Below, piece after piece: positions 1-64,000 of a stretch of DNA of 64,000 nucleotides. Position numbers and translations under genes: made by a program. Every line of letters begins with the position of its first letter. Positions within the stretch are counted from its first letter, which is position 1. Below the pieces are notes generated by a model. It ran no database searches. It was not told where the DNA came from and saw nothing but the letters and a program-made list of their open reading frames with translations. The stretch comes from Thermoplasmata archaeon (lineage in GTDB: Archaea; Thermoplasmatota; Thermoplasmata; Halarchaeoplasmatales; Halarchaeoplasmataceae): the NCBI GenBank assembly GCA_003554965.1, contig PWHR01000014.1, positions 29,667-93,666 on the forward strand. The letters are read 5' to 3'.

Positions 1-1036
1 CTAATATACGGTCACAGACCTTTATCAATTCTTCAAAACGCTCTAACTTTTTCAATGTCTCCTTTTTATTGTTCAACAACCTCATATCCTCTCTGTCAAT
101 ATCTAAACCACCATCGAAGGCCTTGAGAGCGTCATCATATTTTTTCATCTCAAACAATATCGTCCCTTTGGTATTCCAAAGTTCCTTATCATTGGGATCG
201 ATATCTAAAGCTTCATCGATGGCTTCGAGAGCTTCTTCGTATCTCTCTATATTCTGTAAAGCTTTAGCTTTTTCAAACCGCAGATCTTTGTAATCAGGAT
301 TTATGTCGATACCATTATCAAAACAGACGATAGCATCGTTAGATTTCCCCTCTTCTTCGAATAATTTCCCTTTTTCTAACCAGATCTCTTCGTTATCAGG
401 ATCTTTATCCAAGGCTCGATCTAGTATCTCTTCAGCAGATCGATAATCGCCGTTCCTTTTCAGCGTGAGCCCTTTTTCTTTAAGTATATCTGTCCTTTCT
501 GGATCGATCTGCAAGATGCCGTCATATAAAGAAATATCGTCAGGATCAATTTTGATGGCTTCTTCATAATAATCTACAGCGTCGTCGTTTCTCTTCATCT
601 CAGTCAGCACATCACCCTTGTTTTTGTACGATGACTTCTCTTCAGGAGCTATTTCAATGGCATCGTCCAATATCTTCAAGGCTTCACCGTATTTTCCTTT
701 CTTAGCTAGGAGTATAGCCTTATGGTTCAGAGCCTCGACGTTATTTCTATTTTTTTTCAAAGCCTTGTTCTCTACCTTTAGAGCTTCATCTTCAAATCCT
801 AGCCTATCGTACATCTCGCTAAGATTATGATATATAAGGGAGAGATGGTCTTTCTTCTCTTCAAAAACATCCTCTTTTTTATTGAGGTAATCCCAGGCTT
901 TATCGCATTTACCCTTCGCACCTTCTAGGTCTCCATCTCTGCTCAATTGCTCTGCCTTATCTAGATATTTTTGAGTTTTTTTGACCGCTCTTTTTTCCTC
1001 ATCAAATAAAGACGTGATCGAATCTAGGAGTCTCAT
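1..1036 (-). CDS. TPR-repeat protein (C-terminal end truncated by window start)
   Basis: Reverse-strand translation from the ATG at 1036 (MRLLDSITSLFDEEKRAVKKTQKYLDKAEQLSRDGDLEGAKGKCDKAW...) stays open to position 1 with repeated TPR-like units (e.g. EALKILDDAIEIAPEEKSSYKNKGDVL). Not in the supplied ORF list because it runs off the edge. Confidence 0.85.
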   Translation of the reverse strand, partial: MRLLDSITSLFDEEKRAVKKTQKYLDKAEQLSRDGDLEGAKGKCDKAWDYLNKKEDVFEEKKDHLSLIYHNLSEMYDRLGFEDEALKVENKALKKNRNNVEALNHKAILLAKKGKYGEALKILDDAIEIAPEEKSSYKNKGDVLTEMKRNDDAVDYYEEAIKIDPDDISLYDGILQIDPERTDILKEKGLTLKRNGDYRSAEEILDRALDKDPDNEEIWLEKGKLFEEEGKSNDAIVCFDNGIDINPDYKDLRFEKAKALQNIERYEEALEAIDEALDIDPNDKELWNTKGTILFEMKKYDDALKAFDGGLDIDREDMRLLNNKKETLKKLERFEELIKVCDRIL

Positions 1037-1284
1037 TTTCTGTCCTCCGGTTTGAAATCACAATCATTTTGTTTATATATATATTCTTTGTCCTACTAGT
1101 TAGTTTTTAAGAACATAGAGGTGAATGATGCCATCTCTTACAAGTCTTCCAGAGTTGGGAATTTGAAAGTACAGAATTATTCAATAGCTATCTTTTAAAA
1201 CGATCAATATCGAGCTCGTTCAAGAATACGATTAAAATCATTTATAAGTCTCTATATCTATTCGGCAAAAAGGACGTGTGTGAG

Positions 1285-2712
1285 ATGAAAAAGACAAAAA
1301 TAGTTGCAACTTTGGGACCAGTATCCGGTAAAAAAGATCAGATAAAGAAACTTGTAGAGGCAGGAGTTAACGTTTTTCGATTGAATTTATCCCATGGTTC
1401 GCAAGAGGAACATGCTGAGACCTTGAAGAAGATAAGGAGCACGTCAGACAAAGTGGCGGTAATGATGGATACCCAAGGACCGGAGGTCAGATTAGGGCAT
1501 ATTGAAGAACCGATAGATATATCTCAAGGAGAAATAATAGAATTAATAGGTCCAGAGAAAGAAGGAAAGGGAGCATCGATCCCGGTGGATCATCCAAAGT
1601 TTGGTAAACTGATAGAAAAGGGAGATAAGATATTAGTAGATGATGGCGAGATCGAACTAGAAGTATTGGAAGCCGAAGAGGCGATCAGATGTAAAGTCCT
1701 ATATGGCGGCAGGCTTCTATCGAGAAAATCTGTCAACGTGCCTGAAAGGGATCTTGGCTTAAAAACTCCGACTCACAAGGATCTCAAGGACATCAGATTT
1801 GGTGTAAAAGAGGGTTTTGATTTTATCGCCGCCTCTTTTGTTAAAAGCGCTGACGAGATCGAAAAGATAAGAGGAATACTTGATGAAAAAGATTCCGATA
1901 TGGAGATAATCGCTAAGATAGAGCATATGAAGGCCATCAAAAACATAGATGAGATAATCGAAGTTTCAGATGCGTTGATGATAGCAAGAGGAGACCTCGG
2001 AGTTGAAGTCCCTGCTTCTGATGTTCCAGTACTTCAGAAAAAGATAATAGAGAAATCAAATAGGAAGGAGGTTCCGGTCATAATAGCCACACAGATGCTG
2101 AAATCCATGACAAAAAGTCCAAGGGCTACGAGAGCGGAGGTCTCTGATGTAGCTAATGCCGTTATAGATGGAGCCTGCGCAGTGATGCTCTCGGAGGAGA
2201 CAGCTATAGGTGATTATCCTGTTAAATCGGTGGAGTTCATGGCTGAAGTGCTCAAAAAGATGGAAAACCATGTCAAGGGGAGAAAGTTCCCTATCGTCGA
2301 ACTGAAAAGCGAAAGTATAGCGGAAACGATCGCTAAAAATGTGTGGCAGGCATCAAAAGATCTGGATATAAATTACATAGTGGTTCATACTTCTTCAGGA
2401 TATACAGCGAAAAAGATATCAAAATTCAGACCTAGTGTGGATATAATAGCTTTCACGGATAGAAAACCTGTCCAGAGAAGATTGAGTCTTGTATGGGGTG
2501 TAAAGGCTCATTTTGCTCCCTTCCCTAATCACGTAGATGAGATGGTCTGTGTTACTACAGAACTACTTTTCCGGAAGGGCGAAGTAGAAAAAGAGGACAA
2601 GCTAGTGATAACGGCGGGCGTTCCCGCACCAGTTACAGGAATAACTAACATGATGCAGATAAGGACGGTCAGAAGTCTTTTAGAGGAGGGTAGAAATGAT
2701 GGAATTTTTTAA
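1285..2712 (+). CDS. pyk: Pyruvate kinase
   Basis: MKKTKIVATLGPVS, MMDTQGPEVRLG, IIAKIEHMKAIKNIDEII, MIARGDLGVEVP, ATQMLKSM family motifs; ATG at 1285 preferred over GTG at 1276. Confidence 0.97.
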   Translation: MKKTKIVATLGPVSGKKDQIKKLVEAGVNVFRLNLSHGSQEEHAETLKKIRSTSDKVAVMMDTQGPEVRLGHIEEPIDISQGEIIELIGPEKEGKGASIPVDHPKFGKLIEKGDKILVDDGEIELEVLEAEEAIRCKVLYGGRLLSRKSVNVPERDLGLKTPTHKDLKDIRFGVKEGFDFIAASFVKSADEIEKIRGILDEKDSDMEIIAKIEHMKAIKNIDEIIEVSDALMIARGDLGVEVPASDVPVLQKKIIEKSNRKEVPVIIATQMLKSMTKSPRATRAEVSDVANAVIDGACAVMLSEETAIGDYPVKSVEFMAEVLKKMENHVKGRKFPIVELKSESIAETIAKNVWQASKDLDINYIVVHTSSGYTAKKISKFRPSVDIIAFTDRKPVQRRLSLVWGVKAHFAPFPNHVDEMVCVTTELLFRKGEVEKEDKLVITAGVPAPVTGITNMMQIRTVRSLLEEGRNDGIF

Positions 2713-2721
2713 AGGAGTTCT

Positions 2722-4152
2722 TCATTCTCGCATCATGTAGCTTAAAACGGAATCTCTTATCGCCTTAGTTTCATCCACACGACCAACAGCGGTGTTTTTT
2801 GGTGCTTCTTCGATCAATTCTTTTTCTTCCTCCATAATGGATGAAATCGCTTCAGCAAAACCGTCCAAGGTCTCTTTACTCTCGGTTTCGGTAGGCTCGA
2901 TCATCAGCGCTTCGTCCACTAACTGAGGAAAGTATATCGTCGGGGCATGATATCCGTAATCCAACAGGCGCTTGGCTAGATCTTTGGTTTTAAGGTCTTT
3001 ATCTTTCATCTTCTTACCTGAAAGAACGAACTCGTGCTTTCTGAGTTCACCATAAGGAAGATCAAGGTGTTTTTCAAGTTTTTTACGCAGATAATTACTG
3101 TTCAATACAGCTCTCTCAGTTGCACTTTCCAGACCGTTTTTACCCTCGTGTAATATATAGACATAAGCTTTCAGGAGTACGAGCCAGTTGCCATAAAAAC
3201 CTTTGACCCTACCTATGCTGTTTTCAAGATCGTAATCGAATTTATATTTGCCATCTTCTTCCTTCACAACGGGTACCGGAAGGTAGGAGGAAACTTTCTC
3301 AGTAACACCCACGGGTCCTGAGCCCGGACCCCCTCCTCCGTGAGGAGTACTGAAAGTTTTATGCAGGTTGAAATGCATGATATCGAAGTTCATCGCACCA
3401 GGAGTCGTCTTACCCATTATAGCGTTCAAGTTCGCTCCATCGTAGTATAGTAGTCCTCCGGCGTCGTGAACTATTTCGGCCATCTGACAAGCATCGGTCT
3501 CGAAAAGACCCAAAGTATTGGGGTTCGTGATCATGAATGCTGCAGTATCTTCCCCGGCAGCTTCTTCTAGCGCTTCAAGATCCACACACCCGTTTTTGGA
3601 AGGGATCTCCACCAGATCATAACCTAACATGGAAACGCTGGCCGGATTGGTGCCGTGAGCGGTATCGGGCATTATAACTTCGTTTCTTTCTTCGCCTCGA
3701 TCTTTGTGGTATTGATGAGCTATCATGAGTCCAGTTATCTCTCCATGTGCTCCTGCAGCCGGCTGTAAGCTAACGGAATCCATCCCACCTAGATCAGCGA
3801 GCAGCTGCTGGAGTTCCCACATTATTTCTAAAATTCCTTGTGAGCATTCTTCTGGCTGGTATGGATGTGGCGTAGTAGCTTCAGGCAGCGAGGCTAGTTT
3901 TTCCGTGTACTTAGGATTATATTTCATAGTACAGGAACCCAAAGGATAGAACCCAGTATCTATGCCGTAGTTCATGTGAGATAGCCGGTTGAAATAGCGA
4001 ACTATCTTATGAGTGGGCAGATCGGGTATCTTGGGAGCCTCGTTTCTAGCTATGCTCTCAGGAAGGGGATTATCTTCGACCTCTCTTTTTTCGGCCTTCT
4101 CTATCAGGAGTTCTTCATCATAACGTGCTTGCCTATAGTTAGGAGTCATCAT
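2722..4152 (-). CDS. gcvPB: Glycine dehydrogenase (decarboxylating) subunit 2
   Basis: PLP-enzyme motifs HFNLHKTFSTPHGGGGPGSGPVGV, FYPLGSCTMKYNPK; 4-nt overlap with the subunit 1 gene. Confidence 0.97.
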   Translation of the reverse strand: MMTPNYRQARYDEELLIEKAEKREVEDNPLPESIARNEAPKIPDLPTHKIVRYFNRLSHMNYGIDTGFYPLGSCTMKYNPKYTEKLASLPEATTPHPYQPEECSQGILEIMWELQQLLADLGGMDSVSLQPAAGAHGEITGLMIAHQYHKDRGEERNEVIMPDTAHGTNPASVSMLGYDLVEIPSKNGCVDLEALEEAAGEDTAAFMITNPNTLGLFETDACQMAEIVHDAGGLLYYDGANLNAIMGKTTPGAMNFDIMHFNLHKTFSTPHGGGGPGSGPVGVTEKVSSYLPVPVVKEEDGKYKFDYDLENSIGRVKGFYGNWLVLLKAYVYILHEGKNGLESATERAVLNSNYLRKKLEKHLDLPYGELRKHEFVLSGKKMKDKDLKTKDLAKRLLDYGYHAPTIYFPQLVDEALMIEPTETESKETLDGFAEAISSIMEEEKELIEEAPKNTAVGRVDETKAIRDSVLSYMMRE

Positions 4153-5486
4153 ACCACCTCCTCCAACGATCTTATGAGTTGCTCTACTTCTCTTTCACTT
4201 CTCATCTCCGTTACAGCCGTAAGCATTACATCATTCAGCGAAGAGAATTTGTCTTTATCGTCCAAAGGTAGGCCTGGAAGTATGTCTTTTTCCCGGCAGA
4301 GACCATATAATTCTTTCGTATCGACCGGTGTTTTTACGGTGAATTCATTAAAGAATTCGTTGTTGAAATAGGGTGCCTCGAATCCGTCTAGTTCGTTTAT
4401 ACGCTCGGCTGTTTTATGCGCTTTTCTATAATTTTCTTTTGCGATCTTTTCTAAACCTTTGGACCCTTTTAAAAATACGTAAGAAGCGGAAGCTAAAGCC
4501 ATAAGTGCTTGATTGGTACAAATATTGGATGTCGCTCTTTCCCTCCTTATGTGCTGCTCTCTAGTTTGAAGCGTCATGCAGTAGGCCCTTTTCCCGTTAG
4601 AATCTTCTGTCTCGCCGATGATCCGACCCGGCATCTTTCGTATATATCTCTCACTGCAAGCGAAGATGCCCACGGTGGGTCCTCCATAAGCCTGCGGTAT
4701 ACCGAGTGGTTGACTGTCTCCAACAACTATATCAGCCCCCCATTCTCCGGGAGGCCTCATCAGTGAAAGGACCAAAGGATTCGTGCCGACCACTTGGATA
4801 CACCCATAGTCTTCTTTCAGATCTTTGAAAAAGTCGACATCTTGCTCCAAACCTCCAAATATGTTGGGAGTAGCTACATAAATACCTAGAACATCATCAT
4901 CCAATTTTTCTTTCAGATCTTCTCTGTCGATAGCTCCGTCTTCTCCATAATTTACTTTCTCTAATTTGATATCTTTTCCCCGGAGGTAATTTTTCAATAC
5001 TGAGTCATTCTCCCAATGGGTGTTTTCTGGTACTAGGAATTTATTTCCCTTTCTCTTTATCCGGGCTGACATCAACACCGCTTCTGCCAGTGCCGTCGGA
5101 TGATCGTACATGCTGGTATTTACAGCACCTAAACCTGTCAACTCCGCAATGATACTCTGATATTCGAAAAGGGCCTGTAACATACCTTGACTGATCTCCG
5201 CTTGGTAAGGTGTATATGAAGTGTAAAATTCAGACTGCCCCGCTATCTCGTCCACAGCAGCAGGTATGAAATGTTCATAGATGCCGGCGCCCAAGAAGGA
5301 AACTAGTTCATCGGGATCCTTGTTTTTTTTCAATTTGCTCTTGACCTCAGACATCAACTCTTTCTCCTGAAGGCCCTCTGGTATATCTAAATCAGTCCTT
5401 ATCTGATCTGGGATATCTTTGAAGAGTTCCTCTACATCATCGATCCCTAAAAATTCAAGCATCTCATTTTCTTCTCCTTCGACCAT
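4149..5486 (-). CDS. gcvPA: Glycine dehydrogenase (decarboxylating) subunit 1
   Basis: FLGAGIYEHFIPAAVDEI, SEFYTSYTPYQAEISQGMLQALFEYQS, DHPTALAEAVLMS motifs; start may be the internal ATG at about 5462. Confidence 0.97.
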   Translation of the reverse strand: MVEGEENEMLEFLGIDDVEELFKDIPDQIRTDLDIPEGLQEKELMSEVKSKLKKNKDPDELVSFLGAGIYEHFIPAAVDEIAGQSEFYTSYTPYQAEISQGMLQALFEYQSIIAELTGLGAVNTSMYDHPTALAEAVLMSARIKRKGNKFLVPENTHWENDSVLKNYLRGKDIKLEKVNYGEDGAIDREDLKEKLDDDVLGIYVATPNIFGGLEQDVDFFKDLKEDYGCIQVVGTNPLVLSLMRPPGEWGADIVVGDSQPLGIPQAYGGPTVGIFACSERYIRKMPGRIIGETEDSNGKRAYCMTLQTREQHIRRERATSNICTNQALMALASASYVFLKGSKGLEKIAKENYRKAHKTAERINELDGFEAPYFNNEFFNEFTVKTPVDTKELYGLCREKDILPGLPLDDKDKFSSLNDVMLTAVTEMRSEREVEQLIRSLEEVV

Positions 5487-5581
5487 CTACACACCGTGAG
5501 AAGGATAGAAAAGTGGGTAAAAAGGTTTTAGGTCGAAGCTTGCCTAAATTATATGTAAAAGCGGTGTTTTTCATTGTGAAG

Positions 5582-6907
5582 ATGACTGCTGAGTTGAAAC
5601 AGATAGAAGAAGAAGTCTTGGCTCGTGTGAAACCTAAGGGTCCTAAGAAGCAAGAGATAGAAGAAGTAAGTAAAGAACTGATCGAAGTGGTGGATCAACA
5701 TTTCACCGAGTTAGAAAAACCGAGATTGGTCGGTTCCATATCGAAAGAAACTTATCTTGTAGATCCAGATATAGACGTATTTGTAAAATTTAATCCTTCC
5801 ACTTCTAAAGAAAAGATGGAAAAAAAGGTGTTGAAAGTTGGAAGAAAGATACTGGATGATACAGAGGAGAGATACGCCGAGCATCCATATATACACGGTA
5901 GATTTCACGGTCTGAAAGTCGATATAGTCCCCTGTTACGATATAGATGATATAGAAGAGATGAAATCTGCTGTAGATAGAACACCCTTTCACACCGATCA
6001 CATCAAGGAAAACATGTCACCTGAACAGAAAGATGAAGCTAGGCTTTTCAAGGCATATCTGAAAGGAATCGGTGCGTACGGTGCGGAAGCTAAAGTTTGG
6101 GGTTTTTCCGGCTATCTCTGTGAACTTCTCATACTCCATCATGGATCTTTTCAAAATCTGCTAAAAGATGCCCGTGACTGGAGACCCGGAAAAAAGATCG
6201 AGATGGTGGAGGGGGAGAAAAGATTCGAGGATCCTTTGATAGTCATCGACCCAGTAGACCCGCAGAGGAATGTAGCGGCTCCGGTTTCGATGGAAACATT
6301 CGCTCTTTTCGTTCTGTCAGCTAAACGCTTTTTAAAGCATCCTGAACTCAGCTTTTTCTTTCCAGGAAAATTGAAGATCAAAGATGAGAAGGAGTTATCG
6401 AAAAAGCTGGAGAAAAGAGGATCGAATTTTTTAGGAGTGAGTTTTCCCAGACCAGATATCGTAGAAGACAATCTTTATCCTCAGGTACAAAAGTGTATTA
6501 AAAAACTGGAGCGTCAAATGATCCATAAAGATTTTGATGTTCTTCATTCTGATTATTTTGTAAAAAACGAAGATATACTTCTCCTCTTCGAAACGAAACA
6601 GTCAGGATTGACAACTGTAGAAAAACACAGAGGTCCGCCCGTATGGGTCGATAACACTGAAGATTTCATAGAGAAGTACGGGAACGAGGCATATATAGAA
6701 AATGAAAGAGTGTGGGTGGATAGATATAGGGAGAATACAGAACTTAGAGATGTTTTGGATAAAATCATGAAAGAACTCGATCTTGGAAGCGACTTAAATC
6801 CGTTCCTGCCGGAAGAAGTACATTACATGGGATCCAAAAAATTGATAGCAAAAGAAAGAGAGCCACTGAGCGAGTTCCTAGATAGGAGTTTTCCCTGGGA
6901 AAGATAA
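5582..6907 (+). CDS. cca: Archaeal CCA tRNA nucleotidyltransferase
   Basis: LVGSISKETYLVDPDIDVFVKF nucleotidyltransferase signature and archaeal CCA C-terminal domains (FSGYLCELLILHHGSF). The supplied ORF begins at 5513; ATG at 5582 (MTAELKQIEEEV) is the more likely start. Confidence 0.95.
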   Translation: MTAELKQIEEEVLARVKPKGPKKQEIEEVSKELIEVVDQHFTELEKPRLVGSISKETYLVDPDIDVFVKFNPSTSKEKMEKKVLKVGRKILDDTEERYAEHPYIHGRFHGLKVDIVPCYDIDDIEEMKSAVDRTPFHTDHIKENMSPEQKDEARLFKAYLKGIGAYGAEAKVWGFSGYLCELLILHHGSFQNLLKDARDWRPGKKIEMVEGEKRFEDPLIVIDPVDPQRNVAAPVSMETFALFVLSAKRFLKHPELSFFFPGKLKIKDEKELSKKLEKRGSNFLGVSFPRPDIVEDNLYPQVQKCIKKLERQMIHKDFDVLHSDYFVKNEDILLLFETKQSGLTTVEKHRGPPVWVDNTEDFIEKYGNEAYIENERVWVDRYRENTELRDVLDKIMKELDLGSDLNPFLPEEVHYMGSKKLIAKEREPLSEFLDRSFPWER

Positions 6908-6915
6908 TTGTTATT

Positions 6916-7584
6916 CTATTCAACTGATTCTCTCAACTCTCTTAGATTGTTCTCGATATCTCCTTCGAATACGGATGAACCGGAGACCAGTACGTTCGCT
7001 CCGTTCTCCACGACTTCAGGGGCCGTTGTTGGAGAGATCCCTCCATCCACGGAGATATCTATATCATCATACTCATCGACTGCCTCTCTAGCCTTTTTTA
7101 TTTTCGGTACTACCTCATGCATAAAACTCTGCCCACTAAATCCGGGCTCAACAGTCATTATCAATAGCAAGTCAATCATGGGTAAAAAATCGGTCACAGC
7201 TTCAAAGGAAGTTCCCGGCTTGATGCTGAGACCTACATTTGTCCCCGTTTCTTTAACAGAGTCTATGACCGAGGCGACGTCTTCGACAGCTTCGACATGA
7301 AAAGTTATTATGTCTGAACCGGCCTCTGCGAATTCGACCGCATACTTTTCAGGTTCAGATATCATAAGGTGTGTATCGAAAACGTGATCGCTTTTACTCC
7401 TGATAGCTTCTATCACACAAGGCCCGAACGTTATGTTCGGTACAAAATGCCCATCCATCACATCTAGATGCAGCCATTCAGTCTCTTTAACAGCCTCTAT
7501 GGAACTCTCCAAACAGAAAAAATCTGCTGAAAGTATCGATGGAGATATCTTTATTTTATTTTTCGAATCACTCATCATCATCAC
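6916..7584 (-). CDS. rpe: Ribulose-phosphate 3-epimerase family
   Basis: KISPSILSADF, LDVMDGHFVPNITFG, MTVEPGFSGQSFM, DGGISPTTAPEVVENGANVLVSGSSVF. Confidence 0.93.
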   Translation of the reverse strand: MMMMSDSKNKIKISPSILSADFFCLESSIEAVKETEWLHLDVMDGHFVPNITFGPCVIEAIRSKSDHVFDTHLMISEPEKYAVEFAEAGSDIITFHVEAVEDVASVIDSVKETGTNVGLSIKPGTSFEAVTDFLPMIDLLLIMTVEPGFSGQSFMHEVVPKIKKAREAVDEYDDIDISVDGGISPTTAPEVVENGANVLVSGSSVFEGDIENNLRELRESVE

Positions 7585-7596
7585 CTCTGATAAGGA

Positions 7597-8286
7597 TCAT
7601 ACCAGACCGAATCTTTTCTTCCAAAGGAAGACAAAGTTCTTGAAGCCGTCCTTGAATGATCGGATCTTCGCCTCTCCCTTCCGCTCTCTATATTCGATCG
7701 GTACTTCATCGAATCGTATCCCTTTCTTTATAGCTTCTATCTTTATCTCTTCTGAGAAAGGCATACCATCGCTGGTGACGTTCAAGTGCCTTAAAGCGGT
7801 TCTTTTGAAAACCCACATTCCGGATTGTGAATCGTTTATATTGGTCCTGAAAAGAAGATTCATAGTGGCCTTAAGAAACCAATTCCCAAATCGATGCAAC
7901 CAGCCCATCACTTCAGAAGAGACATTGGATAATCTATCCGTGCTGATGAATTCGTAGCCTTCTTTTTCGATCATCACAACCATCTCCGGTATTTTGTATG
8001 CAGGGTAAGTACAATCCGCATCTAAAGTGGCTATTATGTCTCCCTCGGCTTCCTCGAATCCAGTTTTGTAAGCTCTTCCATATCCCCTTCGTGGTTCCTT
8101 TACAACTCTAGCTCCTTTAGATCGGGCTATCTCTCTTGTTCTGTCCGTAGATTGGGTATCCACTATCAGGACTTCGTAATCCTCCTCTGAAAGAGCTTCA
8201 TTTATCTCATCCATCACGTCTCCGATGGACTCTTCTTCGTTCATGGTGGGGATGACAACAGAGATCTTCATGTAATAAGAACACAT
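7597..8286 (-). CDS. GT2 family glycosyltransferase (polyprenyl/dolichyl-phosphate sugar transferase-like)
   Basis: ISVVIPTMNEEESIGDVMDEINEAL, VDTQSTDRT, GRAYKTGFEEAEGDIIATLDAD motifs. Confidence 0.88.
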   Translation of the reverse strand: MCSYYMKISVVIPTMNEEESIGDVMDEINEALSEEDYEVLIVDTQSTDRTREIARSKGARVVKEPRRGYGRAYKTGFEEAEGDIIATLDADCTYPAYKIPEMVVMIEKEGYEFISTDRLSNVSSEVMGWLHRFGNWFLKATMNLLFRTNINDSQSGMWVFKRTALRHLNVTSDGMPFSEEIKIEAIKKGIRFDEVPIEYRERKGEAKIRSFKDGFKNFVFLWKKRFGLV

Positions 8287-8429
8287 GATATGGTCCTTTA
8301 TAATGATTACTCAACCCAACACCTATAAATAAAACCGAACTACCCAGTGTTATTATAAATTAAAAAATACAAAAACATTCTACCTTCATCTACCCCTCCC
8401 CTCTTTTTCGGTTTAAATACGATAAGATA

Positions 8430-10607
8430 TTGATATTTGATTTGAACATGAAAGGATGGATATTGGATATTTATCCCGATATCAAAAAAGGGAAGATGGT
8501 CATCTGGTTCAGGGCTAAGAAACACTGCTACAAGATCGAGGTGGATTACGACTCAGTTTTCTATATGAAATCTGATAAAAAGGGGCTGCGGCAGGCTGAA
8601 AAATATTACGAAAAAAAAGATTTCAGGACCGAACGGGTGAGAAGGATAACGGACCTTTATTCCCGGAAAGAAGAAGAACTACTAAAGGTATATCCAGGAA
8701 AGGTTTTCGATCCCCGTGATCAACTTCAAGCTTTCAAATTTTTTAAAGGTTTCAAAAACAAGGAATTCTACAACGTTGATATTCCTCTCGATCAAAGATA
8801 TCTCATTGAGAAAGAGATAAAACCTATGTCCATTCTTAAGAAAAAAAGAGGTTGGGTAGACCTAGAGGATGAAAGGGTCATCGATTATTCCAAACCCGAT
8901 CTTCGTACAATCTATCTAGGCGTAAGCACTGAGGAAAAGAAATCGAAAAGGAGAAAAGAGTCGAGAATGAAGGCTCTAACTATAGGTGACGAGACCTTAA
9001 ATGAGGATGAGGTTTCACTTCTGCAAAGATTGAACAGGAAATTGAAAAGAAAAGATCCAGATGTGATACTTACACGAGGAGGAGATGAATTCTTGGTACC
9101 CTATCTTGCTCACAGAGCAGAGCTGAATGAAGTGGGTTTAAAGCTCGGTCGAGAAGCGGCTTTGCACCCGTCCAAAGAGGGGTCCTGGTACGAGTCTTAC
9201 GGGCGTGTGGTGTACAGACCTCCTTCTTACCCATTGAAAGGGAGGATCCATATAGATATGGAAAATTCATTTCTGTATAAAAAAGGAGGATTAGATGGGC
9301 TCATAGAAGCTTCACGTCTATCGAGAGTACCTGTACAGAGGCTGTGCAGGAGAAGCCCAGGATCTCTGATAAATGCCATGGAAGTGAAGGAAGCGCTTAA
9401 AAACGACTATCTGATACCTTGGAAGAAAAACTTATCCGAAGATTTCAAAAGCACTATAGATCTTCTCAAGGCGGACAGAGGAGGGCACATCCTTGAGCCG
9501 AAAGTGGGTGTACACGAAGAAGTCATCAAACTGGATTTTGCCAGCATGTATCCCTCCATAATCGACAAATACAATCTATCACCGGAGACCCTTGGATGTA
9601 CCTGCGGAGAAGATCGAAAAGTCCCAGAGTTAGACTACCCCGTTTGCAAGAAAGAAGAGGGGATAATACCAAAAGTGGTCAAGCCTTTGATAAGAAGGCG
9701 ACAAAAGTACAAAAAACTGAGTAAGAAGAATGAAAGGTTCGAAAAACGGGCCGACGTACTGAAATGGTTATTGGTCACCTGCTTCGGCTATACAGGCTAC
9801 AAAAAAGCTAGATTCAACTGTATAGAGGTGCACGAGAGCATAACCGCCTACGCTCGCGAGATATTTTTGGATACGGTGGATACGGCTCAAAAGATGGATT
9901 TTGAGGTGCTCCATGGGATCGTAGATTCCCTCTGGTTGAAAGGCGAAAAGGACAAGATCGCTCCCTTCATCGAAGAGGTCGGTAAAAATACTAGATTGGA
10001 ATTGGAGGAGGAAGGAATCTACTCCTGGATCGCTTTCCTTCCCAGGCTCTCAGACGGGATAGGAGTTCCTAACCGCTACTACGGTATTTTAGAAGATGAG
10101 ATCGAGATGAAAGGTATTGCCGCTGTAAGAGCCGACACTCCAAGATTTTTCAAAGGTCTACAGAAAAGCCTCCTAGAAAAGATGAAAGATGCCGAGACCG
10201 GATCGGAATTGACACAGATGATAGAAGAACTCCTGGATATAATCAGATCGAGATGGATACGGCTCCGCAGCAGAGATGTGGAACCGAACAAACTACTTTT
10301 CACTAAAACCGCTTCAAAAAGAGTTGACGAGTATCTCACGGTCAATGAGATAAAAAGTGCCCTCTACCAATACAAAGAGATGAGCTTTCGGAGGAAACCG
10401 GGACAGACTGTTACATTCCTCGTGACGGACTCTAAGAGCAAAGATGAAAATGAAAAAGTGAAGGTCGGATTAAAGGAATTGAGTTCTCAGGACTACGATG
10501 TCGAATACTACGAGGATATACTCTTTAGGATTTCTGAAGAGATCCTCATTGCTTTAGGGTATGATAGGAACAAGATAGAGAAAACGGTGGAAAGATCAAG
10601 AACCTAG
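8430..10607 (+). CDS. Divergent family B DNA polymerase (PolB2-like)
   Basis: Motif A VIKLDFASMYPSII, motif B-like LKWLLVTCFGYTGYKKARF, motif C-like HGIVDSLW; N-terminal exonuclease region lacks a recognisable DxE ExoI. Confidence 0.85.
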   Translation: MIFDLNMKGWILDIYPDIKKGKMVIWFRAKKHCYKIEVDYDSVFYMKSDKKGLRQAEKYYEKKDFRTERVRRITDLYSRKEEELLKVYPGKVFDPRDQLQAFKFFKGFKNKEFYNVDIPLDQRYLIEKEIKPMSILKKKRGWVDLEDERVIDYSKPDLRTIYLGVSTEEKKSKRRKESRMKALTIGDETLNEDEVSLLQRLNRKLKRKDPDVILTRGGDEFLVPYLAHRAELNEVGLKLGREAALHPSKEGSWYESYGRVVYRPPSYPLKGRIHIDMENSFLYKKGGLDGLIEASRLSRVPVQRLCRRSPGSLINAMEVKEALKNDYLIPWKKNLSEDFKSTIDLLKADRGGHILEPKVGVHEEVIKLDFASMYPSIIDKYNLSPETLGCTCGEDRKVPELDYPVCKKEEGIIPKVVKPLIRRRQKYKKLSKKNERFEKRADVLKWLLVTCFGYTGYKKARFNCIEVHESITAYAREIFLDTVDTAQKMDFEVLHGIVDSLWLKGEKDKIAPFIEEVGKNTRLELEEEGIYSWIAFLPRLSDGIGVPNRYYGILEDEIEMKGIAAVRADTPRFFKGLQKSLLEKMKDAETGSELTQMIEELLDIIRSRWIRLRSRDVEPNKLLFTKTASKRVDEYLTVNEIKSALYQYKEMSFRRKPGQTVTFLVTDSKSKDENEKVKVGLKELSSQDYDVEYYEDILFRISEEILIALGYDRNKIEKTVERSRT

Positions 10608-10677
10608 AGGTCAAACCTCAAATCATAAATAACCATACACAGATCACTTTTGGAAGTAAAGTTTGGAGGAATTAAAT

Positions 10678-11748
10678 ATGCTGATGATGACACCTGGTCC
10701 GACTGAGATCCCTCAGGATGTAAGAAACGCGATGAGTCGTAAGATAGAGCATCCGTATATACAGGAAGAGTTCTCTGAGTTTTATCTTTCACTGGAGGAA
10801 AAACTGCAGAGGGTGTACGATACTGAAGACGATATAGTCATAATGGGGGGTGAGGGTATCTTGGGGTTAGAAGCTAGTATCGCCTCCTTGATAGAAAAGG
10901 GTGAAGAGGTCTTGTGCATTTCTAATGGTATTTTCGGAGACGGTTTCGCTGACTTCGTACGCATGTACGGCGGCAAAGCGATATTGAGCGATTTTCCATA
11001 CGACTCAGCTATTTCTCTCGAAAAGGTAAAAGATCAGATCGAGCAGTATGATTTTAATTTGGCTACCATGGTCCACTGCGAAACTCCAACGGGAACCCTG
11101 AACGGTCTTGAAGAGATATTGAAAATATTGAAGGAAAAAGACGTTTTGGCCGTTGTAGATGCTGTATCCTCTTTAGGAGGAGTGCCCGTTCCGACGGAAA
11201 ATATGGATATATGTATAGGGGGTTCTCAAAAGTGCTTCAGTTCTCCCCCCGGTTTGACCACGTTATCGGTGAGTGCTGAGGCATGGGGAAAGATGAGTGA
11301 AAGGGATAAAGGTGATGGACATTTTTACACAGATTTGAAAGTTTGGAAGGATAAGTGGATAGAAGGTGGTCAGTTCCCTTATACTCCTTCTGTATCCAAT
11401 CTATATGCTCTTGATAAGTCTGTAGATCTTATCCTTGATGAGGGTCTAACTAGAGTCTATTCTCGCCATGAGGAGGCTGCAGAACTCTGCAGAGAGAGGG
11501 GGAGAGAGATAGGACTCCATCTATATCCTGAAGATGAAAAACTCTGTTCGGATACCGTGACCGCTTTCCAAATCGAGGGTGAAGCTTTGGATATCCAGAA
11601 GAGGTTAAGAAAGGAACATGATATACTGTTGGCTACTGGCTTAGGTGAGATGAAAGGAGATATACTTCGAGTGGGCCACATGGGTTTCAATGCCCAGGCT
11701 GAAAAAGTTCAAAGAACGATGGATGCACTAGAGAAAGTGACAACTTGA
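10678..11748 (+). CDS. Class V aminotransferase (alanine-glyoxylate / serine-pyruvate type)
   Basis: MTPGPTEIPQDVRNAMS, VDAVSSLGGVPV, GGSQKCFSSPPGL PLP-lysine motif; GGAGG Shine-Dalgarno at about 10665 precedes ATG 10678. Confidence 0.93.
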   Translation: MLMMTPGPTEIPQDVRNAMSRKIEHPYIQEEFSEFYLSLEEKLQRVYDTEDDIVIMGGEGILGLEASIASLIEKGEEVLCISNGIFGDGFADFVRMYGGKAILSDFPYDSAISLEKVKDQIEQYDFNLATMVHCETPTGTLNGLEEILKILKEKDVLAVVDAVSSLGGVPVPTENMDICIGGSQKCFSSPPGLTTLSVSAEAWGKMSERDKGDGHFYTDLKVWKDKWIEGGQFPYTPSVSNLYALDKSVDLILDEGLTRVYSRHEEAAELCRERGREIGLHLYPEDEKLCSDTVTAFQIEGEALDIQKRLRKEHDILLATGLGEMKGDILRVGHMGFNAQAEKVQRTMDALEKVTT

Positions 11749-11816
11749 AGAAATCCTTACCGAAAAAACTTTTTAGTAAAGAAAATAAAGAGTATAAAAG
11801 TACGGTAGGAGATAAG

Positions 11817-14186
11817 ATGAGGGGAAATATACAGAAGATCAGTTTACTGATCATGCTTTCTATTGTACTTCTGAGTTCGTCCTCCGTACCTATCATGAGT
11901 ACACCCCCTCATTACGATTACGACGAGGCAGAATGGGATCGGGCTGTAATTTATTCATCGTTGAACTACACAAATACTCAGATGAACGATACTTTGGGAC
12001 TCGGATTGGATGTGAATTACTCGCAGGAAGTAAGAGATGACGGTTTGATCGAGAATAGTTATGATGAAGAAAAATTCGAGATCATAAACGAGACAGAGGA
12101 GGAGATAAATTCAAACCTTGTTGCAGTGAAAGAGGTTATAGAAGATGATGATGGAAACATAAATAGTTCTAGATATCTTAAAAGATACTATCTCCCTTTC
12201 TATCACTTATCAGAGAATTTGACGACTTTTTCTGAAGTCCACTATAGGTTTGTCTATAATATGAACCAGACAGTAAATTTATTTAATGAACTACAACAGG
12301 ATGAAATCAGTTTATTTGAGGAAGATATAGGTTTTGAAGAGAGAATTGATGAGTCTAGCTTAGCTCTCAGGACTATGAACTCAACACTAGATGAGATATT
12401 AGAGGAGAATATCGACCGGATAGAAGAAAAGGCAGGTGAAGATCGTTTCAACCTCATAGGGTTCCTAGATACCATAGAAAGGTGGGAAAAAAGGATCGAA
12501 ACATACAGAGGTTTTTTAGATTTCATGGAAAGAGAGATCGATCTAACGGCTTTTTTGACCGTGAGGGCTCCTGAAATCGTTCATCCCTGTGAAAAACTAG
12601 TAGTGGAAGGAAATTATTTTGGAGGTCGTCTTTTTGAGATGGACACCGAATTTGTTGACAACCTTGAAAAGGGATCGCCTGACGACGACTTGATAGAAAA
12701 ATTCGAACTGAAAGGCCATCCTCTCTCTGCAGGATCTCAGATCGATGGATCCGAAGAGGAAGGGGAATGGCTGATCGAATCAGACGGTTTGAGAAGATAC
12801 AGGGTGGAGGAAATAACAGAAGGTATTGAAGAGACTTTAGCTGTATCTTTAGAAAAGGATTTTGCAATGTCAGAGACCATAGAGATCTATTTCGGGGAAA
12901 AAAAGTTGGGTCTAAATGAGAGCAGGGAGAACAGTTATTTTAGTTCTGAGATCCAGATACCCTGGGATATTTTTTCTTCTGAAGAAGACTGGGGTTTGAA
13001 AGAAGAAGATACGGTTCAACTGAAAGCAGTTTCAGAGGATCAAAATATAACTTCAGAAAGTCATCATATATCAGTAGAAAGATGGGACACCGAGATCGAA
13101 TTGGAATTTGAAGAAGAGAGAGAAGCTTTTTATCAAGAATATGTGAACGTGTCTGGAAGATTTCGAACTGATGCTCCGATATCTTTTGAGGATATAAGGC
13201 TGAATTTCACAAATCTCGAAGACGATGCTGAATTACCTGGAGAGGATACGGGATCTGTTATCAGGGACGAAGAAAATTTCAGTTTTGAGATATCCTATCA
13301 TACGGAAATGTTCTATTGGGGAAAGAATGAGATCGAAGTCTCTTACCAGGGCAACGAAACTTTAGATGGAGACGAAGGATCGATATCATTTGAGAAGAGC
13401 ATACCTACAGAGTTGATCATAGATACGAATAAAGAAGAAGATGTAGAAGTTATTGATATTGAAGGGCATCTTTTCAATTCCTCCTCTGAAGAAAGTGATG
13501 ATGGACTTGAAGGTAAAGAGGTCTATTTGAAGCTCGATGATAAAGAACAGAATGAAAGTCTCACTGGTCCAGAAGGAGATTACAAGTTCAACATCTCTCT
13601 AGATGAACTTTCAGAAGGCGATGAGCTTTATGTACACTTTGAGGGGACCGAAAAATTTAGAGAAGCTGATTCTGACAGATTGTTGATTAGTTATGAGGTC
13701 ATCCACGGTGAAGATGATGACCCTGATGATATGCTCGGAATATTGACGGAAGAAAGAAATCTACTCTTGATCATGGGAATAATAATCGGTATGGTCATCC
13801 TTCTTTGGTATTGGAAAGGAAAGGAAGAATTCAAGGAAGATGAAGAAGCGCATTCATCAGAAAAAGAAAAAACCTCGGAAAAAAAGAAAAAAGATATCTG
13901 GAAAAAACAAACTCCGTCTCTCCAAGCCTCTTCTAAAGAAGAGGTTTCTTCTATCTATGGTATACTTTTAAGGGAACTTTATTCTAAAGATATAATCACG
14001 GTAGAAAAGGGTAAGACTCATCGTGAACTCGAAAGAGAGCTGATATCGAGGATAGCTCTTAAGGAAGAGATAAAACAAATAACGACGGTTTTCGAAAAAG
14101 CCCTATTCAGTGATAGGGTCCTCGATCCTTCAGAGTTAGAATTATTCAACTCTTCTATGAAAGAACTTCAGGAGGAACTCCTATGA
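11817..14186 (+). CDS. Secreted/membrane protein with C-terminal TM and DUF4129-like cytoplasmic tail
   Basis: Signal-like N-terminus (KISLLIMLSIVLLSSSSVPIM), Ig-like extracellular region, TM LLLIMGIIIGMVILLWYW, then SSIYGILLRELYSKDIITVEKGKTHRELERELI; directly upstream of DUF4350/MoxR-type genes. Confidence 0.7.
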   Translation: MRGNIQKISLLIMLSIVLLSSSSVPIMSTPPHYDYDEAEWDRAVIYSSLNYTNTQMNDTLGLGLDVNYSQEVRDDGLIENSYDEEKFEIINETEEEINSNLVAVKEVIEDDDGNINSSRYLKRYYLPFYHLSENLTTFSEVHYRFVYNMNQTVNLFNELQQDEISLFEEDIGFEERIDESSLALRTMNSTLDEILEENIDRIEEKAGEDRFNLIGFLDTIERWEKRIETYRGFLDFMEREIDLTAFLTVRAPEIVHPCEKLVVEGNYFGGRLFEMDTEFVDNLEKGSPDDDLIEKFELKGHPLSAGSQIDGSEEEGEWLIESDGLRRYRVEEITEGIEETLAVSLEKDFAMSETIEIYFGEKKLGLNESRENSYFSSEIQIPWDIFSSEEDWGLKEEDTVQLKAVSEDQNITSESHHISVERWDTEIELEFEEEREAFYQEYVNVSGRFRTDAPISFEDIRLNFTNLEDDAELPGEDTGSVIRDEENFSFEISYHTEMFYWGKNEIEVSYQGNETLDGDEGSISFEKSIPTELIIDTNKEEDVEVIDIEGHLFNSSSEESDDGLEGKEVYLKLDDKEQNESLTGPEGDYKFNISLDELSEGDELYVHFEGTEKFREADSDRLLISYEVIHGEDDDPDDMLGILTEERNLLLIMGIIIGMVILLWYWKGKEEFKEDEEAHSSEKEKTSEKKKKDIWKKQTPSLQASSKEEVSSIYGILLRELYSKDIITVEKGKTHRELERELISRIALKEEIKQITTVFEKALFSDRVLDPSELELFNSSMKELQEELL

Positions 14187-15307
14187 AGGAAAACATGAAG
14201 AAACTCACTCTTTATATAGTGGTATTTGCGGTCTTCGCACTCATAGTATTCTTATCTCTCTCAGCCCCTATTTTGGTTAGTGATGCTGACTTCAGTATCT
14301 ACAATACTGGATGGAATGGAACAAGTGACTTAGCGGTTAGAACGGAGCAGATGGGCAGCTTCACTCCTAATATAGAACTAGCAGGGGAGGGGAGTACCGA
14401 AGTTACCCAGCGTGAATTGACTGAATATGACGTAGATCCAAACCAAACCAGCATCATGATCATAGGACCTGAACAGGATTTTACTGAGGAGGAAAAGGAG
14501 TATGTAGATAACTTCTTGGAACAAGGTGGAAGACTGGTCCTGGCAGATAATTTTGGAAGCGCTAACACTTTGATCGATGGATTAGATACCAACTCTTCCT
14601 TCCATTCTGAGCCTCTTTTGGACATGGCGTTCGATAAGGAACCGCATTTTGGGATCGCTTACGATGTCAAAGAACATGACCTGACAGAGAATGTGTCTCA
14701 TATCTTGTTGAACAATCCTACTGCTTTAAACAAAGGTGAAGAAGCTGTTTCCCTGCTTAACAGTTCTAGAGCTTCATGGCTGGATGAAGAACAAACTAAA
14801 GAACCCGAATATATGGATAGAAAAGATTACGATCAATATCCGTTGTTGGCAGTAGAGGAATACGGCGAGGGAGAGTTGGTTTTGATCTCAGACCCGAGTA
14901 TCTTCATAAATCATATGAATGACCGGATGGACAATGATATTTTCATCGAAAACATGCTGGATTATCTATCAGAGGATAGAGAGAACATAATTTTCGACGA
15001 AAGCAAACGAGATATGGATCTGGTCTACAGTATTGTCTACACTGGTAACTATCCCGGGAGAACGACCAGTGCGATCATAATTTTCGTTCTTATGGGCATG
15101 TCAGTCTTCCTCATCTTCCCGGAAAGCAAAGATATCATCATAGGTAAGTTTGAAGAGCTTTTAAAGCTGTTTCTAAAAAGTGAAGAGGAGGAGAAAGATC
15201 CGCTCACGAAAGTATTAAATAATCATCCTGAATGGGATAAAAAGAAGCTTCAGATGATAAATGACAGATTTATCCGGTCTGGAAAAGGAGATGGAGAAGT
15301 TGAATGA
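14183..15307 (+). CDS. DUF4350-like membrane protein
   Basis: N-terminal TM, GATase-like core (IMIIGPEQDFTEEEKEYVDNFLEQGGRLVLADNFGSANTLID), C-terminal TM; position in MoxR/DUF58 cluster. Confidence 0.75.
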   Translation: MKENMKKLTLYIVVFAVFALIVFLSLSAPILVSDADFSIYNTGWNGTSDLAVRTEQMGSFTPNIELAGEGSTEVTQRELTEYDVDPNQTSIMIIGPEQDFTEEEKEYVDNFLEQGGRLVLADNFGSANTLIDGLDTNSSFHSEPLLDMAFDKEPHFGIAYDVKEHDLTENVSHILLNNPTALNKGEEAVSLLNSSRASWLDEEQTKEPEYMDRKDYDQYPLLAVEEYGEGELVLISDPSIFINHMNDRMDNDIFIENMLDYLSEDRENIIFDESKRDMDLVYSIVYTGNYPGRTTSAIIIFVLMGMSVFLIFPESKDIIIGKFEELLKLFLKSEEEEKDPLTKVLNNHPEWDKKKLQMINDRFIRSGKGDGEVE

Positions 15308-16304
15308 AGCTGAAAAATATAAGGATGAATTTGATCAAGTAAGGGATGAGGTAAAGAAGGTCATAGTCGGATACGAAGACGTAATCGATGATTTTTTGGT
15401 CTGCTTGATCACAGGCGGACATATCTTATTGGAAGGAGTGCCTGGTATAGCGAAAACCACGATGATAAAGGTATTCACCAAAGCAGTAGGCCTAGATTAT
15501 GAAAGGATACAGTTCACTCAAGATATGCTTCCTGCCGACATATCTGGTCACTATTATTTCAACCAGAAGACCGGTGAATTTGAACTGAGGAAAGGCCCTG
15601 TATTCGCTCAAGTTCTGATGGCCGACGAGATCAACAGAGCTCCGCCCAAAACCCAGTCTTCCTTGATAGAAGCTATGCAGGAAAGACAGGTAACTATAGA
15701 AGGCAAGACTCTAAATTTACCTGAACCTTTTCTTGTGATAGCTACAAGGAATCCTATAGAAACAGAAGGTGTCTATCCTCTCCCGGAAGCTCAATTGGAC
15801 AGGTTCATGATAAAGAGCAATATGGGATACATATCTCCTGAAAAGGAATTGGATATGCTGAAAAACAAGAACGAAAGAGAGAGGATCAATGGAGGGCAGA
15901 AGGGAAGTGATGAATTCAACGACGAACTATCGAAAGTCAGAGTGGTAGGAAATGATTTCGGGCACGAGATTAGAGGTCTGCATAAAGAGGCTTACGTTTC
16001 CGATGACGTTTTAAAATATATCCGGGATATAATATTGGAAACTAGGAATGTAGATGACTTCGTTTTAGGGGCTAGTCCAAGAGCTGGAGAACACCTCCTT
16101 TACTCTTCTAAAGCTTATGCCGTCATACAGGGTAGAGATTATGTCATACCAGATGACGTGAAGATAATGAGTGAAAAAGTGCTCCCTCATCGTGTGCTTC
16201 TTTCCGTAGAAGCCGAACTAGAAGATCTTACTGAGGTCCAGGTTCTAGAAAAGATATTAGAGAAGAAGGTGGATGCTCCTAAAGGCGGATTCAAGAAAGC
16301 TTAG
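15291..16304 (+). CDS. MoxR-type AAA+ ATPase
   Basis: HILLEGVPGIAKTTMIKVF Walker A, VLMADEINRAPPKTQSSLIEAMQERQVTI Walker B/sensor, ATRNPIETEGVYPLPEAQLDRFM. Supplied ORF starts 15261; ATG at 15291 gives a smaller overlap. Confidence 0.96.
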   Translation: MEKLNEAEKYKDEFDQVRDEVKKVIVGYEDVIDDFLVCLITGGHILLEGVPGIAKTTMIKVFTKAVGLDYERIQFTQDMLPADISGHYYFNQKTGEFELRKGPVFAQVLMADEINRAPPKTQSSLIEAMQERQVTIEGKTLNLPEPFLVIATRNPIETEGVYPLPEAQLDRFMIKSNMGYISPEKELDMLKNKNERERINGGQKGSDEFNDELSKVRVVGNDFGHEIRGLHKEAYVSDDVLKYIRDIILETRNVDDFVLGASPRAGEHLLYSSKAYAVIQGRDYVIPDDVKIMSEKVLPHRVLLSVEAELEDLTEVQVLEKILEKKVDAPKGGFKKA

Positions 16305-16839
16305 TTCTTATCTCCATGGTGATCTGATATGGTAGGACGAGTGCTAATCCAAATCCGATCAGGAGAAGTGCCTGGGCTCCTCTATTTTCTGGAGATAAAA
16401 AGAATTCAGATATTCCTAAAAATAAAGGGATCAAGTAAAAAAGAAATATGGTAAATACCAGATATGAAACAGCTAAAATGACTCCTTTTCTATTTATATG
16501 TATATGAAGCTCGGAACCAAGTACCATTACCCAATATATGACCACAGGGATCAAAAATGAGGCTGAAAAGATAATGAGATTGAAGAACTCACCCATGCCT
16601 CCGGTGGTCATGGTGAAAGGAGCATACAGCGTGGCTACACAGAGCGCTGGCATTTTTAACCAATCTATATCTTTATAAACGCTGAGAGAAGTCAAGAAAA
16701 TCGGAACGGAAACCAAAAGAGAATGATAATCGTTAGAGTGGTAAAAGGTCGATACCACTATAAGCACACCGAGGAGATGGATTGTCGGATCTTTCGAGCT
16801 CTTTTTACTTTCAGAGATCATGTTTTCTTCTCCTCCCAA
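16291..16839 (-). CDS. Predicted multi-pass membrane protein
   Basis: Several hydrophobic segments; overlaps the adjacent DUF58 gene in the same transcription direction. Confidence 0.65.
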   Translation of the reverse strand: MGGEENMISESKKSSKDPTIHLLGVLIVVSTFYHSNDYHSLLVSVPIFLTSLSVYKDIDWLKMPALCVATLYAPFTMTTGGMGEFFNLIIFSASFLIPVVIYWVMVLGSELHIHINRKGVILAVSYLVFTIFLFYLIPLFLGISEFFLSPENRGAQALLLIGFGLALVLPYQITMEIRTKLS

Positions 16840-18221
16840 TCTTCTAATATCATCACGCCTTCCTTTTCAGGATGTAATTCAAATATAGAGACATCCAATT
16901 TTTTTAATCTGTATATTATCTTCTCTAACTTTTCATATTCTTTGTAAGTCTTTTCCAAAACATTTTCATCGACTTCCAATATCTCATACCAAGGACTAAA
17001 AGGTACAAGTAACCATACGATGTGCTGCATCTCTTTAAGATGCTCTACGGCTTTCAGGGTGGCTTGAGGATTCATCTCTAGGTCGGATATGATTATGATG
17101 AGCTTTTTCTTTTCACCAACACTTTTCATCTGATTGACCGCTGATAAAACACCGGCTATCTGATCCTGTTTGATCCCTGAAACGAACTCGCTCAGTTTTT
17201 TAGAGAAACGTTTTTCTTCCTCATTCAACGAAGAAAGATATTCCGAATCTTGATATCTTTCAAGGGATATCTCATCCGAATCGACAGGACCGGGCAGGTC
17301 AGTCACTTTTTCGTATAGTGATCTAAAAGCGATACTTTCGGAACTAGGCGCCTGATGGAATCTAACATCTTTATGGTCATAGGCGGTCATGCCTATATCA
17401 TGTCCGAACATCTCAAAGTTCTTCAATATCTCTAAAGATACATATATGCCCTGTTCCAATTTAGTGGTCTTTTCAGAGGTTCTCCTCCTCATCGAGGGTG
17501 AACAATCTAAAAATATTTGAGCACCGACAGGAGCGAGCTTTTCATACTGTTTGGTCATAAGGGTCTGAAATTTCGATAAGGATTTCCAATGGATATCTCT
17601 TAATGAATCGCCAGGTTGATATCTCCTTATACCTTCAAACTCGTTGGATTTCATCCTGAATTCGATAGAACTTCTCCTCATCTCCGTTGTTTCCCCTCTT
17701 CTCGCATACTTTTTAGCCTTTTTTACCGCTTCCGGAGAACTATTGACTCTTACCACTTCATTGATTTGGTGTTCTATCGATTTTTTATAGAGCTCAAGAG
17801 TATCGAATATCGAGACACTCAATTTCCCTACGTTTTGATATCCTCTACTTTTAGGGACTAAAGAGTATGAAACAGATGAGTTGGTCAACATCTTTTCTTT
17901 TTTAATATCATCTTTATCCAACTCGAGATCTTTTCTAGTCTGTAAGGATAAGAGAATCGGTAAATTTTTATCACTTTTGATAACATGTTCGATCTCAAAG
18001 CTTTCATCGACGGTCTTGTTCTCTTTAGGTATCTTATCCTTCACCTCTATTGAACTCTCGCCTATCTCGTATCTTGCATAGAGAAAAAGCGAAAGAAGTG
18101 AAATCCCTATCAACCCTATATACGGTTCTGTTAAAAGAAAACTCACGGCGAAAAGTAGGATTGGGAAAAGAAGAAGGAATTTGCCCCTTTTACTCAGCTC
18201 TATACTCTTCACTTCACTCAA
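16818..18221 (-). CDS. DUF58 (vWA-like) protein
   Basis: EFEGIRRYQPGDSLRDIHWKSLSKFQTLMTKQYEKLAPVGAQIFLDCSPSM DUF58 signature. Confidence 0.93.
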   Translation of the reverse strand: MSEVKSIELSKRGKFLLLFPILLFAVSFLLTEPYIGLIGISLLSLFLYARYEIGESSIEVKDKIPKENKTVDESFEIEHVIKSDKNLPILLSLQTRKDLELDKDDIKKEKMLTNSSVSYSLVPKSRGYQNVGKLSVSIFDTLELYKKSIEHQINEVVRVNSSPEAVKKAKKYARRGETTEMRRSSIEFRMKSNEFEGIRRYQPGDSLRDIHWKSLSKFQTLMTKQYEKLAPVGAQIFLDCSPSMRRRTSEKTTKLEQGIYVSLEILKNFEMFGHDIGMTAYDHKDVRFHQAPSSESIAFRSLYEKVTDLPGPVDSDEISLERYQDSEYLSSLNEEEKRFSKKLSEFVSGIKQDQIAGVLSAVNQMKSVGEKKKLIIIISDLEMNPQATLKAVEHLKEMQHIVWLLVPFSPWYEILEVDENVLEKTYKEYEKLEKIIYRLKKLDVSIFELHPEKEGVMILEDWEEKKT

Positions 18222-18222
18222 G

Positions 18223-19221
18223 CTAATCCTCCTCTACATCGACCCATAAGTGCAAGTTCCTATAAACTTCACCGTCTCTGAGCAGGAAAAAATTCAATTT
18301 CAAGGGTTCTTCGAACTGGTCCGTCTCTCCTCCGAGTGATATATTCATGGATTCATTCCACTTTTCATTATGATCCAGCTCTATGTTCATCTCTAAATAA
18401 GTATCGTTAGCTGGTATCTCTAAATTAAGATCATCTGGTATGAGTCCTTCAGATTGCATCTCTTCATAGGAATATCCGAGACCTACTGCGAGAGTGTAAT
18501 CAACCGCTTCATGTTCACGGTTGATTATACTTACGATCACCTCGCTTTCATTTTCTGTGCTTAGCTGCTCTGGATAGTTGTCAGCTTCGCCTTCGGGTCC
18601 TAAAACGTAGAACTCAGTGAACCTCTCCCCGGTCCTAGGGGTAGTTGCGATGTGAACTGCTAGTGCTCCAGAAGCGATCAGTAGTACAACAGTAGCGACC
18701 ACCAGGGCTTTATCGATCATATCATAATCTTCCCAATCTGGAGAGTTGACTTCGAATTCTATGCTGAATTTTTCCTCTGCTGGGATCGAATCACGACGGA
18801 AATAAGCCAAGAGGGAAAAAGTGAAGATGAATAGTGATTGCGAGTAAAGTATCGGCAAGAGGCTGATCTCCCAGATATAGTTCAAGAGCAGACCTATAAG
18901 AGGAGTTATCGCAATACTGAGTCCGAAGGAAAGAGCGATCCTTTCGATATGGTCTAAAGGTTCTTTCTCCGGGAACAGAAATGAGATGAGAACGTAACCG
19001 GGGAAGAAAAGAAGGAAAGGAAGACCCAGTATAGTTCGGAAAATACTATCTGGAATCAGTGCTATAACTGCGATCAGCACAGCGGTCATCACAGCGACGA
19101 AAACTAGATCCCATGGATTCTCCTTGATTTTTATCTTCAATTTGCCGAACACCTGTGATTTAAGATTATAAGCTTCTTTATAAATCATTTTGTTGTCAAC
19201 TGTGTCTATCCTCGATGTCAA
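18223..19221 (-). CDS. DUF1616-like membrane protein
   Basis: N-terminal TM block (LLFFPGYVLISFLFPEKEPLDHIERIALSFGLSIAITPLIGLLL) followed by an extracellular CARDB-like domain. Confidence 0.8.
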   Translation of the reverse strand: MTSRIDTVDNKMIYKEAYNLKSQVFGKLKIKIKENPWDLVFVAVMTAVLIAVIALIPDSIFRTILGLPFLLFFPGYVLISFLFPEKEPLDHIERIALSFGLSIAITPLIGLLLNYIWEISLLPILYSQSLFIFTFSLLAYFRRDSIPAEEKFSIEFEVNSPDWEDYDMIDKALVVATVVLLIASGALAVHIATTPRTGERFTEFYVLGPEGEADNYPEQLSTENESEVIVSIINREHEAVDYTLAVGLGYSYEEMQSEGLIPDDLNLEIPANDTYLEMNIELDHNEKWNESMNISLGGETDQFEEPLKLNFFLLRDGEVYRNLHLWVDVEED

Positions 19222-19292
19222 GATAAATACTGTATGGCCGAAAGAGATATTAGTGATGTGATTAATTGTAAAAAGCAGCAGATGGTGAAAAT

Positions 19293-21032
19293 ATGGCTAA
19301 AAAAATATTGAGAGTGAATATGGAGGATTTGACGGTAAAAGAGGAAGAGGTTCCTGAAGAATACGAAAATCTCGGCGGTAGAGCGTTGACTTCTCAGATC
19401 ATAGCGGATGAAGTACCCCCGAAGGCTCATCCTTTGGGGCCCAATAACAAATTGGTCTTTGCACCCGGTATCGTAACGGGAACCGGCTCACCGAACTCAG
19501 GGAGGTTATCCGCAGGGGGTAAATCACCCTTGACCGGAGGAATAAAGGAATCCAATGCTGGGACTCCATTCGCAAAGACATTGGCTAAGAAAGGTATAAA
19601 AGCTATAATAGTGGAAGGGAAACCGGAAAATAAAGACAGGTATTACCTTCTAAAACTGAACGAGGATGAAAGTGACTTGGTCCATGCGGACGAGTGGGTC
19701 GGAAAAGGTCTTTATGAAGCTTACGAAGAACTGCACGAAGAGTTCGGCGAAAATATAGAGATCACCGGTGCCGGTATAGCTGCAGAGATCGGTGCTTCCA
19801 ATGCTGGGATATCTTATACTGACCCAGAAGGCATGTCTTCTAGGTACTCCGGCAGAGGCGGTCTCGGCGCGGTGATGGCTTCTAAAGGGTTGAAGTTCAT
19901 AGTGGCCGAAGAACCAAAGGAGGATAGGATCGAGATCAAAGACGAGGAAACTTTCAATGAAGGCAGAAAAAAACTTGCTAAAGCTTTGGCTGAGCACGAT
20001 ATCACCAAAAAAGACGGCGCCCTGAATTCCTATGGTACCGCCGTACTTGTAAATATAATAAACGAGAGTGGTGGTCTACCTCAGAGAAACTTTTCTGAAG
20101 GAAGCGATGATAGGTCGGCTGAAGTCTCAGGAGAAAAGAAAGCCGAAGCTGTACAAGAAAGAGGCGGAGTAAGGCCACACAAATGCAGTCCAAGCTGTAT
20201 AATTCAGTGTTCCGAGATATGGACAAAAGAGGGTGGAGAAGACCCCGTGGGAGTATTAGAATACGAGTCCGTTTGGGCACTCGGTCCCAACTGCGGTATC
20301 TACGATCTGGACACTATAGGCGAGCTGAACAGGGCCTGTAATGATCTTGGTCTCGATACCATCGAGATGGGTAATACGATAGCCGTAGCGATGGAAGGCG
20401 GCTTATTAGACTTTGGAGATGGAGTGAAAGCTTTAGAACTCATGGATGAGATATACGAAAAGACCCCCTTGGGCCGGATATTAGCTAATGGTGTAGAATT
20501 CACAGGGGAAGCTTTCGGTGTCAACAGAGTTCCCACGGTGAAAGGGCAGTCGATACCCGCCTATGATCCAAGATCCATAAAGGGTATAGGGGTGACTTAT
20601 GCTACAACTCCGATGGGTGCGGACCATACTGCTGGTTATGCTATCGCTCCAGAGATACTTGGAGTTGGTGGGGATGCAGATCCCTTTGAAAAAGAAAAAG
20701 GTGAACTATCAAAAAATCTTCAACGGGCTACAGCTGCCATAGATAGCGCCGGCTACTGCCTTTTCATAGCGTTCGCGACCATGGATATTGATGAAGGAAT
20801 GGAGGGCGTTGTGGATACGGTAAACGGGGTTTTAGGTACGGACTATTCGATAGAAGATGTTATGGCGTTCGGAGCGAACGTCTTAAAGACAGAAAGAGAA
20901 TTCAACCGGAAAGCAGGCTTTTCCAAAGAAGACGATAGATTGCCCGAATTCATGAAAGAGGAAAAACTGCCACCGCACAATGAGGTCTTCGACGTGCCAG
21001 ATGAAGAATTGGACTCGGTTTGGGAAGACTGA
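19293..21032 (+). CDS. Aldehyde ferredoxin oxidoreductase family (tungsten-pterin)
   Basis: LGGRALTSQIIADEVPPKAHPLGPNNKLVFAPGIVTGTGSPNSGRLSAGGKSPLTGGIKESNAG; Cys cluster CSPSCIIQC. Confidence 0.95.
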   Translation: MAKKILRVNMEDLTVKEEEVPEEYENLGGRALTSQIIADEVPPKAHPLGPNNKLVFAPGIVTGTGSPNSGRLSAGGKSPLTGGIKESNAGTPFAKTLAKKGIKAIIVEGKPENKDRYYLLKLNEDESDLVHADEWVGKGLYEAYEELHEEFGENIEITGAGIAAEIGASNAGISYTDPEGMSSRYSGRGGLGAVMASKGLKFIVAEEPKEDRIEIKDEETFNEGRKKLAKALAEHDITKKDGALNSYGTAVLVNIINESGGLPQRNFSEGSDDRSAEVSGEKKAEAVQERGGVRPHKCSPSCIIQCSEIWTKEGGEDPVGVLEYESVWALGPNCGIYDLDTIGELNRACNDLGLDTIEMGNTIAVAMEGGLLDFGDGVKALELMDEIYEKTPLGRILANGVEFTGEAFGVNRVPTVKGQSIPAYDPRSIKGIGVTYATTPMGADHTAGYAIAPEILGVGGDADPFEKEKGELSKNLQRATAAIDSAGYCLFIAFATMDIDEGMEGVVDTVNGVLGTDYSIEDVMAFGANVLKTEREFNRKAGFSKEDDRLPEFMKEEKLPPHNEVFDVPDEELDSVWED

Positions 21033-21070
21033 GTCCTAAAAAACCTTCTCTTATCTTTTATAACGATACC

Positions 21071-21352
21071 ATGTCTGAAAAAGTGAAGGTCAAACTGTTC
21101 GCACAGATAAGCGAGATAGCGGGCCGTAAAGAACTTTTATTGGAGGGGGAGACCGTAGCTGAGGTCATCGATGAACTCGTCAAAGAAGTTCCGGAACTCG
21201 AGGATGAACTCTTCAAAGAGGAACAGAATGAATTGAGTGAAGACATAATCGTGTTGAAGGAAGGGAGGAATATCAATTACCTGAACGGTCTCCAGAGTGA
21301 AGTTGGAAAAGGTGACAACATATCTATATTTCCCGTTGTTGGAGGCGGTTGA
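21071..21352 (+). CDS. MoaD/ThiS-like ubiquitin-fold sulfur carrier
   Basis: KVKLFAQISEIAGRKELLLEGETVAEVIDELV...ISIFPVVGGG with C-terminal Gly-Gly. ATG at 21071. Confidence 0.9.
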   Translation: MSEKVKVKLFAQISEIAGRKELLLEGETVAEVIDELVKEVPELEDELFKEEQNELSEDIIVLKEGRNINYLNGLQSEVGKGDNISIFPVVGGG

Positions 21353-21369
21353 AGAAAAGGAGCATAAAC

Positions 21370-21651
21370 ATGCGTATAGATGTAATACTTTATGGAAAAC
21401 TAGGTAAAAAGGTGGAAGGCTATGACGACACTTTGGGATCTCTTGCAAAGATAGAACTTGAGCTTGAAAAAGAACTGCAGATAGCCCAAGTTATGAAAAG
21501 ATTGGATATAAGAGAGGAAGAAGTGAGCCACATATTTCTTAACAGAGAATATTCTCATCCTGAAAGGGTGGTGGAAGATGGGGACAGGTTGGCCCTTTTT
21601 CCTAAAGATATGGCTCTGCTTTACAAATGGTATTTCTCTAAAAAGAGATAA
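21370..21651 (+). CDS. Second MoaD/ThiS-like ubiquitin-fold protein without C-terminal Gly-Gly
   Basis: MRIDVILYGKLGKKVEGYDDT...VEDGDRLALFPKDMALLYKWYFSKKR; immediately downstream of the GG-ending MoaD-like gene (upstream start 21349 possible). Confidence 0.65.
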   Translation: MRIDVILYGKLGKKVEGYDDTLGSLAKIELELEKELQIAQVMKRLDIREEEVSHIFLNREYSHPERVVEDGDRLALFPKDMALLYKWYFSKKR

Positions 21652-21683
21652 ATAGTGCAAGTTCAAAAATTGGCTAAAGGGAG

Positions 21684-22094
21684 TTGAAAAAGATGCTTGT
21701 GATGGAATTCGACGGGTCATGCAAAAATAATCCTGGCGGATCGGGAGGATATGGGGTCGTCATAAAAGAAGATGGTAGGATAATAGATGAATTGGCAGGT
21801 AGCCTCAAAGCCAGAGATGGCATGACGAACAACAGAGCGGAGTATATAGCGCTGATAATAGGTCTCAAGTATCTCAAGGCACATTATCCCGAACATTCTA
21901 TAATCTGTAGAGGTGACTCCAAACTCGTCATATATCAGATGACCGGTGAATACAGCGTTAACAGTGATAATCTCTTCGATCTCTGGAAAAGAGCCTCTAA
22001 AGTAGCAAACGTCATGAACGTCTCTTTCGAGTGGATAGAAAGAGAGAGAAATAAGAGAGCCGATGAGCTGAGCAGAAGAAAGATGACGGTTTAA
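21684..22094 (+). CDS. rnhA: Ribonuclease HI
   Basis: D-E-D-D residues in FDGSCKNNPG, TNNRAEY, RGDSKL, KRADELS. Confidence 0.95.
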   Translation: MKKMLVMEFDGSCKNNPGGSGGYGVVIKEDGRIIDELAGSLKARDGMTNNRAEYIALIIGLKYLKAHYPEHSIICRGDSKLVIYQMTGEYSVNSDNLFDLWKRASKVANVMNVSFEWIERERNKRADELSRRKMTV

Positions 22095-23590
22095 ACTAGC
22101 CCATAGATCGGCTCATATTTTTCTTTCAGATATTCTATATGATAGTTCTCGTTCAACCCTTCTCCAGTCAGTCTTTTGGTCATCTCTTCCGCTTTATACC
22201 TTCTACCGTGCTGATGTATGTTATCTCTTAACCATTCTCTGAGTTGTTGGAATCTCCCTTCATAGATGTTCTGCTTTAGGCCGCTGATATCATCTTTCGC
22301 ACTCTGAAATATCTGTGCTGAATACAGGTTCCCCAAAGCATAAGAAGGGAAATATCCGAACTGACCTGCGGACCAGTGGACGTCTTGAAGAACGCCGTGA
22401 GATGGATCTTCAGGCACTATATCGAGGTATTCCTCCATCTTATTTTCCCAAACGACTTTACTCTCTTCAGGCTCTATTTCTTCCCTGAAAAGTCCCAGCT
22501 CTAGATCATACCGGAGGGCTATGTGGAGATTGTAGGTGACCTCGTCTGCTTCAACCCTGATGAAGGTAGGTTTAACTCTGTTTATCCTCCTGTAAAAATC
22601 CTCTTTTGAAACGTCTTTTAAATTAGAGAATTCGCTCTGTAGTTTTGGGAAAAGATAATCCATAAATTCCTGACTCCTGCCGACGAAATTTTCCCACAAA
22701 CGAGATTGAGATTCATGAAAACCCATAGATATTCTCTTTCCTAAAGGATGTCCGTACCATTCTGGAGGTAGACCCTGTTCGTAAAGAGCGTGCCCAGTCT
22801 CGTGCATCAGGCTGAAAAGAGAAGTGAGATTATCTTCTGAATATCTGTTGGTTATCCTAACATCATCGTCCATGCCGATGGTGAAGGGATGCACCGTCTC
22901 ATCCAACCTTCCATGATCGTAATCGTAACCGAGGTCAGCTGCCAATTCTCTGCAGATACTTTTCTGCTTTTCTATCGGAAATTTTTTTCCTTTGAATACG
23001 CCCTCTCCCGGTTTTTTGTTAATTGATAACATTTCTGAAACTATAGAGCTCAGTTCTTTTTTCATTGGTTCAAAGATACTTTCGATCTTCTCAGCGGTGA
23101 AACCCGGTTCAAATTCCTCTACAAGTGCATCATAAGGTTCATTTTCGTAGCCGATGTATTCTGCGACCTCTTTCTTCAATTCTATCTGCTTTTCTAGATG
23201 AGGTAAAAAAAGTTCAAAATCTGACTTCTCCCTAGCTTTTTCCCATGCAGACTGAGACTTAGTGGAGACCTTTGACATCTCCTGGATGAGATCATCAGGA
23301 ACCTTATACTTCCTCTCAAAATCCCTGGTCATCTCTCTTACCGCAGCTTTTTCTACATCGTCCAGTTCAGCCTGCTTGGATTCTTTGTTCAATTTTTCTA
23401 TACATTCTTTGGTTTTCTCAGATGTGAGCTTTTTGTGGTACAGACTAGAAAGTTCAGCTTTTGTTTTAGAACGCCCTTCAAGTGCACCTTTCGGCATATA
23501 GGTCCTTTCATCCCATGCCAGAAGGTAAAGAGCCCTTTCCATACTGCGAAGCTGTTCTGAGATTTTTAAAAGTTCATCATAGGTAGACAT
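22091..23590 (-). CDS. M32 family carboxypeptidase Taq-type
   Basis: HEXXH motif SLMHETGHALYEQGLPPEWYGHPLG; start at ATG 23590 (MSTYDELLKIS). Confidence 0.95.
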   Translation of the reverse strand: MSTYDELLKISEQLRSMERALYLLAWDERTYMPKGALEGRSKTKAELSSLYHKKLTSEKTKECIEKLNKESKQAELDDVEKAAVREMTRDFERKYKVPDDLIQEMSKVSTKSQSAWEKAREKSDFELFLPHLEKQIELKKEVAEYIGYENEPYDALVEEFEPGFTAEKIESIFEPMKKELSSIVSEMLSINKKPGEGVFKGKKFPIEKQKSICRELAADLGYDYDHGRLDETVHPFTIGMDDDVRITNRYSEDNLTSLFSLMHETGHALYEQGLPPEWYGHPLGKRISMGFHESQSRLWENFVGRSQEFMDYLFPKLQSEFSNLKDVSKEDFYRRINRVKPTFIRVEADEVTYNLHIALRYDLELGLFREEIEPEESKVVWENKMEEYLDIVPEDPSHGVLQDVHWSAGQFGYFPSYALGNLYSAQIFQSAKDDISGLKQNIYEGRFQQLREWLRDNIHQHGRRYKAEEMTKRLTGEGLNENYHIEYLKEKYEPIYGLV

Positions 23591-23664
23591 GGATAGAGTT
23601 AAGATTGAATGTTTTATAAAATTAACTCCTCGATTTTTGTTAGAAAAAGATGGAAAGGCATCGA

Positions 23665-24465
23665 TCATTTATTTTTCCCAACGATGATGTATCCACATTC
23701 TGTAGTGATCATTCCTTCAAACTTCTTTTCAAGTTCTTCAATCAATCGTTGCTTCGCACTATTCTCTAAACTTCGAGGAAGTCTCCTCAGGTAACTTTGA
23801 TCACTTTTTGCATCAACCCTTTTCAGACAATTTTCTATACTGGTCTTCTCTCGGAAATTAAACTCAGTAAAGTTTACTATCTCTAAACCTGCTTTTTTTA
23901 AGTGTTTTTCGATCCTTTCATGGGATATCACTTTTTTTCCGATGAGTTCTTCTGCTTCAGCTCCGAATTCTCTCATCACCTTTTCATAGCTCTCTTGGAC
24001 CTCTTTGTACCATTCAGGTGAAGGGGCTATTATCCCTACTCTACCATCTTTCTTCAATATATTTTTGATTTTTTTGAGAAAAGATAGATGATCAGAAATC
24101 CAGTGAAATAGATATGAGCTCACACAGATGTCAAATTTCTTTTCGAAATCTGTGTTTATAAAATCAGAGTTGATGAATTCTATATTCTCTGCTCCGATTT
24201 CTCTCGATCTTTTTCTAGCCAATCTTATCATCTTTTCTGAGAGATCCAATCCGATTATCTTTCCTTTATCTAGTCTTTGAGCTATAGTTCTAGTGAGCTC
24301 TCCCGGTCCGCATCCGATGTCCAAAACTCTTTCATTCCCCTCAATATTTAAAGTATTGAGAAGCATATTGTATTGGCACAATTTGCAGGGTATAACCCAA
24401 TCTTCGTAATCTTCAGCGGTTCTATCATATATCTCTCTAACTTTATCTTGATCCAATCTAACCAC
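23665..24465 (-). CDS. SAM-dependent class I methyltransferase
   Basis: VLDIGCGPGELTRTIAQ motif I, IIGLDLSEKMIRLARKRS. Confidence 0.9.
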   Translation of the reverse strand: MVRLDQDKVREIYDRTAEDYEDWVIPCKLCQYNMLLNTLNIEGNERVLDIGCGPGELTRTIAQRLDKGKIIGLDLSEKMIRLARKRSREIGAENIEFINSDFINTDFEKKFDICVSSYLFHWISDHLSFLKKIKNILKKDGRVGIIAPSPEWYKEVQESYEKVMREFGAEAEELIGKKVISHERIEKHLKKAGLEIVNFTEFNFREKTSIENCLKRVDAKSDQSYLRRLPRSLENSAKQRLIEELEKKFEGMITTECGYIIVGKNK

Positions 24466-24600
24466 CTTTCAATGTTATATGAACGTCTTTCGTTTTTGAC
24501 ATCAATCCATTTCTATAACGGAGTTATACTTAAGGCTTTTCAAAATATTATAGATTGATGGGAACGAAAGGAAATTGATATGACTGGATCGAATAAAAAA

Positions 24601-24873
24601 TCAGAGATGATGTTCTTCGAGTTGTCCTCTATCTAGATGTCTTACAAGATGAGTTTTCGCCTTGGATATAACTTCATCTTTGGATTTTCCTATGAACTCT
24701 TCTTGGCAACCTTCGTAGACGCAATCGAATTTGTATCCTTCTATCTTGAATTTCTTTATCGGTAGTGTGCATTCATCTCCGTCACTCAACATGCACTCTT
24801 CGACCTGTTCTTCAATCTCCAAATCGAGATCTTCTAGCTTTTCTTCCTCTCCGATCTTGATCTTTTCGATCAT
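24601..24873 (-). CDS. Small acidic protein with DUF1059-like C-terminal half
   Basis: FDCVYEGCQEEFIGKSKDEVISKAKTHLVRH resembles DUF1059-type C-x(n)-C...H pattern; weak. Confidence 0.5.
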   Translation of the reverse strand: MIEKIKIGEEEKLEDLDLEIEEQVEECMLSDGDECTLPIKKFKIEGYKFDCVYEGCQEEFIGKSKDEVISKAKTHLVRHLDRGQLEEHHL

Positions 24874-25011
24874 GGTAAGATAACATTGTTATTGAGGTAT
24901 TTATAGGTAATGCTTTCCTGAAAATAAAGGACCTGAAGAAGAATATAGAAGGAGCTTCATTCGGTTAAGACTCATGAGAAAGCTTAAAACAACACGTTAG
25001 AATAAAAGATC

Positions 25012-25569
25012 ATGTCGGAAAAAAAGATCGACCTCGATGAAGCCGAAAAGGAAGTCGAACTGGTCAGTAAAAGGTTAGCTCTGCTGCATCTCTCCTATGC
25101 AAAGACTCTGATCGATGAATTTGGAAAGGAAAAAGGAGAGAAGTTGGTATTGAAGGCGATCAAAAAGTACGGTAAACAAATCGGTAAGGAAAGGAGAAAA
25201 GAGATAAAGGAAAAAGGATTGGAAACAGACCCTGAGAATTTCAGTAAAGGCGATGCTTTAAGGACACCACGTTTCGGTATGCACTCCAGGATAGAAAAGG
25301 AGAAGGATAAGCTCAAGGCATACGGTTGCGTGCTCGGAGATTTCTGGAAAGATGAGGGGGAAAGTGATATAGGCAGATTATACTGCTATGTTGATGCCGC
25401 TAAATATATGGGCTTTAACGAAGATTTTGTACAGATCCACTCTAAGGCTATAACGATGAACGATCCTCACTGCAAATTTTTGATAAAATCTGCCTCGAAG
25501 GAGCAAAAGGAGTTGTTTGAATCCGAAGATGCCGATTTTTCTCCAGTTGACAATTATTTAGAGGATTGA
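25012..25569 (+). CDS. L-2-amino-thiazoline-4-carboxylate hydrolase-like family protein
   Basis: YAKTLIDEFGKEKGEKLVLKAIKKYGKQIGKERR...CYVDAAKYMGFNEDFVQIHSKAITMNDPHCKFLI. Confidence 0.65.
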   Translation: MSEKKIDLDEAEKEVELVSKRLALLHLSYAKTLIDEFGKEKGEKLVLKAIKKYGKQIGKERRKEIKEKGLETDPENFSKGDALRTPRFGMHSRIEKEKDKLKAYGCVLGDFWKDEGESDIGRLYCYVDAAKYMGFNEDFVQIHSKAITMNDPHCKFLIKSASKEQKELFESEDADFSPVDNYLED

Positions 25570-25694
25570 AAGCATCGAAAGTATCTAGGATTGTAATTTT
25601 TGTTATCTTAGCAAAACTTATTTATAAAACAAGCTCAACATTTAGTAACAAATTTGTACTGAAACGAAAAACAAATTAAAATTGGTGTAATAAT

Positions 25695-26702
25695 ATGTCA
25701 CTGAAAACAGGAGCAAAGAATGCGGTTAAAAAATGTATGGGGGTAAAACCAGATGAAAAAGTAGTCATACTTTCCGATTCTAATACGGCTAAAATAGGTA
25801 AAAATCTGGAAAGTGCAGCCCTAAACGTAACAGATGACGTGAAATTTTTCAATCTTGCTTCATATGGGGACAGACCCTTGTCAAGATTTCCTCAAACCAT
25901 AGAAAAAGAAGCCGACGAAGCCGATGTAACATTTTGGACTGCAAGATCCTATGATGGAGAACTGGAATCTGTGAGGATACCTTTTATAGAAGCCGCATTG
26001 AACGACGGTAGGCACGGCCACATGGTCAATGTGACTGAAGACGTTATGAAATATGGTATGTCCGTTGATTACGAGAAGATAAAGAAGTTCACGGAGAGAC
26101 TAGCCGAAAAACTTGAAAGAACTGAAACCATCAGAGTCACAAATGAACAGGGAACGGACCTCGAAGTAACTTTTTCAGATAAACATAACTGGATCCCTTC
26201 AACTGGAGTCTACAAAGAAAAAGGTTACTGGGGAAATCTTCCCGATGGTGAGATTTATACCGTTCCTTTTACGATGGAAGGAAAGATAGTGGTCGACGGC
26301 ATGTTAGGTGATCATTTTCCAAATAAGTTCCAACATGAAGATCTTCAAAAAGACCCTCTGACCGTAGTGGTGGAAAACAACGATAAACCACATTCGACTG
26401 AGATTCATTGTGAAAATAAAGAACTAGAACGAGAAGTTAAAGAATATCTATCTAGAAATGAATGTTCATCCCGGGTAGGAGAATTTGGCATGGGAACAAA
26501 TATATTCTTAGACAAATTCACCAATAACTCTTTACTAGATGAAAAATATCCTGGAGTTCACATAGCCTTTGGAGATCCATTGGGGAGAGAGACCAACGCG
26601 GATTGGAGCTGCCCTGAGCATTTGGACATGATCCTCACCAAAACTAATGTCTGGTTGGACGGCGAAAAGATATTAGAGGATGGCGAATATCTTATTCTGT
26701 GA
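25695..26702 (+). CDS. M29-like metal-dependent aminopeptidase
   Basis: VKPDEKVVILSDSNTAKIGKNLESAA; GEIYTVPFTMEGKIVVDGML; HIAFGDPLGRETNADWSCPEHLDMIL. Confidence 0.8.
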   Translation: MSLKTGAKNAVKKCMGVKPDEKVVILSDSNTAKIGKNLESAALNVTDDVKFFNLASYGDRPLSRFPQTIEKEADEADVTFWTARSYDGELESVRIPFIEAALNDGRHGHMVNVTEDVMKYGMSVDYEKIKKFTERLAEKLERTETIRVTNEQGTDLEVTFSDKHNWIPSTGVYKEKGYWGNLPDGEIYTVPFTMEGKIVVDGMLGDHFPNKFQHEDLQKDPLTVVVENNDKPHSTEIHCENKELEREVKEYLSRNECSSRVGEFGMGTNIFLDKFTNNSLLDEKYPGVHIAFGDPLGRETNADWSCPEHLDMILTKTNVWLDGEKILEDGEYLIL

Positions 26703-26757
26703 TATATACCACTGACAAAGATACCTCAGAAGTTCTATCCAAAGAATTCTAACTGCA

Positions 26758-27378
26758 TCATCTTTCAAATAGGGACTTCAATCTTTCTACAAGATAGGAT
26801 ATGATGTCTACCAGGAGTTTCCAGATCTCTTTCAGAAAGTTGAAACTTTTTTCATAGTACATGGAAGCCGCCACGATCAACGTCAGGAAAAGACCAGAGG
26901 ATACTTCAGAGACGCTCGCATACTGGGTAGCAGTATCTCCAGCCGTCATGGTCTCTCCTACTATCTGAGTTTCCTCCGCCAATATCACCCCGTAGTTTAT
27001 GGAAAAATCAGGAATGGGCACTGGTCCGATAAATTGAAAGAACATCTCGGCTTCGAAGTAATAAAAATCTGTTAATATTGGATATAGGAGTGCTATCCCT
27101 TCTGCAAGATCCAAGACGAGATGAGAAAGAAGGTAAAAGAAGGCTATCAGACCATAACTTCGATACTCGGGATAAAATCTATCTAGGTATAAGATCACTA
27201 GAATCGGAATGATTACTGCTATCCATACATTATGGAAAACCATCCTATGAGCTCCAGGGATGAAAAAATCCAAGTCCATCACAACGGCGAAAGGAAGCAT
27301 CAACAGAACTTTCCTGGTATCCACCCTCAAAGCTAGAAGTATGATCAGTGGTAACATTATGTGGGCGGCGGTATCCAT
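26758..27378 (-). CDS. Membrane-bound metal-dependent hydrolase-like (DUF457/YdjM-like)
   Basis: MDTAAHIMLPLIILLAL, DLDFFIPGAHRMVFHNVWIAVIIP, HLVLDLAEGIALLYP His/Asp motifs in TM context. Confidence 0.65.
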   Translation of the reverse strand: MDTAAHIMLPLIILLALRVDTRKVLLMLPFAVVMDLDFFIPGAHRMVFHNVWIAVIIPILVILYLDRFYPEYRSYGLIAFFYLLSHLVLDLAEGIALLYPILTDFYYFEAEMFFQFIGPVPIPDFSINYGVILAEETQIVGETMTAGDTATQYASVSEVSSGLFLTLIVAASMYYEKSFNFLKEIWKLLVDIISYLVERLKSLFER

Positions 27379-27463
27379 ATTTACATCTTATCTTTGAGAG
27401 GGTATATAATAGTAAGGGTGGGAAACATTCAAATCAAAGTACAAATGATTAAGTAAAGCAATC

Positions 27464-28288
27464 ATGACTAACACTGAAGGTCCACTGTTAACAATCGGTG
27501 GGAACATAAAAGAGGCGAAATACAATCCTATAATGGAAAAATTATCCCAAATCGTGAAAGATGATAACGAGCCACCTTTCAAGATCGGAGTCATCCCTGT
27601 AGCTAGTCAAGAACCGGAAGAAAGCGGAGAAAGATACTCAGATATTTTCAAATCATTCGATCTAGATCCAGTGATAATAAATCCCGAGAATAGAGAGGAG
27701 GTCGATGATGATGAAATGCTCGAAAAAGCGAGGGATGTAGGAGCTTATTTCTTGACCGGTGGGAACCAGCTCAGGATAACTACTCTTCTGGGTGGGACTG
27801 AACTATTGAAAGTTATAAGAGAGAAACATGAAAATGGTTGTTTGATAGCCGGTACGAGCGCAGGGTCTGTTTGTATGACCGATCTTATGATATCTTACGG
27901 TGAAAGTGAAAACGCCTATTTGACAGGTGTAGTAGAACTCACCCGTGGACTACACTTTTTAAATCATGTAGTTATCGACACTCACTTCACGGCTAGAGGG
28001 AGATTCCCTCGACTTGTACATGTGGTCGCGGAAAATCCCAGCAGCTTAGGTATCGGTCTCGGAGAGGATACCGCCGCTGTTTGGTATCCTCATGAATCTC
28101 GATTCGAGGTTATAGGCAGCAGGAACATAGTGGTAGTGGATGGAAAAAATATCAAACATACCAATGTATCTGAAATAGGACCTGACACACCTCTTCATGC
28201 TGAGGGTATCACAGTTCATATACTATCTAACTGTTGCGGATTCGACCTGGAAGAGAGGAAACCTTGGTTCCCCGAAAATCACGATTGA
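27464..28288 (+). CDS. cphB: Cyanophycinase
   Basis: YFLTGGNQLRIT, LIAGTSAGSVCMTDLMI (nucleophile Ser), VVIDTHFTARGRFPRLVHVVAENPSSLGIGLGEDTAAVW. Confidence 0.93.
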   Translation: MTNTEGPLLTIGGNIKEAKYNPIMEKLSQIVKDDNEPPFKIGVIPVASQEPEESGERYSDIFKSFDLDPVIINPENREEVDDDEMLEKARDVGAYFLTGGNQLRITTLLGGTELLKVIREKHENGCLIAGTSAGSVCMTDLMISYGESENAYLTGVVELTRGLHFLNHVVIDTHFTARGRFPRLVHVVAENPSSLGIGLGEDTAAVWYPHESRFEVIGSRNIVVVDGKNIKHTNVSEIGPDTPLHAEGITVHILSNCCGFDLEERKPWFPENHD

Positions 28289-28318
28289 ACTGATGTGGGA
28301 ACCCCTTTTTCCTTCGAT

Positions 28319-31018
28319 CTAGATAGCTACTGTACCTAAACCTTTTTCTTGACCATCAGCATCTTCCATAGGTCTCTCTTCAATGGCGGGGAAAAATTCT
28401 TCCATACTTTCTGAGTCAAGGTCCAAATTTGCACAAACGATCACGTCTCCTGTATCACTTTTTCCCATCGCAAAGCCTATAGCCTTTTTTGGGTCTTCTA
28501 TTATAGTGGGAACTTTCCCGGTGGATTCACTCCCTTTTCCCAGTAGCGAAGCTATTTCTCCCTTCTTCCGACCGCGCCTCAAGTGAACTCTCTCTGTGAA
28601 TATCAATTCATCGAAACCTTTTGCGGCAACTTTTCCACTATCGATTATGCTCTTGTCGGCTCTATCGCCTATGCCCGTATAAACGAGTATGTTGTTGTTG
28701 TTTTTGCTTGCAAGGTGCTCAGCGAAGTCACTTAGTTTTTCCAAGCCGTCAGGATTGTGGGCATAATCTAACACCACTTTTCTCTCTTCTATGTCAAAGA
28801 CGTTCAGTCTACCTGGCGTTGTTTTTTCATCCATCTGGAATCTCTTCAATGTATTTTTGAACTTATCGACTTTTAGCCCACTAGCATAGGCTGAAGCCAT
28901 CGCCCCTAATGTGTTCTCTACCAGCATCTTAACACCGCCTAAAAGATAGGGTATCTCTTTCACATTTGCGATTATCAATCGTTTATCTTGAAGATGAGCA
29001 ACAAGATCGTTGTCTTCCATGAAGAAAGCCTCACCACCCTTTTTTATGTGATCTTCTATCAACTCGTTTTTTTCCACTCCAAATAAGATTATGTTCCCGT
29101 TGGCTCTCCCCATCAATTTTTCAGCATAATCATCGTTTCCGTTGATTACTGCATAACCGTCTTCCTCTACCACTTCGACCAATAGCGATTTAGCCCAGAA
29201 AATGTCATCTAAGTCTTTGATCCCATCGACACCGATATGATCTTCTCTTATATTCAACACTGTACCGACTTTACATTTGTCGAATCCTAACCCTCTTTTA
29301 ACTATACCTCCTCTAGCACTTTCAAGGACCGCATAATCGACTTCAGGATCTTGGAGGATAACGTTGGCACTCCATGGACCAGTGGTGTCTCCGTCAGCTA
29401 CCTTCAGATCGTTCGACCAGATCCCACCTGTAACGGCCAATCCAGTATGATGACCTTGGTTCTTGGCTAACCATTCCACGATCCTCGAGGTGGTGGTCTT
29501 TCCATTTGTTCCGGTAATAGCAACCACTGGTATCCTTCCATTTCCGGAGGGATAAAGATGATCTATGATCTTTTCTCCAACTGGTTGTGGTTCACCCGAA
29601 GATGGGGCTATATGCATCCTTAAGCCGGGACTCGAATTGATCTCGATTATACCCCAATCCATATCCTCAACATGCAAAGATATATCATCTGAGATCAGAT
29701 CTACTCCCATTAGGTCGAGACCTATTATTTTACTGGTCCTTTCCAAGATCCTTTTTAAGCTTTGATGTATCCTATCAGTTTGATCTTCAGCAGTTCCTCC
29801 TGTGCTTATGTTGGCTGTGTCTCTCAACCAGATCCTTTCACCTTCTTCAGGTATAGATTCAAGGGTGAGCTGCTGCCTCTCCAAGTTGATCCTTGCTTCA
29901 TCGTCGATAGAGATCTTCGTCAGTACCGAATCATGATCATCTCCTCTCTTTGGATCCTTATTTGTAAGTTCGATCAACTCTTTCACGGTACTTGATCCAT
30001 CGCCTATTATGTGAGCGGGAATCCTTTTTGCTACAGCTACAACCTCATGATCTACAAGTAGTACTCTGTAATCGTCACCTTTTAGATATTTTTCCACCAG
30101 GATATAGGTGGAGTGCTCCTCGGCGAGAGAGAAGGCCTTGCTCAGCTCATCTGGATTTTTTATATTGACGAAGACGCCATTGCCGTGATGTCCACTGACT
30201 GGTTTTATGACCACCGGATACCCTATATATTCAGCGATCTCCAAACCCTCTTTTGCCGAACTGGCTACTTCTCCTCGTGGTACTGGGAGTCCATAATCGT
30301 ACAGAAGATCCTTGCAGATATCTTTTTCCTGTCCGATCTCGGAACCGATAAGGGATGTTTGTGAAGTTTCTGGGCCCCAGATCATCTTTCTGTTCTTTCC
30401 CCAACCTAGAGAGAAAAGACTGTACTCTTCGTCCGCCCGTTTGTACGGTATATTTTTTTTCTTAGCGGCTTTCAATATGGCAGAAGTACTCGGACCGATC
30501 TTTTCTTTTAAAAATTCATCTTTAGCTTCATCTAATACGTTATCTACGATGCTCTCAAGCCCCTCTTCATCAGAGAGCAGGGCGTTTACTATCTTTATCG
30601 CTTCTTCAAAAGCAAAAGATGCTAGAGACGGATGTTCGTAATCCATGACTATCTTGTATAATCTACCGTCCTCTTCTCTGCTTTTTCCAAAGCCGACTTG
30701 TGCACCCACGGAGTTCTGTATAGAGATAGCCACATGCTCTATGATGTGGGCAGGATAAGTTCCCTCTTCCAATCTCTCAACGAACCCACCTCTATACCCT
30801 TTTGAACATGAATGCTCCTTTAATTCAGGTAAAAGTTTCACTATCTTATCAGCAAAACTTTTGTTCGAAGGAGTTTCTACCCAATCCCCCAGATCTACAT
30901 GAGCTTCCATGACAGGGAAAAGGGCATGAACATTAGGTCCTTCTAGGAATTTTTTTCTTACTTCTATGATTTCTTTTTCAACACTGCTTCCTATTTCTTT
31001 CTTATCAAACATTTTCAT
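28319..31018 (-). CDS. cphA: Cyanophycin synthetase
   Basis: N-terminal CphA domain, ATP-grasp (VVIKPVSGHHGNGVFVNI), Mur-ligase P-loop VVAITGTNGKTTTSRIVEWLA, LDYAHNPDGLEKL. Start at 31018 follows an AAAGGAG Shine-Dalgarno (supplied ORF begins 31063). Confidence 0.95.
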   Translation of the reverse strand: MKMFDKKEIGSSVEKEIIEVRKKFLEGPNVHALFPVMEAHVDLGDWVETPSNKSFADKIVKLLPELKEHSCSKGYRGGFVERLEEGTYPAHIIEHVAISIQNSVGAQVGFGKSREEDGRLYKIVMDYEHPSLASFAFEEAIKIVNALLSDEEGLESIVDNVLDEAKDEFLKEKIGPSTSAILKAAKKKNIPYKRADEEYSLFSLGWGKNRKMIWGPETSQTSLIGSEIGQEKDICKDLLYDYGLPVPRGEVASSAKEGLEIAEYIGYPVVIKPVSGHHGNGVFVNIKNPDELSKAFSLAEEHSTYILVEKYLKGDDYRVLLVDHEVVAVAKRIPAHIIGDGSSTVKELIELTNKDPKRGDDHDSVLTKISIDDEARINLERQQLTLESIPEEGERIWLRDTANISTGGTAEDQTDRIHQSLKRILERTSKIIGLDLMGVDLISDDISLHVEDMDWGIIEINSSPGLRMHIAPSSGEPQPVGEKIIDHLYPSGNGRIPVVAITGTNGKTTTSRIVEWLAKNQGHHTGLAVTGGIWSNDLKVADGDTTGPWSANVILQDPEVDYAVLESARGGIVKRGLGFDKCKVGTVLNIREDHIGVDGIKDLDDIFWAKSLLVEVVEEDGYAVINGNDDYAEKLMGRANGNIILFGVEKNELIEDHIKKGGEAFFMEDNDLVAHLQDKRLIIANVKEIPYLLGGVKMLVENTLGAMASAYASGLKVDKFKNTLKRFQMDEKTTPGRLNVFDIEERKVVLDYAHNPDGLEKLSDFAEHLASKNNNNILVYTGIGDRADKSIIDSGKVAAKGFDELIFTERVHLRRGRKKGEIASLLGKGSESTGKVPTIIEDPKKAIGFAMGKSDTGDVIVCANLDLDSESMEEFFPAIEERPMEDADGQEKGLGTVAI

Positions 31019-31255
31019 ACTATCATCTCCTTTGATTGTAAGGACTGAATGATCTGTACTCACTGACTAAGAGATTTTGAACTATCTCTAGGAATACATG
31101 ATATTATAATCTCCCTCAAGCCTCTTACGAAGGCTAAACAGGTAAGAGTCCTCAATAATCGATATTACCCTTAGTATAAATAGTTTGTCATTTTTCATGG
31201 TGAATAAATTTGAAGGAGAACCTTTATATCAAGAAAAAATCTATCATGAAATGTC

Positions 31256-32233
31256 ATGAAGAGCTTGTTCATCGGTAGATTTCAACCTTTCCACAAAGGC
31301 CATCTCGCTGCGCTAGAACAGATATCGAGCAAATCGGAATCAGTGATGATCGGGGTCGGTAGCGCCCAAAAAAGCAGAGAGGAAGCGAATCCCTTGACGG
31401 GAGGTGAAAGGATATCGATGATAAAAAGGGTTTTGATGGATCGAGGAATGGATGATGTAGAAGTATATCCTATCCCTGACTTGGAGTGCCACCCGGCTTG
31501 GCCTTATTATGTAGAAGCGATCCTTCCGGAGTTCCAAAAGGTCTACGGAAACTCTCACACCGTTCTGAAATTGTTCTCCGATGTTGGATATGCTACCGAA
31601 GAGATAGAACAGGTGGATAGAGATAAGTACTCCGGGACTGAGATAAGGAGAAGAGTCAATGAAGGAAAAAGTTGGAAGTATCTTGTCCCAGAGGAAGTTG
31701 CTGAATTTCTGGAGGAGATAGATATGGAAGAGAGGATGAAACCCGTATTAGGTACGAAGTCTGAAACTGAAAAGAAAGTGGCACATCTATTGACTAAAAC
31801 GGGAAAAAGGATAGCTACTGCAGAATCCTGCACGGGAGGTTTGATAGCTAGTAGATTGACCGACGTTCCGGGCTCATCAGCTTACTTTGTAGCGGGATTG
31901 GTAACTTACAGCAATGAATCTAAAGTTGAACTATTGGGTGTGGATCAAAGTTTGCTCGAAAAAAAGGGTGCTGTAAGTGATGAAGTCGTCGAGCAGATGG
32001 CTGAGGGCGTTAGAAAAGATAGATGCACGGACATCGGCTTATCCACTTCAGGAATAGCTGGTCCGGGCGGAGGGACTGAAGAAAAACCCGTGGGGACGGT
32101 CCATATGGGACTTTCTACTGAAAAAGAAACTAAAAGCAGATCCTTCCATTTTGGAGGTAACAGAGAGGCTGTCAAAAAACAGACATCCGAAAAAGCTTTA
32201 GAGTGGATCATAGAGGAATTGGAAGAAACCTGA
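31256..32233 (+). CDS. Fusion: archaeal NMN adenylyltransferase (NadM) + CinA C-terminal/PncC-like NMN deamidase
   Basis: N-part SLFIGRFQPFHKGHLAAL...YSGTEIRRRV; C-part GKRIATAESCTGGLIASRLTDVPGSSAYFVAGLVTYSNESK...STSGIAGPGGGTEEKPVGTV. Confidence 0.94.
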   Translation: MKSLFIGRFQPFHKGHLAALEQISSKSESVMIGVGSAQKSREEANPLTGGERISMIKRVLMDRGMDDVEVYPIPDLECHPAWPYYVEAILPEFQKVYGNSHTVLKLFSDVGYATEEIEQVDRDKYSGTEIRRRVNEGKSWKYLVPEEVAEFLEEIDMEERMKPVLGTKSETEKKVAHLLTKTGKRIATAESCTGGLIASRLTDVPGSSAYFVAGLVTYSNESKVELLGVDQSLLEKKGAVSDEVVEQMAEGVRKDRCTDIGLSTSGIAGPGGGTEEKPVGTVHMGLSTEKETKSRSFHFGGNREAVKKQTSEKALEWIIEELEET

Positions 32234-32238
32234 TCCAC

Positions 32239-32592
32239 TCAGCTGATCTGTTTTATCTTTTTTACCGCCTTTTTTATCTCATCGAACAATACACCCAATC
32301 TCTCCGAATCTCCCACTACGACTGCCAACAACCTATCTTGTTGGACACTGGTGATGATTATCTTACCCTCTTTTGATTCCACGATTATCCTGTTCACACT
32401 CGTTCTATCCAGCTCAGAATTTGCGTTGTTAGATGCACCGAGAATAGTAGCACACATGATACTGAAAGTTTCGTCATGGACTACTTCAGGCAGGTCGGTT
32501 TCGATGATGTCTCCTTCTTTATCAATTATGGCAGAACCAGATATGCCTTTTATTTTAAGATCATCGAGTACTTCTTCGTAAATCCCAGCCAT
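32239..32592 (-). CDS. Roadblock/LC7 domain protein
   Basis: IKGISGSAIIDKEGDIIETDLP...VNRIIVESKEGKIIITSVQQDRLLAVVVGDSERLG. Confidence 0.85.
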   Translation of the reverse strand: MAGIYEEVLDDLKIKGISGSAIIDKEGDIIETDLPEVVHDETFSIMCATILGASNNANSELDRTSVNRIIVESKEGKIIITSVQQDRLLAVVVGDSERLGVLFDEIKKAVKKIKQIS

Positions 32593-32646
32593 TTTATCCC
32601 TATGAGTTCACAAAGCATCTTTTTAAAATTTTCGTACTGATATCGA

Positions 32647-33219
32647 CTATCTACATTCAGGACAAAGAAGCTGACTGTTATCTGAGACCAATCTATCGGA
32701 ATAAATCCCACAGCTTTCGCAGTATCCCGATGTCTCTCTTTTGACTTTATCTTCATATTTTCCTGATCTCTTAGATCTTCTTATTTTCTCATACTCTCTT
32801 GTTATGTCGATCAAAGTGGGTGAGATCTCCAAGACGTCGTTCTCTGTTATGATCCCTATCATCTCTTCATCTTCAACCACAGGTAACCTTCTGATATTCT
32901 CTTCGGCCATCAATCTGGCCGCCTCCTGTATCGCTTTCTCGCCTCTGATAGTATGGACGGGGGTCGACATGACTTCAGATATTCCTATCTCATCTGGAGA
33001 AAGGTTTTGTGCAACGACTTTTTTTACTATGTCCATCTCTGTTATGATACCTGAAAGATTTTCATCATCATCTATCACCACTAGACTACCGATATCAGCT
33101 TCTTTCATCAGATTAGCGGCAGTTTCTACATTCTCCTTTTCTTTTATGACGAGCGGATTCTTTGACATCACATCTTTGATCTGGACGTCTTTGCTCTTGA
33201 ATCTATCCACGTCCTCCAT
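32647..33219 (-). CDS. Tandem CBS-domain protein with C-terminal zinc ribbon
   Basis: Two CBS repeats and YCESCGIYSDRLVSDNSQLLCPECR. Confidence 0.92.
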   Translation of the reverse strand: MEDVDRFKSKDVQIKDVMSKNPLVIKEKENVETAANLMKEADIGSLVVIDDDENLSGIITEMDIVKKVVAQNLSPDEIGISEVMSTPVHTIRGEKAIQEAARLMAEENIRRLPVVEDEEMIGIITENDVLEISPTLIDITREYEKIRRSKRSGKYEDKVKRETSGYCESCGIYSDRLVSDNSQLLCPECR

Positions 33220-33292
33220 ATGGTTATACCTCGTAGGTAGATTGTTTCTCTAAGTATTAAATCTTTCCCAAAATAATAAAATGTCCAAGTCC

Positions 33293-33305
33293 AAAATATT
33301 TATAG
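33293..33305 (+). promoter_or_regulatory. Archaeal TATA box upstream of serS
   Basis: AAAATATTTATAG about 30 nt upstream of ATG 33333, consistent with leaderless or short-leader transcription. Confidence 0.5.
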
Positions 33306-33332
33306 CCCCTGAGAGATACCAAAAGGAAGATC

Positions 33333-34856
33333 ATGAAATTCGAGTTGAAGTCGACGGTGAAGTTCAGCAGCGAGATTGAAGAAGCTAAAGGTCTCATCGA
33401 AGATCTTATGGAGAGAGCGAACCAAGACCTGCTCAAAAGAGGAGTCCCAAAAGATATCGAGCAGGGAGGAGCAGAGGTCATAGATTTTTCAGTAGATGGG
33501 GATGAGCTCTTTGTACATATCTTATCGGATAGATATGTTAGAGCCCACGATGCACTTTTGAGGTTGAAAAAAAGCCTCAATCAGGAATTAGGCCCTGAAT
33601 ATCACGTGGGCGTGAGAGAGATCGAAGTCGTTGAGTATTTGATAGAATTTATTTTAGATCGAGAAGCTAGAGAGGATTTCTCACTCCCTTATGTGGATGA
33701 AATCGAGATAAGGGAAAAGGACTGCAGGCTTTTTCTATCTGAGCTGAACGAAGAGCAGTTAAAAAAGAATTACGTTGACAGGATCATACAAAGGGTAAGA
33801 GAGAAAGTCGATGCCCAGTATTACGAGGGTAAAGATGAGATGTGGAAACTCATCTGGGAATCTGACAGGAAAGAGATGGTCTGGGAGGAAGATCCTACAG
33901 AGAAGATGGATGAAAGAGGATGGATAAAGAGAGGACCGACAAAGGGGAAATGGTTTTACAGGCCACGAGGGGCAAAGCTGCTCAAGACGTTTGAAAAAAT
34001 AGCGATAGAGGAGGTCCTGAAACCTTTAGGTTTTCAAGAGGTCATCGAATCCATGATGGTACCCTTTGAAGTTTGGATCCAGACTGGACACATGGAGGGA
34101 ATACCCAACGAAGCCTATTACATTTCAGAGCCAGTGACCAGGGATCCAGAAGAATGGGAGGATGTTGTAGACGAGATCAAGATCACCAGAGAGGTGCCCG
34201 AAGATAAACTAGAAAAGATGACTGAGACCCCGAAAGCGGGTGTTTGTTACGCTCAGTGTCCATTGATATATTGGTCTTTGAGGAACGAGACGATAGCCGA
34301 TGAGAGCCTTCCTGTTTTGGTATACGAGAAGACGGTTCCAAGCACTAGGTATGAATCAGGAGGCAGACAGGGGATCGAAAGAGTTGACGAGTTTCACCGT
34401 ATCGAACCCGTCTATATCGGTACTAAGGAACAGCTTTTGAAGTTGAAGGAAGATCTTATATCACGGTATAAACACGTATTCAATGAGATCATGGACATTG
34501 AGTGGAGGATGGCTCAAGTAGAACCTTTCTACCTCCAACAAGCCGGAACGGGAGAAGTGGAGGAAGAAGAAGGATTGGGCACGATCGATTTTGAAGCCTA
34601 CCTCCCTTATAGGGGTTCTAGAGAAGAGAGTGAGTGGTTGGAGTTCGGCAACCTGTCAATCTTCAGCAAGTATACTGAGGAATTCAATATAAAGAGTCAG
34701 AGTCAGGATGAGAAACTACTCTCCGGGTGCACAGGGATAGGGATTGAAAGGTGGGCCGCAGCTTTCTTAGCACAGAAAGGTTTAGATCCGGAGAATTGGC
34801 CCACGTCATTTAAAGATCACTTCGGCGAGATGCCAGAAGGGATAAAACTTCTGTGA
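33333..34856 (+). CDS. serS: Seryl-tRNA synthetase, type 2 (methanogen-type)
   Basis: N-terminal MKFELKSTVKFSSEIEEAKGLIEDLMERANQDLLKRGVP and class II core (CYAQCPLIYWSLRNETIADESLPVLVYEKTVPSTRYESGG...DEFHRIEPVYIGT). Confidence 0.88.
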   Translation: MKFELKSTVKFSSEIEEAKGLIEDLMERANQDLLKRGVPKDIEQGGAEVIDFSVDGDELFVHILSDRYVRAHDALLRLKKSLNQELGPEYHVGVREIEVVEYLIEFILDREAREDFSLPYVDEIEIREKDCRLFLSELNEEQLKKNYVDRIIQRVREKVDAQYYEGKDEMWKLIWESDRKEMVWEEDPTEKMDERGWIKRGPTKGKWFYRPRGAKLLKTFEKIAIEEVLKPLGFQEVIESMMVPFEVWIQTGHMEGIPNEAYYISEPVTRDPEEWEDVVDEIKITREVPEDKLEKMTETPKAGVCYAQCPLIYWSLRNETIADESLPVLVYEKTVPSTRYESGGRQGIERVDEFHRIEPVYIGTKEQLLKLKEDLISRYKHVFNEIMDIEWRMAQVEPFYLQQAGTGEVEEEEGLGTIDFEAYLPYRGSREESEWLEFGNLSIFSKYTEEFNIKSQSQDEKLLSGCTGIGIERWAAAFLAQKGLDPENWPTSFKDHFGEMPEGIKLL

Positions 34857-34927
34857 AAAAAATTCTCTTTTGAGATTAAAAAAATTTATAACCCTTTTGT
34901 CATTTGCTTTAATGGAGCGTGGAAAAG

Positions 34928-35887
34928 ATGAAGGTGCTGATTGGAGAGAATAAAAGATCGACTAGAACGCTTCTCAAGAATTCGATGGAAGTATTAGGCC
35001 ACGAAGTGAACATGGTGAAAGACGAGCACGACCTGATGGGAGCTTTGAAAGACGAAGATTATGAGATCCTGTTCTTGAGTTCAACTCTTTCAAAGAGAGA
35101 CGTCTTGGAGACCTTACGAGATGTCAAGCATACGAAGGATAGGGACTCCTATGTCATCCTTATGACGCCCGAAGGGACCGAGGAGATCGATATGATAGAG
35201 GCCTTAGAAGCGGGAGCCGATGATTTTTTATCTAAACCTTTGAACAGGGATCTTATAAGATCGAGGATGAGAAAAGCCCGTATATCCTTGGGAGTCAAAG
35301 AGCGAGGACTCACCGTTGAACCTATGGAGGAACTAGAGGAAGAACATGAACTGCTCAGAAGGTTATGCAACATCCTAGAGGTGGTCCATTACAGGATAAA
35401 AGAGGAAGTACCGGAGAAAGTGATCGATTGGATAGAATCTGCTACCATGAAGCTAGAACAGGAAGTTCATCATGAGAAGGAAAAATACTTTCTTATCAGT
35501 TTTATCGAAAATGCTATGGAGGAACAGGGAGAAGATCCAGATTCTAGGCTCTTTTCTAGAGCTTCTTTGAAACAAGTGGAGGAAGAACACGAAGAACTTG
35601 AAAAGATGAGTAAAGAGATAAAAGAAATAATTTCAGACTATAAAGAAGAAAAAGTAAAAGCGGGAGTGATAAGAGAGATGTTGAAAGATTACAAAGATTT
35701 GCTCAGAGCTCATCTTGACAGGGAAGAAAAATTTTTATTCCCTTTGGCAAGAAGATACATGGATGAAGAGACTTCCACGGAACTCATGCATAAGTTCGAC
35801 AGCGTGAATGAAAAAGTCGGACGGGATAAGATACAGAAATTTAAGAGACAGATATCTAAAGGAGAGGAAACCCTTTACCTAAAATAA
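34928..35887 (+). CDS. Pseudo-receiver (REC-like) fused to hemerythrin HHE domain
   Basis: REC fold MKVLIGENKRSTRTLLKN...DYEILFLSSTL...GADDFLSKPL; hemerythrin-like HHEKEKY, EEEHEELEKM, HLDREEKFLFP. Confidence 0.85.
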   Translation: MKVLIGENKRSTRTLLKNSMEVLGHEVNMVKDEHDLMGALKDEDYEILFLSSTLSKRDVLETLRDVKHTKDRDSYVILMTPEGTEEIDMIEALEAGADDFLSKPLNRDLIRSRMRKARISLGVKERGLTVEPMEELEEEHELLRRLCNILEVVHYRIKEEVPEKVIDWIESATMKLEQEVHHEKEKYFLISFIENAMEEQGEDPDSRLFSRASLKQVEEEHEELEKMSKEIKEIISDYKEEKVKAGVIREMLKDYKDLLRAHLDREEKFLFPLARRYMDEETSTELMHKFDSVNEKVGRDKIQKFKRQISKGEETLYLK

Positions 35888-35969
35888 TCTTTTATTCCTT
35901 CCTTTATCGGCCTAATAAACCAAAAAGTAGTTATAACATCTCTAAATCTCAAACATTTAAGTGAGTACG

Positions 35970-36863
35970 ATGGCTAAAAAATCCAGGCGTGCCGGCAGAC
36001 GTGTAAAGGATAAATGGAAGAGCAAGAGCTGGTATAGGATCGTAGCACCTGAGATATTCGACGGTGCGGTAGTAGGAGAGACTGTAGCGTCAGATCCAGA
36101 AACCCTTCTAGGAAGAGTCACTGAGATCAGCCTCCAGGACCTTACAGGAGATTTCTCAAGAACCCATATCAAGGTCAAGTTGAATATAAACGGAGTTAGA
36201 GGGGGAGAGTGCAAGACCAGGTTCGTGGGACACGATATGACCTCTGATTATGTAAGACGCTTGACCAGAAGAAGGCAGTCCAAGCTTGAAGCTGTTTTCA
36301 CCGTGAGGACCAAAGAGGGTTACCATATCAAGGTCAAACCGCTTTCTATAACCAGCAAACGTATAAGCAGCTCTGTAAAAAGATCCCTCAGGAAAAAACA
36401 GAAAGAAGTTATCAGCGAAGAAGCTAGGAATTCCAGATTAGGAGAGCTTGCTCAGAAGATGCTTTTCGGTGAATTGCCAAAAAGATTGGCTAACGAATGT
36501 AAGACTATCTATCCTCTCAAGCAGGTAGAGATCAAAAAGTCAGAAGTAGTGGCTGTACCTGAACAGGAAGAAGTCGATGTCAAAATCATCACTGAAGAGG
36601 AGATGGAGGAAGAAGAAGAGGAAGCAGAGGAAGCTGAAGAACCTGAGGACGAGGAAGAAGAAGCAGAGATGCCTAGCAAACCCGAAGTGGTCGAACAGTT
36701 CAAAGATATAAAAGGAGTCGGTCCTACGACGGCTGAAAAACTCTACGACGGCGGTTTCCATACGATCCATCAATTAAGAGAGGCTTCTAAAGAAGAACTG
36801 ACTGAAGTAAAGGGGATAGGCGAAGCGGTCTCTGAAACCATATATAACTCTCTCCATGAGTGA
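35970..36863 (+). CDS. rps3ae: Ribosomal protein eS1 (S3Ae) with acidic linker and C-terminal helix-hairpin-helix domain
   Basis: KDKWKSKSWYRIVAPEIFDGAVVGETVASDPETLLGRV eS1 core; acidic linker; FKDIKGVGPTTAEKLYDGGFHTIHQLREASKEELTEVKGIGEAVSETI HhH tail. Confidence 0.95.
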   Translation: MAKKSRRAGRRVKDKWKSKSWYRIVAPEIFDGAVVGETVASDPETLLGRVTEISLQDLTGDFSRTHIKVKLNINGVRGGECKTRFVGHDMTSDYVRRLTRRRQSKLEAVFTVRTKEGYHIKVKPLSITSKRISSSVKRSLRKKQKEVISEEARNSRLGELAQKMLFGELPKRLANECKTIYPLKQVEIKKSEVVAVPEQEEVDVKIITEEEMEEEEEEAEEAEEPEDEEEEAEMPSKPEVVEQFKDIKGVGPTTAEKLYDGGFHTIHQLREASKEELTEVKGIGEAVSETIYNSLHE

Positions 36864-36880
36864 ACTGCGAACAAATTTTT

Positions 36881-37026
36881 GTCGGGGTAGCTCAGCCTGG
36901 TGGAGCGCTAGACTCATAGGGAATCTCAGCTCCACGAGAACAGGGATTTAAACTAAATTCCTGCGATGTCAGGAACAAAGTTCCTGGGACATCTAGAGGT
37001 CGCGGGTTCAAACCCCGTCCCCGACA
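36881..37026 (+). tRNA. tRNA-Met (CAU anticodon) with 72-nt intron at 36919-36990 (position 37/38)
   Basis: Acceptor GTCGGGG/CCCCGAC + A; D-stem GCTC/GAGC; anticodon stem CTAGA/TCTAG with CAT at 36915-36917; T-arm GCGGG-TTCAAAC-CCCGT. BHB: CTCA/TGGG central 4-bp helix, 3-nt bulges TA^G and AC^A, GGAA/TTCC intron helix. Confidence 0.95.
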
Positions 37027-37128
37027 TACTATTTTTCTAAAGCGGGATCAAGAGTCAATCTTTGATTTTATAGGACTCCGTCATTCTCTTTTTCGAAAAT
37101 CATCAATTCCCTACGGTTTGCGAGTTGT
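37013..37128. repeat. tRNA-3'-end plus noncoding repeat, copy 1
   Basis: 21-bp identity CCCCGTCCCCGACATACTATT then 81-bp perfect match (37048-37128) to 51675-51755. Confidence 0.97.
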
Positions 37129-37214
37129 TAAAAATCCCATTTGATTCCCGACTTATTTCATAGTTCATGTGTAAATAGTTATGAAGCCCAAATGATCTTG
37201 AAAAATCGAAAATA

Positions 37215-40200
37215 TTATGTTCGATCATCCAATTCGTTATCACACTTCTCGATCCAAAGTTCCATACCTATATCTTCAAACATCTTTCGAGATTTCTTGA
37301 TCTGGTTTCTCCATTTTTTCTTTTCCCCCATATTTTTCCAAAGAAGGGCATATTCAAAAAACAATTTTGCTAATTCTCTTTTCATTTTAATATCCTCTAA
37401 GATCTCCTTCCCTTTCTCAAATTCTTCTTCAGCTTCATCCCATTCTTTTTTCTTTCTATAAACCATACCTAAAGTCTTATGACTTATACCTTCCTCCGCT
37501 TTTGCTTCAATATTTTTAGAGATTTCTAAAGCTTTTCTACCTTTTTCTAGCGCTTTTTCAAACTCATGTTCTCGAATATGGATTTCTGCTAAACCAGTTA
37601 ATAAAGTAGGCACTAATTGTTCGTACTTCGTATCTTTGCAAAGTTTCAAACCCTCTCGATAGGTTTCCCTCGCTTCATCTAGTTCTCCTTTTAGTAAGTA
37701 TGTTTTCGCTAGGTTGGCTAACGAAGTCGTTATACCTACAAAATAGTTGATATTTTTACTGATATCTAAACTTTTTTTCAGCTTCTTAAGAGCGGAGTCT
37801 AATTCATTCCTTTCATAATAATAATCGCCCATATTTATTAAAACTATGGCAACACCTTGTTGGTAACCTATCTCCTCCCACAGTTCAAGACTTTTACGAT
37901 AGTATTCTATAGCTTTTTCAAATTCCCCTTTTCTAGAATATATTGTACCTATGTTATTTAAGCAAGAAGAAATATCTCTTTTATCTCCTATTTTTTCCCT
38001 CAATTCTAAACTTTGTTCATACCTTTCCAGAGCTTTATCGAAATCTCCCTTTTTGAAATAAACAGTTCCTAGAGTATTCAAAGAAGAAGACTTCCCATGA
38101 AGATCATTGATTTTATCAAACTCTTCTAGAGCAATATCTAAATGATTGATAGATTTTTCATACTCTCCAAAGTACAAATAGACAGTACCAAGACCTTGAT
38201 TTATATTGGCATAGGCTTCATACTCATCAAAATTTTCGCAGATATCAAGTGAGGTCAAAAAGTCTTTTTCGGCCTCGTCGTATCTTCCCTGGCGTTTTAT
38301 TATATAGCCCCTCCTCGATAACAATTTACAGGTTTCTATACTCTCTTCTTCCCCTTCTGCCAACCCTTTTTCTATAGCTTCTAATGCTTTATCGAATTCA
38401 CCCTTTCTCGCATATACACTTGCCATTTTTCTATAAATTCTTTGTTTGTATTTTGGTTTTATTTCATCTTTAGGTATTTTATCATAATGTTCTAGACTAA
38501 CATCGTAATCCCCAATAATCTTGTTTACATCTCCATGCCTTTCCAATATTTTCCATCTCTTCTTTTCATTCAAATCTCCTTTTTCAATAAGATCCAAGGC
38601 TTCGTCATACATCTCTAAGGCATCTTCGTGGGCATAAAGAGATTCGGCTTTCTCTCCTGATTTTCGGTAAAACTCGAATCCTTTATCAAATTCATCTGCT
38701 TTTTTATAGTGAAGTCCAATACTAGAGTAATATTTTTCGATGTTTTCCTCGAACTCTTTTTCCATGGATTTACCAACTTGGTTATGAAGAGTTTTTCTTA
38801 ATGATTTAGGAATATTTTCATAAACGTATTTACGAATTAATCCGTGTGAAAAGTATAACCTGTCTTCTTCAGGATTTTCTTCTAATATACCTGTTTCAGT
38901 TAGTATATCTACCGACTCTAAAAGATCGAAGGGATCAATATTAGTCACAGATTGTAACAGGGAAAATCGTATTTCTTCTCCTATTACACTACCTGTTTGA
39001 AGAATTCGGAGGTCTTCTCGATTTAATTTTCTGATCCTCTTTTCTATAATATCGCCAACAACTTCCGGCAGTTCAATATCTCCTTTCTTAGTGGGAAATT
39101 TATTATTTTGTGGATCGATTATATCTTCTTCCAACATCTCTTTGATTATTTCTTTAGAAAAAAGAGGATTTCCTTCAGAAATATCATGTATCAACTGAAC
39201 GAATTCATCTGGAATATTGATTTCACCTGTAAGTCCTTGGGCAATCTCTTTGGTATCTTTCCATTTTAGAGGACCAAGTTTTAATTCATCGAAGAGATCT
39301 TCTCTCCTCATCCTTTGAAGTACTTCATCTAAGAAATCATTATCTGAAACGTTTTGTAGACGAAGAGCGCTAATAAATAATATTGGTACATCCTTCAGAT
39401 TATCGGACAGATAATGGAAAAGCATCAAAGTAGCTTTGTCGGTCCATTGTAGATCATCTATAAATATGATCATCGATCTCTTTTTAGCCAATTCACGTAT
39501 ATTTTTGACTGTTTGAGAAAAGATCAAATCACGTCTACGTTTTTGTACTTCCTCATCTTTTAGTGGAATTCTTTCCCCTTCTTCATCTCCTCTTTCTATT
39601 AACTTCAATGGAGCTACTTTATTTTCATCTTTTTCCGAATAAACCTCAAAGGCCTCCTTAAAGGGAAGGTAAGGTTCAGAAGTATCATAGTGTCCTTTTC
39701 CCATCAAAAATTCGAAACCAGCTGAGATCGCTTTATGCTTGAATTCATTCACTAACTGTGTCTTTCCTATGCCCGCATCGCCTTCAATCAAAATGGCTAA
39801 TGAATTGTCGTTCTTTACATGATCCAATTTTTCCAAAAGAAAACTCATCTCATCTTTTCGACCCACAAAGATATCTTCTTTCTTTTGTTTTCCCTCTCGT
39901 GTTAACTTAATAACCCTCTCATCGTTTATGTTATTTAGAGCCACTAGCAATGGGTTTTGAGAATCGATATGTGTATCGATTTTCTTGAGTTCAATTTCGT
40001 ATTCTGAAGAGCCCTTTTTAAGTATAACCTTTTCGTTTTCTAATTCTTTTCGGATTTTTCTTGCCCTCTCAAAACCTTTTGGTGTGAGTGAATAAACTTT
40101 ACGTCTTCTTTTGAGCCCTACTACATGGCTAACATCTTCTTTTATCAATTCATCTTGAGTCATCTCTCTGATTATTTGACTGACTCTCGCTCTAGACAGA

Positions 40201-40331
40201 TTGACAGCTTTAGCTATTCCTTTCTGGCAGATTTCATATGACACTCTTCCGTGATCTTTAGTTTCTCGTGAATTCTCTTTGGTTTCTAGATGAATTAAGA
40301 TTCTTTGTCTCCCATTCGCCAAGTTTGTCAT
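37215..40331 (-). CDS. wHTH - STAND/AAA ATPase - TPR transcriptional regulator, cassette copy 1
   Basis: N-terminal winged helix (GIAKAVNLSRARVSQIIREMTQDELIKEDVSHVVGLKRRRKVYSLT), Walker A ILIEGDAGIGKTQLV, Walker B MIIFIDDLQWTD, more than 10 TPR units. Confidence 0.92.
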   Translation of the reverse strand: MTNLANGRQRILIHLETKENSRETKDHGRVSYEICQKGIAKAVNLSRARVSQIIREMTQDELIKEDVSHVVGLKRRRKVYSLTPKGFERARKIRKELENEKVILKKGSSEYEIELKKIDTHIDSQNPLLVALNNINDERVIKLTREGKQKKEDIFVGRKDEMSFLLEKLDHVKNDNSLAILIEGDAGIGKTQLVNEFKHKAISAGFEFLMGKGHYDTSEPYLPFKEAFEVYSEKDENKVAPLKLIERGDEEGERIPLKDEEVQKRRRDLIFSQTVKNIRELAKKRSMIIFIDDLQWTDKATLMLFHYLSDNLKDVPILFISALRLQNVSDNDFLDEVLQRMRREDLFDELKLGPLKWKDTKEIAQGLTGEINIPDEFVQLIHDISEGNPLFSKEIIKEMLEEDIIDPQNNKFPTKKGDIELPEVVGDIIEKRIRKLNREDLRILQTGSVIGEEIRFSLLQSVTNIDPFDLLESVDILTETGILEENPEEDRLYFSHGLIRKYVYENIPKSLRKTLHNQVGKSMEKEFEENIEKYYSSIGLHYKKADEFDKGFEFYRKSGEKAESLYAHEDALEMYDEALDLIEKGDLNEKKRWKILERHGDVNKIIGDYDVSLEHYDKIPKDEIKPKYKQRIYRKMASVYARKGEFDKALEAIEKGLAEGEEESIETCKLLSRRGYIIKRQGRYDEAEKDFLTSLDICENFDEYEAYANINQGLGTVYLYFGEYEKSINHLDIALEEFDKINDLHGKSSSLNTLGTVYFKKGDFDKALERYEQSLELREKIGDKRDISSCLNNIGTIYSRKGEFEKAIEYYRKSLELWEEIGYQQGVAIVLINMGDYYYERNELDSALKKLKKSLDISKNINYFVGITTSLANLAKTYLLKGELDEARETYREGLKLCKDTKYEQLVPTLLTGLAEIHIREHEFEKALEKGRKALEISKNIEAKAEEGISHKTLGMVYRKKKEWDEAEEEFEKGKEILEDIKMKRELAKLFFEYALLWKNMGEKKKWRNQIKKSRKMFEDIGMELWIEKCDNELDDRT
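37237..37327. repeat. 91-bp perfect repeat covering the 3' end of the regulator gene, copy 1
   Basis: Identical to 51776-51866 (TTATCACACTTCTCGATCC...TTTTCTTTTCCC). Confidence 0.95.
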
Positions 40332-40341
40332 CTGTAGATGG

Positions 40342-40375
40342 TTAGTGGTTATGGGTATTTAGTGGTTATGGGTAT
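40342..40375. repeat. 17-bp perfect tandem repeat (TTAGTGGTTATGGGTAT x2) in divergent promoter region
   Basis: Direct reading of 40342-40358 and 40359-40375; followed by TATAAAAGG. Confidence 0.9.
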
Positions 40376-40432
40376 AAAAGGATTTCTTAAAATTCAATAT
40401 TAACATTTTGACTCAAAAACAAGGGAGATAAC

Positions 40433-40444
40433 CTTACATGTAAG
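40433..40444. promoter_or_regulatory. Palindrome CTTACATGTAAG upstream of a TATA-like TTTATAA (40452-40458)
   Basis: Perfect 12-bp palindrome about 60 nt upstream of the ATG at 40499; matching arrangement in copy 2. Confidence 0.6.
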
Positions 40445-40498
40445 AGTGAGATTTATAATTCCTAATAGTTGGTAGTAATACCGAAAGGTGAAAAAGAT

Positions 40499-43400
40499 AT
40501 GGAAAGAAAAATCCAAACTTGGATTGCGGCTTTATTGATTGCCGTTGTCCTTATAGCCGGAACCGCCCTGACAGGGACGGCTTCTCTGGCACAAGGAACA
40601 GAAAGAGGAGAACAGGAAACAGAAGGCGAACTAGTGTTAGTTGATGAGAGTGATGTCGACGAAGTGGACAGAGAGGGCAGGGTAATCCATGACTATGGAG
40701 AGTCTATATTGATGGAAGTTGAAAAGGAAAATCAGATGGAACTGGAAAAGGAGTTTGATGTAACTTCTTTGGACTACAGAACAAATCTAAGAGTGAGAGG
40801 TCATGAATTCGACATACAAGAGGGCTTTCCGGACTTTTCCAGGGAGCTAGAAATTGATCCTGATACACTGAATAGTGAAGACTTGCAGGACCAACTGACC
40901 ATGAGTGAGGATGACCCCGATAGCGAAACACTGACGCGCGAGACATATATAGTACAGATGATAGGTCCTAGAGCTCCCGAATGGAGAATGGAATTAGAAG
41001 AGATGGAAGTTGACATCTTAGGGTCGATACATCCCTATGGTTACGAAGTACGGATGTCTCCAGATAGAGCTGAAAGGGTTAGAGATCTAGACTACGTAGA
41101 ATCTTTAGAGCTGTTCCAACCCGGATTCAAGATAGCTCCGGAGCTGACGATGGACCTTGAGGATGTTGAGAAAATTGCCGGCGAGAATGAAGAGCGACAG
41201 TTAAGCGGTTTGGAAGATTCGGTAGAAACTGTGGACTCGCCATCTGATGGTCTACCAGAAACCTCTGGAACCATTGCAGAAGGTGAAGATTCGATAGAGA
41301 CCGAGGGAGATATTCAAGGGAAGATAGAGGAAGCACAGCCGAACTATCCTGACGAGTTGGTGGTAGAGATACTAGTATTGGAAGGATTGCATGGAGAAAC
41401 TCAACAAGAGATAGAATCTAATGTGGAGGAGATACAGGACATCGCAGATATCCCCGAAGGTAATAGAGTGAGAGCAGTTATAGAAGACGAGGTAGATCTG
41501 ATAAATCTCGCTCAGATAAGCGACGTCTACCACATCACACCTAATTTAGAACCACAATTGCATGAGATGTCTTCTCAGGTAGTAGCAGGCGGTTCGTGGC
41601 ACTATGCTCCGCAATGGGAATGGGAAGATCCAGATCCGCCCGATAGAGAACCTGAAACACCTGTGGATCCATACAGGCACGACGATCCGGAATGGGCTCC
41701 TGCAGGTCCTTTAACTGCGCAGGAAGGCTACACTGGAGAAGACCGAATAATAAGTGTGGCTGATACAGGAATAGGCGATGGTACCCATGGAGATGCAGGT
41801 CACGATGATTTCACTGGAAGGATAGTTAGCGGCTATGACTGGGAATCAGAATCTACCGAAGAAGGAGAATTCTGGGACGCAGACGGCCATGGAACGGGTG
41901 TTGCGGGGATGGCAGCAAGTGATTCGTATCACGGAACGGGCTATGATATTGGACATGAAGAACTAGAATGGACAGGTTTAGCAGATGAAGACTATTGGAG
42001 TGAAGATTATTACGCCTCGATGGGAGTTGCACCGGAGGCTGATATTCATACATCCAGGATAGCAGGTGACGATGGTGGTTTGATAATACCCGATGATCTC
42101 CACGAGGTACCTGAACAGGCCATACAGCAGGAACCGGAGTTGTTCGGACAGACTCATTCGTGGGGCACGATGGGAGCGTACGGGGGATACGTAGAGCAAA
42201 CTAGTCAGATAGATGCCGCAGTTAGAGACGCTAACAGAGATACTGAGGAAGAAGAACCATTATACATAACGTTCTCAGCGGGTAACGATGGTGCTCGAGG
42301 AGAGGGTACAGTAGGAGAACCAGGAGGAACGGCCAAAAACGTAGTTTCTGTTGGTGGAACGATGAATTACGAACCTAGTGATGAGTTCATGGATCCGAAT
42401 CCCAGTCCAGATATGTGGGATGTAGGATCATGGGGATGGACAGACGATAACAGGATAAAGCCTGATGTAGCGGGTCCAGCGAGTAACGTATTGACGACCA
42501 TGTGGTATGATGATCCGGATACAGATCCGAACTATGTAGGTTACGCAGGAACTTCATTTTCGTCACCAACGGCTCAGGGCGCAGGTGCTACTATAGCTGA
42601 CTGGTACGAAGAACATCCACTGGTAGAAGGTAGTCCGAGTCCCGCCATGACGAGAGCGCTTCTGACGAACACCGCTACACAGACTTACGAAGACCTTGAT
42701 GGAGACGGAACGATAGATTATAGACCTAACAAACAAATGGGATGGGGTAGGATGGACCTGACTCCGTTAGTAGACCACGACTTACCGGAAGGCGGTCCGT
42801 TCATGATGTATGATGGAGTCTCTTGTATGACCGAAGAGATGGAAGAGACCTATCTGACGACTGGAGATGAAGAGGATTACACTGTAGCACCGATGGATGA
42901 AGATGAGCCACTGAAGATGACCTTGGCTTGGGATGACAAAGAGGCTCAAGCGGGAGCTGATCCAACGCTCCAGAACGACTTGAGATTGGAAGTCGAGAGT
43001 CCAGAAGGGGAGATCTACAGAGGCAACGCTTTTGCAGAAGATGAAGGTGCAGAGAGCACTTCGGGTTTCAGCTATTCCGATACGGAGGTTATGTCTGATT
43101 TCGACATGACTGGAGACGGTTACGATGATGTGAACAACCTGTTGAGTGTATACGTCGAGGACCCTGAACCTGGTGCATATGAAGTAAGGGTTAAAGGTCA
43201 TGATATACCGGAATATGCCAATCCGAATATAGATGAACCGAATCAGGATTTCGCATTGGCAGTCCAGAATTCGTTCGTAACTGAAGATGGTATGTTCTCT
43301 ATGGACAGAGGAAGATATGCTAAGGAAGATACAGTAGATTTCAGTGTCATCGATGAAGATATGACGGATCAAGACACAGTTGACATCGAGGTAAGATCTT

Positions 43401-46400
43401 TTGATGAAGAAGGATATACTATTGACGAGTTATTGAATTTCACATTAAGAGGAGAGCAGACAGGGATAGTAACAGGAGAATTAGACATAGGTCCAGATTA
43501 TGAGCACGATTATGACGGTCTTTATGTAGAACATGGTGGTGAAATCGAAGCTACCTATTACGATGAATCGATGGAAGAAGACAAGTATGCTTTTGCAGAT
43601 ATTGATGGAGTGCCTCCAGAACCTGCTAGCTATGTAGAAGTGGACTGGTACGACGAGTTAGTAGATACAGCAGATAATCTAATCACGTGGAATCTTTCAG
43701 AAGATGATGGTGGTGAGTATTTCGAAGGTTACCGCATATACAGAGCAGAAGCAGAAGATGGAGATGAACCAGATGAAGACGATTGGGAATATTTGGATAC
43801 TGTTGCTACGGGTGAAGACGAGTATCTAGATGAAGACGCTGGTGAGTACGATTACACGAGATACTGGTATGAAGTTGCAGCTGTAGACGATGTAGGCAAT
43901 GAAGAGAAGACCGGTTATCCGGATATAGAGCCGGCAACAGTAAGAGTAGATATGCCCGAGGGTAGTGAGACATGGACAGCAGGAGAAGAAGAAACGATAG
44001 AATGGTATGCAGCAACAGGCGGTTTCGATTCAGAACTGACTTTGGATTACAGTACAGATGCAGGAGAGTCCTGGGAGTCCATCATGGTGGAGGAAGATGT
44101 TGATCAAGGAGAAGGAAGCTATGATTGGACAGTTGATGAAGATATAGAAGGAACGAATCACGAGTCTATGATACGAGCGGCGATAGAAGATGATGAATAT
44201 CCAACTACATCTGGACTCTTGTCTGGATTAGATCAAAGAGAGGACAATACGCAGAGTGAGAGACCAGTAGCAGTGATAGATGATTGGTTAGGATTCGGTG
44301 ACGACTGGGTAGATATACTCGAAGACGAGTTGGCAGACGAATTTGAGGTCGAACACATCCACTCAGACGATGCGTTAGAGGACATCGTAGACTACGAATC
44401 TTACTTCGTACACAGCTTAGATAGTGACAATGAAGACGAGTGGTTCGAAGAGACCGACGGAATAGGTACGGTATATACTGCTAACATCCACGATGTGGAA
44501 ACTTTAAGTCAGCGTTCCGATGTGATAGATGATCCGGATTCGGTTACTTTGAATATAAACTTGGCTCACTGGACGATCGATGACATGCATCCGATACTCG
44601 AGGACGTAGCTGAAGTCGGAGATAGGATACCGATGCATACTAGCGATTGGGAAGATGGAGCATCCTTCACAGATACAGCAGCAGATGTATTCGCTGAAGC
44701 AGACGACGGTGACAACGCATTCGGTGTCTGCGATGACAGACAGGACGTCCTTACCACAGCTATAGGCTTCGATTCCGTATTACCAGGAACTGAGACTGAT
44801 TATGCCAGACAGATAGCCGCTAACTCAGTAGAATATGTGGCCGAAGATATCGAACACGAACCCCCATCGCAAGTGTGTGAGATAGAATATTTGACCGCGA
44901 GGGAGACAATAAAGCTTGAATGGGAGCGACCTGACGAGAGATTCTCCGACAGAGATATAACACATTACAACGTGTACAGAAATGACGAGTTGATAGCAGA
45001 GCCTGAAGACGAGATGTACATAGACACAGACGTAGATAATTGGGAATATTATGAATACAATGTATCGGCAGTGAATCCAGAAGGAGAAGGGGATAGATCG
45101 CCTTCAGTTACCGTGCAGCCAACGCCTCCGTTTGATACGAGTGATGAATTCGTATTGACAGAATATGAAACGCCGGAGTTTTACTCGATAGATTCCCCAC
45201 AAGATGGAGATACCTATTATATGAACACCACAGAAAAGATCGAGTGGGAGATAGAAGAAGGTGACGGAGAACTAACCTCACTAGAGCTCGGGTACAGCTT
45301 TGACGGTGGAGAAACGTGGTACTTCTATGATGAGATCGAAGACCCTGATGAAGAGGGAGAGTACGACGATTGGGAATTGCCGAATTACATCACCGACGAA
45401 GCATTGATCAGCTTCGATGTTGAAGACGAATACGAACTGTACGCTGATGAACTCAGTGGAGAATTTGAGATCATAGCAGCCGAACCGCCTGAGAACTTAG
45501 AGGTCGACCACGTATCTCTCGAAGAGGAGAAGTTATTCTACGATGATCTCTCCGATGGAGAGTCTGAAGAAGGCTACGAGACTGGAGAAGACCCCGAAGG
45601 TGTTAATGAATGGGAAGTAAGAGATCATGGAGCTAGTGTTGGAGATTATTCATGGGACTTTGGAGACGTAGGTTACGAGGAAGTTGATGACGCTGGACTA
45701 AGTTGGTTTAGAACACCTGAGATAGATATACTAGATAACTCAACTTGGAGTGAACTTTCATTCGAGCATTGGAGAGACTTTGACTGGAGATACGACGGTG
45801 GTAACATGAGGATTTCCACAGATTACGGAGATACATGGGACTTGATCGAGCCGGAAGAGGGCTATCCAGACACGATATCGGACGAGTTCGACAATCCGTT
45901 AGCAGGCGAAGAAGGCTGGACGAAGGCAGAGTCGTGGGAAGAAGTCACCTTTGATCTTGATGATTACATAGGAGAGACAGTACAGTTCGAATGGAGAGCA
46001 GGAGTGGACTCCTGGGATCCAGAAGGAAGTCAAGGTTGGAGAATAGACGATATTGAGGTCAGAGCAGACCCGCTTTATGAAGGCGAGCAACGGCATGGAG
46101 ACAATAGATTGACATGGGACGCTTCACCAGATGATGGTGCCGGAGAAGATACAGTTTTCGAATACAATATCTACAGATCAGATACTGAAGAGGCAGAGAA
46201 TGAAGACGAACTCGAAGAACATATAGCCTCTGTAGAAGCGGACGGTTCAGATGAATACCACTACTTTGACAGAGGAGCGGGAACTGAAGATGGCAAGACG
46301 TGGTATTACCATGTAAGAGCTGGAACAGAAGATAACAGGTCTACTGTCTACGATCCTGAGGATAACAATGATAATCCAAATAACGGTCTCATGGATTCCG

Positions 46401-49400
46401 GTACCGAGGACGAAGACGTAGGTTACGCATTCGACATAGAACCAGGAGATGATTCACTATGGTTCCCATTGGACGATCCGTCAAATCTTAACTACATCGC
46501 GCCGAACGAGGCGGACGACTTTGTCGCTGGAGCTACCTGGTATGATGATACCTGGTACGGTGCCTCATTTGATGGCGAGTTCTGGACGATCTGTGAAGAG
46601 ACCGGTGATATGGAACATATTGGATCGACTCCTGCGGAATTCAACGGCCTAGCCTTTGACGACGCTACAGATACCATGTACGCATCTTGTGGAGATGCAC
46701 TTTGGGAAGTAGATCCTGAAACTGGAGATGCAGAAGAAATAGGTGACCACGAAATAGGTTTCACGATGATAACTATAGCTTCTGATGGCCAAGGCAACCT
46801 TTATGGAACTACCGTAGATTTCGATGTAGATGCGGATCTGTATGAGATTGATCCAGATACTGGTGAAGCGGAAAGTATAGGTGATACAGACCTACCTCTG
46901 GTGTTTGCGCAGGATATGGCATACGATAAAGATGAAGACGTCCTTTACCACGCGGCATACTTTGAAGCTGAGGATTCAGGACTTTACGAACTATGTACAG
47001 ATACGGGTGAGCCAACCCACATAGGAGACTTCCCTGCTGATGAAGAGATAGCCGGATTTGCGATACCCACTCTACCAGTAGAGGATGTGCAGGCAGAGAG
47101 TTGGTCAGTAACAGAGCAAGAGCCTTTAGCGCCATATCCACCAGCGGATGAGGAGCCAGAAGAGGACTCGGCGATTTCGCCACAGCAACACGAGGCTACC
47201 GAATTGAGTTTTGAGGCAGGACACGGTTGCATGGAAACAGAGATGGACGTTTCGTTCTACGATGGAGAGACAGAAGAGGAAATAGGAACGGATACAGTAT
47301 ATGCGAACGAGAGAGCCAGTATCGAATGGGATGAGCTATCCCAGGGTGAATACTCGTGGTACGTAGAGATCGATGACGGGGACTATCTGCTGACGGAAGA
47401 GTTCACCTTTGAGGTGGACAATTATGATCCTGAAGTCGACATCTTCCAACCGGAAGATGGAGACATCTACGGCGACAGCGATGTGACAGTTGCCTGGGAT
47501 GGTTACGACGAGTGGTCTGGAATAGACTACTACGAAGTTAGACTTAGAGATCACATAGAATGGACGGAGGTTCCAGGCGAATATGATGGTGTAGAGCTAG
47601 AAGATGTGCCGGACGACGATCACATAGTAGATGTGAGAGCCACTGATAGCGCTGGAAATCAAGCAGAAGACACTGTAGAATTCACGGTTAACACTGCAGC
47701 ACCATCAGTAGAGATAGTCAGGCCGCAACACCATGATGCGTTTGTAGAAGACGAAGTGAAGGTTGAGTGGAACGGTTATGACGAGCACATCGATATTGAT
47801 TATTACGAGGTACGAGTAGAGGACGAGTCATGGACAAACGTAGGTCTGAGTGAGGATTCCATAGTTGATGGCTTAGAAGAGGGCGAGAACTTGATACAGG
47901 TAAGAGGTACTGATGTAGCGGGCAACCAATACGTAGATGCTGTTGAAGTTTTCTATGGTACTGCACCTCCTGATGTGAATACAACTTCACCCGAGGAAGG
48001 TGCAGTATTTGACGATGGAGAAGTAACTGTTGAATGGGAAGCTGAAGGTAATATATCTGATGTAACTAAAACGGAGATTAAGTTGAATGATTATGGCTGG
48101 ATAGATTACGAAACTGAGGAAGCAGGGATCGTTTATGATGAGGGAGAAAAAATATGGGAAGAATCACACGATGGCACAGCTCATAGTGTATATGAATCAG
48201 ATGGTGTGGTATACAGCGGTTTGGGTGATGATACAGTGATTGCTTATGATGCTGAAGATCAAGAGGTCATTTGGCAGCATGAACACCACGATGGAAGAGT
48301 ACGAACGGTAGTTGAGGAAGATGGAGTAGTTTACAGCGCTTCGGCTGATGATACAGTCGTTGCAGCAGACGCTACAGATGGAAGCTTTATCTGGCAGCAC
48401 GAGGAGCACGATGACGACGCTAGAGGATTGGATGTACTGGATGGAATAGTATACAGCGGTTCCACCGATTATACTGTGATAGCCTACGATTCTGATACAG
48501 AAGAAAAACTTTGGCGGCACGAACATCATGACGATTCGATATGGACAGTTACGGAATACGAGGGAGTTGTTTATAGTGGTGCTAATGATGATACAGTTGT
48601 AGCGGTAGATGCTGAGAACGGTGATTTGATATGGCAGCACGAGGAGCACGATGCTACGGTCAGAGGATTGGATGTACAGGATGAAATAGTGTACAGCGGT
48701 TCCTTAGACGATACAGTGATTGCTTATGACTCTGAGGAAGAAAGAAAACTATGGCAACACGAACATCATGACAGTACAGTAAATTCTGTATACGAATCAG
48801 ATGGATTGGTCTTCAGCGGATCGATGGATGATACTGTTATAGCTTATGACTCTGAGGAAGAAAGAAAACTATGGCAACACCAATATCATGACGGTACAGT
48901 AAATTCTGTATACGAATCAGACGGTGTAGTATACAGTGGATCTTTTGATCTTGATCATACAGTCGTTGCTGCTGGGTCTGGAGTTGAACCACGTATAACG
49001 CTTTATGAATTCTCACATAACTTCACTGATTTACCGGATGGTGAACACACTGTTTATGTGAGAGCAACTGATGAAGCCGGCAATAGACACACAGAGATGG
49101 TCAACTTCACGATAGACACACCGGAAGCGACGTTGGACATAATAGAACCAGAAGACGGTATAGAGAATCTGACCTACGAGGAAGAATTCACCATCGAAGG
49201 CCAGACCGATGTCGATGCATCTGTCTACATAGACGGTGAAGAGGTAGTAGTAGACGATGATGGCTACTTCGAATACACGATGATGTTGGACGAAGGCATC
49301 AACGTCTTCGACGTTAAGGCAGAACATCCAGACGGTGACGTAGCAGAGACAGAAGTAAACGCGCTCTATCTCCCACAGATACCAGAGATGCTGGATGATA

Positions 49401-51055
49401 TCGATGATCTAGAGGACGAAATCGACGATAATAGAGATGCGATAGATGATCTTGAAGATGTGACTGATCAACTTGAAATAGATATATCTGATCTTGAAGA
49501 CGAACTCCACGCTGAAGTCAATAGACTCGAAGATGCATTGGATGATAACGTGACTGCGCTTGAAGACGCTATAGAAGAGAACAGGACCGATCTCATAGAC
49601 ATCATAGACGACAACGTAACCTACCTAGAAGGTGAACTAGAAGATGTAGAAGATGACATCGACGATCTATGGACTGAGATCGATGATATCAATACTACAA
49701 TAGGGGAGATGAAGGACGATATAAGTGAGAACAGGGATGACATCGACGAACTCTTCAATGTAACGGATGAACTAGGAATAGACATAAGCGATCTTGAAGA
49801 CGAACTCCACGCTGAAGTCGATACACTCGAAGATGCATTGGATGATAACGTGACCGCGCTTGAAGACGCTATAGAAGAGAACAGGACCGATTTCATAGAC
49901 ATCATAGATGATAACATTACGGATATAGAGGACGAACTGGATGAAATACATGACGAGATCGATTTGATATATTCAGAGATAGACATGATCTATGACCAGA
50001 TGGACATGATTGAGGATCAGATAGATGATTTAGATGATGATATCGATGATCTTCAGGTACAAATAGATGATCTAGAAGATGACTTAGACGATGCTGTAGA
50101 TGATCTAGAAGACCAGATAGATGCTTTGGAAAACGACTTAGACGATGCTGTAGATGATCTAGAGGATCAGATAGATGCTTTGGAAAATGACTTAGACGAT
50201 GCTGTAGATGATCTAGAGAGCCAAATAGATGGTCTAGAGGATGAGCTAGATGATGCGGTAGACGATCTAGAATCTCAGATAGATGCTTTGGAAAATGACT
50301 TAGACGATGCTGTAGATGATCTAGAGGATCAGATAGATGCTTTGGAAGATGCTATAGACGACTTGGAGGACTACGTAGATTCAGAGATAAGTGATAGGTT
50401 AGAGGACTACTTGACAGAGACAGAGATAGAGAATTTACTGACAGACTATATCACGGGTGATGAACTTGATGATCTGTTGGCGGATTATCTGACGTACTCA
50501 GAGATAGAGCTTCTAGTTCAAGATATGTTGGAAGAAGATGGTTACGTGACTCACGATGAGTTAACGAATGAAATAGATGACTATCTCACTGAGGAAGAGA
50601 TACGGGACTTGGAGCTGGAATACATAACCAGTAGTGAACTAGAGGCAGCACTAGAAGACAAATTGACAGAGCCGGAGATAGAAGTCTTAGTGGATGACAA
50701 GCTAGAGGAAGAAGGCTTAGTAACACATGATGGGTTGACTAATGAACTAGAGGACTATCTAACTGAGGAAGAGATACGGGACTTGGAGCTGGAATACATA
50801 ACTAGTGGTGAGCTTGAGGCAGCACTAGAAGACAAATTAACAGAGGCGGAGATAGACGGATTGATGTCAGAGTTAGAGGAAGATCAGGATGACGATATAA
50901 GCATGGCTCGGAACTTGGGAATCGTCGGCATGATACTAGCCATACTTGCACTGGTAATCACTGGCTTTGCTGTGGTCATGAAGAAAAAAGGTGGAGAGTC
51001 ACAAGAGAAACACGATTCACAGAACACTCCAACCCTGAGTAAAAAATCAGAGTAA
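40499..51055 (+). CDS. Giant secreted, membrane-anchored multidomain subtilase (S8) with beta-propellers and coiled-coil stalk, cassette copy 1
   Basis: Signal peptide; catalytic Asp ISVADTGIGDG, His GHGTGVAGM, Ser GTSFSSPTAQG; Fn3/Ig-like, jelly-roll-like, propeller repeats; coiled coil; C-terminal TM LGIVGMILAILALVITGFAVVMKKK. ATG at 40499 preferred over GTG 40469. Confidence 0.95.
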   Translation: MERKIQTWIAALLIAVVLIAGTALTGTASLAQGTERGEQETEGELVLVDESDVDEVDREGRVIHDYGESILMEVEKENQMELEKEFDVTSLDYRTNLRVRGHEFDIQEGFPDFSRELEIDPDTLNSEDLQDQLTMSEDDPDSETLTRETYIVQMIGPRAPEWRMELEEMEVDILGSIHPYGYEVRMSPDRAERVRDLDYVESLELFQPGFKIAPELTMDLEDVEKIAGENEERQLSGLEDSVETVDSPSDGLPETSGTIAEGEDSIETEGDIQGKIEEAQPNYPDELVVEILVLEGLHGETQQEIESNVEEIQDIADIPEGNRVRAVIEDEVDLINLAQISDVYHITPNLEPQLHEMSSQVVAGGSWHYAPQWEWEDPDPPDREPETPVDPYRHDDPEWAPAGPLTAQEGYTGEDRIISVADTGIGDGTHGDAGHDDFTGRIVSGYDWESESTEEGEFWDADGHGTGVAGMAASDSYHGTGYDIGHEELEWTGLADEDYWSEDYYASMGVAPEADIHTSRIAGDDGGLIIPDDLHEVPEQAIQQEPELFGQTHSWGTMGAYGGYVEQTSQIDAAVRDANRDTEEEEPLYITFSAGNDGARGEGTVGEPGGTAKNVVSVGGTMNYEPSDEFMDPNPSPDMWDVGSWGWTDDNRIKPDVAGPASNVLTTMWYDDPDTDPNYVGYAGTSFSSPTAQGAGATIADWYEEHPLVEGSPSPAMTRALLTNTATQTYEDLDGDGTIDYRPNKQMGWGRMDLTPLVDHDLPEGGPFMMYDGVSCMTEEMEETYLTTGDEEDYTVAPMDEDEPLKMTLAWDDKEAQAGADPTLQNDLRLEVESPEGEIYRGNAFAEDEGAESTSGFSYSDTEVMSDFDMTGDGYDDVNNLLSVYVEDPEPGAYEVRVKGHDIPEYANPNIDEPNQDFALAVQNSFVTEDGMFSMDRGRYAKEDTVDFSVIDEDMTDQDTVDIEVRSFDEEGYTIDELLNFTLRGEQTGIVTGELDIGPDYEHDYDGLYVEHGGEIEATYYDESMEEDKYAFADIDGVPPEPASYVEVDWYDELVDTADNLITWNLSEDDGGEYFEGYRIYRAEAEDGDEPDEDDWEYLDTVATGEDEYLDEDAGEYDYTRYWYEVAAVDDVGNEEKTGYPDIEPATVRVDMPEGSETWTAGEEETIEWYAATGGFDSELTLDYSTDAGESWESIMVEEDVDQGEGSYDWTVDEDIEGTNHESMIRAAIEDDEYPTTSGLLSGLDQREDNTQSERPVAVIDDWLGFGDDWVDILEDELADEFEVEHIHSDDALEDIVDYESYFVHSLDSDNEDEWFEETDGIGTVYTANIHDVETLSQRSDVIDDPDSVTLNINLAHWTIDDMHPILEDVAEVGDRIPMHTSDWEDGASFTDTAADVFAEADDGDNAFGVCDDRQDVLTTAIGFDSVLPGTETDYARQIAANSVEYVAEDIEHEPPSQVCEIEYLTARETIKLEWERPDERFSDRDITHYNVYRNDELIAEPEDEMYIDTDVDNWEYYEYNVSAVNPEGEGDRSPSVTVQPTPPFDTSDEFVLTEYETPEFYSIDSPQDGDTYYMNTTEKIEWEIEEGDGELTSLELGYSFDGGETWYFYDEIEDPDEEGEYDDWELPNYITDEALISFDVEDEYELYADELSGEFEIIAAEPPENLEVDHVSLEEEKLFYDDLSDGESEEGYETGEDPEGVNEWEVRDHGASVGDYSWDFGDVGYEEVDDAGLSWFRTPEIDILDNSTWSELSFEHWRDFDWRYDGGNMRISTDYGDTWDLIEPEEGYPDTISDEFDNPLAGEEGWTKAESWEEVTFDLDDYIGETVQFEWRAGVDSWDPEGSQGWRIDDIEVRADPLYEGEQRHGDNRLTWDASPDDGAGEDTVFEYNIYRSDTEEAENEDELEEHIASVEADGSDEYHYFDRGAGTEDGKTWYYHVRAGTEDNRSTVYDPEDNNDNPNNGLMDSGTEDEDVGYAFDIEPGDDSLWFPLDDPSNLNYIAPNEADDFVAGATWYDDTWYGASFDGEFWTICEETGDMEHIGSTPAEFNGLAFDDATDTMYASCGDALWEVDPETGDAEEIGDHEIGFTMITIASDGQGNLYGTTVDFDVDADLYEIDPDTGEAESIGDTDLPLVFAQDMAYDKDEDVLYHAAYFEAEDSGLYELCTDTGEPTHIGDFPADEEIAGFAIPTLPVEDVQAESWSVTEQEPLAPYPPADEEPEEDSAISPQQHEATELSFEAGHGCMETEMDVSFYDGETEEEIGTDTVYANERASIEWDELSQGEYSWYVEIDDGDYLLTEEFTFEVDNYDPEVDIFQPEDGDIYGDSDVTVAWDGYDEWSGIDYYEVRLRDHIEWTEVPGEYDGVELEDVPDDDHIVDVRATDSAGNQAEDTVEFTVNTAAPSVEIVRPQHHDAFVEDEVKVEWNGYDEHIDIDYYEVRVEDESWTNVGLSEDSIVDGLEEGENLIQVRGTDVAGNQYVDAVEVFYGTAPPDVNTTSPEEGAVFDDGEVTVEWEAEGNISDVTKTEIKLNDYGWIDYETEEAGIVYDEGEKIWEESHDGTAHSVYESDGVVYSGLGDDTVIAYDAEDQEVIWQHEHHDGRVRTVVEEDGVVYSASADDTVVAADATDGSFIWQHEEHDDDARGLDVLDGIVYSGSTDYTVIAYDSDTEEKLWRHEHHDDSIWTVTEYEGVVYSGANDDTVVAVDAENGDLIWQHEEHDATVRGLDVQDEIVYSGSLDDTVIAYDSEEERKLWQHEHHDSTVNSVYESDGLVFSGSMDDTVIAYDSEEERKLWQHQYHDGTVNSVYESDGVVYSGSFDLDHTVVAAGSGVEPRITLYEFSHNFTDLPDGEHTVYVRATDEAGNRHTEMVNFTIDTPEATLDIIEPEDGIENLTYEEEFTIEGQTDVDASVYIDGEEVVVDDDGYFEYTMMLDEGINVFDVKAEHPDGDVAETEVNALYLPQIPEMLDDIDDLEDEIDDNRDAIDDLEDVTDQLEIDISDLEDELHAEVNRLEDALDDNVTALEDAIEENRTDLIDIIDDNVTYLEGELEDVEDDIDDLWTEIDDINTTIGEMKDDISENRDDIDELFNVTDELGIDISDLEDELHAEVDTLEDALDDNVTALEDAIEENRTDFIDIIDDNITDIEDELDEIHDEIDLIYSEIDMIYDQMDMIEDQIDDLDDDIDDLQVQIDDLEDDLDDAVDDLEDQIDALENDLDDAVDDLEDQIDALENDLDDAVDDLESQIDGLEDELDDAVDDLESQIDALENDLDDAVDDLEDQIDALEDAIDDLEDYVDSEISDRLEDYLTETEIENLLTDYITGDELDDLLADYLTYSEIELLVQDMLEEDGYVTHDELTNEIDDYLTEEEIRDLELEYITSSELEAALEDKLTEPEIEVLVDDKLEEEGLVTHDGLTNELEDYLTEEEIRDLELEYITSGELEAALEDKLTEAEIDGLMSELEEDQDDDISMARNLGIVGMILAILALVITGFAVVMKKKGGESQEKHDSQNTPTLSKKSE
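48148..48990 (+). repeat. Seven approx. 120-bp repeats encoding PQQ-like beta-propeller blades
   Basis: Repeating about 40-aa unit xVYSGSxDDTVIAYDxxxxxxLWQHEHHD, seven times. Confidence 0.9.
49488..49920 (+). repeat. 300-bp-offset direct repeat in coiled-coil region
   Basis: ISDLEDELHAEVxxLEDALDDNVTALEDAIEENRTDxIDIIDDN occurs twice at exactly 300-bp (100-aa) offset. Confidence 0.93.
50045..50368 (+). repeat. 54-bp (18-aa) tandem repeat, about 6 units, coiled-coil stalk
   Basis: Units DDLEDQIDALENDLDDAV at 50045, 50099, 50153, 50207, 50261, 50315. Confidence 0.95.
50546..50857 (+). repeat. 174-bp (58-aa) direct repeat before TM anchor
   Basis: VTHDxLTNExxDYLTEEEIRDLELEYITSxELEAALEDKLTExEI occurs twice at 174-bp offset. 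Confidence 0.93.
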
Positions 51056-51135
51056 ACGAAGAGACTACAGTTATACAAGCAAAAACCAAAACCCTTTCCC
51101 CTTATATTATTAAATAAAATTAAGAGGTGAAGATA

Positions 51136-51591
51136 ATGACGATCAATGATATTGAAAAAATAATGTTAATAGATAGAGACATGGATTTCTTAGAACAGGC
51201 GAAAAAAACTATTGAATCTGAAAATAAGGATGTCGAAGTTTTAACAACAACCTCTATAGAAAGATCAATAGTTGAGCTAGAAGAACACAAGTTACAAGTC
51301 ATAATATCTAGCTACAATATCGGAGAAAAAGATGGTCTAGAGTTATTGAGAAAGCTTAGGAAAGAAAAATGGTCAAATTTACCATTCATTCTTTTGATAG
51401 ACGGAGAAAACGATACAGTGATGTTAAAAGCTTTACAACTTGGAGCAAATAGGGTTTTTCTAAAAAGAGAGAATGAAGTTTTGTCTTGTCAAATTCTGAG
51501 CGAAATTGTAAGACAAGAACTGTTGAATCATAAGATGAGAAAAGAACTTGAACACCTTAGAAAAAGAAGCCCCAACATTATAATGTTTTGA
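51136..51591 (+). CDS. Stand-alone receiver-like protein lacking phospho-acceptor Asp
   Basis: IEKIMLIDRDMDFLEQAKKTI...LQVIISSYNIGEKDGLELLRKLR...GANRVFLKRENE; CheY-like fold with Ser at the Asp position. GTG 51127 possible alternative start. Confidence 0.85.
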   Translation: MTINDIEKIMLIDRDMDFLEQAKKTIESENKDVEVLTTTSIERSIVELEEHKLQVIISSYNIGEKDGLELLRKLRKEKWSNLPFILLIDGENDTVMLKALQLGANRVFLKRENEVLSCQILSEIVRQELLNHKMRKELEHLRKRSPNIIMF

Positions 51592-51642
51592 TTAAGAAGT
51601 AAAAAATTCGAACATTTTTTTACGGGCAAATAGGCGTTGATT

Positions 51643-51755
51643 CCCCGTCCCCGACATACTATTCTAAATTGGATTCAAGAGTCAATCTTTGATTTTATAG
51701 GACTCCGTCATTCTCTTTTTCGAAAATCATCAATTCCCTACGGTTTGCGAGTTGT
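51643..51755. repeat. tRNA-3'-end remnant plus noncoding repeat, copy 2
   Basis: CCCCGTCCCCGACATACTATT and an 81-bp identical block (51675-51755) without the rest of a tRNA upstream. Confidence 0.97.
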
Positions 51756-54700
51756 GAGAAATCCCTTTTGATTCCTTATCACACTTCTCGATCCAAAGTT
51801 CCATACCTATATCTTCAAACATCTTTCGAGATTTCTTGATCTGGTTTCTCCATTTTTTCTTTTCCCTCATATCTTTCCAAAGCAAGGCAAATTGAAATAT
51901 CAATTTAGCTAGGTCTATCTTGTGACCGATCTCTTTTAATATTTTTCTACCTTTTTTGAATTCCATCTTGGATTTATTCCACTCCTTAAAATGTCTATAT
52001 ACTATACCGAGAGTACGATGACAGATTCCTTTTTCCGCCTTTGCGCCGATCTCCTCCGATATTTCTAACGCTTCTTCTGCCATTTTTTGAGCCTCTTTTT
52101 TATCCTCCTTGACCAGAATTTCAGACAAGTCCAACAATCCGTGGATCATGGCATTTTTATTTTCTATCTCTCTACAGAGCTCTATAGACTTTTCATAATA
52201 TGATTTCGATTTTTCGATCTGATTTATATATTTATAATAACTGCCCATATTCAAATATCCCAATGATAAACCGTACTTAAAATTTTTATTTTCACTCAAT
52301 TTAAGACTATTTTTATAATGTTTTTTTGCCTTTTCTAATTCACCTTTAATGAGATAGTAGTTCCCAAGATTGTTTAATGATATATTTTTGCCTCTCTCAT
52401 CGTCTATCTCCTTCACAATCTCATAACTTTTTTCATAATGGCAGTAGGCTTTTTCTAGCCTCCCCTTTTTAATATATAAATTACCTATATTGTTTAAAGC
52501 TGTAGACATATGACTCTTATCACCTATTTTTTTGAATATCTTCAAACTCTTTTCAAAGTTTTCTAAAGCCTCATTTACTTGTCCAATGTTCAGATAAACG
52601 TTCGCTATGCTGACTAAAGAAGAAGCTTGCCCTTGGATATTTTCTGTTTCCTCTCTGATCGCTAGACCTTTTTCAAGATATTTTAATGATAGATGATATC
52701 TGTCCTTATGATAATTGATGATACCTAAGGCATGATAAATATCAGCAAGTTCTTTCTTATTTTTACGATCCTTCCCGATGATCTTTAGAGCTTCTTTTAT
52801 GTTTTTTTCAGCCGATTCGTAAAGACCTTTCTTCATACAAGTCCAGCCTTTTAAATATTGGATACGACAGGTTTCTATATTAACTTCCTCATCCTCCTCC
52901 AACCCCATATTGAGATAATCTAGAGATTTATCAAAAAACCCTTTTTTATTATAAATCATTGCGATTTTCCTGTAAATCTTTGAGATATATCTATCATCCA
53001 ATTTTTCATCAAGCATTTTCTCGTAAAAATTTAACGCCTCATCGTATCTACCTATAGTTTTGTGTATGTCTGCTAGATTCTCTAAGGTTATTGCTCTCTC
53101 TTCAGGATCAATCTGGCATTCCTTAGATAGATCTATCGCTCTCTTATATATCTCTATTGCATCTTCGTGGGCATATATCTCTTTAGCTTTTTCACCTGCT
53201 TTTAGATAGTAATTGAAAGCTTCAGAGTATTCTTCAGCTTTCTCGTAATGATAACCTATATTAAAATAATAATCATCTAAGTTTTCACTATATATGTTTT
53301 CGATATTTTCAGCAACGGTTTTGTGCATATTTTTTCTTAGCGATTCAGGGATGTTTTCGTAAACTGTCATATGAACTAGACCATGGTCAAAGTGAAAGAC
53401 ATCTTCATTGGGTTCGGATTGCCATAAACCGATTCCTGTAAGAATATCGGTGCTTTCAAGAAGGTCAAAACCGTCAATGCCGGTTATTGAATGTAGTAAC
53501 GAAAACTGGATATCTTCTCCTATAACGCTTCCAATTCTAAGAACTTTTAGATCGTCTTTATTCAATCTTTTTATCCTTCTCTCGATGATCTCGTTTACTA
53601 CACTAGGGATATTGATCTCATCTTTTTCCGTTGGATATCTTTCTTTATCTGGATCAATTATCTCTTCTACCAACAGCTCTTTGACCAACTCTTCGCAAAA
53701 AAGGGGATTACCCTCTGATGTTTCATGTATCAGAGATACAAAGTCATCCGGGATATTTTCCTTTTCAATAATCATTCTTATGATATTTTTCGTAGCTTTA
53801 AATTCAAAGGGTTTTACTTTCAATTCCTCAACAAGATTTTTTCTCCTCATCCTCTGTATTACGTCTTCAACGAAACCATCGCTCCTGATATCTTCGGGTC
53901 TATAAGCCCCTAACAATAATACTGGTGCGTCTTCTAAATTTTCAGTTAAGTAGTAAAATAGCATTAGTGATGCCCGATCTATCCATTGAAAATCATCTAT
54001 GAATATAACCATCGCTTGTTTTTCTGCCATAGATCTTATATTTTCTAAAGTAGCAGAAAAAATCAAATCTCGATTGTTTTCTCTTTTTCCGGCGGACATT
54101 TTACGTTTTCCTTTTTCCTTGATAGCCTTATCGGAAAACTCTAAGGGCATATGTTCTTCGTCATCTAAATAGGGTTTGAAAGCTTCTTCAAAGGAAAGAT
54201 ATGGTCTAGAAAAGTTATGGTATCCTTTACCCACTAAAAAGTTTAGATCTTCAGATTGAACGATTCTTTTAAATTCATAGACTAATTTAGTTTTTCCAAC
54301 TCCAGCATTTCCTTTAATCAATATCGTTGAAGATCTGTCTTTTTTTACCTCTTCTAAAGACTCATTAAGGTATCGTTTCTCTTTCTCCCTGCCCACGAAA
54401 TCCTCATCTTCACTTATCTTTTTTGAGGTTAGATTTATCGTATTCGAGTCATCAATTTTGTTTAGAGCCGATATTAGCGGGTTTTGGCTTTCAATGTGTG
54501 AATTTATATTTTGAAGTTTTATAGTTTCTTGTGATGATCCGGTATTAACTGTTATCTTTTTATCTACAATCTCCTCTCGAAGCTCTTCCGCTTTTTTGTG
54601 TCCTTTAGAAGTCAGAGAGTAAACTTTTCTACGCCTTTTTAAACCTTTGACTCGACTTATATTCTCCTCAACCAAATTTTTATCGATCAAGTCCTTTATT

Positions 54701-54855
54701 ATCTCGCTTATCCGGCTTCTAGAAAGATCAACAGAATCTGCAATTCCGTTCTGACAGAGATCATATGGAACTTCTTTCATATCTTTTAAATTGTCTAGAG
54801 ATCTTTCTCCTTCTAAATGTAGTAAAACTCTATATCTTCCTTTAGCAGCTTGCAT
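51730..54855 (-). CDS. wHTH - STAND/AAA ATPase - TPR transcriptional regulator, cassette copy 2
   Basis: Full-length paralog of 37215-40331: GIADSVDLSRSRISEIIKDLIDKNLVEENISRVKGLKRRRKVYSLT, Walker A ILIKGNAGVGKTKLV, Walker B MVIFIDDFQWID, TPRs. Confidence 0.92.
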   Translation of the reverse strand: MQAAKGRYRVLLHLEGERSLDNLKDMKEVPYDLCQNGIADSVDLSRSRISEIIKDLIDKNLVEENISRVKGLKRRRKVYSLTSKGHKKAEELREEIVDKKITVNTGSSQETIKLQNINSHIESQNPLISALNKIDDSNTINLTSKKISEDEDFVGREKEKRYLNESLEEVKKDRSSTILIKGNAGVGKTKLVYEFKRIVQSEDLNFLVGKGYHNFSRPYLSFEEAFKPYLDDEEHMPLEFSDKAIKEKGKRKMSAGKRENNRDLIFSATLENIRSMAEKQAMVIFIDDFQWIDRASLMLFYYLTENLEDAPVLLLGAYRPEDIRSDGFVEDVIQRMRRKNLVEELKVKPFEFKATKNIIRMIIEKENIPDDFVSLIHETSEGNPLFCEELVKELLVEEIIDPDKERYPTEKDEINIPSVVNEIIERRIKRLNKDDLKVLRIGSVIGEDIQFSLLHSITGIDGFDLLESTDILTGIGLWQSEPNEDVFHFDHGLVHMTVYENIPESLRKNMHKTVAENIENIYSENLDDYYFNIGYHYEKAEEYSEAFNYYLKAGEKAKEIYAHEDAIEIYKRAIDLSKECQIDPEERAITLENLADIHKTIGRYDEALNFYEKMLDEKLDDRYISKIYRKIAMIYNKKGFFDKSLDYLNMGLEEDEEVNIETCRIQYLKGWTCMKKGLYESAEKNIKEALKIIGKDRKNKKELADIYHALGIINYHKDRYHLSLKYLEKGLAIREETENIQGQASSLVSIANVYLNIGQVNEALENFEKSLKIFKKIGDKSHMSTALNNIGNLYIKKGRLEKAYCHYEKSYEIVKEIDDERGKNISLNNLGNYYLIKGELEKAKKHYKNSLKLSENKNFKYGLSLGYLNMGSYYKYINQIEKSKSYYEKSIELCREIENKNAMIHGLLDLSEILVKEDKKEAQKMAEEALEISEEIGAKAEKGICHRTLGIVYRHFKEWNKSKMEFKKGRKILKEIGHKIDLAKLIFQFALLWKDMREKKKWRNQIKKSRKMFEDIGMELWIEKCDKESKGISHNSQTVGN
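51776..51866. repeat. 91-bp perfect repeat covering the 3' end of the regulator gene, copy 2
   Basis: Identical to 37237-37327. Confidence 0.95.
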
Positions 54856-54904
54856 TGCAACTGATAGGGGCGATTTGTATTATTAAAAACTTCCTATCGC
54901 ATTC

Positions 54905-54914
54905 CCACATGTGG
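54905..54914. promoter_or_regulatory. Palindrome CCACATGTGG upstream of TATA-like CTTAAATA (54923-54930)
   Basis: Perfect palindrome about 64 nt upstream of ATG 54974, sharing ACATGT core and spacing with copy 1. Confidence 0.55.
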
Positions 54915-54973
54915 TAGTGAAACTTAAATAACTACACCTACAAGTCCAACTCGCACAAATGCGAGGCATATAA

Positions 54974-57900
54974 ATGTTAGAAAATAAACCAAGCAGAACG
55001 TTTTCAGTGTTAGTGATTGTAGTTGTTCTAGTCACCGGTACAGTTTTTCCGGTGATGATCGGAGCTATGGCCGAAACGGAATCATTCGAAAGTCATTCCT
55101 CAGACGAAACGATAGTACTGGTGAAGGAAGATGATGAAGATAAATTGGAGTATATAAATGAGTATGGTGAGATCATAGACCATTACGGCGAAAATATATT
55201 ATTGGAAATCCCTCGACAAGATATTAGTGAATTAAGGAGAGAATACGAGGTCGATGGTCTAGAGTCAAGCAATCAAATCAACATTAAGGGCCACACCTTC
55301 GATACGACAGAAGGTTTTTGTGATCTAGATACAGACTTGAAGATAGAGGGATACGAATCTGAAAATGAAGGGATATATATAGTAGACATGATAGGACCGG
55401 TAAACCCAGAATGGAAAGAACAGTTAGAAGATTTAGGTGTAGATGTATTGAACTATCAACCGAATTATGCCTATGAAGTCGTTATGGATCCTGATATAGC
55501 AGAGATGGTAGAGAATTTTGACTTTGTAGATTGGGTAGGACCCTATCAACCGGAATTTAAAATCCACCCTGCGGTGGATGATGCTCTTGAAAAGGAGATG
55601 CCTTTTACGGTAAGATTGAGACCGGGTTTTGAAGACACTACTTTAAATCAGATAGATACAAAACTTGACGTTGTCAGTCATGAAGATCTTAAGGAAGACG
55701 GACTTCGGTTAACTGTGAACATTGATTCGTTGAATAAAATCGAAAGTCTAGCGATGGATAACGATGTCTACTACATTTCACCATATGTAGAACCGGAACT
55801 TCATGGAGAGATGGACATACAACAGTTAGGCGGAGGGATGTGGTTCATGGACGACGAGTACGAAACAAGAACTGATCTAGATCCAGAACCTCCTGAGGGA
55901 GATCCTCAAGAACCTTACAGGAAACATGGAGACTACGGAGCTTACATAAATCAGCTTGGACATTATGGTGATGATATCACGGTTGCTGTGGCCGACTCAG
56001 GCGTAGGTGATGGTTCTACGGGTGATGCAGGTGTAGAAGACTTTACAGGGAGGATAATAGATGGATACGGTTTTGGTGAAGAAAACGATTGGCAGGACGG
56101 ATTGGGTCACGGCACCCAAGTCACTGGATTTATTGCAGGAGATACTTATCATGGAACAGGAGAAACATGGGATGATTTTGAAGATGGAGACATGGAATAT
56201 TACATGGGCCAAGGTCTAGCTTCTGAATCTGAAATTTTTGCTACAAAAATATTCGATGATGGAGGAAATTTCTTACCGACTGAGTATTATCCTATAATTG
56301 AAGAACCGGCACAAAGATCTGACGCATATATACATGGTAATTCCTGGGGTGCAGGGACCATGGGAGAATACAGTGATTCTGATGAGATATTTGATCAGGG
56401 AGTGAGAGATGCAGATAGAGATACGGATGAAAATGAAGAAATGGTCGTGACTGTTTCTGCGGGAAATGATGGTGGACGAGGTGGTTACGAACAGGAGACA
56501 GGCAGTCCTGGAAATGCTAAGAATGTGATAACGGTAGGGGGAAACCAACCATATAATCCTGGTTTAGGATACGAAAATCCGCATAATATGGCAGACTTCA
56601 GCTCAAGAGGATGGACCGAGGACAACCGTATCAAACCTGATATAGTAGCTCCTTCCGAAAGCGTTCTCTCACAAAATACTCCGTTGGATGAGGGCGACTA
56701 TGTTGCTGTAGATGGGACTTCTTTCGGTAATCCTCTTGCAGCAGGAGCCGCGAGTATAGTTGTGGAATGGTATGAAGACAATTATGATGAAAAGCCTAGT
56801 CCCGCCATGGTGAGAGCTATATTGATAAATACAGCAAACGAGTTGGATCCTGAGATTGGAGATACAAGAGGTCATGTCCCGAATGAAGATGAAGGATGGG
56901 GTGTGCCCGATCTTTCTAAGCTCGAGCATCCAGAAAAGGAGCATATGGATTTCTTATTTGAAGATCAGGAATCACTATTGACAACCGGTGAAGTCAACGA
57001 ATATGAAGTTAGCTATCCAGACGATGAAGAACCATTGAAAATCACACTTGCATGGACTGATGAACATGCAGTGGAGGGCGATAGTGCTGGTGGATCACCG
57101 ACTTTGAAGAACAATCTTGATTTAGAGGTGGAATCACCCGACGGGAAGATATATAGAGGTAATGCCTTCAATGAAACTGGTGGAGCAGAGAGTGACAACG
57201 GCTTTTCATATGCTGATACCGAAGTGATGGAAGTTTTTGATCACAGTGAGGACGGATGGGACGACGCTAATAATGTCCAAAATGTTTTCATACCTCCCGA
57301 AGAAATAGAAACTGGTAGTTATTCAATTAGAGTTAAGGGTACGAATATTCCAGCCGACTCCAACAATGATGGAGAAGCAAATCAGGATTATGCATTGAGT
57401 GTTTACAACTCACCTTCAAAGCACATACCAGAAAAAGACGGAGAGATAATCTTTGATGAAAACGAATATGCAGGCGATGATTACGTAAATATAACTTTGA
57501 TCGATGCTATTTTACAGGATGAGGAAACTCACGATATAGATGTCTCTAGTCTAGATTCTGAAGGGAGTGAAATAGAAAACGTCACAGTTACGTTATATGA
57601 GGATGAAGAGAACCCTGGTACGTTCAAAGGATCACTGCAATTGACCGAGGATGAAGAAGGAGAAGGATTATTCGTACAGCATGACGGGGAGATAAAGGGC
57701 TGGTACTGGGATGAAGACCCCGGTCATCCAGACGATTTGGAAGAAATAGATGAAAATAGACTTGGAACTAATTCTAAGATCACTGAGACGAGAGATGTTG
57801 GGGTTTCTGAAATAAATCAACCTTCTGAACGCGTAAATGCTGAAGAATCTCATCCTGTAGAGGTTACCGTGGAAAATTATGGCACCTTCGATGAACCTAG

Positions 57901-60900
57901 TGTTCCAGTAGAAACGACGATAGCTACAGAAAAACAATTGTTGTATGAGGATTTCGATGGAGAGATACCCGATGACTGGGAGATCGACTCTACTGCTTCT
58001 GAAACTTGGGAGTGGGATGAAACTTTTGGCGGCACACCGATGGCTAGTGTTGACGAGGCACCAAGTGAAAATCAGGATGAGTGGTTGATCACACCAACAT
58101 TTGATGCGAGTGAAGCGGAAGAAACACATCTTTATTTGGATCAATCAATATCTGTTACTACATGGGAATCTTCAGCTGAAGTATCGATAAGTACGGACGG
58201 TGGAGATAGTTGGGAAGAAATAGATTCCTATACAAGCGATGCAGGTGAGAAGGAATATGATATTTCCGAGTGGGCAGATGGCGAAGAAGAAGTTCAACTA
58301 GCGTTCATATTTGAGAGTAATACACACGATGGCTGGGTCACTGACGGATATGACCTCTTCGAGGTTGAAGTCGATTACATAGGAGAGGTTTATTCAGATG
58401 AGATGACAGTAGATATAGATTCAGACGATTACGAGACAGTGACTTTCGATGAATGGAAACCTTCAACTGAAGCGGTTTATTACATGAATTCCACCACCTC
58501 ACTTGAAGAGGACGATGACCCAACTAATGATTACGAAACACAGACTATTACTGTTGAAAATATAAATGATGTAGGTGTAACTGAAATTATAGATCCACCA
58601 GAGATAGTAAGTAGTGATGAAACTTATCCTGTTGAAGTAGAAGTTGAAAACTTTGGAACCTTTGATGAAACTGAAATACCTGTAGAAGTTTTGATAGAGG
58701 GAAACTCTGTTGATGTCACCGGTGAAGAAGAAATATCCTTATTCTATGAGGATTTCGATGAAGAGATACCCGACGATTGGGAGATTAACGATACCGCTTC
58801 TACAACCTGGGAGTGGGACGAAACATCCGATGATATACCGATGGCTAGTATCGACGAAGAATCTAACGAAAACCAGGATGAGTGGTTGATAACACCAAAA
58901 TTTGATGCGAGTGAAGCACAGGAAACAATTCTCTATCTGGATCAGTCTGTTATGATCGACAACGGATGGAACACAGTGTCTTCAGCTGAAGTATCGATAA
59001 GTACGGACGGTGGAGATAGTTGGGAAGAAATAGATACCTATTCAAGCGATGCAGGTGAGAAGGAATATGATATTTCCGAGTGGGCAGATGGCGAAGAAGA
59101 AGTTCAACTAGCGTTCATATTTGATAGTGACATACACAGTGAGTGGGTGAGCGATGGTTATGATCTCTTCGAGGTCGAGGTTTATTACTTGGGAGATGAC
59201 GACTATTCAGACGAAACTACCATAGATCTTTACGCAGGTGAGAATAAGAGCGTATCTTTTGATGATTGGACTCCTTCTGATGACAGTGAATTTTTAATGA
59301 ACGCTACCACTTCTCTAGATGATGACGATGATCCGACCAATGACTACACCACTCAAACGATGGAACTTTCAGATGTACTTGATGTTGGCGTTACAGAGAT
59401 ACATTCACCTGAGGGATCATATCTCTTCGACACGATGATAGACGTAGAAGCGGAAGTAGAGAACTTTGGAGAGCTTGATATAGATGATGTTCCAGTCGAA
59501 GCTACTATCGAAGAGATGGTAAAATTATTGGATGAAGATTTCGAAGATGAGATTCCGGATGAATGGACGATCGATAATACGACGGATGGTTCTGCAACTT
59601 GGCATCATGATGAAAGCTGGGATGGGACCAATATGGCCAAGATTCAGGACTGTGCGGACACATCACAGGAAGAGTGGCTTATCTCACCGGAGTTCGATGC
59701 TTCAGAAGCTTTCGATACGTTCCTCGAGATAAATCATGAATTCTATAATGGAATTTGGGGTGACAGTTTTGGTGAATTGAAGATAAGTTCAGACGCTGGT
59801 GAGAATTGGGAAACAATTGACAAAATGGATGATTCAGATTCTGAGACTGAGGAACTTGTATATGACATATCTGACCGTGTAGAAGGTGAAGAAGAAATAC
59901 AAATAGCTTTAGTATTCAACGCTGAAGATCATGGATCGACTTATAGTCACGATTACTGGGACATCTACGACATTTCTGTTACTTATAAGGAAGATGCAGA
60001 ATATATCGACGATATCACAACAGATATCGATTCAGAGAGCAAAATCAATGTGACCTTCGAGGATTGGGAACCTGATAACGTGGGTGAATACAAAGTAAAT
60101 GTGACGACTTTATTAGAACATGATGCTGATCCAAGCAACGACTATGAAACTCAATTTGTAGAGATATTAGAAAGGGAGCATGACATCGGTGTTGATGATA
60201 TATTGACTCCTAAAAGTTTGACATGGAACGAGACACAAACAGTAACATCTAATATCACCAATTATGGGGATTATCATGAAACCGATATACCGATCGAAGC
60301 CAATGCTCAGCGAATCTTAGGAATTAGAGAAGATTTCTCAGGAGATTTTCCACCAAAGGGATGGGAAACAGATGATTGGATTCAATCCTATTCAAATGAG
60401 GCTGGAGGGGAAGCTCCGGAGGCTGAACTCTATTGGGAAAACATAGAAGATGATTATTCGTATCTTAAGAGCGAACCAGTGGACACTAACGATACTGAAG
60501 AATTGACCCTGGAGTTCAAATCACATATTGATCACTACGAGGAGTATTTCAGTGCAAGAGTGTTGGTCAGATCAGACCTTGATGAAGATTGGAGTGATGT
60601 TTCTCCATGGAACAATCCAGTCTTTGGAGATATAGAGGCAGATGAATATGAGGTCAACATAACAGAATATATCGGAGAAGAAACTCAGCTGAAGTTTGAG
60701 TTTGAAGGTGATGCATGGAACATAAATCACTGGTATATCGATGACATTAGAGCAGACTACATAGAAGATGGCTATGAATACGAGGATGAGATAGAGATAG
60801 ACTTAGATATGGGTGAAACAAAAACTACCGAATTTGAAGATTGGAATCCGTCAACACCAGGAGATTACGTTTTCAATGTGACTGCTCAACATCCTGATGA

Positions 60901-63900
60901 ATCTCATCCTGAGAATTCTTCTTTCGAGAAGGACATATACGTTGAAGAAGTAATATACGATTTAGAAGCAACCTCTATAAATAGGCCGATTGAACCGGTC
61001 TTCAACTATGAAGAAGAAGTCATAGGTACAGTAACCAACGTCGGAAATAGAGATATTACTGAGGAAACCGTAGTTAACATGGATATCAAACCTGTGCATC
61101 GAAACATGCCGATAAACGAGGAGTTCTCTGACGGTTTACCGGATGGTTGGACAATAGAGGATAGAGACGGAAATGACAACACATGGGAATGGGATGAGGA
61201 AGATGAATTGATGAAAGTCACCTCTGCAAACGAACACGAAAACGACGTATTATGGACTGAAGTTGCTGACTGCTCTATAGAAGATATCGGAGAAGACCAT
61301 AGACTAGAACTAGAATTCCTCTCAACTTATCAAGGTACAAATGATAGAGACCTACTAATTTCTACTGATGGGGGAGAAACTTACAGAAGGATCGGAAGAG
61401 ATATAGGAGAAGGCGAGATGACTCATGATATTACAGATATAGCTCTAGACGAAGAAGAAGTTATGATCGGTTGGGAATTCTATTCAGAGGAACCTGAAGA
61501 GGAAGATTATTGGAAGATAGACGATGTAAAGATATCACACGAATACACTACTGAGGAGTATTTCTCAAGTGCTACGTTCGACGATTTGAATGTGAGTGAG
61601 GAAAAGCAGTTATCCTTTGAGAATTGGGATCCTGAGTATTATCCTAGTGAATATATCCTCACAATGACAACCGACCACGAGGAAGATGAGAATTTAGAAA
61701 ACGTTGAAATAGTCGAAAGATTAAAGGTCGAAGAGCATGCTCCACCAGAACCTCCAATAGATCCTAATCCTGAAGACGGCGAAGAAGATGTCACCCATTC
61801 ACCTGTTTTAGATGTATTGGTAACAGATCCAAACGACCATCATATGGATGTAACATTCTATCTTTTTGACGAAGATGGAGATGAGATAGCTAATGAAACT
61901 GATAAGAATGTTGACTCAGGGGAAAGAGCGGAAGTTCAGTTCCTGATGATCGATGTTGATTCCACTTTTACATGGCATGTAGAGGCTGATGATGGTATTG
62001 AATCTACTAGCTCCCAAACCTGGGAATTCCACACATATGAACCTGAGGGGATGTGGAAAACCACTACTGCTGACATAAATACTGAGTCACCGGGTCAGGT
62101 AGAAAATATTGAAGTCGATTGGGACAACGATATCTGGAGCGTAACAGGTAATGAAGTGAGCTGGGACGCTTCCCCGGATGATGGTGCAGGGAATGATGAT
62201 ACCGAATACTATTCCATATATAGAGCTGAAGACGAAGAAGGTCCGTGGGACGAGACCACAAAGATTGGTACAGTCGAAGCTGATGGATCTGAAAATTATA
62301 GCTATTTTGATGAAGGAATGGCAGATGATGGTGAACAATGGAGCTACGTGGTGAGAGCAGTGGATAGAGTCGGAAATATGGATATGAATGAAGAGTCTGT
62401 ATCTGAGATGCCTCTTCCAGATGTAACCGATCCAAATCCGATCGATGGTGAAGAGGTTGAGGAACTCGAGCAGACATTGTCTGTTGATATAACTACTCCT
62501 AACCACATAGAGGAGATGATGGAAGTTAGATTCTATGACGGAAGAACTCACGAATTGATAGCTAGAGAAGACGGGGTAGATGAAAATCCTGTTGAAGTAA
62601 CATGGGAACTAGAAGAAAGTGACATGGGCGAGGACCATTACTGGTTCGTTGTGGGAGGCTACGAGGATTACGATGTAAGTAAAATGAGTCCAGAGAGTCT
62701 CTTCGAAAAAGAAATAGGAACTACCTCAGATGAGGATATACAAGTTGCAGTTATCGATGAGGAAAATTACCATAACGGTGAAATTGAGAATAAACTAGAA
62801 GACTATCTTCCTAGTGAATACACAGTCGACACTCTAGAGTCCTACGAAGTAATCGAAAATATGGATGAATATGATGAATTTGTTATCCAGCGCTTTGGAA
62901 GTGATTCTTTAGCTGAGGATTTCTTAGATTCTCTCGAAGATGACCAAGGAGTAGTTTATCTTGACTCGCATCAAGGAGCAACGGCTGAGGGTTATTCCGA
63001 CGGGATCTACAGACTTCACAATGTGCGTAACGATCCAGAATTTAGAAACTCTGAAGGAGGGGATACCGATCCCCCGACTACTATGAATATATTGGAGGAC
63101 CATCCAATTTTTGATAAGGTAGGTGAAGCAGGAGAAGATATAACTCTGTTCGATGGAATGAACAATTGGGGATCATGGTTCGATGATTACAGTGGAGATT
63201 TGCTTGCCGAAGTTGATTATGGTGGCGGATTTAGTGGACCAGGGGTAGGAGTTAGTCAAGACGATTCAGAGATACTATTACCAGCGAAAGGAATAGACGT
63301 ATTTGGTGAAGCCGACGATGAGGGCTGGACAGAGGAAGCTAACCAACTATTGGCGAATTCTGTTGAATTCGTTGCAGGTCAGGCAGAATACGAACCCGAG
63401 GGATGGCATTTCCATCTTCTAAACACTGTTGATCCAGTCGCTGATGCAGGAGAAGACATCGAAGCCGATCAGGGCGATATGATAACTTTAGACGGCACCG
63501 ATTCATATAATCCACCTTCGGAAAATGGAGGTATAGATGCGTATGAGTGGACCATAGAGGATCCGACAGGAGATGTAACAGAATTGCAGGGTGCGTTAGT
63601 AGAGTATACATTAGAATACGCCTTAGAGTACGAAGTGACTTTGACAGTATACGATGAGGAAGGAAATCAAGACGAAGATACAATCCAGATTTACGCAGTA
63701 GATACCGAAGATCCTATTGCCGATGCAGGAGAGGATATCGAAGCATATCAAGGTGAGAGCGTCACATTAGATGGGAGCGGATCGACTGACAACGTAGGGA
63801 TCGACGAATACGAGTGGACAATCGATAAACCAACGGGTGAAGAAATCACCCAATATGGTGAGCAAGTGGATTATACTTTAGAATATGCTTTAGAGTACGA

Positions 63901-64000
63901 AGTGACTTTGACAGTATACGATGAGGAAGGAAATCAAGACGAAGATACAATCCAGATTTACGCAGTAGATACCGAAGATCCTATTGCCGATGCAGGAGAG
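54974..64000 (+). CDS. Second giant secreted multidomain subtilase (S8), cassette copy 2; truncated by window end
   Basis: Open frame from ATG 54974 to 64000 (3,009 codons). Signal-like N-terminus; Asp VAVADSGVGDG, His GHGTQVTGF, Ser GTSFGNPLAAG; CARDB-like, choice-of-anchor/MAM-like and PKD repeats. Not in the supplied ORF list because it has no stop in the window. Confidence 0.93.
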   Translation, partial: MLENKPSRTFSVLVIVVVLVTGTVFPVMIGAMAETESFESHSSDETIVLVKEDDEDKLEYINEYGEIIDHYGENILLEIPRQDISELRREYEVDGLESSNQINIKGHTFDTTEGFCDLDTDLKIEGYESENEGIYIVDMIGPVNPEWKEQLEDLGVDVLNYQPNYAYEVVMDPDIAEMVENFDFVDWVGPYQPEFKIHPAVDDALEKEMPFTVRLRPGFEDTTLNQIDTKLDVVSHEDLKEDGLRLTVNIDSLNKIESLAMDNDVYYISPYVEPELHGEMDIQQLGGGMWFMDDEYETRTDLDPEPPEGDPQEPYRKHGDYGAYINQLGHYGDDITVAVADSGVGDGSTGDAGVEDFTGRIIDGYGFGEENDWQDGLGHGTQVTGFIAGDTYHGTGETWDDFEDGDMEYYMGQGLASESEIFATKIFDDGGNFLPTEYYPIIEEPAQRSDAYIHGNSWGAGTMGEYSDSDEIFDQGVRDADRDTDENEEMVVTVSAGNDGGRGGYEQETGSPGNAKNVITVGGNQPYNPGLGYENPHNMADFSSRGWTEDNRIKPDIVAPSESVLSQNTPLDEGDYVAVDGTSFGNPLAAGAASIVVEWYEDNYDEKPSPAMVRAILINTANELDPEIGDTRGHVPNEDEGWGVPDLSKLEHPEKEHMDFLFEDQESLLTTGEVNEYEVSYPDDEEPLKITLAWTDEHAVEGDSAGGSPTLKNNLDLEVESPDGKIYRGNAFNETGGAESDNGFSYADTEVMEVFDHSEDGWDDANNVQNVFIPPEEIETGSYSIRVKGTNIPADSNNDGEANQDYALSVYNSPSKHIPEKDGEIIFDENEYAGDDYVNITLIDAILQDEETHDIDVSSLDSEGSEIENVTVTLYEDEENPGTFKGSLQLTEDEEGEGLFVQHDGEIKGWYWDEDPGHPDDLEEIDENRLGTNSKITETRDVGVSEINQPSERVNAEESHPVEVTVENYGTFDEPSVPVETTIATEKQLLYEDFDGEIPDDWEIDSTASETWEWDETFGGTPMASVDEAPSENQDEWLITPTFDASEAEETHLYLDQSISVTTWESSAEVSISTDGGDSWEEIDSYTSDAGEKEYDISEWADGEEEVQLAFIFESNTHDGWVTDGYDLFEVEVDYIGEVYSDEMTVDIDSDDYETVTFDEWKPSTEAVYYMNSTTSLEEDDDPTNDYETQTITVENINDVGVTEIIDPPEIVSSDETYPVEVEVENFGTFDETEIPVEVLIEGNSVDVTGEEEISLFYEDFDEEIPDDWEINDTASTTWEWDETSDDIPMASIDEESNENQDEWLITPKFDASEAQETILYLDQSVMIDNGWNTVSSAEVSISTDGGDSWEEIDTYSSDAGEKEYDISEWADGEEEVQLAFIFDSDIHSEWVSDGYDLFEVEVYYLGDDDYSDETTIDLYAGENKSVSFDDWTPSDDSEFLMNATTSLDDDDDPTNDYTTQTMELSDVLDVGVTEIHSPEGSYLFDTMIDVEAEVENFGELDIDDVPVEATIEEMVKLLDEDFEDEIPDEWTIDNTTDGSATWHHDESWDGTNMAKIQDCADTSQEEWLISPEFDASEAFDTFLEINHEFYNGIWGDSFGELKISSDAGENWETIDKMDDSDSETEELVYDISDRVEGEEEIQIALVFNAEDHGSTYSHDYWDIYDISVTYKEDAEYIDDITTDIDSESKINVTFEDWEPDNVGEYKVNVTTLLEHDADPSNDYETQFVEILEREHDIGVDDILTPKSLTWNETQTVTSNITNYGDYHETDIPIEANAQRILGIREDFSGDFPPKGWETDDWIQSYSNEAGGEAPEAELYWENIEDDYSYLKSEPVDTNDTEELTLEFKSHIDHYEEYFSARVLVRSDLDEDWSDVSPWNNPVFGDIEADEYEVNITEYIGEETQLKFEFEGDAWNINHWYIDDIRADYIEDGYEYEDEIEIDLDMGETKTTEFEDWNPSTPGDYVFNVTAQHPDESHPENSSFEKDIYVEEVIYDLEATSINRPIEPVFNYEEEVIGTVTNVGNRDITEETVVNMDIKPVHRNMPINEEFSDGLPDGWTIEDRDGNDNTWEWDEEDELMKVTSANEHENDVLWTEVADCSIEDIGEDHRLELEFLSTYQGTNDRDLLISTDGGETYRRIGRDIGEGEMTHDITDIALDEEEVMIGWEFYSEEPEEEDYWKIDDVKISHEYTTEEYFSSATFDDLNVSEEKQLSFENWDPEYYPSEYILTMTTDHEEDENLENVEIVERLKVEEHAPPEPPIDPNPEDGEEDVTHSPVLDVLVTDPNDHHMDVTFYLFDEDGDEIANETDKNVDSGERAEVQFLMIDVDSTFTWHVEADDGIESTSSQTWEFHTYEPEGMWKTTTADINTESPGQVENIEVDWDNDIWSVTGNEVSWDASPDDGAGNDDTEYYSIYRAEDEEGPWDETTKIGTVEADGSENYSYFDEGMADDGEQWSYVVRAVDRVGNMDMNEESVSEMPLPDVTDPNPIDGEEVEELEQTLSVDITTPNHIEEMMEVRFYDGRTHELIAREDGVDENPVEVTWELEESDMGEDHYWFVVGGYEDYDVSKMSPESLFEKEIGTTSDEDIQVAVIDEENYHNGEIENKLEDYLPSEYTVDTLESYEVIENMDEYDEFVIQRFGSDSLAEDFLDSLEDDQGVVYLDSHQGATAEGYSDGIYRLHNVRNDPEFRNSEGGDTDPPTTMNILEDHPIFDKVGEAGEDITLFDGMNNWGSWFDDYSGDLLAEVDYGGGFSGPGVGVSQDDSEILLPAKGIDVFGEADDEGWTEEANQLLANSVEFVAGQAEYEPEGWHFHLLNTVDPVADAGEDIEADQGDMITLDGTDSYNPPSENGGIDAYEWTIEDPTGDVTELQGALVEYTLEYALEYEVTLTVYDEEGNQDEDTIQIYAVDTEDPIADAGEDIEAYQGESVTLDGSGSTDNVGIDEYEWTIDKPTGEEITQYGEQVDYTLEYALEYEVTLTVYDEEGNQDEDTIQIYAVDTEDPIADAGE
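58171..59125 (+). repeat. 810-bp-offset (270-aa) repeat of jelly-roll + CARDB-like module
   Basis: 58171-58315 nearly identical to 58981-59125 (TTCAGCTGAAGTATCGATAAGTACGGACGGTGGAGATAGTTGGGAAGAAATAGA...). Confidence 0.92.
63623..64000 (+). repeat. PKD-domain repeat, 267-bp period, continuing past window end
   Basis: 111-bp perfect identity 63623-63733 vs 63890-64000. Confidence 0.93.

Follow-up and report, generated by a model that had tools for sequence, protein, structure and literature searches.

Behind a tRNA-Met gene of a soda-lake Thermoplasmata archaeon stand two units in series, each pairing a large regulator gene with a divergent gene for a giant subtilase. This arrangement raises two questions: does each regulator control the protease beside it, and how did two such pairs come to lie behind one tRNA gene? 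We addressed them in the stretch of 64,000 nucleotides that carries both units (hereafter the window; G000:C97:29667-93666), the end of which is also the end of its contig, C97. The study is based on one assembled genome (2.33 Mb) and on incomplete genomes of relatives, namely MAGs of Thermoplasmata recovered from sediment of soda lakes and from haloalkaline samples, including Ca. Saliniplasma.

Two units in series

Each unit runs from a tRNA-Met 3' end through a noncoding block to a minus-strand regulator gene (REG) and a divergent, plus-strand giant subtilase gene (PRO); unit 1 additionally ends with a response-regulator gene (Table 1). The original prediction for this DNA had described two units of the same order and orientation at an offset of exactly 14,630 bp, and this was borne out: the 21-bp sequence CCCCGTCCCCGACATACTATT occurs at 37013 and again at 51643, where shuffles expect 0. 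The conserved noncoding block, predicted at about 80 bp, was recovered as an exact repeat of 81 bp (starts 37048 and 51675). A second exact repeat, of 91 bp, lies within the 3' ends of the REG genes (starts 37237 and 51776). The 88 bp between these two repeats are absent from unit 2, the repeat spacing falling from 14,627 to 14,539 bp, and because unit 2 is without them the C-terminus of REG2 extends into the noncoding block. Both regulators and both divergent subtilases were also present as predicted, paralogous yet diverged: REG1 and REG2 are 45% identical, and PRO1 and PRO2 41% (first 950 aa). The contig stops at 64000 inside a PKD tandem repeat, and its final 21 bp recur at 63712. The original prediction had noted neither this contig end nor the response-regulator gene of unit 1.

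Table 1. Features of the two units, in window coordinates
Feature	Position	Strand	Evidence or remark
tRNA-Met gene with intron, anticodon CAT	36881..37026	+	Rfam RF00005, 52.5 bits; downstream of S3Ae-family ribosomal protein gene
tRNA 3'-end repeat copy 1 (attL-like)	37013..37033	+	Exact 21-bp repeat; 3' end of complete tRNA-Met
Conserved noncoding block copy 1	37034..37148		81 bp exact to copy 2
REG1, predicted winged HTH, STAND NTPase and TPR, 1038 aa	37215..40331	-	Pfam AAA_16, TPR
Candidate REG1 operator CTTACATGTAAG, 12-bp perfect palindrome	40433..40444	+	Promoter alignment, genome pattern search
TATA-like box of PRO1	40452..40459	+	7 nt past operator; aligned across 12 promoters
PRO1, giant S8 subtilase, 3528 aa	40469..51055	+	Peptidase_S8, E 9e-25; likely start ATG 40499
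Single-domain response regulator, unit 1	51127..51591	+	Response_reg, 1.3e-12
tRNA 3'-end repeat copy 2 (internal junction)	51643..51663	+	Exact 21-bp repeat
Conserved noncoding block copy 2	51664..51775		88 bp deleted versus unit 1
REG2, winged HTH-STAND-TPR, 1041 aa	51730..54855	-	Final ~315 bp REG1-like
Candidate REG2 operator CCCACATGTGGT	54904..54915	+	Promoter alignment, genome pattern search
TATA-like box of PRO2	54923..54930	+	7 nt past operator
PRO2, giant S8 subtilase, at least 3009 aa, cut by contig end	54974..64000	+	Peptidase_S8, 5e-35; PKD

Regulators and giant proteases

The regulators are STAND NTPases with a TPR sensor, carrying Pfam AAA_16 and TPR_12 domains and GKT and DD motifs that are invariant in nine paralogs. 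An AlphaFold model of REG1 residues 1-150 (pLDDT 87.7) is a winged helix with a recognition helix at residues 47-59 and a wing. When this model was searched with Foldseek, the best PDB matches were to MepR, a MarR-type protein, with a best E of 2.9e-3 and all matches above E 0.001. Among the Pfam matches listed the MarR family was absent, and TrmB and PadR fell below the cut-off for REG2.

PRO1 is laid out as a signal peptide, an S8 domain, beta-propeller/Ig modules, a coiled coil and a C-terminal membrane anchor. Membership of both proteases in the S8 family is given by PF00082 together with the GTSF Ser, GHGT His and SAGND Asn motifs, and the catalytic Asp motif appears in the translations as VADTG or VADSG. 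Because of the signal peptide and, where the end is known (PRO1), the membrane anchor, the proteases should act on the cell surface. Literature searches on giant subtilases of the Thermoplasmatota and on peptidases of Saliniplasma returned nothing. The response regulator beside the pair on contig C82 is 52% identical to that of unit 1; a protease followed by a response-regulator gene was also observed in two other pairs (L063 2090-2623; L050 16274-16750).

A dispersed family of pairs

Core regulators were defined as those at least 43% identical to REG1, REG1 included; the regulators C36, on a 4.8-kb contig, and C82b, 33% identical, were left out. By this definition the source genome holds five further adjacent REG/PRO pairs, on contigs C37, C15, C82, C6 and C11, and all core regulators with a readable neighbourhood (7/7) adjoin a giant subtilase, six divergently and the one on C11 tail-to-tail. 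Divergent pairs also occur in other genera, three in G008 and one in G009, as well as on L187 and L190. Since the source genome has 18 S8 matches in all, many of its subtilases are unpaired. Regulators below about 39% identity mostly have other neighbours, C82b being a partial exception in that it lies beside a secreted protein of 1220 aa, after which comes a subtilase. Family regulators are also carried by three GenBank contigs, L187, L188 and L190, which are assigned to MAGs of Syntrophomonadaceae, Nealsonbacteria and Nitriliruptoria and are probably misbinned. The C36 contig ends, beside its family regulator, in a run of A (L056 4790-4834), a possible assembly artefact.

The prediction of a tandem-duplicated cassette belonging to the tRNA locus was not supported. 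The other pairs of the source genome and its relatives are unlinked and lack the tRNA repeat, an outcome that the original prediction had itself named as refuting the general claim, and the two regulators at the locus itself are less than half identical. No tRNA was found in 131 kb around most of the other pairs of the source genome, and no tRNA end beside L187, a relative of REG1; on these grounds the idea that the REG/PRO pair is a general mobile element was rejected. It was also rejected because viral contigs and phages gave no more than a single weak match each, and the plasmid matches were to distant STAND/TPR proteins at about 23% identity.

Private palindromes at the protease promoters

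PRO promoters were aligned by eye around the TATA box, with two rows shifted by one base. In the 12 promoters so aligned, a palindrome lies 7-8 nt upstream of the TATA box, its centre fixed about 13 bp before TATA and its core usually ACATGT. Scored around a single common centre, the palindromes of 11 promoters show complementary bases at 52 of 66 pairs, where 5000 shuffles reached at most 32. For the outer three pairs, whose sequence varies, the count is 24 of 33, whereas shuffling the partners gives a mean of 10.3 (p about 5e-5). Both tests are somewhat optimistic because of the alignment by eye and the two shifted rows. Judged by these counts, the outer-base changes between paralogs are compensatory, as would be expected if a symmetric dimer recognises the site.

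The promoter pattern ACATGTNNNAGTGARRYTTA has four perfect matches in the 2.33 Mb, all at REG/PRO promoters, and the control has 0. No perfect match occurs in 15 family genomes, and the single match in G008, with one mismatch, falls at that genome's own pair; at two mismatches the pattern is at chance level in the relatives, and such matches were left out. C82b, inspected after the alignment had been built, has TACACATGTGTG 7 nt before a TATA-like box. The palindrome fits less well at the operators of C15, C82a, L190, L188 and G009, and the C11 promoter has no clear palindrome site.

At the locus, then, a palindrome stands immediately upstream of BRE/TATA, beside an oppositely encoded neighbour. 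That each regulator governs its divergently transcribed protease, as originally proposed, is probable: each PRO TATA box has a private palindrome in front of it, the sites of different paralogs differ by compensatory changes, and the pattern is nearly unique in the genome.

Recognition helix and operator bases

Across 8 pairs, and at positions picked after looking, the class of regulator residue 52 goes with operator base N5 (p 0.0036) and residue 48 goes with N4 (p 0.036), while the cross-comparisons show no such association. Both residues lie inside the predicted recognition helix. An N5 of C goes with Glu or Asp at residue 52, an N5 of G with Lys and an N5 of T with Tyr; the residue is Gln with operator CTTACATGTAAG, which is shared by unit 1 and G008_96, whose regulators are 44% identical. 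We regard this apparent correspondence as a lead to test.

Three tRNA ends and the origin of the locus

The tRNA-Met gene was detected with Rfam, ARAGORN in bacterial mode finding no tRNA, and its adjacency to the S3Ae gene is conserved across the class. The 21-bp repeat comprises 14 nt of the tRNA and 7 nt downstream. A search of the whole genome for further copies, which had been suggested as a sign of more units, yielded exactly one, on contig C2 (7886-7906, minus strand). A third unit had been thought possible beyond 64000; no third regulator was seen, C97 ending at that position and the gap to C2 being unread.

The three copies define three junctions. At J1 the end joins the tRNA body to the noncoding block and REG1; at J2 it joins the response regulator and a linker to the noncoding block and REG2; at J3, on C2, it joins a truncated response regulator (RR') and the linker to HepT, MNT, KptA and HMG-CoA reductase genes, the 120 bp upstream of RR' being unrelated. 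The copies are placed as an attL, an internal junction and an attR would be and look like attachment-site scars, and the layout is the pattern that two tandem insertions behind a tRNA would leave. Archaeal att sites can be this short, can lie at tRNA 3' ends and can occur in tandem, and the elements can lose their integrase (PMC8371274). No integrase was found on the sequenced parts of C97 or C2, PF00589 matches being present only on C24 and C12, and no mobile-element genes were found in the sequenced units.

The placing of C2 draws on gene order in two relatives, G001 and G002. There tRNA-Met is present without the units, an XPD helicase gene lies within about 1.5 kb after it, and KptA faces a TPR gene; in the source genome XPD faces that same TPR gene, on C19 (L170 6363-10297). 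A chromosomal inversion with one end near tRNA-Met plausibly explains this XPD/TPR-gene junction and the changed far neighbour of tRNA-Met. It predicts that tRNA-Met and its inserts face KptA, as C2 would provide. We infer that C2 lies downstream of the second protease and that the third tRNA end is the far end of the array. The end of C2 shows no overlap with C97, and no contig bridging the two was found among the loci examined.

The site behind tRNA-Met varies within the genus: G002 has a heliorhodopsin gene directly behind the tRNA (L124 4303-5064), and G003 has, at the matching place, a 251-aa ORF beside XPD (L171 5209-5964). In other genera it is occupied by two divergent genes, one resembling the small subunit of DNA polymerase (PF04042) and the other encoding a giant CARDB surface protein (L128 in G010, L173 in G007, L126, L132 in G009, and L135), the pair in G009 being inverted relative to that in G010.

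Similarity between the units is limited to their ends, about 370 bp on the left (about 92%) and about 360 bp on the right (about 78%). The final ~315 bp of REG2 are REG1-like (75% to L187) and the remainder is not. REG1 is 72% identical to the regulator of L187, 53-54% to two G008 regulators and 49-50% to that of G009, and PRO1 is 63-64% identical to the C82 and L187 proteases. A recent tandem duplication was rejected on the REG and PRO identities. Because the left and right ends differ in divergence and the 3' end of REG2 is REG1-like, a later exchange of ends is likely, and we read the locus as a probable case of serial insertion behind tRNA-Met with end exchange. A test for strict co-divergence of regulators and proteases found none (Mantel r 0.14, p 0.20), so either partners have been swapped between pairs or the signal has reached saturation.

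Alternative explanations

Other histories would also place two similar units side by side. A simple local duplication, in which an ancestral pair by tRNA-Met was doubled by unequal crossing-over and then diverged while gene conversion kept its ends alike, would account for the shared order and orientation and for the similarity at both ends of the units. However, REG1 is nearer to the G008, G009 and L187 regulators than to REG2, and PRO1 nearer to the C82 and L187 proteases than to PRO2, identities suggesting that the units are not sisters; moreover, a plain duplication yields one tRNA end per internal junction and does not predict a third end on C2 before backbone genes, and we consider it quite improbable. 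Cassette exchange would instead have unit 2 begin as a full copy of unit 1, the interior of which then gave way to another pair from the genome when the conserved REG 3' end and the response-regulator end underwent homologous recombination. The REG1-like last part of REG2 beside its dissimilar remainder agrees with this, as does the resemblance of both unit 2 ends to unit 1. Mosaic proteases agree with it as well: L187 combines a PRO1-like catalytic part with a PRO2-like middle, and modules and partners have therefore been exchanged. Yet the left and right ends differ in divergence, so that one duplication event cannot explain both; we think this history somewhat unlikely, and it can be combined with serial insertion. 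An assembly artefact joining unrelated loci through the 81- or 91-bp repeat might be suspected from the exact repeats of 91, 81 and 21 bp between the two junctions and from a contig that ends in a repeat. It is very unlikely, given that the left ends show differences at a number of positions besides the 88-bp deletion, that the response-regulator end and linker also precede the tRNA end on C2, and that the left flanking gene order matches that of the relatives.

The palindromes, too, admit another interpretation, as repressor sites or as a core-promoter feature, with the regulator repressing the protease or being unrelated to it. Sequence cannot tell the direction of regulation, and the REG1 fold matches MarR-type proteins, many of which are repressors. 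However, the palindrome lies upstream of BRE/TATA and not over it, the typical position of an archaeal activator site (PMC4333418), and a core-promoter feature would be common, whereas this pattern was found only at REG/PRO promoters. We consider this interpretation unlikely.

Discussion

We favour, with a probability of about 0.6, a joint model of dispersed regulator/protease pairs with private operators, probably activating, two of which were serially inserted behind tRNA-Met and had their ends made alike later. By analogy with STAND-TPR proteins, REG would be held inactive until its TPR sensor is triggered. It would then dimerise or oligomerise, probably standing as a dimer at the site, bind the private palindrome that directly precedes the BRE/TATA of its divergent protease gene and recruit basal factors to that promoter, probably activating it; the protease would then work at the cell surface. 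We propose that the paralogs escape cross-talk through joint change of residues in the recognition helix and outer bases of the operator. The two pairs would have arrived by successive insertions at the 3' end of the tRNA, which left three tRNA-end copies, and subsequent recombination would have made the unit ends alike.

Parts of this scheme resemble known systems. The tetrabrachion-associated protease of Staphylothermus is reportedly a subtilisin-like protease on a coiled-coil surface stalk, the two being separate proteins; the likeness is that of a subtilisin-like protease on a large coiled-coil surface protein, but PRO1 unites catalytic domain, modules, coiled coil and anchor in a single chain. 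With MalT-type STAND ATPases such as Pyrococcus PH0952 (PDB 6mfv, one of the PDB entries that REG1 matches in sequence, by way of the TPR part), REG shares a Walker-motif STAND NTPase followed by TPR repeats, and differs in having an N-terminal winged HTH and a divergent giant subtilase as partner. Csa3a of Sulfolobus, a MarR-like activator of CRISPR adaptation genes, has an imperfect palindrome immediately upstream of BRE/TATA (PMC4333418). It too is an archaeal winged-helix regulator that adjoins its targets and is encoded opposite them, but it is small and without STAND/TPR, whereas REG comes as a full set of paralogs whose operators differ. Archaeal integrated elements targeting tRNA genes share with our locus an intact tRNA, short 3'-end repeats at the junctions, tandem insertion and, sometimes, loss of the integrase (PMC8371274); unlike them, the sequenced units hold no integrase or mobile gene, and most REG/PRO pairs lie away from tRNA genes.

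How regulators and operators separate after duplication is an old question, simulated for example for one duplicated repressor-operator pair (PMC1464816). The source genome together with its relatives supplies about a dozen pairs of paralogous origin in which operators differ at defined positions and recognition helices at matching residues, so that a base-residue code becomes directly testable. Tentatively, and at somewhat less than even odds, we suggest an expanding natural set of orthogonal regulator-operator pairs, in which each STAND-TPR regulator reads its own palindrome through approximately residues 48 and 52 (REG1 numbering) and units could thus move and recombine, including behind a tRNA gene, without cross-talk. 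Judged by sequence, the pairs resemble a naturally occurring collection of matched regulator-switch units, and they suggest a possible way for uncultured archaea of salt lakes to put their many giant surface proteases to use separately.
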